Both the position numbers and the translations under genes were made by a program. Shown here piece by piece: positions 1 through 64,000 of a stretch of 64,000 nucleotides of DNA (positions within the stretch are counted from its first letter, which is position 1; the number at the start of each line of letters is the position of its first letter). The DNA is taken from positions 62,001 through 126,000 of the forward strand of contig JAJIRX010000916.1 of the NCBI GenBank assembly GCA_023853785.1, read 5' to 3'. A model generated the notes under the pieces. That model ran no database searches. It was not told the DNA's origin and worked only from the letters and a program-made list of their open reading frames with translations. Source of the stretch: Psilocybe azurescens. Lineage: Eukaryota > Basidiomycota > Agaricomycetes > Agaricales > Agrocybaceae.

Positions 1-239
1 AATAGCAAATGTCTTTGGAATTGAAAATTTCCACCATATCATTTAGAATAGAATGTATTGTTCTACAGACTCTTATATAATCCTTTTGACAAAGCTTTTT
101 CTTTCTCTGTATCAGGCTCTGACTATAGAGACTAAATTTAAATAGCAGATAAGTAAAAGATATACAAATTTGGAGGATTTTACATTAGTTGCTGTTTTTA
201 TTCTAGAAAGGCTCTGACTATTGAGAAAGTAATATAGTA

Positions 240-410
240 ATATTCTACTGTTTAGCATTCAAAATATATACTTTATTTTCTGTATTGCTTCAATATTTGA
301 CTTCTTTATGGTCTTGATATTTTTTCAGTCAACTAATTGATAGTGACTTTACTGATTGAGACTAAATAAGAAAGCTCAAATCAAATATCTTATGGTAATT
401 TGACTTTATC
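240..410 (+). repeat. left arm of long inverted repeat
   Basis: The reverse complement of this stretch recurs at about 10125-10285 with small indels. Both arms share the run around 'tactgattgagactaaat' and 'gcttcaatatttgac'. The pair encloses almost exactly the AT-rich block, so it may be the termini of a single very old element or a fold-back duplication. Confidence 0.65.
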
Positions 411-1334
411 CAAAAGGGCTTGGCTCTGTGGACAATGCACTTGGGTTCTAATAGTAAGTAAAGTGATTTGCCAGATGTTTTCAACAATTAATGTAACTAT
501 GTACAATAAGATATATGCTAATAAGCATTGCAGCTCTCTGGCCTCAGAGCTTGTCATTATTACAGTTTTAACATATTCTGCATCTTCAATGACATATCCA
601 GCAGCTTCAATGAGCTTTACATCTTTCCTTTTAGCATTTACACCAGTTTTCTCAACTATGCAGCACTTTTGACCTCATTTCAGTTTTTCATTATCTTTAA
701 AATTTATTTCTAGCATTTTAAAAAGCTTTAATATCTATTTTAACACTTATAAACCTCCAATTGTCTTCTTTTTCAGCCCACATTGTTCAGACAGCATCAC
801 ATCCTTTAGAATCTTATCAAATATCTTTGAACTTTTTGCATTTTATTATTATTGATCAAATGATCTATTCTATGGCCTCAGAAAGTCAATTTTAACTTCA
901 TACACCTCACATCTATTATGTGTTACTGCAGATCATTTTTATTGACCACATGCCAGTTTATCAATTTCAAACATTTAAAATATCTTCCAGGAAAGTCTGG
1001 AGCATCAAAAAAAGTTTTCTATAGATTGTATTATGTTCTTTGCCTTTTTCATTATCTGTCTTCATATGTTGAGAATATCTAATGATATCTTTCTATGGTA
1101 TGCAGGTATTGATATGTGTTTTTAATTTTTAATTTTTAATTTATTTTGTGTATTTGCAGACATTTATTTATTTTCATTCTTAGTTTTTTTCTTTGGTTTA
1201 TGATTGCAGCCTCTTTTGATTCTGTAGACAGAAGTTTAAATTTTTTATTCATTCAATTTAATATTTATTACTACACTGCTGGTCAATGAATGCAACTCAT
1301 TGGAATTAAACCATCAATTTCATCAATTTTCACC

Positions 1335-2700
1335 AATAGCACGCTAACTGTTACACCAACCTATTATTAAAGAAGACACAATGTAATTGAATATATATTA
1401 ATTTGAAAAACTCACACATAGTGAAATGTCTTCTTTAGTATATTTGCATAAACATTCAATTATATACAAACATTTTCAAGCCTTTTATTGCAAATTACAA
1501 AAAAATTCATTTTTCTAATTCCTCCAAGTTGAGTATGGATTAATGAAAGGCCAGCAAAGTCTTTTTTATGTTTATGACTGTTTTCCCAAGAAAGTCAAAA
1601 ATCTCATATCACACTGCACAACTTTTTAAAACATCATCTTCAGTGCAAACCCGCTAAGACAAAGAAATCAGTCTTATCAGATAACTTTATTACATCTAAG
1701 TATGTAACTAGTGTCTAATCTGTCTCCATAGTCTCTGCACCATACTTTTGCACAATATGCTCAAGAATATATCCTATATAGTCCAGTACAAAATTGTGTG
1801 ATACATGAGCTTCAGCATAATCAAGTATAAAATGTTTTGGTGCCCAACCTATTGAGACTGGGACAGATAGAAACCAATAAACAGGCCATCACCCTTACTG
1901 CTAAGATTATTCTAAATAATCAATTTATTAGAGATAATGAGGAGAAAAGTGGTATGTTTTATATGAACTAGAGTCGAATATTCTGGAACATATATAACTT
2001 TATTATATCAGAAGAGTGAAAAACATGTTTATTAAAAATATATATCTAAAGTAAGGACTTGATAGACATTGTTTGGGATATAGCTAATAATATTTCCAAT
2101 ATCTATGAGTGGAATTAAACCACAAATAAAAAGTTCTCTACAACAATTCTCTAGATAGTGCCATCTCTAATAAGTTAATCTGCTATTTTGGAAGCAAACA
2201 TTTTTCAAACTCAAGTTGACTAAACTGGTAATAAATGTGAAGCATCCAGATGCCCTCATAAACTATTTGTGCCAGTCTTTGATACTGTGTAGAAGCAATT
2301 TTTGAATATTCTATATCAAGAAATCAAACATTTTCTATACAAAACAAATAAGTGTACTAATAGAAAAAGGTACTTCACAACAAACTAGTTGTGGGAGTAA
2401 TGCTTTTTTCAAATACTTTCAATGACATTGTTAAAAAAAAATTAGCAGATCTTGTTCAACAGTTTCGGTGAATGAGAAAAATGAAAGTGGGAAATTGAGA
2501 GTGATGAAAATATTAAGAAACATGAATGATAAGATGAATAATAGAAATCTACACAGATGGTTCACAGAATATTTCCACATAGTCAGGCATAGAATATTAC
2601 TGTAATCTTTCATTCAGTCATGTCAGCTATAATAACACATATGAACATACAGATATTACTGATAAATTAAATGTCAGTCTGATTAAGAAAAGCATCAGAT
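1335..2700 (+). repeat. diverged direct repeat, copy 1
   Basis: Matches 2850-3990 in the same orientation in the same order of landmarks: 'cctattattaaagaagaca', then 'gaaaaactcacac', then a 'tgtgatacatgagcttcag' segment, then 'ccaacaattctctagatagtg'-like sequence. It is diverged by many substitutions and small indels. Non-coding. Confidence 0.7.
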
Positions 2701-2849
2701 ACTGAGTTTGACAGACCATATGCAAATCAAAAAAAAAAATTCCATTGTTTAATAGTCTAAAGTCAACATCATTATTTTATTTCAAAAATTGAACATAATC
2801 TGTTTATTATTACATTCTATTAGGTTATGTTATTGACATTATTTCCAAT

Positions 2850-3990
2850 GGCATACTAACTGTTACAGTAACCTATTATTAAAGAAGACACAATACAATT
2901 AAATATATATTAAATTGAAAAACTCACACTTAGTGAGATTTCTGCTTTAGTATATCTGTGTAGACATTCTATCGTATGCAAATATTTTTAAGCTTGTTAT
3001 TGTAAATTATAACAACAAAAATTCATTTTTATAAGTCATCAAAGTTGAGTCTGAATTAATGAAAGGGCAGCAAATTCTCTTTTGTGTTCATGATTGTTTT
3101 CCCAAGACAATCAAAATCCCACATCATACTGCACAACTCTCAAAAACCATCATATTCAATGTAAAACCCGGCAAGACAAAGAAATAAATCTCATCAGATG
3201 ACTTTATTATATCTAAATATACAACCAGTGCCTAATCTATCTCCACTGTCTCTGCACTATAATTTGCACAATATGTTCCAAAATATATCTTATATAGTTC
3301 AGTACAAAATTGTGTGATACATGAGCTTCAGCAGAATCAAGTATAAAAATGTTTTAATGCTCAATGTATTGAGACTGGCAGATAGAACACAATAAACAGA
3401 CTTCACCATTACTGTTAAGATTATTTTAAATAATTAATTCATTAGTGATGAGGAGGAGCAAAGTGGTATGTTTTATATGAGCTAGAGTTGAATCTTCTAT
3501 ATGCAACTTTATTATATCAAAAGAGTGAAAAACTTGTTTTTCTAGAAAATATACATCTGAAGTAAAGATTTAATAGACATTTTTTGATGTAGCTAATAAT
3601 ATTTCTAATCTCTTTGAGCAGAATTGGACAACAAATAAGAAGTTCTCCACAACAATTCTCTAGATAGTGTCATCATTAATATATTAACTTACCATATTGG
3701 AAGCAAACACTTTTCAAAGTCAAGTTGACTAAAGTGGATATAAATATGAAGCATCCAGATGCCCTCATGAATTTATGTGTGCCAGTCTGTGATACTGTGT
3801 AAAACCATTTATTGAATATTCTATATATAAAAATACAACATTTTCTATATAAACAGTAGCTATATACACTACAAACAGTGCTATTGTTTGTTTGAAAATT
3901 GCAGGTACTTTCACAAAATTCTTGATGCTGTATCCTCTGGACTATTTTACAGCAAACATGTTTGGCTTCCAAGATTGAATAAAACCACAC
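2850..3990 (+). repeat. diverged direct repeat, copy 2
   Basis: Second copy of the 1335-2700 unit. It is followed by a PIF/Harbinger-type MITE at 4023. Sequence after the MITE (about 5100-6360) returns to the same AT-rich repeat family. Confidence 0.7.
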
Positions 3991-4022
3991 CTGAATATGT
4001 CTGCCACAGTTCTAAATTTTTA

Positions 4023-4857
4023 GGCCCCATTCGGGATCCCGGTTTTGTCAGTTTTTGTCAGTTTGTTTAGGGTTAAGATTGTCACTAACTGACATGACAG
4101 GTTTTGATCAGTTGGTCACATTCTGGTCACACGGAGTAACACTCGCAGAATAGCCCCTAGATTGATCAGATATTATTTGTTCATTGTTTTCATTGCCATA
4201 TACTGGTTCTATGTCTTCATCTGCAATGTCAAACATAAAAACCAGAATATAAGTAGTAAAAATCTCTCATCACATCAAATCCACAAACAAAAGCATAAAA
4301 AAGCAGCCCTATGTCACCTACTTAGAACAAATTCTGGGGTCATTTCTGTGCTTGGGCATGCTGAAATCCACAGCATTGAGAAGCCTGTGTATACTTTGGT
4401 ACAGACCAAGTAGAAGTGACCTGATGAGCTTCTACAGTGTACTGATAATCCTTGGGACACTATTTTGTGATTTGGCTTTTAGGTCATCACCAAGTCATTA
4501 CAACTTCAAATTGCTTCCAATAAAATATATATTATTGTACACATGGGTCTTTTACAAAATAATTAAAATCTGCTGTTAAAAACAAGCAGAGCATTGAGTC
4601 ACAGCTTGATTTCCATGAAGCTTCAGTGCAGAGGGGCCACTTGCAGCTTTCAGGATGACAGATATGATGTATTGGTTATTTAAAGATAGAGTGTGACAAT
4701 TTAACAGGCCAGTATAAACCTAGCCCAAGGGTTACCAAATGTGCATTCAGTTAGGTTTTGGCCAAAACTGTCTGTTTGGTTAGGTTTGGTTAAATTTTTG
4801 ATTTTGGCAGAGAAACCGAGATCAAACCAAGTAATAACTGGGATACCGAATGGGGCC
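4023..4857. mobile_element. PIF/Harbinger-type MITE (TTA target duplication)
   Basis: The ends are inverted repeats beginning GGCCCCATTCGGGATCCC on the left and, on the reverse complement, GGCCCCATTCGGTATCCC on the right. They are flanked by TTA at 4020-4022 and 4858-4860. A three-base TTA/TAA duplication and GGC-type ends are typical of PIF/Harbinger elements. The 835-bp interior shows no transposase, so it is non-autonomous. Subterminal TTTTGTCAG-like repeats lie inside both ends. Confidence 0.8.
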
Positions 4858-5019
4858 TTAGAGGTTAGCAGCAATCCCAATAACATTTAAAACATATGCA
4901 GCAGCTATAATGAGCTGCCTTCGACACAGATAAGACCCTCAAGGCATTAGATCAACGAGGGAGAAGACAAGAATGTGAATGATCAAAGATAATCAGCGTG
5001 TCACACCTGACTTCCATAT

Positions 5020-5103
5020 TTGGGTGGTGGGAATAATCTGGAATAATCCAGCTGCCATCAAACTGAAAATGCTCCCGCATTTTGTTGCTGGACAGACTCT
5101 AAG
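5020..5103 (+). mobile_element. orphan right end of a second PIF/Harbinger MITE family
   Basis: The stretch 'gggaataatctggaat' through 'ttgctggacagactctaa' matches the right ends of the complete elements at 40184-41120 and 56708-57217 (…TTGCCGGACAGACCC / GCCGGACTGACTC followed by TAA/TTA). No matching left end was found, so it is a fragment. Confidence 0.55.
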
Positions 5104-6361
5104 TTTTGTTGAAAAGAATAAAACAAACATGTTTTTAACTGTATTTTTGACAAGACATGTGATGGTTTTAATAAATAAGAAAAATAAAAGTGGGAACTGT
5201 TGAATGATTGAGATATTTTAAAAATACAAATGATGAAATCCACACTAGCGATCCAGAGTATATTTCCAGATGGACAGACATAAAATATAACTATGATCTT
5301 TTATTTAGTCATGTCAGCTAAAGTAACAGATATGAACATGCTGATATTGTTGATAAAGTGTATATTAGTCCAATTAAAAAAAGCTCAAAATACTAGGTTT
5401 AACAGGCCATATGCAAATCACAAAACATATATTGACAAATGAATAATGTGATGAATAATGAGTAATGAAATAAAAGATTGAAAATAATTGTGTAATAAAA
5501 ATAGAGAGGGATAAAACAAAAACCAAACAAGTGGTTCAATGAGATCTGCTAAGTCTTTTTCCAGCTGAATCAGAAAAACATGTTTTTGACTCTGTTTTTG
5601 GCAAAATACATGATGGTTTTGATAATTAAAAAAAGTAAAAGTGGGAAATTGAGAATGATTAAAATATCTAGAAAAATAAATTATAAGATAAATGATAAAA
5701 ATTCACACAAGTAGTTCAGGGAATATGTCCAGATAGACAGGTATAGAATATAACTATAATCTTTTATTCAGATATGAACATACTGATATTATTGATAAAT
5801 TGTATATGTTAGTCTGAGTAAAAACACTCCAGATTCTGACTTTGACAAGTGATATGCAAATCAAAAACATATTTTGCCATTGTCTAACAGTCCAAAGTCA
5901 AAATTATTTTTTATTTTAATAATTGAACATTACCTGTTGATTGTTACATTTCATTTAGTGATGCCATTCAAAGAATTTGTTGAACAGTATTACTCTCATA
6001 ATAAGTGTGTTGTGAGATACATTTTTCTGTTAGTACACTCATTGGTTTTGTATGAAAAATAATTAATATTATAAATTAGAATATTTACAATATAGTTTTA
6101 CACAATATCAAAGACTGGCACCAGTAATTCATGAGGGCATCATGAATAATGAATAATAATATAAGAAATTAAAAATGATTCTGTGGTGAAAACAGAGATA
6201 AATTCAAAAAAAAAAAAACATAATAAATGATTCAACAAAATCTGCTATATCTTGTTGAAATAGAATCAGAAAACATGCTTTTTAATCATGTTTTTGTCAA
6301 GTTATGATGGTTTTAATAAATTAGAAAAGTGACATTTGGAAATAGAGAATGATTAAAATAT
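5104..6361. repeat. degenerate AT-rich satellite-like sequence
   Basis: Contains diverged copies of the same monomer seen at 8957-9870: 'aagtggttcaatgagatctgct', 'gaatcagaaaaacatg', 'gatggttttgataa', 'gaatgattaaaatat'. No gene is visible. Confidence 0.6.
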
Positions 6362-6363
6362 TA

Positions 6364-8954
6364 CAGGCATCCACCGTCATGTGATACACCAAAAAAATCG
6401 AATTCATTTAATAAAAAAACTGCACGTATTAGTAGGTAAAAAAAACAACAAAACATATAGAGAAATGTCCTAGGTACACAACAGAGCTTTTATTTACAAA
6501 AAAAAGAGGAAGGGATGGTGAGAATATACACAAAATACGAGAGAGAGGTACAAAATGAGCCACACTATTGAGTGTGACACGCGACGGCGGCCCGGCCCGG
6601 ATGGCCCCGGAAATCGATTATTCTTCATCCTCATCGTCTTCGTTGTCCTCGCTGCCCTCGCTGCCACTCTCCACAGCCTCAAAAACCTCCCTATCATCTT
6701 CGCCGTCACCAGGAGCACCTGCCTGCAAAAAACCGTCTGAAAAATCCTTCAATTTCGGCCTCGGAATCGCTTTTGGGATGGGGATGGGGGTAGGTTTGTC
6801 AGAATTCTTCAACTTTGTTCCCTTCTTCGTTGCAGCTGCCTTCTTCTTGTTGAAATCTTCGGTGGCCTTCTTGTTCTTCACCCTAGCCTCTGCAGCCTCC
6901 CCTTCCTTCACTCATCTGCAACCTTCCACAGTGCAAGGGCCTCTCTGTACCTTTCTTTGGCCCCTCTCCTGTCCCTCCTTCAGCCTTTCCCCATCGCTGG
7001 ATCTCCCTCTCCTTCTCCTTTGCAAGCTCATAGAACTGGTCACCTGTAAGGAGGCGAGGGAGGCCATCCCCTACCAGCTTCGCAGCCTTCTTCTTTGACT
7101 TTTTCTCCTCTTTTGCTGCCAGTTGTTGCTTAAGTCGTCGAGCATAGGCCTCATTCAGAATGTGGGATACCTGGAGCTCAAAAGCATGGATCTCCATCCT
7201 ATTGACATGGGCTTCAGATTCACGGAGGGCAGAGAGGAGAAGAAGCTCGTTGGGAGTGCAGGGCTGTATTTCGAGGGCAGCAATACAGTTGTTGACAGAT
7301 CCAGACAGACTCTTCTTTGTGCGAGTGGTGTGGGAGGGCATAGGATCAGAAGAGACAGCAGGGGTGTGGGAAACAAGATGGCCAAGGTTTGTCTGCTTCA
7401 AAGAGTTGACAGTATTTGCGAGCACCTGAAGAGTAGAGTCTGGGGATGGAGATGGAGTGGTGGAGGTTGTTGCAGGTGTTGAATTTCTCGTTGACTGATT
7501 CAACACCGGGTTAGATGAGCATGTGATCCGGACTTCCCGCGGTCCGGCAACATCAGCGGTTTCCATGCTCCTTATCTCTGCAGCTGATGTCATCGTCTCC
7601 GGTATCAACTGAGCTGCTGGAATCCACAAGTTGTAAATCACGGAGTGCCTTGGCAAGGGCTTGGACAGGTTCTGAGGCCTGTTTCATGGGCACTGGGAGG
7701 TGAACCTCATAGGATGTGTCTTTGCTTGGAGCAAGCATGCTTTCTGTAATGACAGATGGGTCATATGGATGGATTCCAGTCTTTTTAAAAGCCATTTTGA
7801 TATTTTCGGGTGTCAGAGCAGCGACGTAGGCCTTCGAAAAAATCTGCAAAAATTGTTTTTGTCCATGGGTTGACCAGTGCTTTGGAACCAGTTATCTCGT
7901 TCCTGTGAAAGATATTTTTCAAAGGTGAGAAAATCACAACATCAAGACCTTGATAAATGTGTGTTCCATGTGCAGGATAGCAGATGATAACAATCTGGTG
8001 CTCGCGGGCATATTGAAGAAGGGAAACAGTGTAGTGGGAATTATGGCCATCCACAATCAGTAACCGGTGCTCGTTTTTGGCCTTTGTGCGTGTCATTTGA
8101 TCAAAATGCTTGATCCACTCAATGCCAATCTCTCCATCGGTCCAGCCCTTCTTCTGATATCCTAATCTAAAAGGGAAAATTTGAATAATCAGTATTTCTT
8201 GATCAAAAAAGCGAAATTCATACGAAGCCTTGAGAGGATTATTATCCAGCGTCATATGGCAAAGTTTAATCTGCTCGCCATTGGTTTCTTGAATATGCAT
8301 GCCTTCAAAAAGCATGCATATTTTACGCAGCCCCATCCACACATTCTTTGGCTTCTTCTGCTCAGCTTGATATGCTTTGACAGCTTGAGCCATCAGCTGA
8401 TCATGTTTTTGCTTATATTTTCTGGATTTTTCAAGTAGTGATTTTGCTCGGCCAGGCATCAGATTGAGTAGAGAATGAGAGTATGAGGTGGAGGTGAGAT
8501 TTGAAGAGCACCAGATGCCATTCTGTCGACACAAAATGTGCCTCAAGGCAACCTTGCGGCAGCCTCTATTTTTGAAATTCTCACAATTTTTAAAGACCTG
8601 CACTGATGCTCGCTCACATGCTAGGGCCCTCAAATTGCTACAGGATGTTGATATGCATATTAGATATATTACTAGACCAAAATTTTACATCTATGTGGGG
8701 CCCAAATTGTAGAAGATCTCAAATAAATTTCAACTTACTATAATTTAACATGTTACATTACTGTTTTGACCAAAAATACACCTGTACTCAGCACGAAATA
8801 AAATAAAATTTTACTACAAATTTATAGACCTGAGTAGTAGCTACAATATACAAAAGAATTTGTGTTAATAGGTGCAAAAATCAATGTGAAAAGTGAGAAT
8901 TACCGTTGAAGTGTAACACCGGCTAGTTGTGTCACAGTAGCCGGTGGATGCCTG
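6364..8954 (-). mobile_element. pogo-like (Tc1/mariner superfamily) DNA transposon, decayed
   Basis: Terminal inverted repeats CAGGCATCCACCG are present at both ends (left starts 6364; right ends 8954) and are flanked by TA dinucleotides (6362-6363 and 8955-8956), the usual target duplication of this superfamily. Its 2591 bp are more GC-rich than the surrounding satellite and carry a broken DDE transposase on the minus strand. It sits inside the AT-rich satellite, which continues on both sides. Confidence 0.85.
6618..8633 (-). pseudogene. pogo-like DDE transposase remnant
   Basis: The minus-strand frames at 7785-8633, 7553-7849, 6883-7656 and 6618-6911 together read like a pogo/Tigger-type DDE_1 transposase. 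The clearest part is LLIVDGHNSHYT followed about 20 residues later by ICYPAHGTHIYQGLDV, the second catalytic Asp region and its usual downstream Pro-His/Gln-Pro-Leu-Asp-type block. A later segment has the ENIKMAFKKTGIHPYDP tail typical of the family. The N-terminal helix-turn-helix region and the first Asp region could not be found. The frame changes several times, so it is internally deleted and inactive. The last frame (6618-6911) is Lys/Glu-rich with an acidic end. Confidence 0.8.
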
Positions 8955-8956
8955 TA

Positions 8957-9870
8957 AGAAAAAATTTTGTGATGACAAATGATGAAAATCCACTCAAGTG
9001 GTGTAACAAGATCTGCTAAGTAATTTTGAACCAGTATCAGGAAAACATTTGTTTTGAATCTGTTTTTGACAAGATAAATAATAGTTTTGATAATTAACAG
9101 AAGTGATACTGAGAACTTCTGAATCATTGTGATATCAAAAAAGTACATAATACATAATGAATTATGAAACTCAACACTAGTGGTTGAATTATATCTGCAA
9201 GGTCATGTTGAAGCAGAGTCAGGAAAACAGGTTTTTTAATCATATTTTTGTCAACACATATGATGGTGTTGATAAATAAAAAAAGTGAGAATTAGAAATT
9301 GAGAATGATTAAGATATCAAGAAAAATGCTTGATATAATGAATAATGGAAATCCACTCAAGTGGTTTGACAAGATCTGACAAGTTATTTTGAAGTGGAGT
9401 CAGAAAAACAAGCTTTTATAATGGTTTTGATAATTAAGAAAAGTGATACTGGGAACTTCTGAATGATTGAGATATCAAGAAAATGATGAATTATCAAACT
9501 CAACACTAGTAGTTCAATTATATCTGCTATGTCATTTTGAAGCAGAGTCAGGATAACATGCTTTTCAGGCATGTTTTTGTCAACACATATGATGGTGTTG
9601 ATAAATAACATAAGTGAGAATTGGAAATTGTGAATGATTGAGATATCAAGAACAATGCTTGATATGATGAATAATGGAAATCCACTCAAGTGGTTTGACA
9701 AGATCTGACAAGTTATTTTGAAGTGGAGTCAGAAAAACATGCTTTTTAATTATGTTTTGTCAACTCATATGATGGTGTTGATAAATGGGAAAAGTCAGAG
9801 TTGGAAATTGTGAATAATAAAAATTCACACAAGTGGCTCAGACAATATTTCCAAATGGACAGGCATAGCA
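8957..9870 (+). repeat. dimeric AT-rich satellite
   Basis: Six diverged monomers of about 145-180 bp start near 8992, 9171, 9352, 9501, 9681 and 9826. Two types alternate: one contains 'ccactcaagtggtttgac', the other 'caacactagtggttgaatt'. Equivalent A-type points lie 360 and 329 bp apart, so the higher-order unit is a dimer. The monomer length is close to a nucleosome repeat. Confidence 0.75.
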
Positions 9871-10124
9871 TATAATCATAATCTTTATTCAGTCATGTCA
9901 GCTAAAATAACAGATATGAACATACTGATATTATTGATAAATTGTATATTAGTCTGATTAAACAAAGCCCCAGATACTGGTTTGACAGGCTATGTGTCAA
10001 TTAAAAAATATAGTTTGCCATTGTCTAATAGTTCAAAATCAACATCATTTTTATTTTAACAATTGAACATTACCTGTTATTGTTACATTTCATTGGGTTA
10101 TGTTATTTAAAGAATTTGTAGAAT

Positions 10125-10285
10125 AGACAAATTACTATGAGATATTTGATTTGAGCTTGCTTATTTATTTAGTCTCAATCAGTAAAGTCACTACCAATTA
10201 GTTGACTGAAAAAAAATCAAGACCATAAAAAGTCAAATATTGAAGCAATATAGAAAATACATTGTATATTTTGAATGTTAAACTT
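10125..10285 (-). repeat. right arm of long inverted repeat
   Basis: Reverse complement of about 240-410. Landmarks are 'atttagtctcaatcagtaaa' and 'gtcaaatattgaagcaata'. See the left arm. Confidence 0.65.
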
Positions 10286-10937
10286 CATGCAGAGATGAAA
10301 TTAATTTGGACACTGTATCTAGTATCTGTGATTATAAGAGAAAGGTTCAAGAATAATAGATTCTATACACACTTTTTCAAGCTTGTGCACCTTCCTAACT
10401 TATGTCTACAATTTAAAATCACAGATGATAAAGTTGATGAGATTAGTCATGAATCTGCAGATTGGGTGAAGAAATATGAGTAGTAAGTGATGGTTTTTAT
10501 ATAAATGATGTAGCTGAATTCTATATCAAAAATTGTGTGTCATGTGCTCTTTTTGTTTAAATTCTATTGATTGTTATTATTATGTACAGATGATTATAAT
10601 TGTCTATTACCGCCATGGTGACAAAGGATGCTATCATCTCATTTATAGAACAAGGTATCTTCTGCACTTGCAACATTTTTTGAAAAGCCTATTTAAACTA
10701 TCCACCAAGTGCTTCTTAATCTAGAAATCAATGTCTTACATTTTGAAAAGGTTTGTCACATCAGAAGAGGTGATATCATCTATACATCAGAACTTGTCAA
10801 ATCACCAAATGATGCTAATGATGCAAATTATTGCCAGGTAAATACAAATTTACAATGTGTTATGATTAGTTGATCATTTACCTATTTTTTTCTCATCAGT
10901 ACCAACTTCTTGTTGACAGGCACATCTGTGATCAAAG
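10286..10937. other. intergenic, no recognisable gene
   Basis: AT-rich sequence between the inverted repeat and element A. Short open frames (for example near 10533-10724) show no recognisable motif. It may be relic transposon sequence, but I cannot assign it. Confidence 0.4.
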
Positions 10938-11269
10938 CCAAATAGGAGGTCTTTACCCTCACCCATATATTCCGGGTGGAGTTCAGTGACTCCTTTTTGC
11001 AGGTGTTCCAGCTATTTAGAGGTGAAGACTCCACATAGAGTCCAGCTGAAATTGACTCATCCTCCATGTGGACTCCATGTTGAACTTCATCTGAGTCTCA
11101 CATCCTCCATGTGGATTCCATGTGGATTTGACTCATGAAGCATGTATATCATCATTATCAGCATTAATACACTATTTCAGAGTCAATTTCAAACAGACTC
11201 CAGGTGGAGGAAGATCCCTAGATTTTATTTATATTTTATTTATATTTTATTATAATGTTAAAAAAAAAA

Positions 11270-11347
11270 GCGCAAACGGGAATTGAACTCAGGCATCCGA
11301 GAAGGCTACACACTGATGTTAAACCAACTAGGCTATATAGCCTTTGT
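11270..11347 (-). other. tRNA-like segment with A and B boxes (element A)
   Basis: Read on the minus strand it has a box A-like TAGCCTAGTTGG (11324-11335) and a box B-like GAGTTCAATTC (11280-11290), spaced as in a tRNA gene, followed by a run of T (11261-11269) that could act as a pol III terminator. The acceptor and T stems are imperfect, so it is not called as a functional tRNA. It may be a pol III promoter or a tRNA-derived SINE head. Confidence 0.6.
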
Positions 11348-11389
11348 AATTTATCAAAATGTGATGGACTACATACCAATACGGCTATT

Positions 11390-12240
11390 TACTCAGCATT
11401 TCTCAGCAAGTGACAAATAATGTCATGTATATGACTTATTGATGCCACGTTGGTCCGTTTATTATTTCCACCACCCACCTCTTTCTCCAACCACCACCAC
11501 CCTGCTGCTGCTGTTGTGCATGCCCCCACCTTGCCGTCATCAGTCAGAGCCAGGCCCATGCCAACCTGACCCGACACACATCACATCACAACAAACCAAG
11601 ACCGACAAAGACCAAATGGACACCTGCGAACAAAGAGAGGTGAGTACGGAATGAGATGAAACAAGGCAGGTGGGGAACAAGAAACAAGGCAAGGCAAGGC
11701 AAATGCAGAATGAGGCGGAACAAGGCAAGGCAAGGCAAACAAGGAACAAGGTCGCGACCCAAGGTAAGTCGCAAATTCCGCATGCCACCACCATTAACTG
11801 CTCCCACCCCCTCTTTTTTGTACAGGCCAACAACAACAACAACAGTGGGTACGTAAAGTACATACAACGATGGGTACAACGGCACGCAGGATGTGTACGT
11901 ATGTACAATGACACCAACACGTATGCAGACCACAACGACAACACGTACAACAGCCGCGATAACGACAACAACAGCCGCGATAACGACAACGACGGCCATG
12001 CCAACAACAATGCATATGGCAGCCACAACAACGATGTGTATGACGGCCGTGACAATGATGACAACAACATGTATGATAGCCATGACAACAACAACAACAC
12101 ATATGACAGATGCAGCAGACACAACAACACAACATACGGACATGCCAGACGTGTACGATGGCCACCACAATGTGTACAAAGGCCACCACAACAACAACAA
12201 TGCGTATGGCAGGGCTATGAGCGACATGGCCATTCTCTCC
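11390..12240 (-). repeat. degenerate triplet/hexamer minisatellite of element A
   Basis: The plus strand is rich in ACAACA/GACAAC units. It is open in several frames on both strands because it is a low-complexity repeat, not because it is coding. On the minus strand its proximal end carries the GGTTGGCATGGGCCTGGCTC anchor also found in elements B (near 49490) and C (near 59513), followed by a GGTGGTGGT run. Confidence 0.65.
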
Positions 12241-12491
12241 ATCAGGAAAAAGGGATTTGCCCTGAGAATGTCTTAGGTAATTACAACCTTTATAAAGTAC
12301 ATTTATCACTCTAGGCTGCTTTGGGACGTCTTTGTGGTCTTTGGAAATAGTCTGATTTCTTAAAGCTTTCAGCAGTCTTTGCAAGATTTCAAATTTCTCT
12401 GAAGCTCTCTATGAGTCTTCTAAAAATTCTAAATTACCACAAAGCATTCTTGAAATTTCTGAGCATAGCATTATTAAATCTTAGATAAGTA

Positions 12492-12805
12492 TAGGGAATG
12501 ACATGGGTGACCTGCGGGAATCTCGCGCTATACCCGTACCCGTACCCTTGGCGAGCCCTACCCGCAATCCGGCGGGTTTACCTGTCAAAACGAGCCCAAA
12601 ACAACCTGAACGGTTGAGAAATGAGGGAGATAGATCAGAAATAGTGAATTTCACTGCTTCCTTTCTATCTCACTCAATTCTCAACCATTGGGGATGTTCT
12701 AGAGCTCGTTTGAAATCTCACGTGTACAAATATTGTTACCTGTACCCGTACTCGTGTACTGTTACCCATAACCCGCACGGGCTCAAAAATGCGTGCCATT
12801 CCTTA
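12492..12805. mobile_element. hAT-type MITE H1
   Basis: 314 bp with ends TAGGGAATGACATG and, reverse complemented, TAAGGAATGGCACG. It is flanked by a perfect 8-bp duplication GATAAGTA (12484-12491 and 12806-12813). T/CAGNG-like ends with an 8-bp duplication fit hAT. Both ends carry CCCGTACCCGTACCC-type subterminal repeats. Non-coding. Confidence 0.85.
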
Positions 12806-12944
12806 GATAAGTACATAGCTAATTTAATAAACTACATCTACAACATGATATTTAAAAGATAATGGAATAAGACAGGGGGAACAAGGCCTGGTGATTGCAG
12901 GAAAATAGTAGCTGCATAGTAAGAAAAGATATGCAAAAAGGCCC

Positions 12945-13262
12945 TAGACAACGGCACAGGTTCGGGTATTCTGTACGGGTTGATAGCCAGACATAGCGCG
13001 GATACAATTACAGATAAAAATTTCTGTTTTTCCCCTTCAAAACGAGCCCAAAAACGTAATTTTTGAACCAAAACTGAGTAATTTACAGCCAATTTTGTGC
13101 AATGTATTAAAATAGGCCATATCTCAGTCATTTCTGGCCCGATTTGGCTATTTTTGAACTCTTTTGATTGGTAAACATGCACAGATTGTGGATATGGTAT
13201 TACACGGGCTGGATACGGATAATAGGGCCGATACGCACGGGAATACACATGCTGTTGCTCTT
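12945..13262. mobile_element. hAT-type MITE H2
   Basis: Related to H3 (same TAG…CAACGGCACAGGTTCGGGT start and an interior with 'aggccatatctcagtcattt'). The right end is CATGCTGTTGCTCT. GTACGGGT and CACGGG motifs lie near both ends. No convincing duplication remains, so it is older or its boundary has drifted. Confidence 0.7.
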
Positions 13263-13609
13263 GAAAGCAAATAAATAATGTAAATCACATGACATTCTCC
13301 ATTTGTGCTTTTGTTTACTTATGCCATTCCTGGTGAAGTGAACTCCTTTCAACATTCCACCACCCACCACATTCTCACATCCTTGTTTAGAGCTTGGATA
13401 ACTGAAAGATATGTACTACCACATTCTTCTCACCAAGCACTGTTGCTATAACTCACCCTGCCTTTAGTACAACTTATACAAGATGGGATGCGTTTTGGTT
13501 GTGACAGTATTTCCTGAACGTGTCTCGTAGATTTGGTCACATCCCTTTTCATATCAGTTTTGGGAAATTTTCCCAAGCATCATGTGAAAGGTTGAACTTC
13601 TGTGATTTG

Positions 13610-13928
13610 TAGGCAATGGCACGGGTTCGGGTATTGTGTACGGGTTAATAGCCGGTTATTGTGCGGATAAAATTACGGATAAAAATTATCCTACCTGTCA
13701 CCTTCAAAACAAGTCCAAAAGCGTAAATTTTAAGCCAAAACTGAGTGAATTATGGCCAATTGTATGCAATGCATTAAAATAGGCCATATCTCAGTCATTT
13801 CTCCACCAATTTGGCTGTTTTTAGACTCTTTTGATGGGTAAAAATGCGCGATTCATGTGTATGGTATTGCAAAGATTTAATATGGCTAAAAGGGCCGATA
13901 TATACGGGAATAACCATGCTGTTGCCTA
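13610..13928. mobile_element. hAT-type MITE H3
   Basis: 319 bp starting TAGGCAATGGCACGGG and ending CATGCTGTTGCCTA. It is flanked by the perfect 8-bp duplication GTGATTTG (13602-13609 and 13929-13936). The interior is clearly homologous to H2, with the same GTACGGGT-type subterminal motifs. Confidence 0.88.
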
Positions 13929-15868
13929 GTGATTTGTGAAGTTCAACTTTGTTCTTGGTTCACCACCACCACCACTGTTCCCTTACCCTCATAATTGTCA
14001 ATGATGCCCAATGTTGTTGATGCCATTTTCACTGCCCCACACTCACTGTGCTAATACTAAGTACCAGCATTCCCTTTTATGTAGTAAAGCTGACACCACC
14101 TGACAGTAACAAGAACTGGCAACGGTGCCCATGTAGTGTAATAATGGCAGTATCTCAGTAGGTACTACCATTACCTCTCCACCACCCTCTATTGCTAATC
14201 CATAACAAAGACCCCCAGTGTACCATGCCACATGCTTATGCCGCATGCAGTGGCAACTGAGTATGCAACTAGCTCACATCAAACACCATGCCGCCCCATC
14301 TGCACAGATATGTTCAGTCCATCTCCCACCTTTTTCTTTTTGCTAACAACCATACTTTCAACAGACCACAGAGGATGGCTCACAGTCCTGTCATCTTTGT
14401 CATCTGGTGTGTCTAATGCCCACTACCCTACACTTGCAATCACCACCACTGTTCTGTCTTTCATCATTATGAATAGAAATGCTAAATCCTGAAAGTGAGT
14501 ATACCACAGCCCCTCTTCTGTCTCTTTACTAACTACAATGTGCATAACAGATTGCATAGGACTGTTTTTGGCCCCAGCACTGGCATCGGTGATGTATCAT
14601 TTTCCATGTTCATTTGGCCATCCAGTGACTCACCGCCCATTTCCCTGTGCTTACATTTGGTGGCACTCATCCCACCATTTCACCTTTTGGAGTAATGAAT
14701 GAGGGTGCTAAATTCTGACAGGTATGTTTTAATTATCGTTTCCCCCACTTTTTGCTCACTAAAACTCATGTAATAGACAACTATCTCTGGTCCTGACATC
14801 TATGCACCACTTTCCCTCTCCCTTCCTCAACCTGCTGTGCCCATCCAATGGCCCACTGTCAACATTAGCTATAGTATCTTAGATTACGATGATGGACTAC
14901 CCCACATTCTATCTATCCTATTATACATTATTTTTATATATCCTCTTCCCTGTCTGTGATTGTATAATCAACTAGCATATCACTATAGTAGAGAGCTTGC
15001 TTTAATTATATATACATTTTACTATACTTGAATTCTGTAAGATGCCATTACCATGCTGCGTCTCAAGTGAACTTGAAGAGAAATAAAAGACATCTCAGTG
15101 GATGTCAGAGATGCCTTAAGTAGCTTTAGATGTCTATGAGAAGTCTTTGGGAGGCCTGTGGATAATATTTGGGTTGCTTTGGAATGCTTTGGATAAACTG
15201 TTCCCACGTCACTTTGCGTTGAAAGGTGCTTAGGGTGCTTTGTGTCTTTATCATCTTTAAAGTCTCTAAGATGCTTAAAGACACCTAGATTTCTTTGGGA
15301 TAAAACCTCTTTTTCCTGATGTCGCCCCCTTTTTTCTTTTTTTTTTTATCTCGTTTTCATATTTTTTTTCATGTTCATGTGCTTCTACATTTATTTGAAC
15401 CAACTATGTACCCTCTCATCTACTTTTTTGTCTGTTTCATATGTTTTTCTTTTATTTCTTTTGTTTTATATATTTTTTATGTTTCAGTGGTGATGAACTT
15501 CACTAGTAGATAATATTGTAGATAATAATGTAGTATATAGTTTTTAATATATTATATATACATTCTTGCATGAATTTACTCTAAGAAAATATATTCCAAT
15601 TTAAATCTGGCTATAGCTGGACTTTGTGAAATTCAATAAGTCTGCTCTCTGATGGCCTAAGCTGGAATATTGTTACCCAGGTATGGAGTCCTGGTGGATT
15701 CTAATTGGACTCCACCTGGACTCCACCTGGCCTCCACCTGGCCTCCAGTTGGAGTCAAGTGGAATTGCTTGAAGTCCACCTGGAGTCCACCTATCAAAGA
15801 TAATTTTCTGAACACTTGCATATGTTCCAGATGGAGTATATGGGTGGAGGTAAAGTACACCCAAATAG

Positions 15869-16194
15869 CTGCATTTGAATAACAAGATTTCTATGGCCAG
15901 CTTGTTTATATTTTTATTTTAACTCTTCCAGCCAATGTTACCCTTAAACAAACCACAAAACTGCACTGTACCTTGCTGCCATTCAATCTGTCAAGCTTGC
16001 TATAATCTTTTTGCAACTACTGAGTTAACCCCCTTTTCTATATACTGATTTAATCTTTTTCTAAATACTAAGTTAACCTTGTTTTTGATATTTAAAACCA
16101 CTGATCTGATCCTGCATTTGACATTTCAGACTACTAATTTAACCCTGCTTTCCTAATTACTATATTGGAATATTGCCAATGATCTCTTTTTATA
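15869..16194. other. intergenic, nothing recognised
   Basis: A short AT-rich stretch between element A and a hairpin element. It contains repeated 'actaatttaaccct / tgagttaaccc' phrases but no gene. Confidence 0.4.
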
Positions 16195-16350
16195 GTGTGA
16201 CTCCATAACCTAAAATTGCATAAATAAATGATTATTACTAAAATAAAGAGTAGAACACACTTTTTTAAAGGGTTTTAATAGAAAAGTGTGTTTTACTCTT
16301 TTTTTTAGCAATAATAATTTAGTTTGCAATTTTAGGTTATGGAGTCACAC
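16195..16350. mobile_element. small hairpin MITE
   Basis: 156-bp palindrome. The left arm GTGTGACTCCATAACCTAAA is mirrored by the right arm ending GGTTATGGAGTCACAC. The arms also share AACACACTTTT/AAAAGTGTGTT near the centre. The left flank is TATA; no certain target duplication is seen. Confidence 0.75.
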
Positions 16351-16999
16351 CAGGCAGGCCTAAAGAAGTTAAGCCACTTCATTCTACTCACACTCTTGTT
16401 TAATTCTGCAAAAATATAGACCCAAGCTTAAACCTCATAATTTGATAAGAAATGTACATACAGTGAGGGACAAAACTGTTTCAATGATTTCCAAAGTTGG
16501 ACTGTTCCTTGAATAACTCATGAACAACTCAACCAAACAAGTTCAAACTTTGCACAGTAGTAAATTATCATGTGAGTAGCATGTTCCCATTTGTTTTATC
16601 ATGTACTCTTAATTTATTCCCACACTATTAATATTTTACTGGTACAAGTCCATTCGAATGATTTTGTCCCTCTCATATACTAAGCACGTGACTTTGTTTA
16701 ATCAAGGCAAATCAGTAAAAATAAAATCATATGACTTATTTAAAATGTGTATATATACTCTGTGTCCAAGTTTACGCTACTCTCCACATTAAATTCTCAC
16801 TCAAACACTTATGTGATCACTCACTCCTGCTCAACAGAACTGTGTTCTTGAACTACTCGACAAAGTCTAGTTAAGTCATGCTATCTCCACTACCACTGGT
16901 ATAAGTGTTGGTTCTATATTTAATATTCACTCCAAACATCACTCAACACTTTTCAAATCTGCTAGAGAGCATCCATGCAAGCTTTTATCTGCTGAGACC

Positions 17000-18170
17000 T
17001 AATATGCTATTCATCTTATCACTTCTCATAAGTCTAAAAATGCCACTGAGATTGCCAAAATCTTGCAAGACATGACCAACACATCCTTTTCTGTGAATAC
17101 TGTATGGAGAGCACTCAGAAGCACTGGGATAAAGACTGTAACCAAGCAAACCAATTTTTTCTCTAAAAGACATAGAGGCCTCAGAATAGACTTTGCAGAA
17201 GCACACAAAGACTGGACGGTGGAGAACTGGAAGAGGGTTATATGGTCAGATAAGACCAAACTCAATCTTATGGGGTTAGATAGGAAGAAATGTGTTAGTT
17301 TTGTGATTAAACACTTTGTTTCTAATGTTCTACACTTGATATTTGGACTTGTACAAATGGACACTTAGTTAGAATTCGCTTTTTCGGTGTTTTTGCACAC
17401 TGTTCTGTTAATAACTTTTTGTAGAGTAAAGTTATTCAAATTCTGATCACTGATCCGGAATCCCCTCGTTGAGACGGTTCCGGTGATATATAATTTGTCA
17501 CGTAATTATAGGTTTGGTGTTTTGATGCAATATTGTGGACACCTATAGTCACGCCTCACCATTTTTAGACACTTAGCCATGTAAAAGACCAGTATTTCTA
17601 CTATGTCTGAGGAAACAAAGACACTAGAACAAGATTTGGAGTCTACAGAAGCAATTTACTATTTTCACTCATACTTGTCATTGTTGCGCATTTGAGATTT
17701 GACTCTATTGTTACTCATCAGTATAGCTACTGATTTGTGCATTATTGTCTATTTCTAACAAAATGGATGTGGCAAAAGCCAGGAGAGGGGTTGAGTAACA
17801 GGCTGGCACGGGGAACTGTCAAGTTTAAAGGAGGTTCTTTGATGATCTGGGGTTGTATATTTTGGGAAGGACCTGGATATGCAATCAAGATTGATGGGAG
17901 GATAGATGCTGATCTTTGTCAGCATTTTGGATGATTAAATTCAAGTAGATAAAAGCCCACAGATATACTTTTCAACAGGATAATGACCCCAAACACAAGA
18001 GCAAGAAGGCCCAAAACTTAGAGAGAGTATGATAGGCCAGCATCTGGAATTACAAAGTTGTGGGAGAGAGTACAAAAGGAGTGGAATAATATTCCAGCCT
18101 CTGTTGGTCAAAATCTGATAGAGAGTATGCTTAAAAGGTTCAGGCTGTATTACAGGCAAAAGGAGACTAT
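17000..18170 (+). pseudogene. Tc1-like transposase, interrupted and frameshifted
   Basis: The 17063-17368 frame contains the helix-turn-helix region (FSVNTVWRALRSTGIKTVTK) and the first catalytic Asp context (WKRVIWSDKTKLNLMG). Reading then stops at the LTR at 17293. If the LTR and one target-site copy are removed, the frame continues directly into WMWQKPGEG, TVKFKGGSLMIWGCI and the next Tc1 blocks at 17760-17934. The second Asp block (QQDNDPKHKSKKAQN, near 17977) lies in another frame, so there was decay besides the LTR insertion. Confidence 0.8.
17293..17760. repeat. solo LTR inserted in the Tc1 transposase
   Basis: 468 bp starting TGTTAGTTTTG and ending TATTTCTAACA, with TG…CA ends and a perfect 5-bp target duplication AAATG (17288-17292 and 17761-17765). 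It contains no coding sequence. This fits a solo LTR left by recombination between the two LTRs of a retrotransposon. It is unrelated to the copia LTR at 33381. Confidence 0.85.
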
Positions 18171-18419
18171 AACAAGTACTAGAATATTAAAATACTGTTT
18201 TATAACATGAGGGGGACAAAACTGTTCAAATGGACTTATGCCAGTAAAATATTAATAGTGTGGGAAGAAATTAAGATTATAAAATAAAAATTGGAACATG
18301 TTAGTGATATAATATTTTACCACTGTGCAAAGTTTGAACTTGTTTGGTTGAATTTTCTTAAGTTATTCAAGAAACAGTTCAACTTAAAAATTATTTGAAC
18401 AGTTTTGTCCCTTACTGTA

Positions 18420-19006
18420 TCTAGTTTATTTATCTGATGCTTTTTTGAGTTTCTTTTTAAAGTTGTGAAAGCACAGTGAGTAACTCAGTTGAAAAAAAAG
18501 TAAATGCCTGATTTATTCTATTTAAACCCAGGCTCAAAGCCTAAAACCAGCCTAAGCTGGCCATGAAAGCCAGGCTGAGCCAGGCTATAAGGACAGCTTG
18601 TCTAGGCTCACAGCTTAGGCTTGGATTCTGAGAGCTGCAAGCCACAGCTTTGAGCTGCAGATTTTTGTGTGTATCTAGTATTACTATCAGTAAACATTTT
18701 AATTGCCACAAAGGAGATATTGTCAAGATACTTGATTGCCTAAACTGCCTTATTTACTAAGATCTCGTCTTCCATGAAATTATTATCATATTGGAGGTTG
18801 AGGATTCAGCAGTGGAAAATTGGCTGAGGAACAAGACTTTGTTGAGGTTGTTAATGAGGCTGATCAATTTTCATGGGATCAGCTTGTTGAGAACATTGGG
18901 GATGACAAGGCAGTAGAATAATTTAACTGTATGTCACTCATTGATTAAAACTTGTGTATATTCTCTTTTCTACAGAAATCCAGGACTCAGGTGTAGGCTT
19001 AGTATC
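18420..19006. other. intergenic with AGCCAGGCT-type repeats
   Basis: About 18530-18660 is dense in AGCCAGGCTGAGCC / AGCTTAGGCT motifs, resembling the subterminal arrays of the elements described here but without a partner end. The rest shows nothing recognisable. Confidence 0.4.
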
Positions 19007-19690
19007 AAGGTCTTGACACTCCCCACAGATACCAATTGGAACTGGTTGAACTCCAACTGGTTCCAACTGGAATTTTATTTGCAAGGATCCCTGCCAAGTT
19101 AGCAGAATAATGTCCAAATTTTTCTGACCAGATTCCAATCTGAACCTGGTCAGAATCACTGGTACTAACTGGTTTGACTATTATCAAGTCTGACCTAAAT
19201 CTGACCAGAATCACAGGTACTGACTGGTTCAACTATTATCAAGGCTGACCCAAATATGACCAGAATTCAAGTAAATTTTGTACAAATTTTACATTTAATT
19301 AGACCTGATTCTGAGTGGAATCCAAGTAGTACCAAGTAGAACTGTATAATACCAGCATAATATTTACTGCTTAGCAAGCAATAACACAAACAGTAGATAT
19401 AAGATTTTATCAATTTGTGACAAATTTGGTATGGTTAGAATTAGAAGAATATGTTTATATAATAATTATATAAATTGAAAATTTCTGATAAAGAAATGTC
19501 TATTTTTCATATAAATTTGAGCTTCCAAATTTCTTGAATAAAATTGATCTTTATATTTTAGTAATTTCTACTATTGCAACAATATTAAAATATAACTGGC
19601 AGAGTGCCATTTTGTTGCAAAAAGTGGATTACAATTTTCACATATATTCAAATTTACAGTATTTTGCATATGAAGAATTGTTGTTGGTGA
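19007..19690 (-). mobile_element. truncated non-autonomous element E (related to D)
   Basis: Starts AAGGTCTTGACACTCCCC, like the reverse-complemented right end of D (GAGGTCTTTACACTCCCC). The subterminal zone is full of CCAACTGGTT/ACTGGTTCAACT motifs. From about 19380 to 19680 it matches the reverse complement of the interior of D, including 'gtgacaaatttggtatg' and 'caaatttacagtattttgca'. The other end is missing, so the copy is truncated near 19690. Confidence 0.75.
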
Positions 19691-20280
19691 TTGGGCCCTG
19701 CTGTAGGCCAGGTCACAGACTTTGTGCTATGCATATAAGTACACATTACTAAGCCTGCTTTAGAAGATCAACAATTTTTTATTTTTATTTTTATTTTTGT
19801 AAACATACAATTTCCAGTTCATATTTGTTACAGTAGCAAACTAGTAAACTAACACAGCCCCTCATCATATATGTATTTAGTAAGATTTATTACTGTCTGC
19901 TCTTTTTCAAAGAACTGGCACCAGTTGCATCAGCATCAGCATGATCCTCTTCATTGGCCAATATCAGTGTTTCATTCTATTAGAAAGAACTAAAGCTCCT
20001 TGGTTGAGTCAGAACTCTTATATTTATATTATATTCATTACATGATATGATTGCAAGGTGCTCACAGAAACTATTATATTATACAGAGGATGAATTGTCA
20101 ATTTCTCAAAACGACACCACCAATCATTTAGCTTTTTGGGGTTTAATATATCTATCCAATGTCTATTCAAATGTACAAAAAAAATATCAAAAAATAATGT
20201 ACCGACACTAAGTTTAAACTTATATTTCCTCTCTATAATTGGGTATTTAATGCTATGGCACTATGGAGTACATGTTAGTA
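19691..20280. other. intergenic downstream of the receptor gene
   Basis: AT-rich, including a TTTTTATTTTTATTTTT tract near 19770-19800. Being 3' of the receptor gene, it probably holds its 3' untranslated region and terminator, but I cannot place a polyadenylation site firmly. Confidence 0.4.
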
Positions 20281-23200
20281 CTAATCTGTATTTCCCAGCA
20301 TTCTTGATAACTTTAAAATGATTATATGACCTGATAGGTATCCAAAACATATCTGGCTATCCCAAATTGAGGAGCAAAAGAACTGGCAATGACGAGATGG
20401 AATCCAGCAGTCAAAGAGTGTGCCTACTATCCATCGACCATCATCTGATATCTGAAGAGCAGAATCAATACTGGGGGTAGGTTGCTGTAGAGGATGGATA
20501 ATGCAAAACATGCCAGGAGTGGTCCCAATTCTCTTCACTCTGCCACCATCAGGCAATATAATGACAGAGTTAGTCATTGATTGTGATGTGCTTGTCATCA
20601 AATTCCAAATCCGTACTGTTTTGTCTTCTGATCCAGAGACAACTCGGCTGCTGTCCTGTGAGAATGCAACAGATGTCACACTATTTGTGTGGCCCTTCAG
20701 CTTGGCCTCCACCTTGCCTGTTGACACATTCCAAATCCGGACTGTGTGATCATATGATCCAGAGACGACTTGACTGCCATCCTGTGAGAATGCTACAGAC
20801 CTCACTGAATCTCTGTGGCCCTTCAGCTCAGCCTCCAGCTGGCCTGTTGACAGATTCCAAATCCGGACCATTTTGTCGTTTGATGCAGACACAACACGAC
20901 TGCCATCTTGTGAGAATGCGACAGATGTCACCATACCTGTGTGGCCCTCCAGCTTGGCCTCCACCTTGCCCGTTGACACATTCCAAATCCGGACTGTTTC
21001 ATCATATGATCCAGAGATGACTCGACTGCCATCCTGCAAGAATGCAACAGACCTCACTGAATCTCTGTGGCCCTTCAGCTCAGCTTCCACCTTGCCCGTT
21101 GACACATTCCAAATCCGGACCGTTTTGTCATTTGATCCAGAGACAACTTGACTGCCATCCTGTGAGAATGCAACAGACCTCACCAGACATGTGTGGCCCT
21201 TCAGCTCAGCCTCCACCTTGCCTGTTGACACATTCCAAATCCGGACTGTTTTGTCATATGATCCAGAGGCGACTCTGCTGCCATCCTGCGAGAATGCAAC
21301 AGATGTCACTGGACCTGTGTGGCCCTTCAGCTCAGCCTCCAGCTCAGCTGTTAACACATTCCAAATCCGAACCATTTCATCATCTGATGCAGTGACAACT
21401 CGACTGCCATTCTGCGAGAATGCGACAGATGTCACTGTGCCTGTGTGGTCCTTCAGCTTGGCCTCCACCTTTCCCGTTGACACATTCCAAATCCGGACTG
21501 TTTCATCATATGATCCAGAGATGACTCGACTGCCATCCTGCGAGAATGCCACAGACCTCACTGAATCTCTGTGGCCCTTCAGCTCAGCCTCCACCTTGCC
21601 TGTTAACACATTCCAAACCCGGACCATTTTGTCGTTTGATGCAGACACAACACGACTGCCATCTTGTGAGAATGCGACAGATGTCACCATACCTGTGTGG
21701 CCCTCCAGCTTGGCCTCCACCTTGCCCGTTGACACATTCCAAATCCGGACTGTTTCATCATATGATCCAGAGATGACTCGACTGCCATCCTGCAAGAATG
21801 CAACAGACCTCACTGAATCTCTGTGGCCCTTCAGCTCAGCTTCCACCTTGCCCGTTGACACATTCCAAATCCGGACCGTTTTGTCATTTGATCCAGAGAC
21901 AACTTGACTGCCATCCTGTGAGAATGCAACAGACCTCACCAGACATGTGTGGCCCTTCAGCTCAGCCTCCACCTTGCCTGTTGACACATTCCAAATCCGG
22001 ACTGTTTTGTCATATGATCCAGAGGCGACTCTGCTGCCATCCTGCGAGAATGCAACAGATGTCACTGGACCTGTGTGGCCCTTCAGCTCAGCCTCCAGCT
22101 CAGCTGTTAACACATTCCAAATCCGAACCATTTCATCATCTGATGCAGTGACAACTCGACTGCCATTCTGCGAGAATGCGACAGATGTCACTGTGCCTGT
22201 GTGGTCCTTCAGCTTGGCCTCCACCTTTCCCGTTGACACATTCCAAATCCGGACTGTTTCATCATATGATCCAGAGATGACTCGACTGCCATCCTGCGAG
22301 AATGCCACAGACCTCACTGAATCTCTGTGGCCCTTCAGCTCAGCCTCCACCTTGCCTGTTAACACATTCCAAACCCGGACCATTCGGTCAGCTGATCCAG
22401 AGACAACTCGACTGCCATCCTGTGAGAATGCCACAGACATCACCGAATATATGTGGCCCTCCACCTCACCCTCCACCTCATCCATTGACATGTTCCAAAT
22501 CTGGGCTGTGTGATCATTTGATCCTGAGACAACTCTACTGCCATCCTGTGAGAATGCCACAGACCTCACTGAATCTCTGTGGCCCTCCAGCTCAGCCTCC
22601 AGAATGCCCGTTGACACATTCCAAATCCAGACTGTTTTGTCATCTGATCCAGAGACAACTTGACTGCCATCCTGTGAGAATGCGACAGATGTCACTCTAC
22701 TTGTGTGGCCCTCCAGCTCAGCCTCCAGCGCACCCGTTGACACATTCCAAACCCGGACTGTTTTGTCTTCTGATCCAGAGACAACTTGACTGCCGTCCTG
22801 CGAGAATGCCACAGACCTCACTGGATCTCTGTGGCCCTCCAGCTTGGTCTCCAGCTCACCCGTTAACACATTCCAAATCCGGGCTGTGTGATCATTTGAT
22901 CCAGAGACAACTCTACTGCCATCCTGTGAGAATGCCACAGACATCACTGAATATCTGTGGCCCTCCAGCTTGGCCTCCAGCTCACCTGTTAACACATTCC
23001 AAATATGGGCTGTGTTATCATTTGATCCTGAGACAACTCTACTGCCATCCTGTGAGAATGCCACAGACCTCACTGAATCTCTGTGGCCCTCCAGCTCAGC
23101 CTCCAGTGTGCCCATTGACACATTCCAAATCCGGACTGTTTTGTCATCTGATCCAGAGACAACTTGACTGCCATCCTGTGAGAATGCGACAGATGTCACT

Positions 23201-26200
23201 CTACCTGTGTGGCCCTCCAGCTCAGCCTCCACCTCACCTGTTGACACATTCCAAATCCGGACCATTCGGTCAGCTGATCCAGAGACAACTTGACTGCCAT
23301 CCTGCAAGAATGCAACAGACCTCACCGGACATGTGTGGCCCTCCAGCTCAGCCTCCAGCTGGCCCGTTGACACATTCCAAATCCGGACCATTTTGTCATT
23401 TGATCCAGAGACAACTTGGCTGCTGTCCAGTGAAAATGCAACTGATTGCACTGATGACCCATTTTGTAAAACAACCTCTGTTGGGCCCCATGAATCAAAT
23501 AATCCAAGAAATACTTTTGGCACTCTGCCGGCCTCTCTGGCATAGGTCTTGCGGATCACTGATTGCTTCGGAAGCCAAACAAGTGCAGACTGGTAAATCT
23601 CCATGCAGTGTTTCTGCACAGCTTCAAAGCTCATTTGTAAACATCGGCGGGCATCGTTGACAATCAGCTGAAGGTCATGGCATTTGATGGCCTGTCAGTC
23701 AGAAAACTATCAGACTCATAATTTCTTTCCTCCTCATCCTGGTGAATGACTTACTGATAGGACTGGGGTGATGCTACTGAGGGATTTCACTCCTATCTGT
23801 AATACCCCCAGCATGCTGAGACACTCTACCCAGTGTAGAAGATGTTCATGGAGAAAAATGTGAAGAACATTGACAAGTTCTCCATAAACCTGAAGAGGGT
23901 CGACAAGTTCAGTGGCAGATACCTCGATCTCTGCTAAATGAGAAGCCCAATAGAGGCATGAGTATTTGAGTGCTTCAGAGATCTTGCCAACATTTTCCTG
24001 AGAGTTCGTCCTTTCTCTGCGTGACAGTGTTAATTCTTCCGGAATTTCGCATATATTGTACTTCAGTGACATGTTCATCAGCATCAAACATTTGCGAGCT
24101 AGAAGTTCATGACCCTCAGAAGCAACCAGCGAACGGAATGAGGGGCTACGCTCTGGAGAACAACGGATGGCATTGGTTATGAAGTCAGGAAACGAGGCAT
24201 GGAATGGAGCAACTGGATCTTCCTTGGTGGCAGGGATATGTATGACAGATGTAAGCTGTGACAATTCCGAGGATGCATCCATTCCTGATAATGATTCGAT
24301 GGCTTGGATTGGCAATGGATTTCGAAGGAATATGATGATCGACATTAGGTCCCTCATGGGAGTAACTTCATGGGATGGCTTCTCCTTACAAGCCATTTCC
24401 AAAATACGTATGTACAGAGTGTCAATGTCAGTTTTGAACTCGGTAACTGATTCTAGGCCTTGTTTAGCCATTTCAGAAAGACGAGACTTGTAGTGGTTGC
24501 GACCGCTGGCAATATAACGAACAGCAGTCGCTGCATAAATGAAGAGTGTACCAGAACGTGCTATGAGGTCGTTTAGCTCAGTTTTCGAGGGCCATTCTTC
24601 AGCAGTACCATGGCGATTCTTGTCCCTGATGTCAACCAATGATGCTTCAAGATATTTACCAATATCCTCCCGGACCACATCCTTCTCGATGTCATGGACA
24701 CGGAAAATCTTTGCTTCGTTGTCCCCGTAGCTGAAAGCGTTGCTAATCTCAGATTCTTCAGCGACTGGAAATGAACACCTTGAGAGGAATTTTCGATGCC
24801 GACTGAAGAACAAGCTTAATGAATGAAGCGACGACTTCAAGGTTGCCACATTCATCGACGGCATCAATAACGACGACTTTGTATGGCTTGTCCGCCATGC
24901 CAGCGGTCATTCGGATAGGGTCATAAACGAGCTTCTTGAACTGCTCACGGATGTTACGATAGGTCGGTTCTGCCAGAGTAGAGTCGTCCTCGATGGCATG
25001 GACGACCTCAATTTTGATGGGAGGTGAAGACCTGGCGAGCGCGTGCGCAATAACGGGAATAATAAGACGCGCATTACTAGTCTTCTCGGATGCACGAGAA
25101 GCAAAGAAATTGCCGCCAAGCATGTTTTTTGCTTCAAGGATCTCGCAGAAGGTGTGCGCAATGCTCGATTTCCCGATTCCAGCCATGCCTACCATCCAGT
25201 ATACCATGCCGCTATCGGTGTCCGAGGCCGAGGCCCAAGTTTCCAAAGCCTTGAGGACCTCAACGCGTGTCCCTTCCAGGCAGCCGGTGGCGTCACCATA
25301 GGACGACTGCCGAGTTTTATAGGAAGTCATTTCATGATTGAGTTTGTCGATGGAACCTATGGCTGTGTGAGCATCGGAAGCGAAGTAGGACTCTGTTGGG
25401 TTAGTTTATCTCACCGGAGTTCAGGCGCTACGGGTCTTTTTATCAGCCCCGCTCCTATGTCTGGAAGTAGCAAGAGTAATGTACCTGTAAGATATCGCCC
25501 ACCATTGCCTCGATGTTCAGCTGAGTATCCATCTTAAGCAATGATCAACCTCCCCGCAAAGATTTGTTAATAACTCAAAAACTAACCTGAAAGACGTCGC
25601 ACAGACTGTTAATGTTCCGCAAGGCCTTCAGTATTGTATCGGCATCCTTCGTAGCCACGGCAGCACGGGCCAACAGCCATTGCTTCTGCAGCTCTTCCAC
25701 ATTCTTCAATTGGAGAATTATTGCCCTGGAAAGCATGGGCGAATATAAAATATGACCAAAAAACACAAAGAAGCGACGTACTCGCAGAAAATTTTAATCC
25801 GATGATTTATCGCACCTAAGCCTTCCTTTTCTTTATACTTCTCAACGATCGAGAGGATGGCCGCTAGCTTTTGGCTGAGGTCTTCAAGTTCCTTCTTATT
25901 CTCCAATACGGTCTGATCCGCAAGAATAAACTCATGAACCTTTGTTGTTGTACAGCAGGATACATACCTCGACAAATTTGATAATTGTCAGAATTCCTCC
26001 AGCAGCCGTCTTCAAAGGTAAGAACATATCAGAGCAATTGTAAAGTCCCTGCACAACTGTCTTCAGTCCTTCGTAGACAACGTTTCCCACCGCTTTTGCC
26101 TGCTGAACGCCCGTTTCGGGATCGACGACATCGACAGGGAGCCCACCGATTGCCAGATAGGCGTTATCTTGTGAAGCAAGACTCCCGGATGTAGATACGT

Positions 26201-26757
26201 GAGACAAACCTATCTTCATTTTTGCTGGAACACGTTTACCCTTCTTATCCGTCAAATCGAAACTGGCGTCTTGTTAAATCGTTTTCAGCATGAAGCCGTC
26301 CAGACAGTGGACATCGTACTCACTGCTATCGAGCAGGTCTTCGACTTTCCCTGAGTATTGTACCGCGAAAGCATCAAACAGATTGATATTGGTCCCAAAT
26401 CCAAATCCACGATAGAGCACAACCTTAATCATTGACGACGACTCGAACAAGCTGATTTCAAGAAGTGAATATGGACTGAAAGGTCATTCACATGGCCACG
26501 ACTCACATTTCATTGCCAGTATTCCATTCCCATTTAAGCACCGGCGAGCGGGGCTTGGGGTGTGCCGACTTTATAACCACCTTGTCGGCCACAGAAAGCT
26601 GTATAGAGTACTGCGATCGTGTTCTTGGTTTCCCATTTTCAATGTCGCCTTCGATTTCGATATCTAGAGAACGATCAGCAAACGACAAGGTCATTATGGT
26701 TATCGCGATATTACTTCCTAGGATTGCGCGAAGTAGTGACGGTTTATTGGTCGCCAT
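20281..26757 (-). CDS. NOD-like receptor: C2-like / NACHT / 23 WD40 repeats
   Basis: Fungal STAND-type NTPase, probably a cytosolic non-self or programmed-cell-death receptor (family knowledge, not shown here). Deduced exons (minus): 26757-26507, 26475-26324, 26269-25968, 25912-25782, 25725-25587, 25532-25485, 25390-23755, 23691-20281. All phases agree. Order: N-terminal C2-like region (starts MATNKPSLLRAIL), a helical linker, then NACHT with P-loop GMAGIGKS (near 25165-25190) and Walker B VVVIDAVDEC (near 24855-24880). A helical region follows, then 23 consecutive 42-residue WD40 repeats (23451-20554) and a short tail. About 2020 residues in all. ATG at 26757 was chosen because it opens the C2-like region; an upstream in-frame ATG at 26835 exists. 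One frameshift near 24760-24770, after KVFISSR, separates NACHT from the helical part, so this may be a pseudogene or a consensus error. Confidence 0.87.
20554..23451 (-). repeat. array of 23 WD40-coding 126-bp repeats
   Basis: Each repeat is exactly 126 bp (42 residues, VxSVAFSQDGSxVVSGSxDK…VRIWNVSTG pattern), without a single indel across 2.9 kb. Most variation falls at a few residues per repeat: the position after V, the residues after GS, and the GH-x-x turn. Such uniform arrays are known in fungal receptors, where repeats recombine and diversify the ligand-binding face. Confidence 0.9.
20868..22379 (-). repeat. 756-bp tandem duplication of six WD40 units
   Basis: 20868-21623 and 21624-22379 read as the same sequence, offset by 756 bp (6 x 126). 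Repeats 10-14 equal repeats 16-20, and 15 and 21 share most of their length. The lack of visible divergence points to a very recent unequal exchange. It could also be a place where short-read assembly miscounts repeats. Confidence 0.85.
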
Positions 26758-27408
26758 TCTGAGAGGACAGAGAGCTGTAAGGGAGGAGAATAGGAAGGAC
26801 GCAGTTGAATCCGATGCCTCATGGCACAGCCTCATAGCACAGCCTTATGTCAATCAGAAACATCGTGTCCTGGGCGCTGATTGGGAGAACCGTCGAGTGT
26901 TGGATAGAGAGACAATGTAATCCGTACTTCAACATTGTAAAGTAACGGCTACGAGAGCAAGAAAGCCGTCCATACCATTACAGCACTTTCAGAGTAAATT
27001 GAGAATTGTAAAATTTTTGGCGCGAACATGAAGGGAAGAAGCGACGCTGTGCTGAGAATCGGAGATGGACGGAGGCCGACTCGGACTCGGACTCGGATGA
27101 TAATAAACAGAAGAGAAGATGACGACGACAACGACTCAAGGAAAAAGAAAAAGACGACAACTCAAGGGGAAAAAAAACATTGAACAAGAAACACAGAAAA
27201 TATCGAGTAGATCATCATTACTGCAAACTTAAGCTCAAGAAAGAAGCAAGGAATTAGGACACGGATACAGCGACACAGTGCGATAACGGGTTTGTGACTA
27301 AGAAAGAAAAGGAATTTTGTTTCGGCGCGTGGTAATGGCTTTGTGTTGGGAGTTAGCCGGCACGCGCGGAGCCATTGACGTGGGGATTAGTGCTTCCAGC
27401 CTCTACCT
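26758..27408. other. intergenic, 5' of receptor and 3' of PCNA
   Basis: Should hold the receptor promoter and the end of the PCNA-like transcription unit. There are no clear motifs and no recognisable gene. Confidence 0.4.
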
Positions 27409-28955
27409 CTAGTCGTCGCCGATCTTGGGCGTGAGGTAGTACCGGATGTATCCCTGGGAGAAGTCGTATGCGACCTAGAGAGATGAGAGGAGTGAGTGAG
27501 TCTGGCTTACGAGAGATTATGATTATGTGAACGGGGGAGAAAGAAAGGGCAAATAAATGATAAAAAGAAAGATCAAAAGAAAGAAACGAACAGGCGAGCG
27601 AGCAAGAAAATGAAAAGACAACGAAAATCGAAAAATCAGAAGAAGAAAAAAAAGAACACAATGGATTATCTTTTAAAGCAAAGAGAGAAAAGCTCAAAAC
27701 CCACCAACAACCGCACCTTCCTGCTCAAACTCGCGCTCTTGGAGAAGTTGACGAGGTATTTGAGGGAGGTGAGCGAGACGTGCTGGTTCATCTCGATGAC
27801 GACACCCGCGAGGATGCTGTCGTCGTCCTTGTCTTCAGGGGGAGGTATTAGCTTTTTGGAAGCTTTGGAGGAGCCGTTTGCCTGTGAGGATGAACGGGTG
27901 TTTACGCGGTAATATTGCAATAAAACGCAACGCAACGCACCTTTGTGTTCCGCTTCTTGTTATCCCTATGCTCATCGTCCTCTCTTCATCGTCCTCTTTC
28001 TCGTCCTCGCCATCTTCATCCTCATCGTCCGCCTTGGGCTTGAACAACTCTTCGTCCTCCTCTTCGTCCTCGACCATCTCGATGTCCTCATCGGCCTCTT
28101 TCCTTCTTGATCTTTGGCTTTCTCGCCTTCTTCCCACTGCTCTCCTCCCCATCCTCCTCCTTGGTCTCCTCATACCCCTCACTCGACCCCTCCGCGCCCT
28201 CCTCCACCTTCGGCTTAATCGTGCCCCCACTCACATGCTCCCCATCGCTTTTCCGCAGCAGCACGCTCCCATTCGCCGCCTCACCGTCGCTCGCGAACAG
28301 CACGCCCTCCTTGGAGACCTCAATGTGCACGATGCGCGTTAACTCGGAGGAAGGGAGCATGACGTGCGCGTCGTATTCGGTCTCGGGGATGATGAGGGTG
28401 TCGGCGTCTGGAGGGGGGGGAGTTAGATAGGTGAGGGAGGAGAGGGAAAGAGAGAAGACAAGGGGTGGGGGAAAGGGGAAGAGCAGAAAGAAAGAGAAAG
28501 AAAACGAAAACGAAAAAGATAAAGATAAAGAGAGGACGCGTCGCGCCCACCACCAATGCACGGTAAAAAAAAGAAAAAAAAGGAGAAAAAACGCACTCTT
28601 CGCTTCATACACCAGATTCAGCAAGTCCGCCTCGTCCGCCGCCTTTAACGTGCATATATCATCGTCTTTCGTGTACCTTTGTCAGCGATGTTAGATTCAA
28701 GTCCAGCGGCATGGGGTGATCGCAGCGGTATCGCGTGAACACGGGGGCACGGAACTTGGCGGAGATGAGCGCGACGTGGGAGTTGTCCATGGATTGCAGG
28801 ACGATGCCTTTTTCGTGCACTCAAAGTTGGCGTCGGTGACGAGCTCTTTGATGGCTGCACGCGACGAGGAAGAAGAGAGACTCAGTCAGTCAAATTGTGT
28901 GTTACCATCGAGCAGCTTTGAGGATGCCGGCTTCTTGGAGTTTGGCTTGGAGCAT
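27409..28955 (-). pseudogene. PCNA (DNA sliding clamp), damaged copy
   Basis: The minus strand reads as PCNA from MLQAKLQEAGIL (28955) to the C terminus GYIRYYLTPKIGDD and stop (27409-27411). Recognisable pieces in order are: KLLDAIKELVTDANFECTKK; GIVLQSMDNSHVALISAKF; a DDDICTLKAADEADLLNLVY piece; IPETEYDAHVMLPSSELTRIV; IEVSKEG…FASDGEAANGSVLL; an acidic linker; then IEMNQHVSLT-SLKYLVNFSK. Splice signals are visible. Defects: frameshifts near 28930 (AAAAAG shortened) and near 28825; loss of the LKCA residues at about 28672; no NSDRIAEYEMKLMDI segment; loss of the RDLSQLGES stretch at about 28335; loss of a Phe and of the MSNDVPLL region near 27700. The acidic loop is longer than usual. Sequence conservation outside the gaps is high, so the damage looks recent. 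A functional copy must exist elsewhere. Confidence 0.85.
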
Positions 28956-31584
28956 TGTTGTGGAAGGAGACGCATTATGAGAGTGAAGGTGTTGTTTGAT
29001 CAGACGCGTGAAGAGGGACATCACATCACATCACTGCCACGCATGGTCACGTCACGCGTAACGGTTTTCGTGGAAATTTCATTCCCCGCGCGGTCTCTTC
29101 AGCGTTTTTTACTTTTACTTACTTGTAACAAAGTTAAACCTTCTATTCTATTCCGCACTGCTCTCCCCTACCCCGCTCGCTTTGATTCTTATGAAAAATT
29201 CTAACGAACGAATATGATTACTACGAGCAAATGGATGCATTCCGGGCGGAGCAGCGCAAGCAGCGGTTCGTCGAGGCTGAGATGGAGCAGGCTGCCGAGG
29301 AAGCTGAGGCCCCCATATGACCGAGGTTCGTCTCACTCTCGTTCTCTTCCTCGGTATCGTGCAATTAAATTTTATGTTGTTATTAGGAGCAAAGCAGCTG
29401 CTGATGCAGCCGTTGCCACCGTGAAAGCTGAGTTCACTGATCTTGACGGCCTGCGCTGGATGCAAACCGCGCTGCGCAAGCTCCAGGTACGCGTCAATGG
29501 CAATGTCAATGGTACCGTCTGTACTACTACCAACAACAACAGCAACGCATTCGTAGTTCTCACTAACGCTGACCCCGCCTCCTACGTAGACGACGTCATC
29601 CGCATCTCCTCTTCCTCCTCTTCTTCGCGCCTGTCGTTCGCGCTCTCCATGTCCTCCCCCCCTTCCCCTCCCCTTCCTCCCATCCCCTATCCGCGGCCCT
29701 CACTCCGCCGGCTCGACAAGGCCACGCGGTGAAGCGCCAAAACCCACGACAACGACAGCGACGAAGAGCGAAGAGCTCGTTTCGCATCGCGACGCGCCAT
29801 CTCCGCCTTCTTCCGCCTCGAGTTCGGGTTGACGTTCCATCTCCACTTCCATTTTCACTTCGAGTTTGACTTTGACGTCCACTTCGACGCTCCCCTTTCC
29901 TTCCAGCGTAACTGCAACTCCCTCATTCTCCCCTGTTCCTACCCCTGTTTCACCTGCCTCGGGCTTTCACTTACGCTCTGGTAGGGCCGTCAACGCTTGC
30001 TCTTAGTATCAATCCAAACGCGGACGGAGGAGGCAACTGCCATACTTGTACGCGGCGTGTGCGCTTTACGCTTTACTCGATACTGTATACAGTATCTACG
30101 TTTTCTGTAGCCGGTTGTTGGTGACCGCCCATTCGCAACTCGCTGTCGTTACTACAGTGTGCGTGAGGGAAGGGGAAGGGAAAGGGACTGGGGTGTAGCC
30201 TGTGCGCTTCTTTCTTTTACATCGTTGATCCTCGTCTCCGTACATCATCTTCCACACACACACACTCGCTCCGACAGGACCTCACTCACCTCATCACGGG
30301 CTCCATCCATTCCCTCGCTCACTCTGGCTCGTCATATCTCCCATCTATCCACGTGTTGTTTGCGCCCCTGGTTCCTCCTTATGTCCCTGCCCCTGTCCAT
30401 CCGTTCTATCTATTGCTATTGCTCTGAGACATCCTCTCGCATTTCGCATACACCCAAACGCGCGTCCCATATAGGGTCTGTCAGTCAGTCACCATACCTG
30501 AAATCGATTAGAATTTCGCTCATAGTGCGAACTTCGCGTTCGAACTAGAATACTGATACTGATACTTGAACGCGAACGCGAACTCCGCTTCTAGAATGAA
30601 ACGAAATGAAACAGTAACGACATTTACGATGGTTTTTTTTTTTATATGCATTCCTTTTTGATTTGCGGGGGTGAACATTCATCCATTCGTCCACGGCCGC
30701 GGCCATGGCCAAGGTGTAGCTCTCGTTCATGACATTTATGACTGCTAATTAGCTTTCCTCATCGCGTCTGTTTTTTCCCCTTGTCTTCTTCACTCATCTG
30801 GTGTGTTGCCTGTCGTGTTCATCATCCGTCATCCATCATTCATGGTCTATCGCATCGCGTCGCATCGCACCAACCTTAGATCGCTGTCTCTGTCCTCGCT
30901 TTTCCCTATATATGTAATACCCGAACTATACAAGTACATATCTGGAACCCTGGACATGACAAAAATCATGTAATCTCAGTCCTGCTCTATATGTATGCTC
31001 ACCGTGGATTTCAGGCGTCTGAATCGCACCTTCTCATGACGAGGCCTAGGTTAAAAGTCACTATCTTATCTTATCTTCACTACTTGTCACGACCCCTTCC
31101 TATTTCGGTATGCAATCAGATCAATGTCTGTTCATGACGTCACGCGTCAACGGCCCTGTTGCCCATTCCCCACCATCTCCGCCACCTTGGTCTCCATTTT
31201 GCTAAACCCCAAGCCTGAATGGCAAACGCAGCTACCACCCTGTGGCTCACCATCCTCAGCTCACGCACACATCCTTAGCCACTCCCACCACGCGACCTCT
31301 TGAAGAACTGCACATCGAGCTCTGCCTCCGACACATCCTGCATTCTCAAGAAGACCTGGACGTTGCAGAGGCAGTGTCGTTCGCCATCCTGGCTCTACAC
31401 CCCTTGTCGACGCCGTACATTCCCATGCGGTAGAGGTATGCGAGCACACTTTAAGGTTCGAGGACGCGATGCGCTGGCGGCGCGGCACAGTGTGCGCGAG
31501 TAGGAGTGGGCATTTGACGATGACGATGACGACAAGGGACGCGATGGAGAGGAGAAGGAGGACTTAAATGCGCCAGGCATAGGG
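28956..31584. other. GC-rich region with unassigned coding-like fragments
   Basis: Higher GC than the flanks. Near 29222-29330 the plus strand reads YEQMDAFRAEQRKQRFVEAE…EEAEAP, and after an intron-like gap SKAAADAAVATVKAEF (29388-29435) and DLDGLRWMQTALRKLQ (29441-29488). This looks like a small Ala/Glu-rich protein that I do not recognise. Near 31300-31430 is another short coding-like stretch (EELHIELCLRHILHSQEDLD). Between 29900 and 31200 I see no gene. Confidence 0.4.
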
Positions 31585-33085
31585 ATGCGCCAGGGATTTG
31601 GCTTGAGCGTTCGGTTCCTCAACTTCGTCCGGCCTTTCTTACCCATACTACCAGAAGTAGAAGTTTCCTAACCCAATCGCAAAATACGTTTCCTTTCGTT
31701 AAACTCCACACAATACGCACTGACCATCGTACCACAAGGTGCTATCTTCCTGGTGTGCTCGCAGATTCCCCTGTACGACGTCTTGTCCTCCGACTCCTCT
31801 GACCCTCTCCACTGGATGCGTCATCGTTGCTTCTAACCGTGGAACACTCATGGAACCCAGTATCACATCCATTATCATTCCTGGATTAGTCATGCAACTT
31901 TTGGGGGATGCGAACCTCGTAAGTGTGGATTTAGGTCTTAGGGTCAGTCGGACGTTGCTCAGTGGTGCTCAGAAATGTGAGCGTCGTGTCATCTTGTGTC
32001 GTGTACATTCCAATCTCCCTCCATCCGCACTCTACTCTTTTTCCTCCCTCATCCATATCTACGCGTGCGCAGAGGAGCTGACATACCGACTAAAATTTCG
32101 CAGTCTTTGCTCTCAATATCTCCCTTGGCCAAGCCACGGTCTACGTGGTCACAGGGCTGTACGGCTAGCCGTTCGACTTCGGGGCCGGAGCCTGCTTCTT
32201 GCTCGTCATCCAGCTTCCCGTCGCCGCGCTCGTCGTGGTCCACCTGGACGAGCTCCTGCGGATAGGGTACAGTCTGGGATCGGGCATCAACCTGTTCATC
32301 GCGATGAGCATCTGCGAGTCGATCATGTAGAAAGTGTTCTTGCCTACCACTGTGAACATCGGCAGATCACATCGACGGGCAATAAATTCATACTGTCGCA
32401 GGTGCTGGCGACTCGGTTCCCGCATAACTTGCTAGTTAAGGTTTTGGATATTTGGTAAGTTCGTCGACCAAATCACACGGCAATCTACATCATATTCATG
32501 CTCAGTGTGTGTATGCGCCGTTTAGTAAGACATGGATTGAGATCTCTAGGAGTGAGCCTCGGGACGTGGCGAAGCAGCTGAAGGAGCAGCAAATGGTGCG
32601 TCTTTTTTCTCGCTCATTGGCCCCATTTCCACGTCCCCAACGCCACGCCACGTACCTATCCATCCCCTCTATTTCTTTTGTTTTCTTCTCTGCATATTTG
32701 CTCTATCGCTTTAATCATTAATTTGTACACTAACTCGCTCCCCCCACCGACAAGGTCGTGGCCGGCCACCGCGAAGGCTCGATGTACAAGGAGATGAAGC
32801 GCGTAATACAGACGGCGGCTGCATTCGGCGACGCAATCCTCGGCTTGCTCTCTGGCGGCGGACCTGTCGGGTTCGATTGGGAGTGACATGGGGATTTTGG
32901 TGGCTGTTACTATTATTTATAACGGTGAGTTTTGTTTCCTTTTTCTCCTCTTTTGGAGAGAGAGCGAGAGAGTAATATGGTTGCAGATTTGGTTTGGATG
33001 GTTTTTGATGTTTTTAAATGTAGACTGGGAGATCGAAGAAGAGGAAGATGATCAATGTCATGATGGCGTCAGAGCGTCAGTTTAG
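31585..33085 (+). pseudogene. Sec61-alpha (ER translocon channel), damaged copy
   Basis: Plus-strand pieces follow the order of Sec61-alpha: VRFLNFVRPFLPILPEVE (31612), IFLVCSQIPLYDVLSSDSSD (near 31747-31805), VIVASNRGTLMEPSIT (31829), LGQATVYVVTGLYG (near 32130), [20 protein letters not shown] then [20 protein letters not shown] (32208-32325), LSQVLATRFPHNLLVKVL (32394), FSKTWIEISRSEPRDVAKQL (32522-32581), AGHREGSMYKEMKRVIQTAA (32767-32826) and GILVAVTIIYN (32892). Defects: the start context is altered (MRQGFGLS); frameshifts near 31825, 32170 and 32850; a stop at 32885; and loss of roughly 100 residues between the NIGR motif (32356) and 32382. The ~10-helix channel cannot be formed from this copy. 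It lies beside the damaged PCNA copy. Confidence 0.85.
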
Positions 33086-33380
33086 TACGTGATGAATGAC
33101 CTAGACTTTTGTCTTATCATCGAGCTACCAGTTTCGCTTTCCAGCAACTTTCCAGCTCCCTTCCTCAAATTCTGTAAAGTTAGGCTGCTACTTTCAAGAG
33201 ACCGAGGTTTGTGCGTCCCTGACATTTCAATGAACGTCTACTCACTTTGCATATACAGTCCCCTGCAGAGTGTTCTTGATGCATTTGCATACGTCTCTAG
33301 GCCAGCTCGCGATCATCAAACTTACGTCTCTACGTATTCTGGTCAGGTTGTCACTAGAACAGTAGCCGGCCAATAGTAAG

Positions 33381-33588
33381 TATTGACAATTTATGTTTGG
33401 AATTCTTAATTTTATTGTGTAGACTTCGCAGCTACTTATATACATGTATCTACTGTAACTAGAATAATCTACCAGCGTCTAAATATTTCTATGTATGGCA
33501 TAGCCGAGGCCGAGATAATATTAGTAAGAGTATTAATAAGATAAATCTTCAAGATAAATGTGTGGAATGTCCGAGCACATTCCCAACA
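33381..33588 (-). repeat. copia 3' LTR
   Basis: 208 bp; on the minus strand it starts TGTTGGGAATGTGC and ends TTGTCAATA. I see no difference from the 5' LTR. Confidence 0.92.
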
Positions 33589-33609
33589 CTCCCCCTTGCT
33601 CGGGCATCT

Positions 33610-35215
33610 CTAGAATACTCCAATTTCGAATGTGAGGTCCTGGTGTAATGTCCTAGGTAGTCCCTTGGTGAATAGATCTGCTATATTTTCTCTGGTATTG
33701 ATATAAACTAAATTGAGGGTGCCATTCTGGACAAGATCACGAAGAAAGTGGAGGGAGATGTCAATATGTTTGGTTTTGGAATAAAATTCCGGGTGGTGAG
33801 CGATTGAGACAGCTGCTTGGTTGTCTGAGAATATAGTTGAGGTAGTAGGAATATCAATTCCTAATTCTGTGAATAATGTTCTGTGCCAGAGTACCTGTTT
33901 TGCGCAGTGAGTAGCAGCAGTGTACTCTGCTTCTGCAGTTGAAAGAGCTACTGTGCTCTGTTTCTTTGCACTCCAAGCGACAGCACCTCCAGCTAGCTTG
34001 ATAATGTATCCACTGATAGATTTCCTGTCTCTATCTGATGCCCAATCTGCATCACAGTAAATATTTAATTCTTGGTTGATTTCCTCGGTTTCATGACCAT
34101 AGGTGAGTTTGTAGTGTCGAGTACCTTTAAGGTAGCGAAATATTTGTTTAACAGCTGTCCAGTGCTGTTTCTGAGGGTTCTTGGTGAACTGTGCGAGTTT
34201 CTGGACAGAAAATGCGATGTCTGGCCGGGTTCCAATTGCCAAATACATAAGCGATCCTATAAGTGTTGCATAGCTAGCACTGGCTTGTTCTAGCTGCTCC
34301 CACTGCTCGTCCAATTTTCCTTGAGGTACATCTGGATTGTCAAGCTTCACATTTGGATCCATGGGAGTAGTGACTGGGTTTACATCCTCAAGACCAAATT
34401 TCTTGAGTAGTTGATTAATGTAGGCAGTTTGCGAAATGGAAATGACTTTGGAATGGTGATCTTGTATAACATTCATTCCTAGAAGTAGTGAGGGTTGTCC
34501 CAGCGATTTAATATCAAATTTCTGGCATAATTGTTGCTCCAATAAATCGTTCCGAGCATCTGAGTTTGCAATAGATAGGATGTCATCTACCCAGACAAGT
34601 AGGATCTCAAATTCTTCACCCTCTTGTCTTTTGTAGCAGCAGTAATCGGATTTGAGCCTAGTGAATCCCAAGTCCTTCATGGCTGTATCAAATTCCTTGT
34701 TCCAAACATTTCCAGCTTGTTTGAGACCATACAATGAGCGCCTAAGTCGACAGACACGTCCTGATCCATCATTATATCCAGGAGGTTGTCGCATATATAG
34801 TTCTTCTTCAATATATCCATTTAAATAAGCGCCCTTGACGTCAAGCTGTCGAAGACTCCATCCATGGACTGCTGAGAGTGCAAGTAAAGTGCGCAAAGTT
34901 TCAAAAGCGCATAACTGGTGCGAATGTCCCATCATTGCTGTAGTCTATTCCTGGCTTCTGTGAGAAGCCCTGTGCAACAAGTCTTGCCTTGTATTTAATT
35001 ATATTCCCTTCAGCGTCATGTTTCTTGGTGAATAGCCATTTGCAGCCTATAGGTTCTCGATCCCTTGGTAAGTTTTGTAGTTCCCAAGTCCCCATCTTCT
35101 CCAGAGTGTTTAATTCTTCGTCTATAGCTTCCTGCCATGCTTCAGATTCGCTTCCTGCAAGTGCTTCTTCAATTGTTAAAGGCAGGCTGCTTTCTGAATT
35201 CCTTGAAGCTAGCAT
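33610..35215 (-). pseudogene. copia reverse transcriptase and RNase H region
   Basis: Two overlapping frames. 35215-34901 starts the RT: EAWQEAIDEELNTLEKMGTW, CKWLFTKK, YKARLVAQGFSQ. 34935-33610 continues: LDVKGAYLNGYIEEELYMRQ, LYGLKQAG, the catalytic-centre segment LLVWVDDIL, then the connection and RNase H with NIYCDADWASD, STAEAEYTAATHCAKQ and the end H-IDISLHFLRDLV…NIADLFTKGL. These are standard copia-family motifs. A one-base frameshift near 34910-34930 separates the two frames. Confidence 0.9.
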
Positions 35216-35429
35216 TGCAATTTCTGGCTCTGAAGCAACATTGGTTCGTTCTGTTTGCTTAGCCTTTGAAGATTCTGTTGGACGAGTGATATCTGGTGTA
35301 GGGAGTGGAATAGGAGTGGGTGTATTGAATCTTGATGACGGAGTTCAGCGCCCTGAGGGTTGTGAGACTTCTTGTAGTCAATTTGCATTGTTCTGGTGCG
35401 TAGTTGGCGATTATTTGAATCACTGGAAG

Positions 35430-37045
35430 TTATGACCGGTTGAACAATTTTTTCTGATTGTATTTCGTTGGTTTGTGCATCTGGAACTGGTCCTGGCTCC
35501 CCTCAGATGCCAAACCAGGTACTGTAGTAATTATTTCAAGTTCCCTAGGTTCATCATTTTCATTAAAAGCGAAATTCCGGGATGTCTTGATGCTTCTATG
35601 TTTGCTGTCATAATAGCGAATTGATTTGGATCCATCATTAAATCCCACAAAGACCATCTTGTGCGATTTTGGGTGCAGTTTGGATCGGTTCTGGGACTCA
35701 TCTAGGACCCATACATCGCATCCAAACTCTCTGAGGTGTGAAACATCAGGTTTGGAGCCATTCCAAGCTTCGTAAGGTGTCAGGCCTTTAAGCGCCCTGG
35801 TAGGCGCCCTGTTTCGAAGGTAATTGGCATGGGAGACTGCTTCATCCCATAAAAATCAGGTAGCTTCTTCGAAATTAGCATGGCTCTTGCAAGCTCCAGG
35901 TGTGTACGGTTAAATCGCTCTGCTACTCCATTTTGTGATTGAGAATAAGGTGCAGTGGTTTGTACTTCAATGCCTCTTTCTTCTGCCCATGTCTTTATTT
36001 CTTTGTTGACTAACTCCTTCCCATTGTCAAAGCGCATCCACTTTGGGTGTTTTCCAAATTTCCTTTCCAGTAGGGTAGCATGGTCCTTTATCCGGGCTGA
36101 GGCCTCTGTTTTATCCTTCATAAATTTTACTCCACTGAAGCGGACTGCATCATCTGTGAATGAGATGTAGTATTTGAAGCCTCCAATAGACTGAACTCCT
36201 GCTGGTCCCCAAACATCACTCATAAATCCTTCTCCAGGAATCTCTGAGCGATTGTCTGCCTCCTTTGGGAATGGTTTGTGAGCCTGTTTTGCTTGGATAC
36301 AAGCCTCACATGTTGGGGAAGGAATAGATGTGTGATCTATCTCCATTCCATTTACCAGCTCCTCCCGGCTGATTTGTTGCAAAGATGACATGGATATGTG
36401 TCCAAATTTTCGGTGCCATTGGTCCCAGGTAAGCTTCTGCGATGAAGCATAGTTTGTCTTCTCTTTTCCGGGTAGTTGTGCACGGGCTAATAATAGGTAA
36501 AGCCTATTAGACTTGATTCCTTTTCCAATTATTTTATCCTTGGAATCTGATATGGAGCATCCACCTTTGGTAAATTTAACATGCCCATTTGCATCATCAA
36601 TTCTGCTGATTGATAGTAGGCAGTTTGGAGCATCAGGGACATGTAGGACATTGCGGAGTTGGTGTCGGAATGTTTTTCCATCCACAGAGAAATTAACAAT
36701 GACTGTTCCACGGCCTTGTGCAGTGACAGGGCTTAATCCGAGGCCCTGTATGGTTGAATCCTTGAGTGGTGTATAATCAATAAATGCCTCCTTCATGGTA
36801 CAGATATGTGAGGTTGTTCCTGAGTCTAATATCCAATCATATTTCGAAAATTCTCTGTGTTGTTCTGCAGGCGCAAATGCCATGTATGATGCATCATTAA
36901 GATTTGATGTGATTGACTCCTGTGCTTGATTTGTGCGCCCTGCCCTATTTGGTCCTCTTCGGCCTTTAGGTCCCTGACCTTCCCTTCCACCACCTTTAGC
37001 CCAACATTCCTTTGATATGTGACCTTTTTGTGGCAGTTGTAACAT
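35430..37045 (-). pseudogene. copia zinc knuckle, protease and integrase region
   Basis: Begins at the knuckle end (GHISKEC), then the protease motif WILDSGTTSHI, the LLSISRIDD segment, the integrase zinc region (H…H…C…C: WHRKFGH, CEACIQAKQAHKP) and the core with DVWGP…DDAVRFSGVKFMKD and PYSQSQNGVAERFNR. A frameshift at about 35815-35850 passes to the NYLRNRAPTRALKG-type block and to a frame ending 35430 (MVFVGFNDGSKSIRYYD). A further break occurs before the RT. Confidence 0.9.
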
Positions 37046-37763
37046 TCTTTGTCCGATGAATCCGATGATTTGTTGAATTTTCCGTTGTTCCTTGAGTTGC
37101 CAGATTGTCTAGCCTGTAAGGATGTCTGTGTTGAGTCACCAGACCTAGACTTGCGACGTCTATCTTCTTCCATGAGAATAGCCACAAGTTCATGAGATGA
37201 TAATTGAGGTTTATTCCCACTTGACCCAAGATAAGATGTTGTATAAGTGTCCCATGACTCGGGAAGTGATGTGATTAAAATCATTACAAAATCTTCATCT
37301 GGTACTTTGCTGCCCATAACATGCAGTTCCTCCTGTAGCTGGCGCAATTTTGATATATGTTCCACCATATTGAATCCTTCTTCTGCTGTTGCTCTGTACA
37401 ACGCCCTTCGTGTGGCCAAAATTCCAAGTCGGCCTTTGGATTCCTTCACTGTGGTAAGTTGTTCCCACATTTGGCGTGCTGTGACTGCACCACTGATGTG
37501 TATTATTTCCGAATCTGAGATTGACAGCTCAATTCGGACTCGTGCCTTGCATCCTGTTCTCTCCATTTCTTCTGAGCTTCCAGCTCTTGTGCAGTTGGTT
37601 TTCCGGGGTCAGCTGATTCTGGTGCCTTTGCATCAATTGCAATATGGTCTTCCAGTCCAAGGTCAGTGAATACTGCAAGCATTCTTCGCTTCCATGGCAT
37701 CCAATTATCTGCCTTCAGCATGGGAATCCGGTAGGGTCCAGACGTGCTATATTCGTCCGACAT
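36826..37763 (-). pseudogene. copia gag region
   Basis: Starts MSDEYSTSGPYRIPMLKADN at 37763. After a one-base shift near 37560 it continues as SDSEIIHISGAVTARQMWEQ, LATRRALYRA and a CCHC knuckle CYNCHKK. At the knuckle a run of five A is one base short of what the frame needs, so the conserved GH…C lies in the next frame. Gag forms the virus-like particle in this family. Confidence 0.85.
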
Positions 37764-37854
37764 TTTGATTGCGAGTTAAAAATAAATGAGGATGAGTGTG
37801 GCTGTTGAGAATTCAAGTACGAGTTTTTAATGTACAGGCACGGGGCCCATAACC

Positions 37855-38062
37855 TATTGACAATTTATGTTTGGAATTCTTAATTTTATTGTGTAGACTT
37901 CGCAGCTACTTATATACATGTATCTACTGTAACTAGAATAATCTACCAGCGTCTAAATATTTCTATGTATGGCATAGCCGAGGCCGAGATAATATTAGTA
38001 AGAGTATTAATAAGATAAATCTTCAAGATAAATGTGTGGAATGTCCGAGCACATTCCCAACA
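37855..38062 (-). repeat. copia 5' LTR
   Basis: 208 bp, followed (minus strand) by the probable primer-binding site GGTTATGGGCCCC at about 37854-37842. Confidence 0.92.
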
Positions 38063-38067
38063 GTAAG

Positions 38068-39371
38068 TAGTAAGTGCCATTCTCAATCACATTCGAGGTC
38101 TAGTTCTTGTATCATTGGTTCGGAACTATGATGACGGTGATGATGACGAAGAAAGTCGTAAAAGAGCATGATGTAAAATATAATAATGATGTGTAAAGAA
38201 CAACAAAAAGAGAGTCAAAATCGAAAAATTGAAAGTTGGGAAAAAGAGTGGGTGATAGTCAGTCGATAGGAAAAGAAATACGGGTGCAACGTAATGCAGT
38301 GCAAAGACGGGACACTACTTGTGGAACTGAACGTAAAATTAAAAAGGGATAAAGGAACAATGTCAAGTATCACGAAAACCCATCGTAATGAAAAAGAGAC
38401 CAGATCAGAACGAGAATGAGAAACAGAAAAATGAAACAGAACATTAATCGGCCAGGAGGGAAAAACAGAGAGGAACCTCAGCCCTTCACGGCCTTAGTAG
38501 AGTCTTCCTCGCGTCCTCGCTCGCCTTCCGCGCGCTTGCTGACTCCCCTACGCTCGACTCACTCAGTGGAAGATACACCCCTCCAATTGTCGTCGACATA
38601 TACGATACAGCCATAGGCAACGGATCCTGCCCCTACCCCTGCGCGATCTCACCATCCGACTCGGGCGACAGCAGCGTACTCGCACTCCTCATCCGCCCTG
38701 CATTATTAGCAGCCGCCACCACGCGCAGCAGCAGCCCTCTGCCCCTTCTCCGCTTCACTTTCGTGCTTGCTGCCCCCACCGTCTCTGTGCTGCTGGATGA
38801 CGAGGCACACGCATTCGCGTTTGACGAACTCAGGTGAGAATTCGGCCGCGAAGCGTTCGACAGCGTACGCTTGAGGAATGGACAGGAGAGCCTCTCTACA
38901 TGGGCAAGGTCGTGCACAGGTGCGAGGGGTAGCGGCACATGTGCAGTCGCTGCCGCTGCAAACGCTGCTGCGTGTGCAGATGCGAGGTTCGATTTTGCTT
39001 GCGAGATGGGGGTCGGTGCGGGAAGGGTTCTGGGTTGTTTGTGGTTGTGATGTTGTTGTCGTTCGTGTAGTTGGACGAGTGTCCAGCGGCGGACAAGTGC
39101 CCTAACCACCAATCCGACAACGATGCCGTTGACAGCGGGAACCCGCTCGAGCGCGCAGGCGTAGACCGCGCCTACATCCAAATCGACGCAGTGTTGGATC
39201 TCAAGGGGTTATTAACCCCAAAATTTGTTGTTGACCCTTGAGCCTTAAATAAGACTTCAATTTTAAGGGTTTATTAAGGTTTCAGCCAAAAGGAAATGTC
39301 ATACCGTCAAAATCGTTGCCTGATCCCTCCAGCTCTAGTCCTGTTTTTATCGCACCCCTAAAACTACGTCA
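38068..39371 (-). other. GC-rich tail of the split segment, possible hypothetical ORF
   Basis: Continues the GC-rich DNA interrupted by copia. A minus-strand frame at 38633-39181 (182 residues) starts MDVGAVYACALERVPAVNGI, with one hydrophobic stretch and then a His/Ala/Ser-rich low-complexity part. I do not recognise it, and the opposite strand is equally open, so coding is doubtful. It may be one exon of a damaged gene. Confidence 0.35.
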
Positions 39372-40180
39372 CACTGCTGGCGCCGACCGCTGTATGTCTG
39401 AAATACAGCAATTTATATACATGACTTATGTGAGAATTAATGTAAGTATGACATGTAGCATTTATGTTTAGAAATAATACAGATATCAGACATATATTGT
39501 GTTCAGTGGCTGTATTTTGAACAAACACAATTTCTGTTTCTAAGCTGTAAGTAAATAAAACACCTGATTAAACATAATTCTTTTCTTTGGCTGTTTGTCA
39601 AAGATACAGAATAGCTGTATATAATTACTGTATGTTTTACATACAGATATAGTGTATATAATTGATGTATGTTATACAAACATAACTTGTCTAAATAAAA
39701 CTTACAGTTAAAGAACAGAACTTCTGTTAGTAAAACAAAAAGAATTTGTGTATGTAATTACTGTATGTCAAACTTACACCAAAACATACCTGAGCCAGTC
39801 AAATACTGTATGTTTTAGTGTAAGTTTGACATACAGTAATTACATAGACAAATTCTGTTTGTTTTACTAACAGAAGTTCTGTTCTGTAACTGTAAGTTTT
39901 ATTTAGACAAGTTATGTTTGTATAAAATACAGTAGTTATATACAGCTATTCTGTATCTTTGACAAACAGCCAAAGAAAAGAAATTCTGTTTAATTGGTAT
40001 TTTATTTACTTACAGCTTAGAAACAGAAATAGTGTTTTTAATATACAGCCACTGAACACAATATATGTCTGATATCTGTATTATTTCTAAACATAATTGT
40101 TGTATACCATACATACATCAATTATTACATAAGTCATATATATAAACCACTGTATGTTACACTGCAGGCGCTGACCAGTG
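39372..40180. mobile_element. 809-bp hairpin (fold-back) element J
   Basis: Almost the whole element is one inverted repeat: two arms of about 400 bp meet near 39796 ('cataccTGAGCC' / 'AGTCAAATACTGTATG'). The ends are CACTGCTGGCGCCGACC and, reverse complemented, CACTGGTCAGCGCC. The arms are filled with CTGTATGT / ACATACAG and CTTACAG motifs. No coding sequence. A PIF element is inserted at its right edge and a half copy (J') lies beyond. Confidence 0.85.
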
Positions 40181-40628
40181 TAAGGGTCTGTCCGGCAACC
40201 AAAATACAGCGTATTTTGATCGTATTTTGATTTTTGATGGCATATGTATTTATTCCCACAGCACTTAAAGTGGATACCGTGACTGAATGTGACTGTTTAT
40301 CATTGTCCTTCAATAAGTCTGCATGCTAAATTGAGAACTACACTCTTTCATGCCCCCCTAATAGGTTGAGACTACATAGTAAAAAATTGATAATAGCAGC
40401 AGAATATCTCATACATTTTTGGTGTTGCAACACAACTTTGTGCCTCTCCTTTGTACTGGAAACAACCTTATTATACCTCCAAGTTGACCAGTGCAGAGTG
40501 GGTCAAAGAACTGATTACTTAATGGCCACCACAATTATATCTGGACCAAAATTGGTATGCAAGTCCACATTTTAATTACCTTTATGCATGAATTACATGT
40601 GGTCTGCGGCCTCAAGGATTCACAGTAC

Positions 40629-40733
40629 ATTGGCCTTGACAAACAGGCTGCAATATTCCTGTATATGTGTGTAACTGGTCTATCAGTCAGACAGGTAGCA
40701 GAGAAATTAAAATGCTCAAATGATACTGTTTAA
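40629..40733 (+). pseudogene. Harbinger transposase N-terminal fragment
   Basis: Plus frame reads GLDKQAAIFLYMCVTGLSVR then QVAEKLKCSNDTV and a stop at 40731. This is the conserved helix-turn-helix region that precedes the catalytic domain in PIF/Harbinger transposases. The remainder of the gene is deleted. Confidence 0.8.
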
Positions 40734-40810
40734 AACTAGGATACATTTAGATTTATAATTTTTGATGTGTTCTTCGGGAATCGAAAAGCAAGAGAGACAA
40801 GTAATCAGTA

Positions 40811-41000
40811 CCAGCTCATAATGAGCCTTACTTTACATCTCCCTATACCTTACAAATGGACCCTTAGATATACAAGTCTGTCGCTCTCGATGTTTCGAGC
40901 TCTATTAGATACAACAGTATAGAGTGGTGTACATTTACACCCGTGCGTCTTAGCACCTTGTCTGCTTGTTGCACGATAATAAAAAGATTCAAAAAAAAAA
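40811..41000 (+). mobile_element. SINE-like retroposon
   Basis: 190 bp ending in an A-rich tail (…AAAAAAAAAA) and flanked by a perfect 12-bp duplication AAGTAATCAGTA (40799-40810 and 41001-41012). No coding frame. A possible box B-like GTTTCGAGCTC lies near 40895. The structure (tail plus variable-length duplication) fits LINE-type retroposition of a small RNA. I could not identify the parent RNA. Confidence 0.75.
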
Positions 41001-41284
41001 AAGTAATCAGTAAGTTCTGCGTGTGACAACTATGTGACAATACCCTGGGAATAATGAGTATGCCATCAAAAATCAAAATACGATCAAAATACACCTGTAT
41101 TTTTGTTGCCGGACAGACCCTAAGTAAAACTTACAGCAAATTAAATACAGAACTTGTAGAATTGCTATAAGTATGACATATAGCACTTCTGTTTCAAAAT
41201 AATACAGGTAACAAACAGATATTCTGTTTGGTGGCTGTAAGTTAAACAAACAGTATTTCTGTTTTTAAGCTGTTAGTCAATAAT

Positions 41285-42487
41285 CAGTACTTTACAGTGT
41301 CCCACGGGTACCGGTTGGAACCGCTTGGACCCGGTCAGAACCGATCGAACCGGTCGGAATCCGATCGGAATCCACTCGGACCCACTCGGAACCGGTCGGA
41401 ATCCAGTCAGAATCCGGTCAGAATTTCTCATAATGTACTTGTTCAGTGTATAATACAATGCTTAGTCAGCATTACATAATAATTGCTTACATAAGCTTAT
41501 AAATAATATATTGAAATCACATGATATAGTCTGCTTAGTCAGTATTATATAATATTTCTTACATAAGCTCTTAAGTAATCATTCAGGTCATATGATATTT
41601 GTAATAAATGCGAAATTATAAAATGCACTCAAAAGGAATTGAACCAACAGCTTCATATATATTAATTCTATACACACATTACCAACTACACTATTATTGC
41701 TTGTGGTATTATCAACATTTTATGAATTATATACCATTCTTTACAACACCCAATAATATATTCTGGCACTTCCTCTGAAGCTATACCCACATATTATATA
41801 TCAAAATGATCAGAAAATTGAGGGCAATGCATCTGTAATTACACAATCATCAGAATATTATGTCAGCATGTTCAATATACAAAATACTGTAAATTTGAAT
41901 ATATATAGATATTGTAAACTACATTTTGCAACAAAATAGCACTCTGTTAGCTATATATTAATAGTGTTACAATAATAGAAATTAATGGAATACAAAGATT
42001 AATTTTATTCAAGACATTTAGATTATATAAGCACAGATTTATATGAAAATAGGTATTTCTTTACCAGAAATTTTTAATTTTATATAACTATTACATAAAC
42101 ATATTCTCCTCAATTTTACAATTCTAACAATACCAAATTTGTCACAAACTGTTGAGATCTATGTATACTTTTGTGTTATTACTTGTTGAGCTGTAAATAG
42201 TATGCTGACATAATATGGTTCCGCTTGGTACCACTCGGATTCCACTCGGAATTGGGTCTAATTGGGTTTCAAATTTGATGAATTCCACTTGGATTCCAGT
42301 CGGATTCCGGTCGGATTCCGATCAGATTTTGGTCGGACTTGTTAACAGTGGAACCGGTCGGTACCGGTGGTTCCGATCGGAATCCAGTCAGAATCCGGTC
42401 GGAAAAATTTGGACATTTTACTGCTAATTTGGCAGGGACACTGCCAAATAAAATTCGATCGGTACCTGTGGGGAGTGTAAAGACCTC
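41285..42487 (+). mobile_element. non-autonomous 8-bp-TSD element D
   Basis: 1203 bp starting CAGTACTTTACAGTG and ending GTGTAAAGACCTC, flanked by a perfect 8-bp duplication TCAATAAT (41277-41284 and 42488-42495). The host J' sequence is contiguous once D and one TSD copy are removed, which confirms the boundaries. Both subterminal zones (41308-41420 and 42220-42410) are arrays of CCGATCGGA / CCGGTCGGAATCC motifs. The middle carries a tRNA-like segment. No coding frame. Confidence 0.92.
41625..41703 (-). other. tRNA-like segment with A and B boxes (element D)
   Basis: The minus strand has a box A-like TAGTGTAGTTGG (41682-41693) and a box B GGTTCAATTCC (41635-41645), in the order and spacing of a tRNA. 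The same segment is found in F. The acceptor stem does not pair well, so it is not a tRNA gene. Confidence 0.6.
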
Positions 42488-42733
42488 TCAATAATACACC
42501 TGAATAAAGAGAATTTCTATTCTTTGTCTGTTTGTTAAATATACAGAATAGCTGTATGTAATAGCTGTATGTTATACAAACACAAGTTCTGTAAATAAAA
42601 CTTACAGTCAAAGTACAGAATTTATGTATATAACTGCTGTATGTAAAACTTACACCAAAATATACTTGAGGTGCTGCGGGTTCACAAATGTTTGAGTCAT
42701 GTGACTTTGAACCTGCCACATCGGACCGCTCAC

Positions 42734-43201
42734 CCCACGGACTGAACAAAATACAGAATTCTGTACTGTGTTCTATGTGTGATATCTCTTTAATTAATAC
42801 AAGTTCTAATTTTCTATTAAGATTTTCTTTTTATTAATACTAGTATGAACAACCCTCTGCTTGCTGTCAGTCGGACTTCCATTGGAATTCTGTTGGACTT
42901 GTCCATTGTAATTCCAATAGTCATGTCCAGTGGGATTCCAATGGACTTCCAATGGACTTTCATTGGTCCTGTCTGGTCATTTCCAGTGGACTTTGACTGC
43001 TGGTTTGGCATTATTCCAGTGGACAGTCCACCTGGACAGTCTGTTGGACTTGTAGTCCGGTCAGACATTCACCAAATCTCACCTGAATCTCACCAGAAAT
43101 TTTCAGCAGTCCTAGACCAGAAAAATCCTCATTCTGAATATAGCAAGTCTGACAGAGTCCAACCAGAGTCTGACCAAAAATGGGGGCCATGTAAAGACCT
43201 C
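42734..43201 (+). mobile_element. truncated right part of a B/C-type element (G)
   Basis: 'ccccacggactgaacaaaat' at 42734 matches element C near 59658. From 42839 to 43201 it follows the right end of B closely: the CCATTGGAATTC array, then 'gggggccatgtaaagacctc'. The left end, tRNA-like segment and minisatellite are absent. Confidence 0.75.
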
Positions 43202-43983
43202 AACAAGCCCCCTCTCTTAATGGTTAATCATTATCCAGTATGGTGCAACCTCAGTTGGAGACGTCATTATGAGATCAGGACTCCAGAGGTTTGTGATGCT
43301 AGTTCAGACCCCTTTTGGCTTGTCAATGCCTAAATGAAGAAACATAAAATATCAACTCATCTCCTCACTAATACCTATATCAGTGCAGTTCAGTGCCTTG
43401 TCAGTGTATGTCAGTGCGATGTCAGTGAAAAATATTGGAGGTCGGTACATGTCAGCGCAAAGGGTGCACTGACATGCACTGACCGGCACGGACATTTCTC
43501 TTTGCCCGAAATGAAGGGGAGAAGGTGGGGCGGAGAGGGTGTGGGAGAGGGTGAAGCGGATAGACACAGAAGCCTACGAGAGTGTTATTAAACTGCTGCA
43601 CCTGCGAGCTGGTCGCAGTTCTGATGGGCTGAAGCACAAAGAGAGCAATTCGACTCATCATGCTTTACTGGGTCAAGTGGCTGAGGATCGGTTTCAGTGT
43701 TCACCCACTGTGAAGAGCTAGAAGCATAAAATCTGTACTTAAAAACAATATCCCATCTGTTACCGTACACAAGTTTACAATTCACGCAAAGCAGATAATA
43801 GACAGCGAATAAGAAAGATAAAGACATAAGAGCAAAAACGAGTTGGACTAATTAAATAATCAACGGATCCACTGTAGATACACGTATAAGAAAAGAAAAT
43901 AATGGAACGGGAATAGGTATGAAATAGGGCACCAAAGGGACATTTAACGAGGCAATATTTCACCGTCATCTTTTTCATGCATT
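43202..43983. other. intergenic with GTCAGTGC repeats
   Basis: About 43379-43490 carries repeated GTCAGTG / GCACTGAC motifs followed by a GC-rich tract. It looks like a subterminal array without a detected partner end. The rest (43570-43983) lies 3' of the membrane protein gene and shows no gene. Confidence 0.4.
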
Positions 43984-45294
43984 TTAGACAGTATGATCTC
44001 CAAAAGTGCTATTTACGCCGGATTGCTTAGGCTTCACTTCAACCAGTGCTGGATTTGCATCATTTGTGATGGCCGAGGAGTCGACGTCTCCTCTTGTGTC
44101 ATTTACACCGCCATCAGTGCCCTTCTGCGAATGGAATTGTAAGTCAGATATGTGACTTATTGGGGAAGATGCTACAATCGTGTTGTTGGGATTCGTAAGA
44201 ACAATTCTGGCAACCAGGATTGTTGGAGACATCCCCTGAGTGTGGGTCAGAGACGCATGACCATTGGACGAGTGATGGTAGCTACGCACTGCAACAATAG
44301 TTAGAACTGCATCCACATAATACTGGGCCTCGACCAAGGGAGACTCTACGTCGTTGAATGATGGAACGACAACGGTGATGGCATCCACAAGGAGTACGAG
44401 GGAGTAAGCTGCAGCTGACTCCATTGCCAACACCACAATATGATTGAAAAATCTTTTAGATGATAGACCATTCGAGCGAGAGGCGGAGTGTATTCTGTAC
44501 CCAATGAGGCAAGTCGTAATAAGAGTGGTGCCCAATGATATGAATACCAGAGCGCTTATTATGCTATCGAATAGAACCGTGTTTGCAGAGTTAGGTAGCT
44601 GGCCGTTCAACCCTAATAGGGTAGTAATAGTAACAAAAAGACCTGGAATAACTTATCATTAACTGAAATGTTCGTGCCAGAGCTTAATATTTAAACGACT
44701 CACCAAATTCCGCTACCAAAAATAATATTGGTACCGAAATCGCCCGTAGCGATTGTCCCCAGACGTGATAACATCTCCATATCTGTCGAAAGAATGATGT
44801 AAACTATGCCGCAGTGTGAATAATATTTACCAACCAGTAGGCTGTCGGAAACAATGAACAAGGAATAAAACAGAACATCTGTAAGCACCCAGATCCATAA
44901 AGGGCCATCTCCCAGCGTCCCCAGAAAAATAGATTTTCGAGTGTCTCCGTTAATCACAACAGTTAAATCAAGGAAGTACCATTGTACCAGGAGCTCCATG
45001 AAGCATAGCAGGTATAAAACTGAAATGGCCGATAGAACGACACGGCGATTCGTATTTGAGGGTCTTTTGAATACTGTAAGGTGTATTGCTGAGTTATTTT
45101 CTAATGGGAAAGCAGAAACATACGGTAAATGTACACGGTTCCTCCGTATACCATGGTGTAAACCCCTGCCTCACATTAATACACGATAATGACATTAATT
45201 AAAATGCAGATATACCCATCAGAAAAATCAAAAGCATCGAGCTGTTGAGGTTGGCGCTAATTATACGCTTTTCGATGTCGACTGTATTGGACAT
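43984..45294 (-). CDS. multi-pass (seven-helix type) membrane protein
   Basis: Deduced exons (minus): 45294-45216, 45165-45124, 45073-44835, 44782-44704, 44642-44290, 44235-43984. All phases agree and total 1044 bases (347 residues plus stop); introns are 41-62 nt. Starts MSNTVDIEKR. Hydrophobic segments include SMLLIFLMG, VVLSAISVLYLLCFMELLVQ, LWIWVLTDVLFYSLFIVSD, AISVPILFLVAEF, DSIISALVFISLGTTLI, AAAYSLVLLVDAITVVV and YYVDAVLTIVAG. The SDSLLIWRCYHVWG junction after helix 3 and the YVDAVLTIVAGMSPTILVAR end are typical of a large basidiomycete integral-membrane family of unknown function, so a plasma-membrane role is only inferred. The C-terminal tail of about 70 residues is polar. The donor of intron 3 is GTTGGT, slightly unusual. 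This is the one fully intact multi-exon gene in the window. Confidence 0.87.
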
Positions 45295-47688
45295 GTCCAG
45301 TGTTGATATTGAGCAATGGAGTATTTAAGAGAAGATACGGCCAGTCACTTTCTGAGAACATATTTATATATTGCCCGCCCTAGTATTTAAAGCGGATGAA
45401 GAAATTTTTAGCATCAGCACTTCTTTCTGGTAATCATCATAGATGACAGACGAAATCTCCCCCATTTCTATGAATTGACTGGTTCAGCGACATACATCTC
45501 TATTTTTCAGATGGTGTTGGATGGGTGTACTACGGCGGTGCATGTCTATCAAAGTTTCTCCAGTTTCTTGTATACCAATGAAGTTAATAGGATGAACTTT
45601 AAACCATCAAAATATGGATGTCGTGAGTGTTGTTCTCAACCTGATGTCTTCTGACATTCAAAATTCGTAGGGAGGACCATCACATTCAGCACTACACATC
45701 GCACATCCGACGCTTGACCGTCAGGAAGACTTGAACAACTAACGCCCAGGCCGCTACTAACCATACATAGCGCTGGTTCCCTTGCTCTGCCATCTTCTAT
45801 GACCTTGGCATGCGACGTAATCAAAAGTTCGATTTTATCCATCCTCAGTATATATGACATGGGCTCCTTAATTAAAAAAGGGGTCCCATCGAAGTTGCCA
45901 TGGGTTGTCTCTGACAGTTGTTCTCATTGAGCCATCTGATAAACGATGTAGGACGTGGGTACGCCATCTGAAGGTACCCTCTCCCAAGTAGGTTAAATAT
46001 GTTTTTGCGTGTGTGATCGTGCAAAGAATATAGACAAGTGAAGGGGCTACAGAATCACGAGGTTAGGGTATCTCGGGCAGAAATGTTTTTGTTTAGTCTC
46101 TTATCCGAGTCGAAGCAGAACGGGAAGGGGGCATGTACACTACTACATTTGGCTCATCTCCTGATGCTACAATGTCGTTTCAAAGTATGGTAGTGTGTGC
46201 TTTCCCGCTGCACGAGAGGTTTAAGCGGACCTACGTCCTGGAGCTTTCAAAATTGAAGGTATGCCGCGACCGATCCTCTGCGGTGAAACATTGATGTAAC
46301 CCAGGAGTCGGAGATTCCAGTAAAATCCATCATTGAAGCTACACAGAGTATGATCACGCCAGGACTTGAGCATGTTGTCTTAGATTTGTTTTCTATGTAG
46401 ATGGTGCATGCGTGTGGCATTGTCGACAATCACATCGATTGCAATCAGCACAGCTATACCATACAAATGCCATCAAATAGAATAGCTCCCCATTATTGGC
46501 CGGGATTGGACTTAGAGATCCAATAGGGACTACATCAAGAGTTCGTTGTTTGACAATATCGGCTTCCCAAAGGACCTAGTACGACGCAAAAGTAACCCAA
46601 TACTCGTCGACATCTGAGCATAGATACACAGCACAGATTATCGCAGTGACATTATGGAGGTGGTATTATAAGCTTGATCAAGACGTTTACAGGACAACGT
46701 CTTGATAGATATCAACCAACAGAGGAAGATGATGGAAAGTGCATTATTCATAGGTTGACTCCGACAAGTCCCCCGGCTTCAAACTGGAAAATTGAGGCCT
46801 AACACTGAGCCCTGAGAGATGATGAAAGTTCATGAAACAGATTGAATAGGTTTCATGAACACAGGGGTGATAATGCGGGGATTAGATGCCAGAATGATGA
46901 TAACGATCGGAGACCGGTGAAGTCGATCACAATATTTGTTTTCTTGACATTGTTTAGGTGACTTTTCGTCGCATTACTGAGTCACCATGCTCGGAACACT
47001 CACTCTACGTACTCGTTTTTGAACCACAATTATCACTCGTGATATGGACCGCTATTCTTCTAGCTTGTATTTCAATGAGCAAGAACCTGAAGGCTCACTA
47101 CTAGGTACAACATTTCACTACTCTACCGATGTAATCAGTCACCTAAGTGTTGAAAAGACCAAATCAATCAGATAAAAACCGTGTGATTGGGAGGTAAACA
47201 CGTAGTGTACAATAATGTAAATACTGTACTTATATACTGTAAATACAATTTATACTAACTAAATTTACTCTATAACGGAGAATTCAGTTTATATATAAAA
47301 TCTACATACTTGTGGCTGCATATTCAGCTGCACGGGATCACGGGAATTGTGCCGTTTGATTACCATATTCCAACACTAAGAATGGCAAATGACCATGGAG
47401 TAAGCCAATGCTCGCACAGTATAGCATTGCAGGCAAGATGTGTTATTCTCAACTACAAAGCGCACTAGCACAAAAACCGTGCACAGAGACTGATGAGATG
47501 CTCTACACTATCTAATCTAATCAACACTCGGGTAGCTCAGCCCAGATGCTGCAGAGGTCACTACTACAAGACTCGGATGCTTCATGGGCCAGCCCTGTAC
47601 ACAGTTTTTGTGGATTCATTATGCAAAGGAAGTGGCAATAGTTGAAGATGAAGAATCAATTTCAAACAAATCAAACCCCTCTGCTGGT
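45295..47688. other. intergenic, nothing recognised
   Basis: 2.4 kb with only short open frames, no splice-supported gene and no clear repeat. The first few hundred bases should include the promoter of the membrane protein gene. Confidence 0.4.
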
Positions 47689-48389
47689 GTGTACTTTACA
47701 GTGCCCCCATATTCTGTTGGACTCCAACGGACTTTCACCGGACCCAGCCAATTCCAATGGACAGTCCATCGGACATCCAACGGATTCCATTGGACTTGAC
47801 AAAATTCCAGTACCAGTCCAGTCAGAGTCCGGCCAAATTCCGGTCAAAGTCCGGTCAAGTCACTTCAAGACAGAAAACAGGTGGACTGGCCGGACTGTCC
47901 AGTCCGTTGGACTTCCACCGGACTCTCAGCACTTAATTAGACCAGATCCAAGAGTGCTCTGTCTAGTGGATGTCCAGTGGATGTCCAGTGGACTGTCACT
48001 GGTTTAATTGCAGACTTGGGAGAGGAGTTAGGGACAGTAGCAGTGTTCTTGGAAGCTTTGGGAGCCATATTAAGGAAGCTAGGTCACTAGGATAATACTT
48101 CAATCTTATCTTTAATTCATGTAACAATGTAATATAATATATTGAAAACTATATACTACATTATTATCTGACTTTGTGAATTTCACTAAGTCCAACTTTA
48201 AATTCACATGGAATGGAATCCAATTGAATTCCAACTGGAATACTTTAATCTTAGCTTAAATTTATGTGACAATGTAATATAATATATTAAAAACTATATA
48301 CTACATGATTATATATAGATAAAAATAAAATAAAAACATAATAAAAAAGGAACCAAAAAGAAAAACAGAAAGAAAGAACAGAAAAAGGG

Positions 48390-49535
48390 GGTGCAGGGTA
48401 CATCGGTGGTGTCGTCGTCTGTGTTATTGACGCCGTGGTCAGCCGTACCTGTCATTGTTTGCGCCGGTGTCACCGTCGGGTGTTGTCGTCGGCCGTACCT
48501 GCCATGGTACATGTCGGTGTTGTGGTACGTGTTGTGGTACGCATCGCTGCTGTCATCGTGTGTTGTGGTTGTCCCTGTTGTCCTCGCTGTCACCGTGGTG
48601 GTACGTGTTGTTGTGGTACATGTCAATGTCGTCGTCTGCTGTGCCTGTCCTGGTACCTGTCAACGCCTTCGTTGCGGGTCGTCACAGTCTGTACCTGTCA
48701 TGGTACATGCTGGTGTCGTCATCACGTGTCATCATCGGCCCTGTCATCCTGGCCTTTGCCGTCGCTGTGGTAGTATCCGTCGGTGCCATCGTCGTAGGTT
48801 GTCCTTGTCCTTGCCCTCGCTGCTCTTGTCCTCACCCTTGCTGCCCTTGTCCTTGCCCTTGCTGCCCTTTTCCTTGCCCTTGCCATCCTTGCCCTTGCTG
48901 CCCTCATCCTCACCCTTGCTGTCCTTGTCCTCACCCTTGCCATCCTTGTCCTTGTCCTTGTCCTTGTCCTTGTCCTTGTCCTTGTCCTTGTCCTTGTCCT
49001 TGTCCTTGTCCTTGTCCTTGTCCTTGTCCTTGTCCTTGTCCTTGTCCTTGTCCTCACCCTTGCTTCCATCCATGTCCTTGCTCTTGCCGCCGTCCTCGCC
49101 CCATGTCCTGGTCCACGCCGGTGTCTTGGTCCTCACCCTCGCAATCCTGGTCCTAGCCGTTGTCCTTGCGGTCCCTCGCGGTCCTTGCCCTCGCGGTCCT
49201 TGCCCTCACCCTTGCTCTTGCTCTTGCTCTTGCTCTTGCTCTTGCTCTTGCTCTTGCTCTTGCTCTTGCTCTTGCTCTTGCTCTTGCTCTTGCTCTTGCT
49301 CTTGCTCTTGCTCTTGCTCTTGCTCTCACCCTTGCTCTTGCTCTCACCCTTGCTCTTGCTCTCACCCTTGCTCTTGCTCTCACCCTCGCCCTCCCAGTCC
49401 TCGTTGTGGTCCTCGTCCGTGTCCTCGTTGTCGCTGTTGCAGTTGTCCTTGTCAGTGTGGCTGTTGTGGTCATTCTCGTCCTCTGTTGCGTTGGGTTGGC
49501 TCTCGCCTGGCTCTGACCGACAAGGCGGTGGTGGT
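48390..49535. repeat. hexamer minisatellite and anchor motif of element B
   Basis: A GTC-rich degenerate part is followed by a pure CCTTGT hexamer array (about 48945-49050) and a pure CTTGCT array (about 49208-49330). The anchor GGGTTGGCTCTCGCCTGGCT with a GGTGGTGGTGG run follows at 49490-49540. Frames of up to 425 codons are open on both strands (Ser-Leu, Cys-Ser, Asp-Lys and Arg-Ala repeats) because the repeat lacks stops. I do not call a protein. Confidence 0.8.
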
Positions 49536-49686
49536 GGTGGAAGGAAAAGGGTTGGGGTCAGAATCAACAATGGATCAACATGGCATCAACATGTCACACA
49601 TGTGTTATTGTTTGTCCCGTGCCAAGCAGCGCCGAGAATTTCAGCCGCATCACTATGTATTTAACTAATTTTATTATTTTCCATAA

Positions 49687-49763
49687 GCCTTTGTGGCTCA
49701 GTTGGTTTATCCCGCTTGTGTTCGGCATTCTCCAATGCCCGAGTTCAATTCTTGTTTGTGTCT
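49687..49763 (+). other. tRNA-like segment with A and B boxes (element B)
   Basis: Box A-like TGGCTCAGTTGG (49694-49705) and box B GAGTTCAATTC (49741-49751), followed by TTTTTT (49773-49778). It aligns with the minus-strand segment of element A (shared 'atgcc(c/t)gagttcaatt'). Stem pairing is poor for a working tRNA. Confidence 0.6.
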
Positions 49764-50259
49764 TTTTTCTATACTAGTATAAATTATAATAAAAGGACAT
49801 CCATTGGACTTCCATTGGAATTCCGTTGGACTTGTCCGCTGGAATTCTAATGGTCATGTCTGGTGGGATTCCAATGGACTTCCATTGGACTTCTATTGGT
49901 CCTGTCCGGTCATTTCCAGTGGACAGTCCGCCCGGACAGTCCGTTGGATTTGTAGTCCAGTCGGACATTCACCGGAATCTCACCAGAATCTCATCGGAAA
50001 ATTTCAGCAGTCCTAGACCAGAAAAATTGTCATTCTGAATATAGAAAGTCCAACGGAGTCTGACCGGAGTCCGACCAAAAAATGGGGGCCATGTAAAGAC
50101 CTCCAGAATCTCTGCCGTATTCTGAGTGCTATGCTCTGTTGTCACCTTTAGTATCTCCCACAGAAATATTTCATGCTCGCCCTTTGCTATTTTCATGGGC
50201 AACATGTCTTGTTGGCAATCATGTTCACTGAGAGATTCATGTGCTTACTGTTAAAGATG

Positions 50260-50582
50260 ATAACACCCACCTTTGAGCATCATCAAATGAGCAAACTCAA
50301 CAGAGAGAATGAAGCTGCCCCTCCTCAAAAGATTGCTCCCTCAGTTGGCAGAGTACATGTGTGTATTTTTCTAACATCTGATAGCCACTAAATACTGCAC
50401 AGATAATTCAAGACGCCTGCCTTGAGCTCAAATTCTTTCAGAAAGATGTTGCTCAGAAAGTCAATGAGAAGCCTTCTGTTATTCAGGATTATGAATCAAG
50501 TAAAGCCATCCATAACCCACAGATCCTCAGCAAACTCAAGCGAGTTCTCGGTGTTAAACTTTGGGGTTGGAGCCCTTTGTAA
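50260..50582 (+). pseudogene. MBF1 (multiprotein bridging factor 1), 3' fragment
   Basis: Exon to 50352 ends HHQMSKLNRENEAAPPQKIA then PSVGR. A 50-nt intron follows (50353 GTACAT to 50402 AG). The second exon reads IIQDACLELKFFQKDVAQKV, then NEKPSVIQDYESSKAIHNPQ and ILSKLKRVLGVKL, with stop at 50580. This is the Cro/C1-type helix-turn-helix of MBF1, a transcriptional coactivator that links activators to TBP. The intron is retained, so it is a DNA-level copy, not a processed one. The N-terminal half is not found upstream; the fragment begins about 150 bp after the end of element B. Substitutions such as Gln to His in AIxNPQ suggest relaxed constraint. Confidence 0.85.
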
Positions 50583-50764
50583 TCTACTTGATAATTAATT
50601 TTTACTGAGCGGTCTTTAGGCACTGATATTGGGAAAAAGTTATCAGACCTTAAGAAATCATAGATGAGTCTTGACTGTCTTGTCCTAGAGCTAGACTCGC
50701 ATTCATTTTACCTATATAATTCTGTACATTCAGTGAATTCTTAGAGCGTCACGGAAATGATCAT
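50583..50764. other. 3' flank of the MBF1 fragment
   Basis: AT-rich spacer between the MBF1 stop codon and element F. No feature recognised. Confidence 0.35.
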
Positions 50765-52353
50765 CAGGAAAAGAAAAATGCCCAGTAGAATGTCACTTAA
50801 GCTATGTAGCACTGGTAGAAATTGGCCTTTGCATTAGCTCCAGTAGCTCCAGTAGCACTCAGTAGTTCTGGTGCATATCTACATAGAGCCCAGTAGCTCT
50901 GGCACAGATCTACTGGGTACTTAGTAGCTCACACTCTGAGCTCCAGTAGCTCCAGTAGCACTCAGTAGTTCTGGTGCACATTTACATAGAGCCCAGTAGC
51001 TCTGGTACAGGTCTACTGAGTACTCAGTAGCTCACACTCTGAGCTACATAGCTCCTGTAGCTCTATGTAGACTCTAGTCAATGCTACAAACACTATATAA
51101 CTCATAGTCTATGCTACCAATACACAGTATTTCCACATGAGTGTTGTATAGGCTACATAGATTATGCAATAAACAATTTCAGCTTAGTAGGGTTACATAG
51201 TGATAGTTTCTTACTTTCAATTAAATCTTACTTAATCTTATTTCAAATTATTCATACCTACCTCAAAAATAGTTCAACCAAAATTTCACACATAACACAC
51301 ACAATTTAATGAGAAACAAGAGCAAGAAATATATGGCTTTGAAAAGTTATAGATTCAATGTAAAAAAAAATTGGAGTCATGATGGAAATGTATATACTGT
51401 GGCACAATAGGGTGAGACAAAAACAAATATAATGATATTGAATCATTGTCAAGTGAAAGTCCTCATGTGTCATGCACAGGCCCAGTCAACAAGAATGGAA
51501 GGCAGCATCCTGTGTACAAAATTGACAAATAATGAACTCCTCTGCCTTGTTGAATACATTTTTCTTCAACTTCTGTAGAAGGGGTTAACTGCAAAGCTTT
51601 GATTTCCACCCCTCTGCTGTCAGAGGTTGGAAAGACCTCTTACAAATATGCTCATTATGCTTTATAAACCATTCTCCACTGTTCTCAGTCCATTCAATTC
51701 ATGAGCGGCCATTGCCCATAAAGGCCTACACAGCAGGCAGAGAGAACCATGATTTAAAGAACATCTGAGAAGGTTGGTCTGGAAAAAAAGTTAGTTACAA
51801 ACTATAAGATATAAGCATGATAAATTATTGGCCAGTTTGAAAAGGTTTTTATACTGCCCCACATGTACCAAGCAGAAAATATACTGACCTAATATTCACA
51901 TGATGATTTAATTGCAGACACATTGCTCTCAAATTTCTGATTGTTTTGATATATAATATGTGGGTATAACTTGAGAGGAAGTGCCAGGATATATTATTGG
52001 CATTGAAAACAAGGGTATATAATTCATTATAAATGTGATGGATAGCACAAGCAGTGATGGTGCATTTGGTAGAGCATGTGTAGAATTATTATGTGTAAAG
52101 CAGTTGGTTCAATTCCTGTTGAGTGTATTTTATCATGTGACATTAATTTACATATGTGTGATGGCTACCAAAGCTGTATAGTGACATATGACAGTTACTA
52201 GGGCTATGTAGTCACACACAGAATCTACTGGTGCTACTGGGACTACAGTAGCTGTCACATATGACTACCAGGTGCTACAGCAAAGGGGGACGTGCAATCC
52301 AGCTACCAGTTCTACTGGGGCTACATAGCACTACTGCAGGTATTTTTTTCCTG
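50765..52353 (+). mobile_element. non-autonomous element F (related to D)
   Basis: Ends CAGGAAAAGAAAAATGCCC and, reverse complemented, CAGGAAAAAAATACCTGC. They are followed on both sides by GCTATGTAGC and arrays of CCAGTAGCTC / CTACTGG motifs (50855-51060 and 52195-52335). The flanks ATGATCAT and ATGATGTC share only the first five bases, so any 8-bp duplication is decayed. The interior 51890-52160 aligns with the reverse complement of D, including the tRNA-like segment. The ends resemble those of element I more than those of A-D. Confidence 0.75.
52051..52125 (+). other. tRNA-like segment with A and B boxes (element F)
   Basis: Box A TGGTGCATTTGG, followed by TAGAGCATG (52058-52078), and box B GGTTCAATTCC (52106-52116). 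It is the most tRNA-like of the four copies. Homologous to the minus-strand segment of D. Confidence 0.62.
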
Positions 52354-53264
52354 ATGATGTCCTTTAGAGAATTTGCACATTCATTACGTGAACAAGCCTA
52401 ACATTAATGTCCCGGAGCCATTCTTTCTGACTCACAACAGGTGCCAGACCTTTAAAAAACAAAGCCATGAAAGTTTTAAAGGGCCAATGGTCAGATTGCA
52501 CAAAATGACACGTCGAGATGAAGCCAAGCAGGAGTCGAGGGAGGAGAGATATTGACGCGACTAAGCCGGACCGTGTTTCAATGTCCGAGGATTACATAAC
52601 AACTTTCTGACGCGGTTTGGGGGCATGATAAAAAACAGACTTCGTATATCGTGATCCGTAGGGTACCTCACATATATTGAAGTCTGTCTAGGAGAGACTA
52701 TTTGAAACCAGCTATATGTAGCTCTGGTCAGCCTTTGTCACAGTCTATTTAAACTGAACGACACACAGAGACACTATTATCGTAGTCAAACATGTTAGCG
52801 TGTACATTGGGGATCGACCGTCCTCCTGCCTTTTCATTGCACATTGCACATCTCTCGCATACTCTGCCATCGCGTGATCCTGTGTGGCCCGCGTTCGGGT
52901 ACGATCCATCATCCTATACTCTGCCATTCGTCCATCCCCCTTCCGCCTTACCAGAAACCATATATTTGTACATTGAGACTGGAGAGAAACAAAGACAGAT
53001 GGCGATGGCGATATAATACTGGTCGTTCGGGCAATATATCGGATGTCCAGGAATCCGGGGAGAACTACTACTTTAAGCTGTGATCACGACATGACACAGC
53101 TTTCGGATTCAATTTGGTTTTTAGTCCTCTCATCTGTAACGAGTCACGTACTCATCTGTGGCAGTACATCTACATCAATCACCAGTCATATTTTCTTACC
53201 GACAGTGGCCACACTCAAACCTCGCAGAGCACCTAGGTTCCAGAAACCCTACTCGCTGCCAGCG
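52354..53264. other. intergenic, upstream of the F-box gene
   Basis: No gene recognised. The last few hundred bases should include the promoter of the F-box gene. An in-frame upstream ATG at 53043 makes the true start uncertain. Confidence 0.4.
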
Positions 53265-54937
53265 ATGGCTGCAATCCTCTCCGAAATCACTCAACGGCTA
53301 CAAAACAACGTTTATCTCCAGGTAAGTACAGCGATCTATACATGTGCTCATTCAGAGCTCACAATGAATTCATTTTTAATCAGGCAGAATCAGAGGGGAC
53401 ATCAGGAAAGCTCATGTCGCTACCTCTCGAGCTACTATTGGAAATCCTGAAGTTGTTGGTGTGGAAAGATATATTAAAGGTTCGGGCGCGTACGTCAATT
53501 CACGTTATTTCCCATTCTCTCCACTGACTTAAATTCATGATGGCAGACATGCAGATATCTCGCAGAAGTGACGAGAATGAGAGACATTTGGCTACATCTT
53601 GTTCATGAGCATGTTCTAACCAACGATCTACCACCTAGGCTCGAGCGTCCGATTGAAATGCATTCATCTCCAGAACTCGAGCGCCTCTTGCTTCTATGGA
53701 AGAGCGCAGATTGTGGATTGGAAACAAATACCTTACATCCCGCTCGAGAACGAACATTTGTGACGATCAACAACAACGCGAAGACCGAAATGGTACACCT
53801 CATCAAAGGAGGTCGCTGGCTTCTTGTCACTGATCAAACAGCGGCAGTGACGTATTACGACCTCGATGCAGAGACAATCTCCGGCGTCCAGCTTATCGAT
53901 GATCAAAAACCGAGATTCGATTTTTGATGGCCATTGATTACAACATGCACTCTCCATTTCTCGAATTTATGATTGCTTTCTCTCTGCACGATACGCCGGC
54001 CTGGATATATTCCACGGATTCCAGGCCATATCAGCCGACAATCCAGATTTGGCGTGTTAGCTGCTTTTGGATGACACTCAACATGTTGTCGGATTAGCAG
54101 CCACATGGATTGCTTCATTTCCTCATCGTCCAGAGATAACTATGCCTACTTCGCTGTCTCTTCTTGGACCCAATATTGCCTTTAACGCTATCAATGGCTT
54201 AGAAATATACACATTTGTTGTCGATTGGACACAGGCAAATGGAAATGCATTCAAGTATCCTTGGCGGGTGGTCCTCTGTACGCTTACTATTGATGTATGT
54301 GATTCTTTATATCATTCTCAGTTTCAATTCGGCTCATTACATCACTAGGCATGGACATATCTTTTGCCAGGAGGGAAACTTCTTGTTGCATCACTTATCA
54401 ATTATTCTCTTATGGACTACTCATCGGTTCCAGAAACCTTACAGTTCCCAGATTCTCTATCTTCATTTCCTGCTATATGGCGTGTTATTGGCCCCTCCTT
54501 TTCGAAGTTTAGTTGGATCCAGTTTCTTCTTGACCAAGACAAGTGCCGGCATCATCATCATTACGCGCCGTATTCAATCAATACATAGCCTAACCTTTGA
54601 CTATCACTCTGTAGACGATGACCCGCATTTTAGAGAGGGTCATCCGCTGGGTTGTCTTGACTATTGCGATAGCGGGGCCCTCGTCGGGTACAGACATACA
54701 ATCCTACTCGATGATCTCGGTACAGCGTTGGTTTTAGTCTATCACCCTCCATTCACTACCTGCAGACCAACCATTGTGCATCACAAGTGTCGTTGGTCTC
54801 GACGTCGCCAAGGCCCGGAACCATTTATGGACGATGAATCTGGTCGGGTCGTTTATTCCATTCATCAGACGGCAGAAGAGAGTGAAACAGGTACGAAGTT
54901 CGCTGTAGTAGACTTTGCCATGATTTGTAAGCAATGA
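53265..54937 (+). pseudogene. F-box protein gene with frameshifts
   Basis: F-box proteins recruit substrates to SCF ubiquitin ligases. Exon 1 53265-53321 (MAAILSEITQRLQ), exon 2 53384-53479 and exon 3 from 53547 are joined in phase. The F-box spans LMSLPLELLLEILKLLVWKD in exon 2 and TCRYLAEVTRMRDIW after the second intron. Downstream is a long C-terminal region: FVTINNNAKTEMVHLIKGGRW, HDTPAWIYSTDSRPYQPTIQ, then YPWRVVLCTLTID, an intron (about 54296-54349), WTYLLPGGKLLVASL, and in another frame SAGIIIITRRIQSIHSLTFD to 54937. Frames change near 53926, near 54060 (one C short in AGCTGCTT) and near 54530. Either it is a recently inactivated gene or these are consensus errors. Confidence 0.75.
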
Positions 54938-56704
54938 ACTTTGTTTCATTTTGACGTTTGGAACTTGAAATAACCCCACAATGGAAGTCAGAGGACAGAA
55001 CGGATATCTACAAATTTAAGAGCCTGTAGTATGTTGTCTTACATGTTGTGTGCAGGGGGAGGGATGATGATCTAATTCTTTTATAGACTGTAATATATGA
55101 GCACCATGTTTGTCATTGAAATTCTCAATCATTGCTAAGATCGACATTGAGGGCTTAACAAGCAAGCCGCAAGGATCGAGGTCCATTTGGTCATACCGCC
55201 GAAGACGACACTCGAGGACTGAGGATGAGGGGAAAGCTTCGCCTCATTCTTTATGTGAGCATTGTTATGTAGATGATTTCTAAATCTCATTTTAGAGGTG
55301 TAGGGTGCAGCGTGAAAATTTTAAAGATGCAGGAGTGTCCGAACCGTATTCCAAATATCCATCAAGTCCTCAAGTGGAGTTTCTGAAGAGCACGCTTGGA
55401 AGTATGATTTCTACTGGCCGCACTCTCCATAGCTCATTGTTACAGAGGATATGTCGATTAGCCGGCCCCGAGAATCTAAGACGCGCGAAAGTAGCGTTTA
55501 AGCATCATTTCTTTATTTTTGTTTCTAAACATTTCTTTTTATTTTCATTTATCTTGAGTCCTACATATTTATCTAGACATATTACGAAGCACTATATAAA
55601 CTCTGAATATGTAGATAACATACTAAATACATGCCAAGCAAGTCCTATTGATTAGGACTTGCCCAATGTAGTATCTCCGGAGAATCTGACATACGCACAA
55701 GCAGCTAAAAACAATTTAATGCCGAAGACCGAATATGTGTGCAACACGCATACGGCTGACTACCTTTGGCTAGCACTTTCTACCTAGAACTGGAATATGT
55801 TAAGAACATTCTCAATATTATATGGAACACTCTAGTTGTATAGTTCCAGTTCAATGTAGAATTACTAGCTATAGTATATAACATTACTGTAGATACCTGC
55901 TTGAATATCATCTTTTACACTCAATTTACACCCTACCAACTTAAGTAGACCAGGACAATTACTTGTTAGTAAGGCTTCACGCTACTACACAAGTTATATT
56001 ATTACTTCTATAGCCTCGCGTTAGTAGTACATAATAATTGTCCATTAAACTTAAGTTCTAACTGTTAACGAAGTTACTCAAATATCTTCGGATACTTACT
56101 CAGCATCTTAAACATTCTCAAGAGTCTCGAAACGACAGACTCTAAACAAATAAATACACTAACCTTTGTCTTCATAGGAACACACCAAGGTTTGAGTATT
56201 CAGAACTCTAACACTCATACTGACATATCTGTCTTTCTTCTGTAGAAATCTGCTGACTTTGGGGTGCCGACTGTGGTGGTGGTCATATTCTAGTATGCAA
56301 TTCTGAATAGGCATGGAGAATTCGGGAAATTTCAAGAAAAGTTTTAGGCATCTCCACTGCTGCATATTTGCGTAGTCTCGCTTTTTTGGAGTCGGCCCCA
56401 GCTAGACCTGTAAGCGAACAAAGGCAAAGACGATCCTTAACTGACAAGAAACACGAAATAGATGAAGACACTCACCAGTCTAAGGATAATAAACTGTCCC
56501 ATCTCACTGTATATTGTCCCCAGGAAGAAGTACACACAATGATTTAAGGTTTATGAGCGCGTTTGGGTGCTCAGTGAAATAAGTACGCTTTACCAAGAAG
56601 GACAGCCCATATCATACAAGACCATTGCAAGTGGATCGAGATGTGACCACTAATATCTAATAGATCAGCTTCAAACTTGGGCATTTAAATTTGAAGTATT
56701 CGCA
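54938..56704. other. intergenic, nothing recognised
   Basis: 1.8 kb with no supported gene. Two stretches near 55455 and 55675 share a 'ccg(g)agaatct' phrase, possibly remnants of one repeat. Confidence 0.4.
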
Positions 56705-56707
56705 TTA

Positions 56708-57217
56708 GAGTCAGTTCAGCAACAAAAATGCGGGCGCATTTTCATTTTGATGGTATTCTCATTATTCCCACATGCCCCAAAGTGGAATGGCTGTGTTATT
56801 TCTGGTTCGATTGTGACAGGTCCGAATAGGCACAACAACAGCACAAGCAACAACGATACCCGACGGGTGCTTGTCGTTGTCCGCCTCTCAGCCCCACTGC
56901 TTGACATAAACCTTAAGTACTTCTAATTGCAAAGACTTAAGTATGTAAAAATATTTTGCACAATATTTTATGTATACATACAAAGTTGCGCCAGCTATTC
57001 CATCAGAAGGACGTTGTCAGAGCATGTTCGCTGTTTCCAACGATGAGCTCAACCTAAGCTGGACAGTGCTGGGGAGGGTAACAGTAAGTTGATGTGACCA
57101 GGGATATAGCTGTCAAACAATTTAGTAATATTCATTACCTGTGGGAATAACACCAAAGTACCATCAAAATGAAAATGCGGTGAAAATGCACCTGCATTTT
57201 CATTGCCGGACTGACTC
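56708..57217. mobile_element. PIF/Harbinger MITE K2
   Basis: 510 bp with ends GAGTCAGTTCAGCAACAAAA and, reverse complemented, GAGTCAGTCCGGCAATGAAA. Both are followed by GCATTTTCATTTTGATGG-like sequence. The target duplication is TTA (56705-56707 and 57218-57220). Same family as K1 by its ends and 'gggaataa' motif; no transposase. Confidence 0.82.
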
Positions 57218-57220
57218 TTA

Positions 57221-57979
57221 TCTTTGGCTGTAGAAGTGAGAAATTTTTAGTTATGAAAGTGAGTAACCCTATAGTACACTAAAGTAGTATTACTATGATG
57301 GCTTGTTATGCTTACTCCATCTCAAATCCCCTTTTAAAACTATGTTTTAATTTTTAACAGACCTGGTTCAGGTCTTTGCACATCTCTTAAAAAAAATTGA
57401 ATTATTGAAGATAAAATTGTGTGGAAACAGGCTTCAGTGTCCATCCCCAAGGTCATATTTCTACAAAAGGTTCTGATTTAGTATCAGTATTTCAATTGAC
57501 AATACTAACTCCTGAGGAGTTCTCTACTGATAAAAGATGTTTTCTACATGTCTATTATAAATTTTGGTATTGATTACAAGGGAGACAAGTGTGAATAGAT
57601 CAGATAAGCTACCATCTTTACTTTCACTTACTTTGCCTGCAGTGTGATATGGCTTTAGTACCCAAGTAAGTGACATTAACTTATTCTCACTTGGCTTGTG
57701 ACAAAGTTCACTTGAACACCATAAGTTAGTTACAAGTGAATATAAGTTACTTTTGTATGGCCAAATAAATTGCCATAAGTTACTTGGCTTGATGGTCATT
57801 GCTTTGCATGGCATAACAAGTCCTTTTGTGGGACTTATTTGAACTATTCTTGCTTACTTATCCTAATACTTTTTAGCATCAAAATCTTATAATTACATAT
57901 ACTGAACAATTCATTATGCACAATACCAAAAAACTAGAGAAAAGGAGCCATTTTACTATATTGGGGCCAGACTTTTATG
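57221..57979. other. intergenic with AAGTTAC-type repeats
   Basis: About 57640-57790 has repeated AAGTGA / AAGTTAC phrases, again like an isolated subterminal array. The segment 57916-57960 resembles 60231-60275 on the other side of element C, so C sits between two copies of an older repeat. No gene. Confidence 0.4.
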
Positions 57980-57987
57980 ATCCTTTC

Positions 57988-60174
57988 CAGTACTTTACCA
58001 TCCCCACACAGTCCATATGGACTCCAGTGGACTCCACTGGACTTGCCTATATACTGAGTGTAAAGGTAAACAGAGTCCAGTGGACTCCAGTGGATTCCAC
58101 TGCACTTTAGTAGATCTTATACTATACATTGAGATTGAATTTATTTACTGTGTCAAGTCCAGTGGACTCCAGTGGACTCCAGTGGACTACAGTGGACTAC
58201 AGTTATTTTAGTCCATATTCAATGTATAGTATAAGATCTACTAAAGTGCAGTGGAATCCACTGAGTCCACTGGACTCTGTTTACCTTTTACACTCAGTAT
58301 ATAGGCAAGTCCAGTGAGTCCACTGGAGTCCACTGGACTTGACACAGTAAATAAATTCAATCTTAACATAAATTCAGATTAGTGGAATAAAGTATATTAA
58401 TAACTATTTAATACATTACTACATATCTACATGTGAGGGCTAAGACAAAAGGAAGAAATAAGATAATAAAATAAAAAATAAAAAAGGGGGAGCAGGAGCA
58501 GTACTTTACCATCGTACGTGTCGTCCGTCGGGTCGTCCGTCGGGTCATTGGTACCGCGTCCGTATCCATCGCTGTCGCAGCCGCCGTACCCGTCCTTGTC
58601 GCTGTTGCAGCCGCCGTCCGGCGTCCCTCGTCCTCGTCCTCGTCCCTGCCGTCCGCGTCGGTCCTCGTCCCTGTCGCAGCCACCGTCCGCGTCCGCATCC
58701 TCGTCCTCGTCCCTGCCGTCCCCGTCCCTGTCGTCCCCGTCCGTCCCCGTCCGCTGTCGTCGTCGTCGTCCCCGTCCGCATCGTCCCCGTCCGCGTCCTC
58801 GTCCTCGTCCCCGTCCGTCCTCGTCGCTGTCGCGTCCGGCGTCATCGTCGCTGTCGCGTCCACGTCCTCGTCCCTGTCGTGTCCACGTCCACGTCCGCGT
58901 CGTCGTCCCTGTCGTGTCCACGTCCACGTCCGCGTCGTCGTCCCTGTCGTGTCCACGTCCACGTCCGCGTCGTCGTCCCTGCCGTCCGCGTCGGTCCTCG
59001 TCCCTGTCGCAGCCGCCGTCCGCGTCCGCGTCATCGTCCCTGTCGTCCCCGTCCCTGTCGCATCCGCTGTCGTTGTCCCTGTCGCGTCCACGTCCGGCGT
59101 CGTTGTCCCTGCCGTTCACGTCGTCGTCCCTGCCGTCCACGTCGTTGTCCCTGCCGTCCACGTCGTCGTCCCTGCCGTCCACGTCGTCGTCCCTGCCGTC
59201 CACGTCGTCCCTGCCGTCCGCGTTGTCGTCCCTGTCGCAGCCGCCGTCCGGCGTCCGCGTTGTCGTCCCTGTCGTCCGCGTCCGGCGTTGTCGTCCCTGT
59301 CGTCCCCGTCCGTCGTCGTCCCTGTCGCGTCCACGTCCACGTCGTTGTCGTCATCGCTGTCGCGTCCCTCGTCCCTGTCGCGTCCACGTCCGCGTCATTG
59401 TCCTCGTCCTCGTCCCTGCCGTCCGCATCCGTCGTCGTCCCTGTCGCAGCTGCCGTCTGCGTCCGGCGTCTGCGTCCTCGTCCTCGTCCTCGGTCGTCAA
59501 CCTCTGTCGCGTCGGGTTGGCTGTCGCCTGGCTCCGACCAACGAGGTGGTGGTGGTGGTAGTCGGAAGAAAGGTTGGGGTCGTCCATTTGATGGTTGTCG
59601 TGCCGATCGGCCGATGCCGGGCACGTGTGCACGTCACATGTGCTTGTGAAATTTGACCCCGCGGACTGAACAAAATACAAAATTGTATCCATAGGGAGGC
59701 ATTGCTCCCTAGTGTATTTAACTATTGTTTCATTTAATTGTCATTTCATAGAGTTTATTTCCATTGATTTTAGTCTTTTATTTTTTGCAATTAATATTAA
59801 TAACTAATGATCATACTTTGGATATTGTGTTAATTATTGCATCCAGTGGACTCCAGTGGATTCAACTGGACTGTGCTAATAAATATATTATTTGTTGTTG
59901 TTCAGTGAATATTTAAGCCCCAGTCCAGTGGACTCCAGTGGACTCCAGTGGACTTGACTGGACTCATAATCCACTGGACTGAGACTGGACTGAAAATTTG
60001 GCAGGAGTCCAGTGCGAGTCCAGTGGACTCCAGTGGACTGCAGTCCAGTTCCAGTCCAGTGGACTGGACAATCTGTCAGCCAGTTTGGCTGGACAGAGAG
60101 TCCAGTGGAGTCCAGTGGAGTCCAGTGGAGTCCACTGGAGTCCATATGGATTGTGTGGGGAAAGGAAAGACCTC
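57988..60174 (+). mobile_element. non-autonomous 8-bp-TSD element C
   Basis: 2187 bp. Starts CAGTACTTTACCATCCCC and ends with the inverted partner …GGGGAAAGGAAAGACCTC. It is flanked by a perfect 8-bp duplication ATCCTTTC (57980-57987 and 60175-60182). CCACACAGTCCATATGGACT is mirrored at the right end. Both ends hold near-perfect arrays of CCAGTGGACT (58020-58340 and 59840-60140). Inside are the shared AT-rich stretch, minisatellite and anchor. No tRNA-like segment was found in this copy, and no transposase. Confidence 0.9.
58500..59570. repeat. GTC-rich minisatellite and anchor motif of element C
   Basis: A kilobase of degenerate (GTCCCT)(GTCGCG)(GTCCAC)-like hexamers with GC far above the flanks. 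It ends in the anchor TCGGGTTGGCTGTCGCCTGG and a GGTGGTGGTGG run (59510-59562). Open in all six frames over hundreds of codons (Arg-Gly-Gln, Asp-Gly-Arg, Ser-Leu-Ser repeats), which is a by-product of the repeat. Not called as coding. Confidence 0.8.
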
Positions 60175-60182
60175 ATCCTTTC

Positions 60183-62815
60183 TCACACTTTATGGCTTCA
60201 AAAATTATAAGCTAGATAATGGATGACTTGCTATGCACAATGCAAAAAAACTGGAGAAAAGAGAGCCATTTTGTGATGTCAGAGCCTGATTTTGCACTTT
60301 TTAGAACATTCATTACAATATTTCGGCCCTTACATTGAATATAAAAATATATAAAAATTCAGATTAATATGCATATGAGTTGTCTCTATGAGAGTGCTAA
60401 AATTTGGATTTAACAAAGCTGTGGTTGTGAAGTTATAAATGAAAAGTGTCAATTTACAAACACAGGCCTTCCAAACACTTGTTGGAGTTGAATGAATTTA
60501 AGGAGCACATGTTGTCTATTTCAATTTTTGGGACACTATATACTCTGTGAATTTCCACTGGTGATGGTGCAATCAAAGTGCTGGATGACAAATGCAATGG
60601 AATTCAGAATTTATGCCATGTTATCAAAGTGATGGAAGGATTTGAGCATTGTTCAGTAAAATAACTTGGGAGAATCTGGTTTTACAAAAACAATAGAATT
60701 CATGTTCATGTCATGTTATTGAAAATAAAACAGAAAATACCAAGCAACAGAAGTCATGTTCATGTCACATTATTAAAGACAAAACAAGAAATATATTTGC
60801 ACAAAGATGGATTCTTGACACCCTTGCTGGGTCCCTGTGTAAAAGAACAAGTATTTACTTATGTAAAGGACTCATAACTTTGTGAACCACCATCCAGAAA
60901 CTGTTGAAAACAAACCAGCTGGGTTATTTATAACCGCAAAAAGTTAAACCCAATGGCCAATGTCCTTCTATGTTGAAAATAGTATATTTTTTTCACAGCC
61001 ATCAAAATAAATGAAAAACATAGGAAAACATATCTTATATAGAAGGAAGGAGGGGGTGTTACTGGAGGCCTTAGCAAAAAAATATACCCCATGTGGATTA
61101 TGAAATCCTGGACCCTCTTGGACTGAGTATTTGCTTTTCTTTTGAGGTGTTTGAGAATCTGCTTGCCTGTCTACCATGTACCAGAGGTAGTGTGAGATGT
61201 GACGGAAAGGCTCAGTGCTGGGGGTGTTGAAGTATGCGCAATTGTGTGTGCTATATATTGAATTTGGTTAGTGTCATTGTTGTTTCATTTCTATTCTCTT
61301 TCCCCTTAGCACTGTTGTTTTTCATGCAACAAATAATTGGGTGCTTGCTTGTCTTGATCTCATTTTTCTCCGGCTATGAGTATATTTCTCTGTCCAGATC
61401 ATGGCTGATGGCCTATTGTTCACTTTTCTTTCTCTACCTTGTTGCATCGCATCGCTTTCATCTTTACTCACCACTCACCACCACGAACACCGGCACACAG
61501 AACCTTGTCTTCTCCATCAGTGCTATGCAGCATATATTCTTTTTATCTATTATCAACTTTCTGATGAAGAGCAATTGTGCATGGGATCTCATTTGACGTT
61601 CTGAGGTACAGTGCAATGTACAATTTGGTTACGTCACCTCCCAGCCTGTGTATTACTACGTTTCCATGGCTGTGCATCTTCTCTTTGCCCTCCTGCTTCC
61701 CACTGACCCACCTTTCATGGCCAATAAGATCAAGCACAAGAACAATCAGATGATGTGTTACTCTCCTCTTACTCTTTCAGCTCTTGCTCATCTTTCTTCT
61801 AGTTGAACTTTCCCACTCCATGATTCGTCTCCTCTCTCCCACAAAGGGATATGCCCTCTGAATGATATCCCTGATATCTCCTTGTTCAACTGCTAGTGCT
61901 CGACGTATATCCTTCTGCTGATTTCCCATAGGAAAGGAAATAAGCTTATTCATTCACAGCTACCCCAACAGAGTGGCGAATTTGTTATATTCTATCTTTT
62001 TCACTATCTAGTATCTCAATTCTGTTCATCGTCTTCAGTAGATGATCACAGTGCACTGCCTTGTATTCTAGTATTTTTGAGTCTATCATATTGACAGTTA
62101 ATTATGTTTCTAGATCATTCCCCCAGATAGACCATCTGGACGCTATTGAATAGCCAGAAGCAGTGAGAATTTCGGCAGGAAGAGGTACCGTGTTTCTGGT
62201 ATTTGTAAATTCGCGTTGACCAGAATTCATACTCAAGCCGCGATTTAATCCCGTCTAGACATTCTGAGCGATGGATAAAGCTCAATTTATCTTCCCCATA
62301 TGCATAAATTTGGTCTCTAATTATTACCAACTAGTCTCAGGAAAATTTAATTGAAAGTTCCCTTCCCTTCCTTGCTTATTTAACCGCAGTTGTAGAGCTT
62401 TCCCATGCAAAGACAGTGCCGGTCCACTGCATCCCAACTTGCTGTCTGCGATGTGCCCGATCTTTCTATTATTAGGGGCATTTAAGAAGTCCAAGCAATG
62501 GTTTGACAACGGCATTGCCTTCTTATCCTCTTAAAATAGGTACATACAATCAAGGTGCTGGTTGACAGCCTTGGCTTTGCTTTCCCTCTCCCCTTCCAAT
62601 CTCTTGAATAATGCCCCAGTACGAAAAACATTGTAAACGGTGACATGAGGAGTCTGTCACAAATACTGTCCACGGGAATACTGCGCATGGTGGTTCCATC
62701 TTGGTTGCCGGTTGCGATGTCGTTTCACCTCGCACTCCTGGTAAGTAGATTTGAACCGTGCGCTTCATGGTGTTTGCCATAGTACCATCGCTGTTGGCAG
62801 CTTCTAGCTCACAAA
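60183..62815. other. intergenic, nothing recognised
   Basis: 2.6 kb, AT-rich in the first part. Short open frames only (for example hydrophobic ones near 61234-61596) without conserved motifs. Confidence 0.4.
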
Positions 62816-63288
62816 ATGTCATCTTCCTTTCTACGCAGCCAGAATATCCCGGACTCCGATGTACCATACAGCATCTTGGCATTCCGTTTTCACAAAGGCG
62901 ATGACAAGAAGAAGAAATGCATCGCCATTCACCTCAAGGGTAAGTTTGATTAAGACGACGGACGGTTTGATACAGTGCATATAAAGGTACAATCCGAAAT
63001 AGTAGTACCCTTCTTGCATAGTGGATATTTAACAATTCTTCTCGCTCTACGCAGGACATCTGCTGCTTACCTGAGGATGGGCCGGCATCTTTAACTCAAG
63101 TCCAAGTCCAAACCACAACCCCAACCACAACCGAGGTTAAGGCAGGGCTCGACGGTGGAAAGGCTGCTCTACAAGCTAGGCTGGGTCGCCTTGCGTCTGT
63201 ACAGACGACAAAGGCAGATGGGCAGCATTCCCGAGGAGCCGTCGACAAAGAGAAGTGGGAGTTCAGCATAGATCTCACCTTGGATTGA
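62816..63288 (+). CDS. possible small two-exon gene, function unknown
   Basis: The first exon reads MSSSFLRSQNIPDSDVPYSI then LAFRFHKGDDKKKKCIAIHL, ending at a GTAAGT donor (about 62941). An acceptor CTACGCAG ends about 63055. The second exon reads DICCLPEDGPASLTQVQVQT, a Thr/Pro-rich stretch, an Ala/Leu/Gly-rich stretch, then EKWEFSIDLTLD and a stop at 63286-63288. The phases do not join cleanly at the two splice sites (one base too many), so either the junction or the sequence is off. A possible upstream exon ends at a GTAAGT at 62741. I do not recognise the protein. Confidence 0.35.
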
Positions 63289-64000
63289 GGAGTGGAGTCG
63301 GAGCTGAGTGTGGTTGACCCGGTTGTCTTTGTATTTTTGGTGCTACTTGAAAGGAGAAGCCAATCTATGATGCTTTACTCTGTCGCTGGCAGTGACTTAT
63401 GTATCGCAGCAGGATAGGATCAAAAAAACTCTAACTGAAGTGTACGTTGATTCACAATATTCTCTCGAGGCGTTAATTGATTGCAATACTTACAGCCACA
63501 AGCAAGATTACCCTGGGATTAAGATGTATGACATACACAAGTTTTAGAATGAGAAGAATCTTGAGCACCGCCTTGCACCTGTGTTTTTCTCACTTCCTCT
63601 GATGATGCTCCTTCTAGATTCTTTCTCGGTCTCTGCGACTACATAGGGCACAATGGGTGTATAAGCTCATTTGTCACACGTGAACATAATATTATCGAGA
63701 ACCTGCCAAAAGATATTCGAGGAGAATTGTTGAATGTCTGGGGTCCCACTTCTTCTCACGCAGCAGGCCTACGATTCTTCAACCATTCATTGGACAACGT
63801 TCCGTTCGCGCGTTGGGGGGTTATGAAGTCCCATCAATGTTGTGTTTAGTCCGTGCCGCCGACTTAAATATACTGAGATTGAATACAGATACAGTGTGGG
63901 TGTCTTCTCAGAATAATATGAGGGAGTCTATAGAAGGGGCGAATGTTGACGTGTAGTAACTCGGAGCCTGTGCTCTGATTGACTTCAGAGCTTCTATCTC
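63289..64000. other. window end, nothing recognised
   Basis: No gene, repeat or RNA could be supported. It may contain the 3' region of the preceding candidate or part of a gene continuing beyond the window. Confidence 0.35.

Follow-up and report, generated by a model that had tools for sequence, protein, structure and literature searches.

How can transposon-like elements that have common termini and related interiors carry, just inside both ends, dense arrays of a short motif that differs from one element to the next? The question arises in a 64,000-nt window of Psilocybe azurescens contig JAJIRX010000916.1 (positions 62,001-126,000; the window is the whole stretch analysed, and element coordinates are window positions), in which a preliminary description had delineated six such elements, A to F. 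A to D are laid out as follows, G denoting a newly found family.

10946..15860, minus strand: element A, non-coding, 4915 bp, both ends flanked by the perfect 8-bp duplication CCAAATAG; right terminus GAGGTCTTTAC at 10946, left terminus GTGTACTTTAC (reverse strand) ending at 15860.
10946..11246, minus strand: A right array, five words of the CCACATGG/CCACCTGG type (0 of 500 shuffles reach five).
11196..11501, minus strand: part of the A core common to B and G copies, reaching the right-array border.
15640..15860, minus strand: A left array, six words (0 of 500 shuffles reach six).
41285..42487, plus strand: element D, non-coding, 1203 bp, with the perfect 8-bp duplication TCAATAAT.
41285-41425 and 42215-42487, plus strand: D left and right arrays, 7 and 10 words.
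42691..43201, plus strand: right end of the B family that lacks a left counterpart and is related to L102; seven words in 42860-43201.
47689..50103, plus strand: element B, non-coding, 2415 bp, left terminus GTGTACTTTAC, right terminus GTAAAGACCTC; B-type ends on both sides, flanking sequences mismatched.
47689..48003, plus strand: B left array, nine words.
48170..49794, plus strand: B core, common to G copy L060 (72% over 1744 aligned columns).
48200..48245, plus strand: remnant of a G-type inner left array within B.
49795..50103, plus strand: B right array, 11 words.
57988..60174, plus strand: element C, non-coding, 2187 bp, with the perfect 8-bp duplication ATCCTTTC.
57988-58345 and 59840-60174, plus strand: C left and right arrays, 11 and 14 words.
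58499..58509, plus strand: a further left terminus, CAGTACTTTAC, within C, 511 bp away from the outer left terminus.

Of the 135 words of the form CCR-N(1-2)-YGG in the window, 83 fall in ten subterminal stretches that together cover 2.9 kb. Each of the eight end stretches of A to D contains 5-14 words, compared with 0.24-0.89 expected, and none of 500 dinucleotide shuffles matched the observed count in any of them. Motif centres are spaced by 10-11 bp or multiples thereof. The dense arrays of the preliminary description were therefore borne out at both ends of A to D, but E and F, which it had counted as further motif classes, did not survive closer comparison:

19007..~19671, minus strand: E, by its sequence a D-family copy reduced to its right half and decayed at CpG sites; its terminus reads AAGGTCTTGAC.
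~50760-52370, no strand assigned: F, with other termini (CAGGAAAA..., read by eye), outside the A-D/G set.

E is 74% identical to window D and 77% to the D copy L057, has a CpG observed/expected ratio of 0.0, and contains three CCR-N(1-2)-YGG words, a number reached by 2 of 500 shuffles. Its words CCAACTGG/CCAATTGG are what CpG decay of D words would be expected to yield, and E does not constitute a motif class of its own. F has no CCR..YGG words in either end stretch, unequal flanking 8-mers and a CpG ratio of 0.03; 273 bp of its interior (51878-52148) match the D interior in inverted orientation (81%).

Genome-wide, at least five families (A, B, C, D and G) have common 11-bp termini, CAG- or GTG-TACTTTAC on the left and GAGGTCTTTAC on the right, with 8-bp duplications in most pairs examined. 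Flanking 8-mers are equal or one letter off in 35 distinct elements (14 A, 4 B, 2 C, 12 D and 3 G) that were selected for their duplication; B copies at C142, C220 and C372 and A copies at C8 and C438 count as additional support. When motifs were pooled, the left-right cosine was highest within the own family in five out of five cases, which ranks first of 120 permutations and upholds the earlier claim that left and right motifs of a copy match. Likewise, convergent end pairs in the fetched loci were of the same type in 30 of 31 cases with a duplication and in 11 of 23 without, counts in which L097 and L048, unclassed by the pattern, were assigned by eye, and to which L059, whose left end was assigned with a purpose-written word, adds no support. 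L059 combines a perfect duplication with a left end that has no array; the left array is thus not always needed, or was lost later. By position alone (≤ 4 kb, contigs up to C528), 83 A-left ends were paired with A-right in 49 cases, with B-right in 10 (in seven of these the A-left sits within a B-left) and with neither in 24, and 88 B-left ends with B-right in 51, A-right in two and neither in 35; because the right-end patterns were strict, part of the unpaired ends are missed variants. With a cosine of 0.66, words of the B left array are also similar to those of the C right array. The 'ordered series' of private motifs within 50 kb stands as co-occurrence and nothing more, since in 70.4 Mb there are 149 copies of the A-specific left terminus, 165 of the B one and 172 of the C one.

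Could the motif differences be no more than CpG decay of one array, or the product of a satellite inserted at random? Some words that were listed together for a single element are related by CpG transitions (e.g. CCATTGG versus CCGTTGG in B), so part of the variety within families is CpG decay; such decay fits E and many within-family variants, and CpG observed/expected ratios of the copies range from 0.02 to 1.36. However, copies that kept a high CpG content (four fetched B elements, 0.86-1.23; window C, 1.25; window D, 0.94) still differ in words and spacers. The shuffles, the terminal position of the arrays and the family-wise match of left and right speak against an ordinary satellite as well, and we regard both origins as highly improbable.

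The preliminary description had proposed a different transposase for each array and had looked to autonomous hAT elements as the source. Gene-bearing elements do exist for the A, B, C and G arrays, and tentatively for D, but the gene is not of hAT type: it encodes a CxC5-CxC6 protein (PF18718/PF18721). There are 85 CxC6 matches in the genome, along with 457 homologues; 42 of 42 homologues have both CxC5 and CxC6, and the CxC6 profile match in L112 reached 1.4e-8. In 17 of 18 typed cases the distance from an A, B or C left terminus inward to the CxC6 gene is 1,204-1,311 bp. Of 47 CxC6 matches on contigs up to C530, 16 have an A, B or C left end at this place and none at 4-5.4 kb; the other 31 have no typed end at the expected place in a search confined to undecayed A, B and C ends, contig ends disregarded, and two of the 47 additionally had an end in the wrong orientation. 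The array was absent at five of 20 fetched gene places. The genes of the array types form distinct lineages, as the proposal would have it, with 60-75% identity in conserved blocks between the proteins of A, B, C and G; the 50-54% obtained for the D protein are underestimates, because one D block was read out of frame. At one locus (L121) a gene flank of C type is attached to a B terminus. Among the gene-bearing A and B elements checked for a duplication, the B element at C236 had none and the element at C527 one of 7 bp only.

Existing annotation describes the element protein as a cysteine cluster only; NCBIfam returned nothing above cut-off, and a PDB search by sequence only ion-channel rows (E 0.05). 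Structure prediction points further. In two models the C-terminal half groups with the catalytic cores of integrases and transposases, and the protein is predicted to be a DDE transposase with an RNase H-like core, interrupted by CxC6 behind the first catalytic strand. The candidate triad (P0015 numbering) is D379 (85 of 85 sequences), D547 (85 of 85) and E627 (77 of 85, with four gaps), which would lie at the expected places, namely the predicted strands 373-382 and 543-546 and helix 625-634. E651 of P0001, considered as first catalytic residue, was dropped, as the fold puts the DG aspartate in the first strand. Since none of the matches from Foldseek alone reached E 0.001 (lowest values 0.033 and 0.0016), the predicted transposase fold rests on the second aligner.

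This weak Foldseek support leaves room for the view that the CxC5-CxC6 gene has only a passenger or accessory role and that another protein, either hAT or KDZ with PF18758, acts in trans as the actual transposase; KDZ proteins are abundant in the genome (170 matches), and Pfam labels CxC5 and CxC6 'associated with KDZ'. Yet none of 22 KDZ places was bracketed by the common termini (exact termini, contigs up to ~C199 with complete end lists), 30 of the 170 KDZ loci examined with 1.5-kb flanks contained no arrays, and the KDZ domain PF18758 was found, weakly, in one of 42 homologues (E 0.044). In contrast, the position of the CxC6 gene is constant across A, B and C elements, and its own C-terminal half has the predicted transposase fold. 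We therefore judge a passenger role unlikely. The hAT candidates fared no better. The dimerisation domain PF05699 is absent from the 23 Pfam families listed for the 42 homologues; among 20 hAT matches one of two testable ones, L063, was bracketed, with a D element on one side and an A end on the other. At L064 a G left end sits inside a hAT exon, and at L084 an A element adjoins a decayed hAT gene; hAT genes near common termini are neighbours or insertion targets. The two MULE (PF10551) matches in the genome had no such termini in their loci.

How, then, did the families come to combine private arrays with related interiors? Non-coding A, B and G copies have one common core with different ends, and a whole older A-left end lies inside eight of 88 B-left ends; ends were therefore probably exchanged whole between families. 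A second inner left terminus, as in window C, is present at 14 of 32 C-left ends. Box-like words in the core suggested a tRNA by eye, but neither ARAGORN nor Rfam found one, and the weak Rfam rows were taken as chance.

The preliminary description had instead envisaged a motif centre that changes in step at both ends of one backbone. Under this alternative, gene conversion or unequal exchange would alter both arrays of one lineage together, and private motifs would arise in place. It would account for termini and frame being kept while motif centres differ, for the homogeneity of words within a family, and for landmarks common to the A and D right ends (e.g. GGCAG-TGTCCC-GCCA, by eye). The inner older ends fit whole-end exchange better. 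Moreover, non-coding B copies follow gene-bearing B elements for the first 314-370 bp only (the window B left array is 83-86% identical to their left end over element positions 1-314) and then continue with pieces of the G inner array and the G-shared core, and each array type has a transposase lineage of its own. Change in step thus appears improbable for the present copies, while in-place change may have been the first origin of the families.

The best explanation overall, to which we assign a probability of roughly three in four, is that of co-resident families, each with its own CxC5-CxC6 DDE transposase and its own arrays, between which whole ends are exchanged. A, B, C, D and the decayed E would be mostly non-coding members of such cut-and-paste families. 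Each family would have a transposase whose RNase H-like DDE core is split by the CxC6 zinc cluster after the first strand, and its own quasi-palindromic CCR-N(1-2)-YGG array at both ends, with about one site per helical turn. The common terminus would most likely be the cutting site, and the zinc-cluster domains of a transposase multimer would most likely dock side by side on the own-family array at both ends; we propose that the ends of one family therefore pair with each other. Non-coding copies would derive from internal deletion, and their common core would have moved between families via whole-end exchange, leaving older ends inside. More tentatively, and at somewhat less than even odds, the CxC5-CxC6 proteins may be transposases of an undescribed DDE group with a zinc cluster splitting the core, its families kept apart by phased arrays and its passengers serially swapping end pairs, with fossil ends inside.

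CACTA/Spm elements resemble the Psilocybe elements in having a repeated subterminal motif at both ends, which in CACTA/Spm is a binding motif, but differ in their 3-bp duplications and CACTA ends. Among hAT elements, two BED zinc fingers of Hermes bind a quasi-palindrome of two subterminal repeats, with an 8-bp target (PMC10368747), and Ds copies share only their ends with Ac (PMC3260210). Subterminal repeats and 8-bp duplications are thus common ground, the latter also with other superfamilies; however, the hAT protein family is a different one, and one transposase there contrasts with sister families, private arrays and one core here. One-per-turn palindrome arrays are not described in the relevant sections of these two reports. 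KDZ (Kyakuja-Dileera-Zisupton) transposons, including KDZ1-KDZ3 of Cryptococcus (PMC12810828), are closer in kind, being fungal cut-and-paste elements of ~6-11 kb with a cysteine-cluster transposase (PMC12810828, PMC12730594). As far as the excerpts of these papers go, 8-bp duplications occur in Zisupton, a Dileera-lineage element and KDZ1; the Psilocybe elements have duplications of this Zisupton/Dileera type, a KDZ-associated cysteine cluster and, like KDZ members, a predicted RNase H-like catalytic core. In the same excerpts, KDZ proteins have the KDZ domain, plus CxC1 in KDZ1-3, whereas the Psilocybe proteins have CxC5-CxC6, and Kyakuja has CA..TG ends and 7-bp duplications, unlike the CTC right end and 8-bp duplications here. 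Subterminal arrays in KDZ transposons were not found in print in the literature on KDZ, transposase and subterminal sequences.

Another of the closest published counterparts is the 6,792-bp insert in MSH4 of sporeless Pleurotus ostreatus, which has a 739-residue CxC5/CxC6 frame and a cluster of short repeats, and is present in several copies unlinked to KDZ genes (PMC7641404). The pertinent part of that report gives neither termini nor a duplication, and its authors suggest involvement of a Copia element.

The analysis offers a likely function and an element anatomy for a protein group that is present in dozens of copies and annotated merely as a cysteine cluster. Such a fragment lies in the very oyster mushroom gene whose loss makes a commercial sporeless strain, and its origin was left open in the relevant part of that work (PMC7641404). 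In one Psilocybe genome, sister families with different arrays and different zinc-cluster transposases, but one cargo, would constitute a natural experiment both on how a transposase recognizes its own ends and on how non-coding elements change transposase.

The termini of these elements were counted in the 70.4-Mb genome, of which the window is C790:62001-126000, beside reversed controls.

Genome occurrences of terminal sequences
CAGTACTTTAC: 527 (reversed control, 68)
GTGTACTTTAC: 374 (reversed control, 47)
GTAAAGACCTC: 542 (reversed control, 62)

The two ends of an element are unequal, the left reading CAG- or GTG-TACTTTAC and the right GAGGTCTTTAC. Convergent ends were paired from position lists, blind to motifs; part of the pairs was then fetched, and flanking 8-mers were compared with one mismatch tolerated. 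Under this rule 35 distinct elements were recovered, window included (A, 14; B, 4; C, 2; D, 12; G, 3), among them a new family, G (loci L059-L061), which carries CCAANTGG words. Five further elements have perfect duplications (B on contigs C142, C220 and C372; A on C8 and C438). At loci L058 and L065 the left termini read CAGTACTTTACACTCCCC, followed by CTCAGNGCTGAG-like palindromes, and perhaps belong to another family. One G left end (L064) lies within a hAT exon, and one A element (L084, duplication GATTTCTC) adjoins a decayed hAT gene.

In the window, perfect 8-bp duplications flank A, C and D; the ends of B are B-type and its flanks do not match. CCR-N(1-2)-YGG words reach 28.2/kb in ten subterminal stretches versus 0.85/kb in the rest of the window, and motif centres lie 10 or 11 bp, or multiples thereof, apart.

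Spacing of motif centres
A: 68 pairs at 11 bp
B: 40 pairs at 11 bp
C: 16 pairs at 10 bp
D: 31 pairs at 10 bp, 32 at 11 bp

E is the decayed right half of a D element, and F, which the preliminary description had placed in this set, was excluded on comparison of termini and motif words. The interiors of B (48799-49392) and C (58626-59327) are filled by long runs of 6-bp units. Elsewhere in the window lie a gene with about twenty WD40-type repeats of 126 bp (20281-25405), NACHT-type ATPase-like frames upstream of it and Ty1/copia-type retroelement polyprotein-like frames (33610-37608), both judged so by eye.

That the two arrays of an element match each other, as proposed from the window, held in the copies sampled across the genome. 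With pooled motif profiles (G without L059), the own-family left-right cosine was 0.61 for A, 0.83 for B, 0.98 for C, 0.90 for D and 0.92 for G; it topped its row in all five families, and the diagonal ranked first of 120 permutations. The B left profile was also similar to C right (0.66). Since members of a family are not independent samples, the number that counts is five families. Among fetched loci, 31 convergent pairs had a duplication, and in 30 of them both ends were of one type; the remaining pair (L097) fitted no pattern and was read as A by eye. Of the 23 pairs that lacked a duplication, 11 had ends of one type, or 12 if L048 is typed by eye. L059, which has a perfect duplication and a left end without array, has to be set aside here. 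A test on position only covered contigs up to C528 and took, for every left end, the closest right end no more than 4 kb away.

Nearest right end by left-end type
A-left (n = 83): A 49, B 10, none 24
B-left (n = 88): B 51, A 2, none 35
C-left (n = 98): A 3, B 1, none 94 (right ends listed for types A and B)

Seven of the 10 A-left-to-B-right cases were A-left ends within a B element.

The partner gene, whose closest homologue is from Lyophyllum atratum (71% identity), lies at a regular distance from the typed left ends. The genome holds 85 CxC6 matches and 170 KDZ-transposase matches; the KDZ number and the Lyophyllum homologue fit a mushroom-forming fungus. On contigs up to C530, a typed A, B or C left end was found 0.6-2 kb past the gene in the correct orientation for 16 of 47 CxC6 matches, as against 2/47 in the wrong orientation and 0/47 at 4-5.4 kb. 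Over all contigs, 18 matches were typed, with an end-gene distance of 1,204-1,311 bp in 17 and of 975 bp in L121, where a B terminus is fused to a C-type gene flank. In an 11-copy CxC6 group at 53.4 bits, all six typed members were B. The expected left-end place was fetched for 20 of the 85 matches.

Left-end types at 20 fetched CxC6 places
B 4, C 4, A 1, G 3, D-like 1, L118 1, L121 1, none 5

The three G-typed places carry G words and match L061 at 99%, their terminus lying beyond the fetched stretch; the single D-like place was typed by words only. In L118 (C140:93600-94090) the C-type flank of a CxC6 gene is broken by the common core with a further right-end kind, which has TTCCGCGGACTCCGGCGG words and a terminus ending AAAAGCCCTCC, and is perhaps a sixth end type. 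A long A pair of 6,373 bp, flanked by the duplication GGGTGATG, has frames matching CxC6 at 1.4e-8, above the cut-off, and CxC5 at 0.002, below it. The gene is also present in five B pairs, 7.67-7.97 kb long.

Gene-bearing B pairs
C220 (104343-112137): 8-bp duplication
C372: 8-bp duplication
C527: 7-bp duplication
C236: no duplication
C437 (28700-36509): without left flank; right flank shared with C220

Because this right flank is common to both, C437 is probably the C220 insertion assembled twice.

In conserved blocks of the protein, A, B, C and G are 60-75% identical to one another, with A and G closest; the 50-54% obtained for D is an underestimate, because a frame error affected one of its blocks. 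A 1.7-kb interior is common to non-coding copies of B and G at 72% identity, with a maximum of 88% over 322 bp; A has about 270-320 bp of this core at 68-72%, reaching the right-array border. Just before the right array, the core edge carries polymerase III box A/box B-like words and then a T run; neither ARAGORN nor Rfam called a tRNA there.

Box A/box B-like words
49690-49770: in element B of the window
11270-11345, reverse: in element A of the window
L060, L085 and L088: in fetched copies

Non-coding B copies align with gene-bearing B elements across the first 314-370 bp, and inward of this stretch they contain G inner-array pieces. In L092 the order is B array, core piece, whole A left end, G inner piece, core, B right array. 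An A-left end is nested 495-637 bp inside B-left in 8 of 88 cases, and no B-left end was nested inside the 83 A-left ends; a second CAGTACTTTAC lies 207-398 bp inside C-left in 14 of 32, and inside other such ends in 1 of 67. These nested and mosaic ends therefore indicate that one core wore the ends of several families. Judging from their order, copies with A-left inside B-left would have gained B ends after A. Gap repair, recombination in the core, and nested insertion with deletion are candidate routes of exchange. An ordinary origin of non-coding copies from gene-bearing elements is also found, in L061, which gene-bearing G left ends match at 99%, and in L098, which resembles a copy of the long A element shortened by deletion.

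Subterminal repeats, and non-coding elements having only their ends in common with a helper, are already known kinds. Among the papers listed in a literature search thin on subscription journals, none described CxC5-CxC6 proteins as the transposases of defined elements, sister families that carry private arrays on a single core, or transposon ends stacked in this way. A CxC5/CxC6 insert was reported in Pleurotus, its mobility being left open by the authors (PMC7641404). The nearest worked example for recognition of paired half-sites by zinc domains is Hermes, where a quasi-palindrome of subterminal repeats is bound by two BED zinc fingers (PMC10368747). Our working model starts from the observed terminus, duplication, array pairs and gene position: the DDE core would cut at the shared terminus, the zinc-cluster domains would recognize pairs of TCCR/YGGA half-sites, at about one site per turn, and the motif centre together with the spacer would set family identity.
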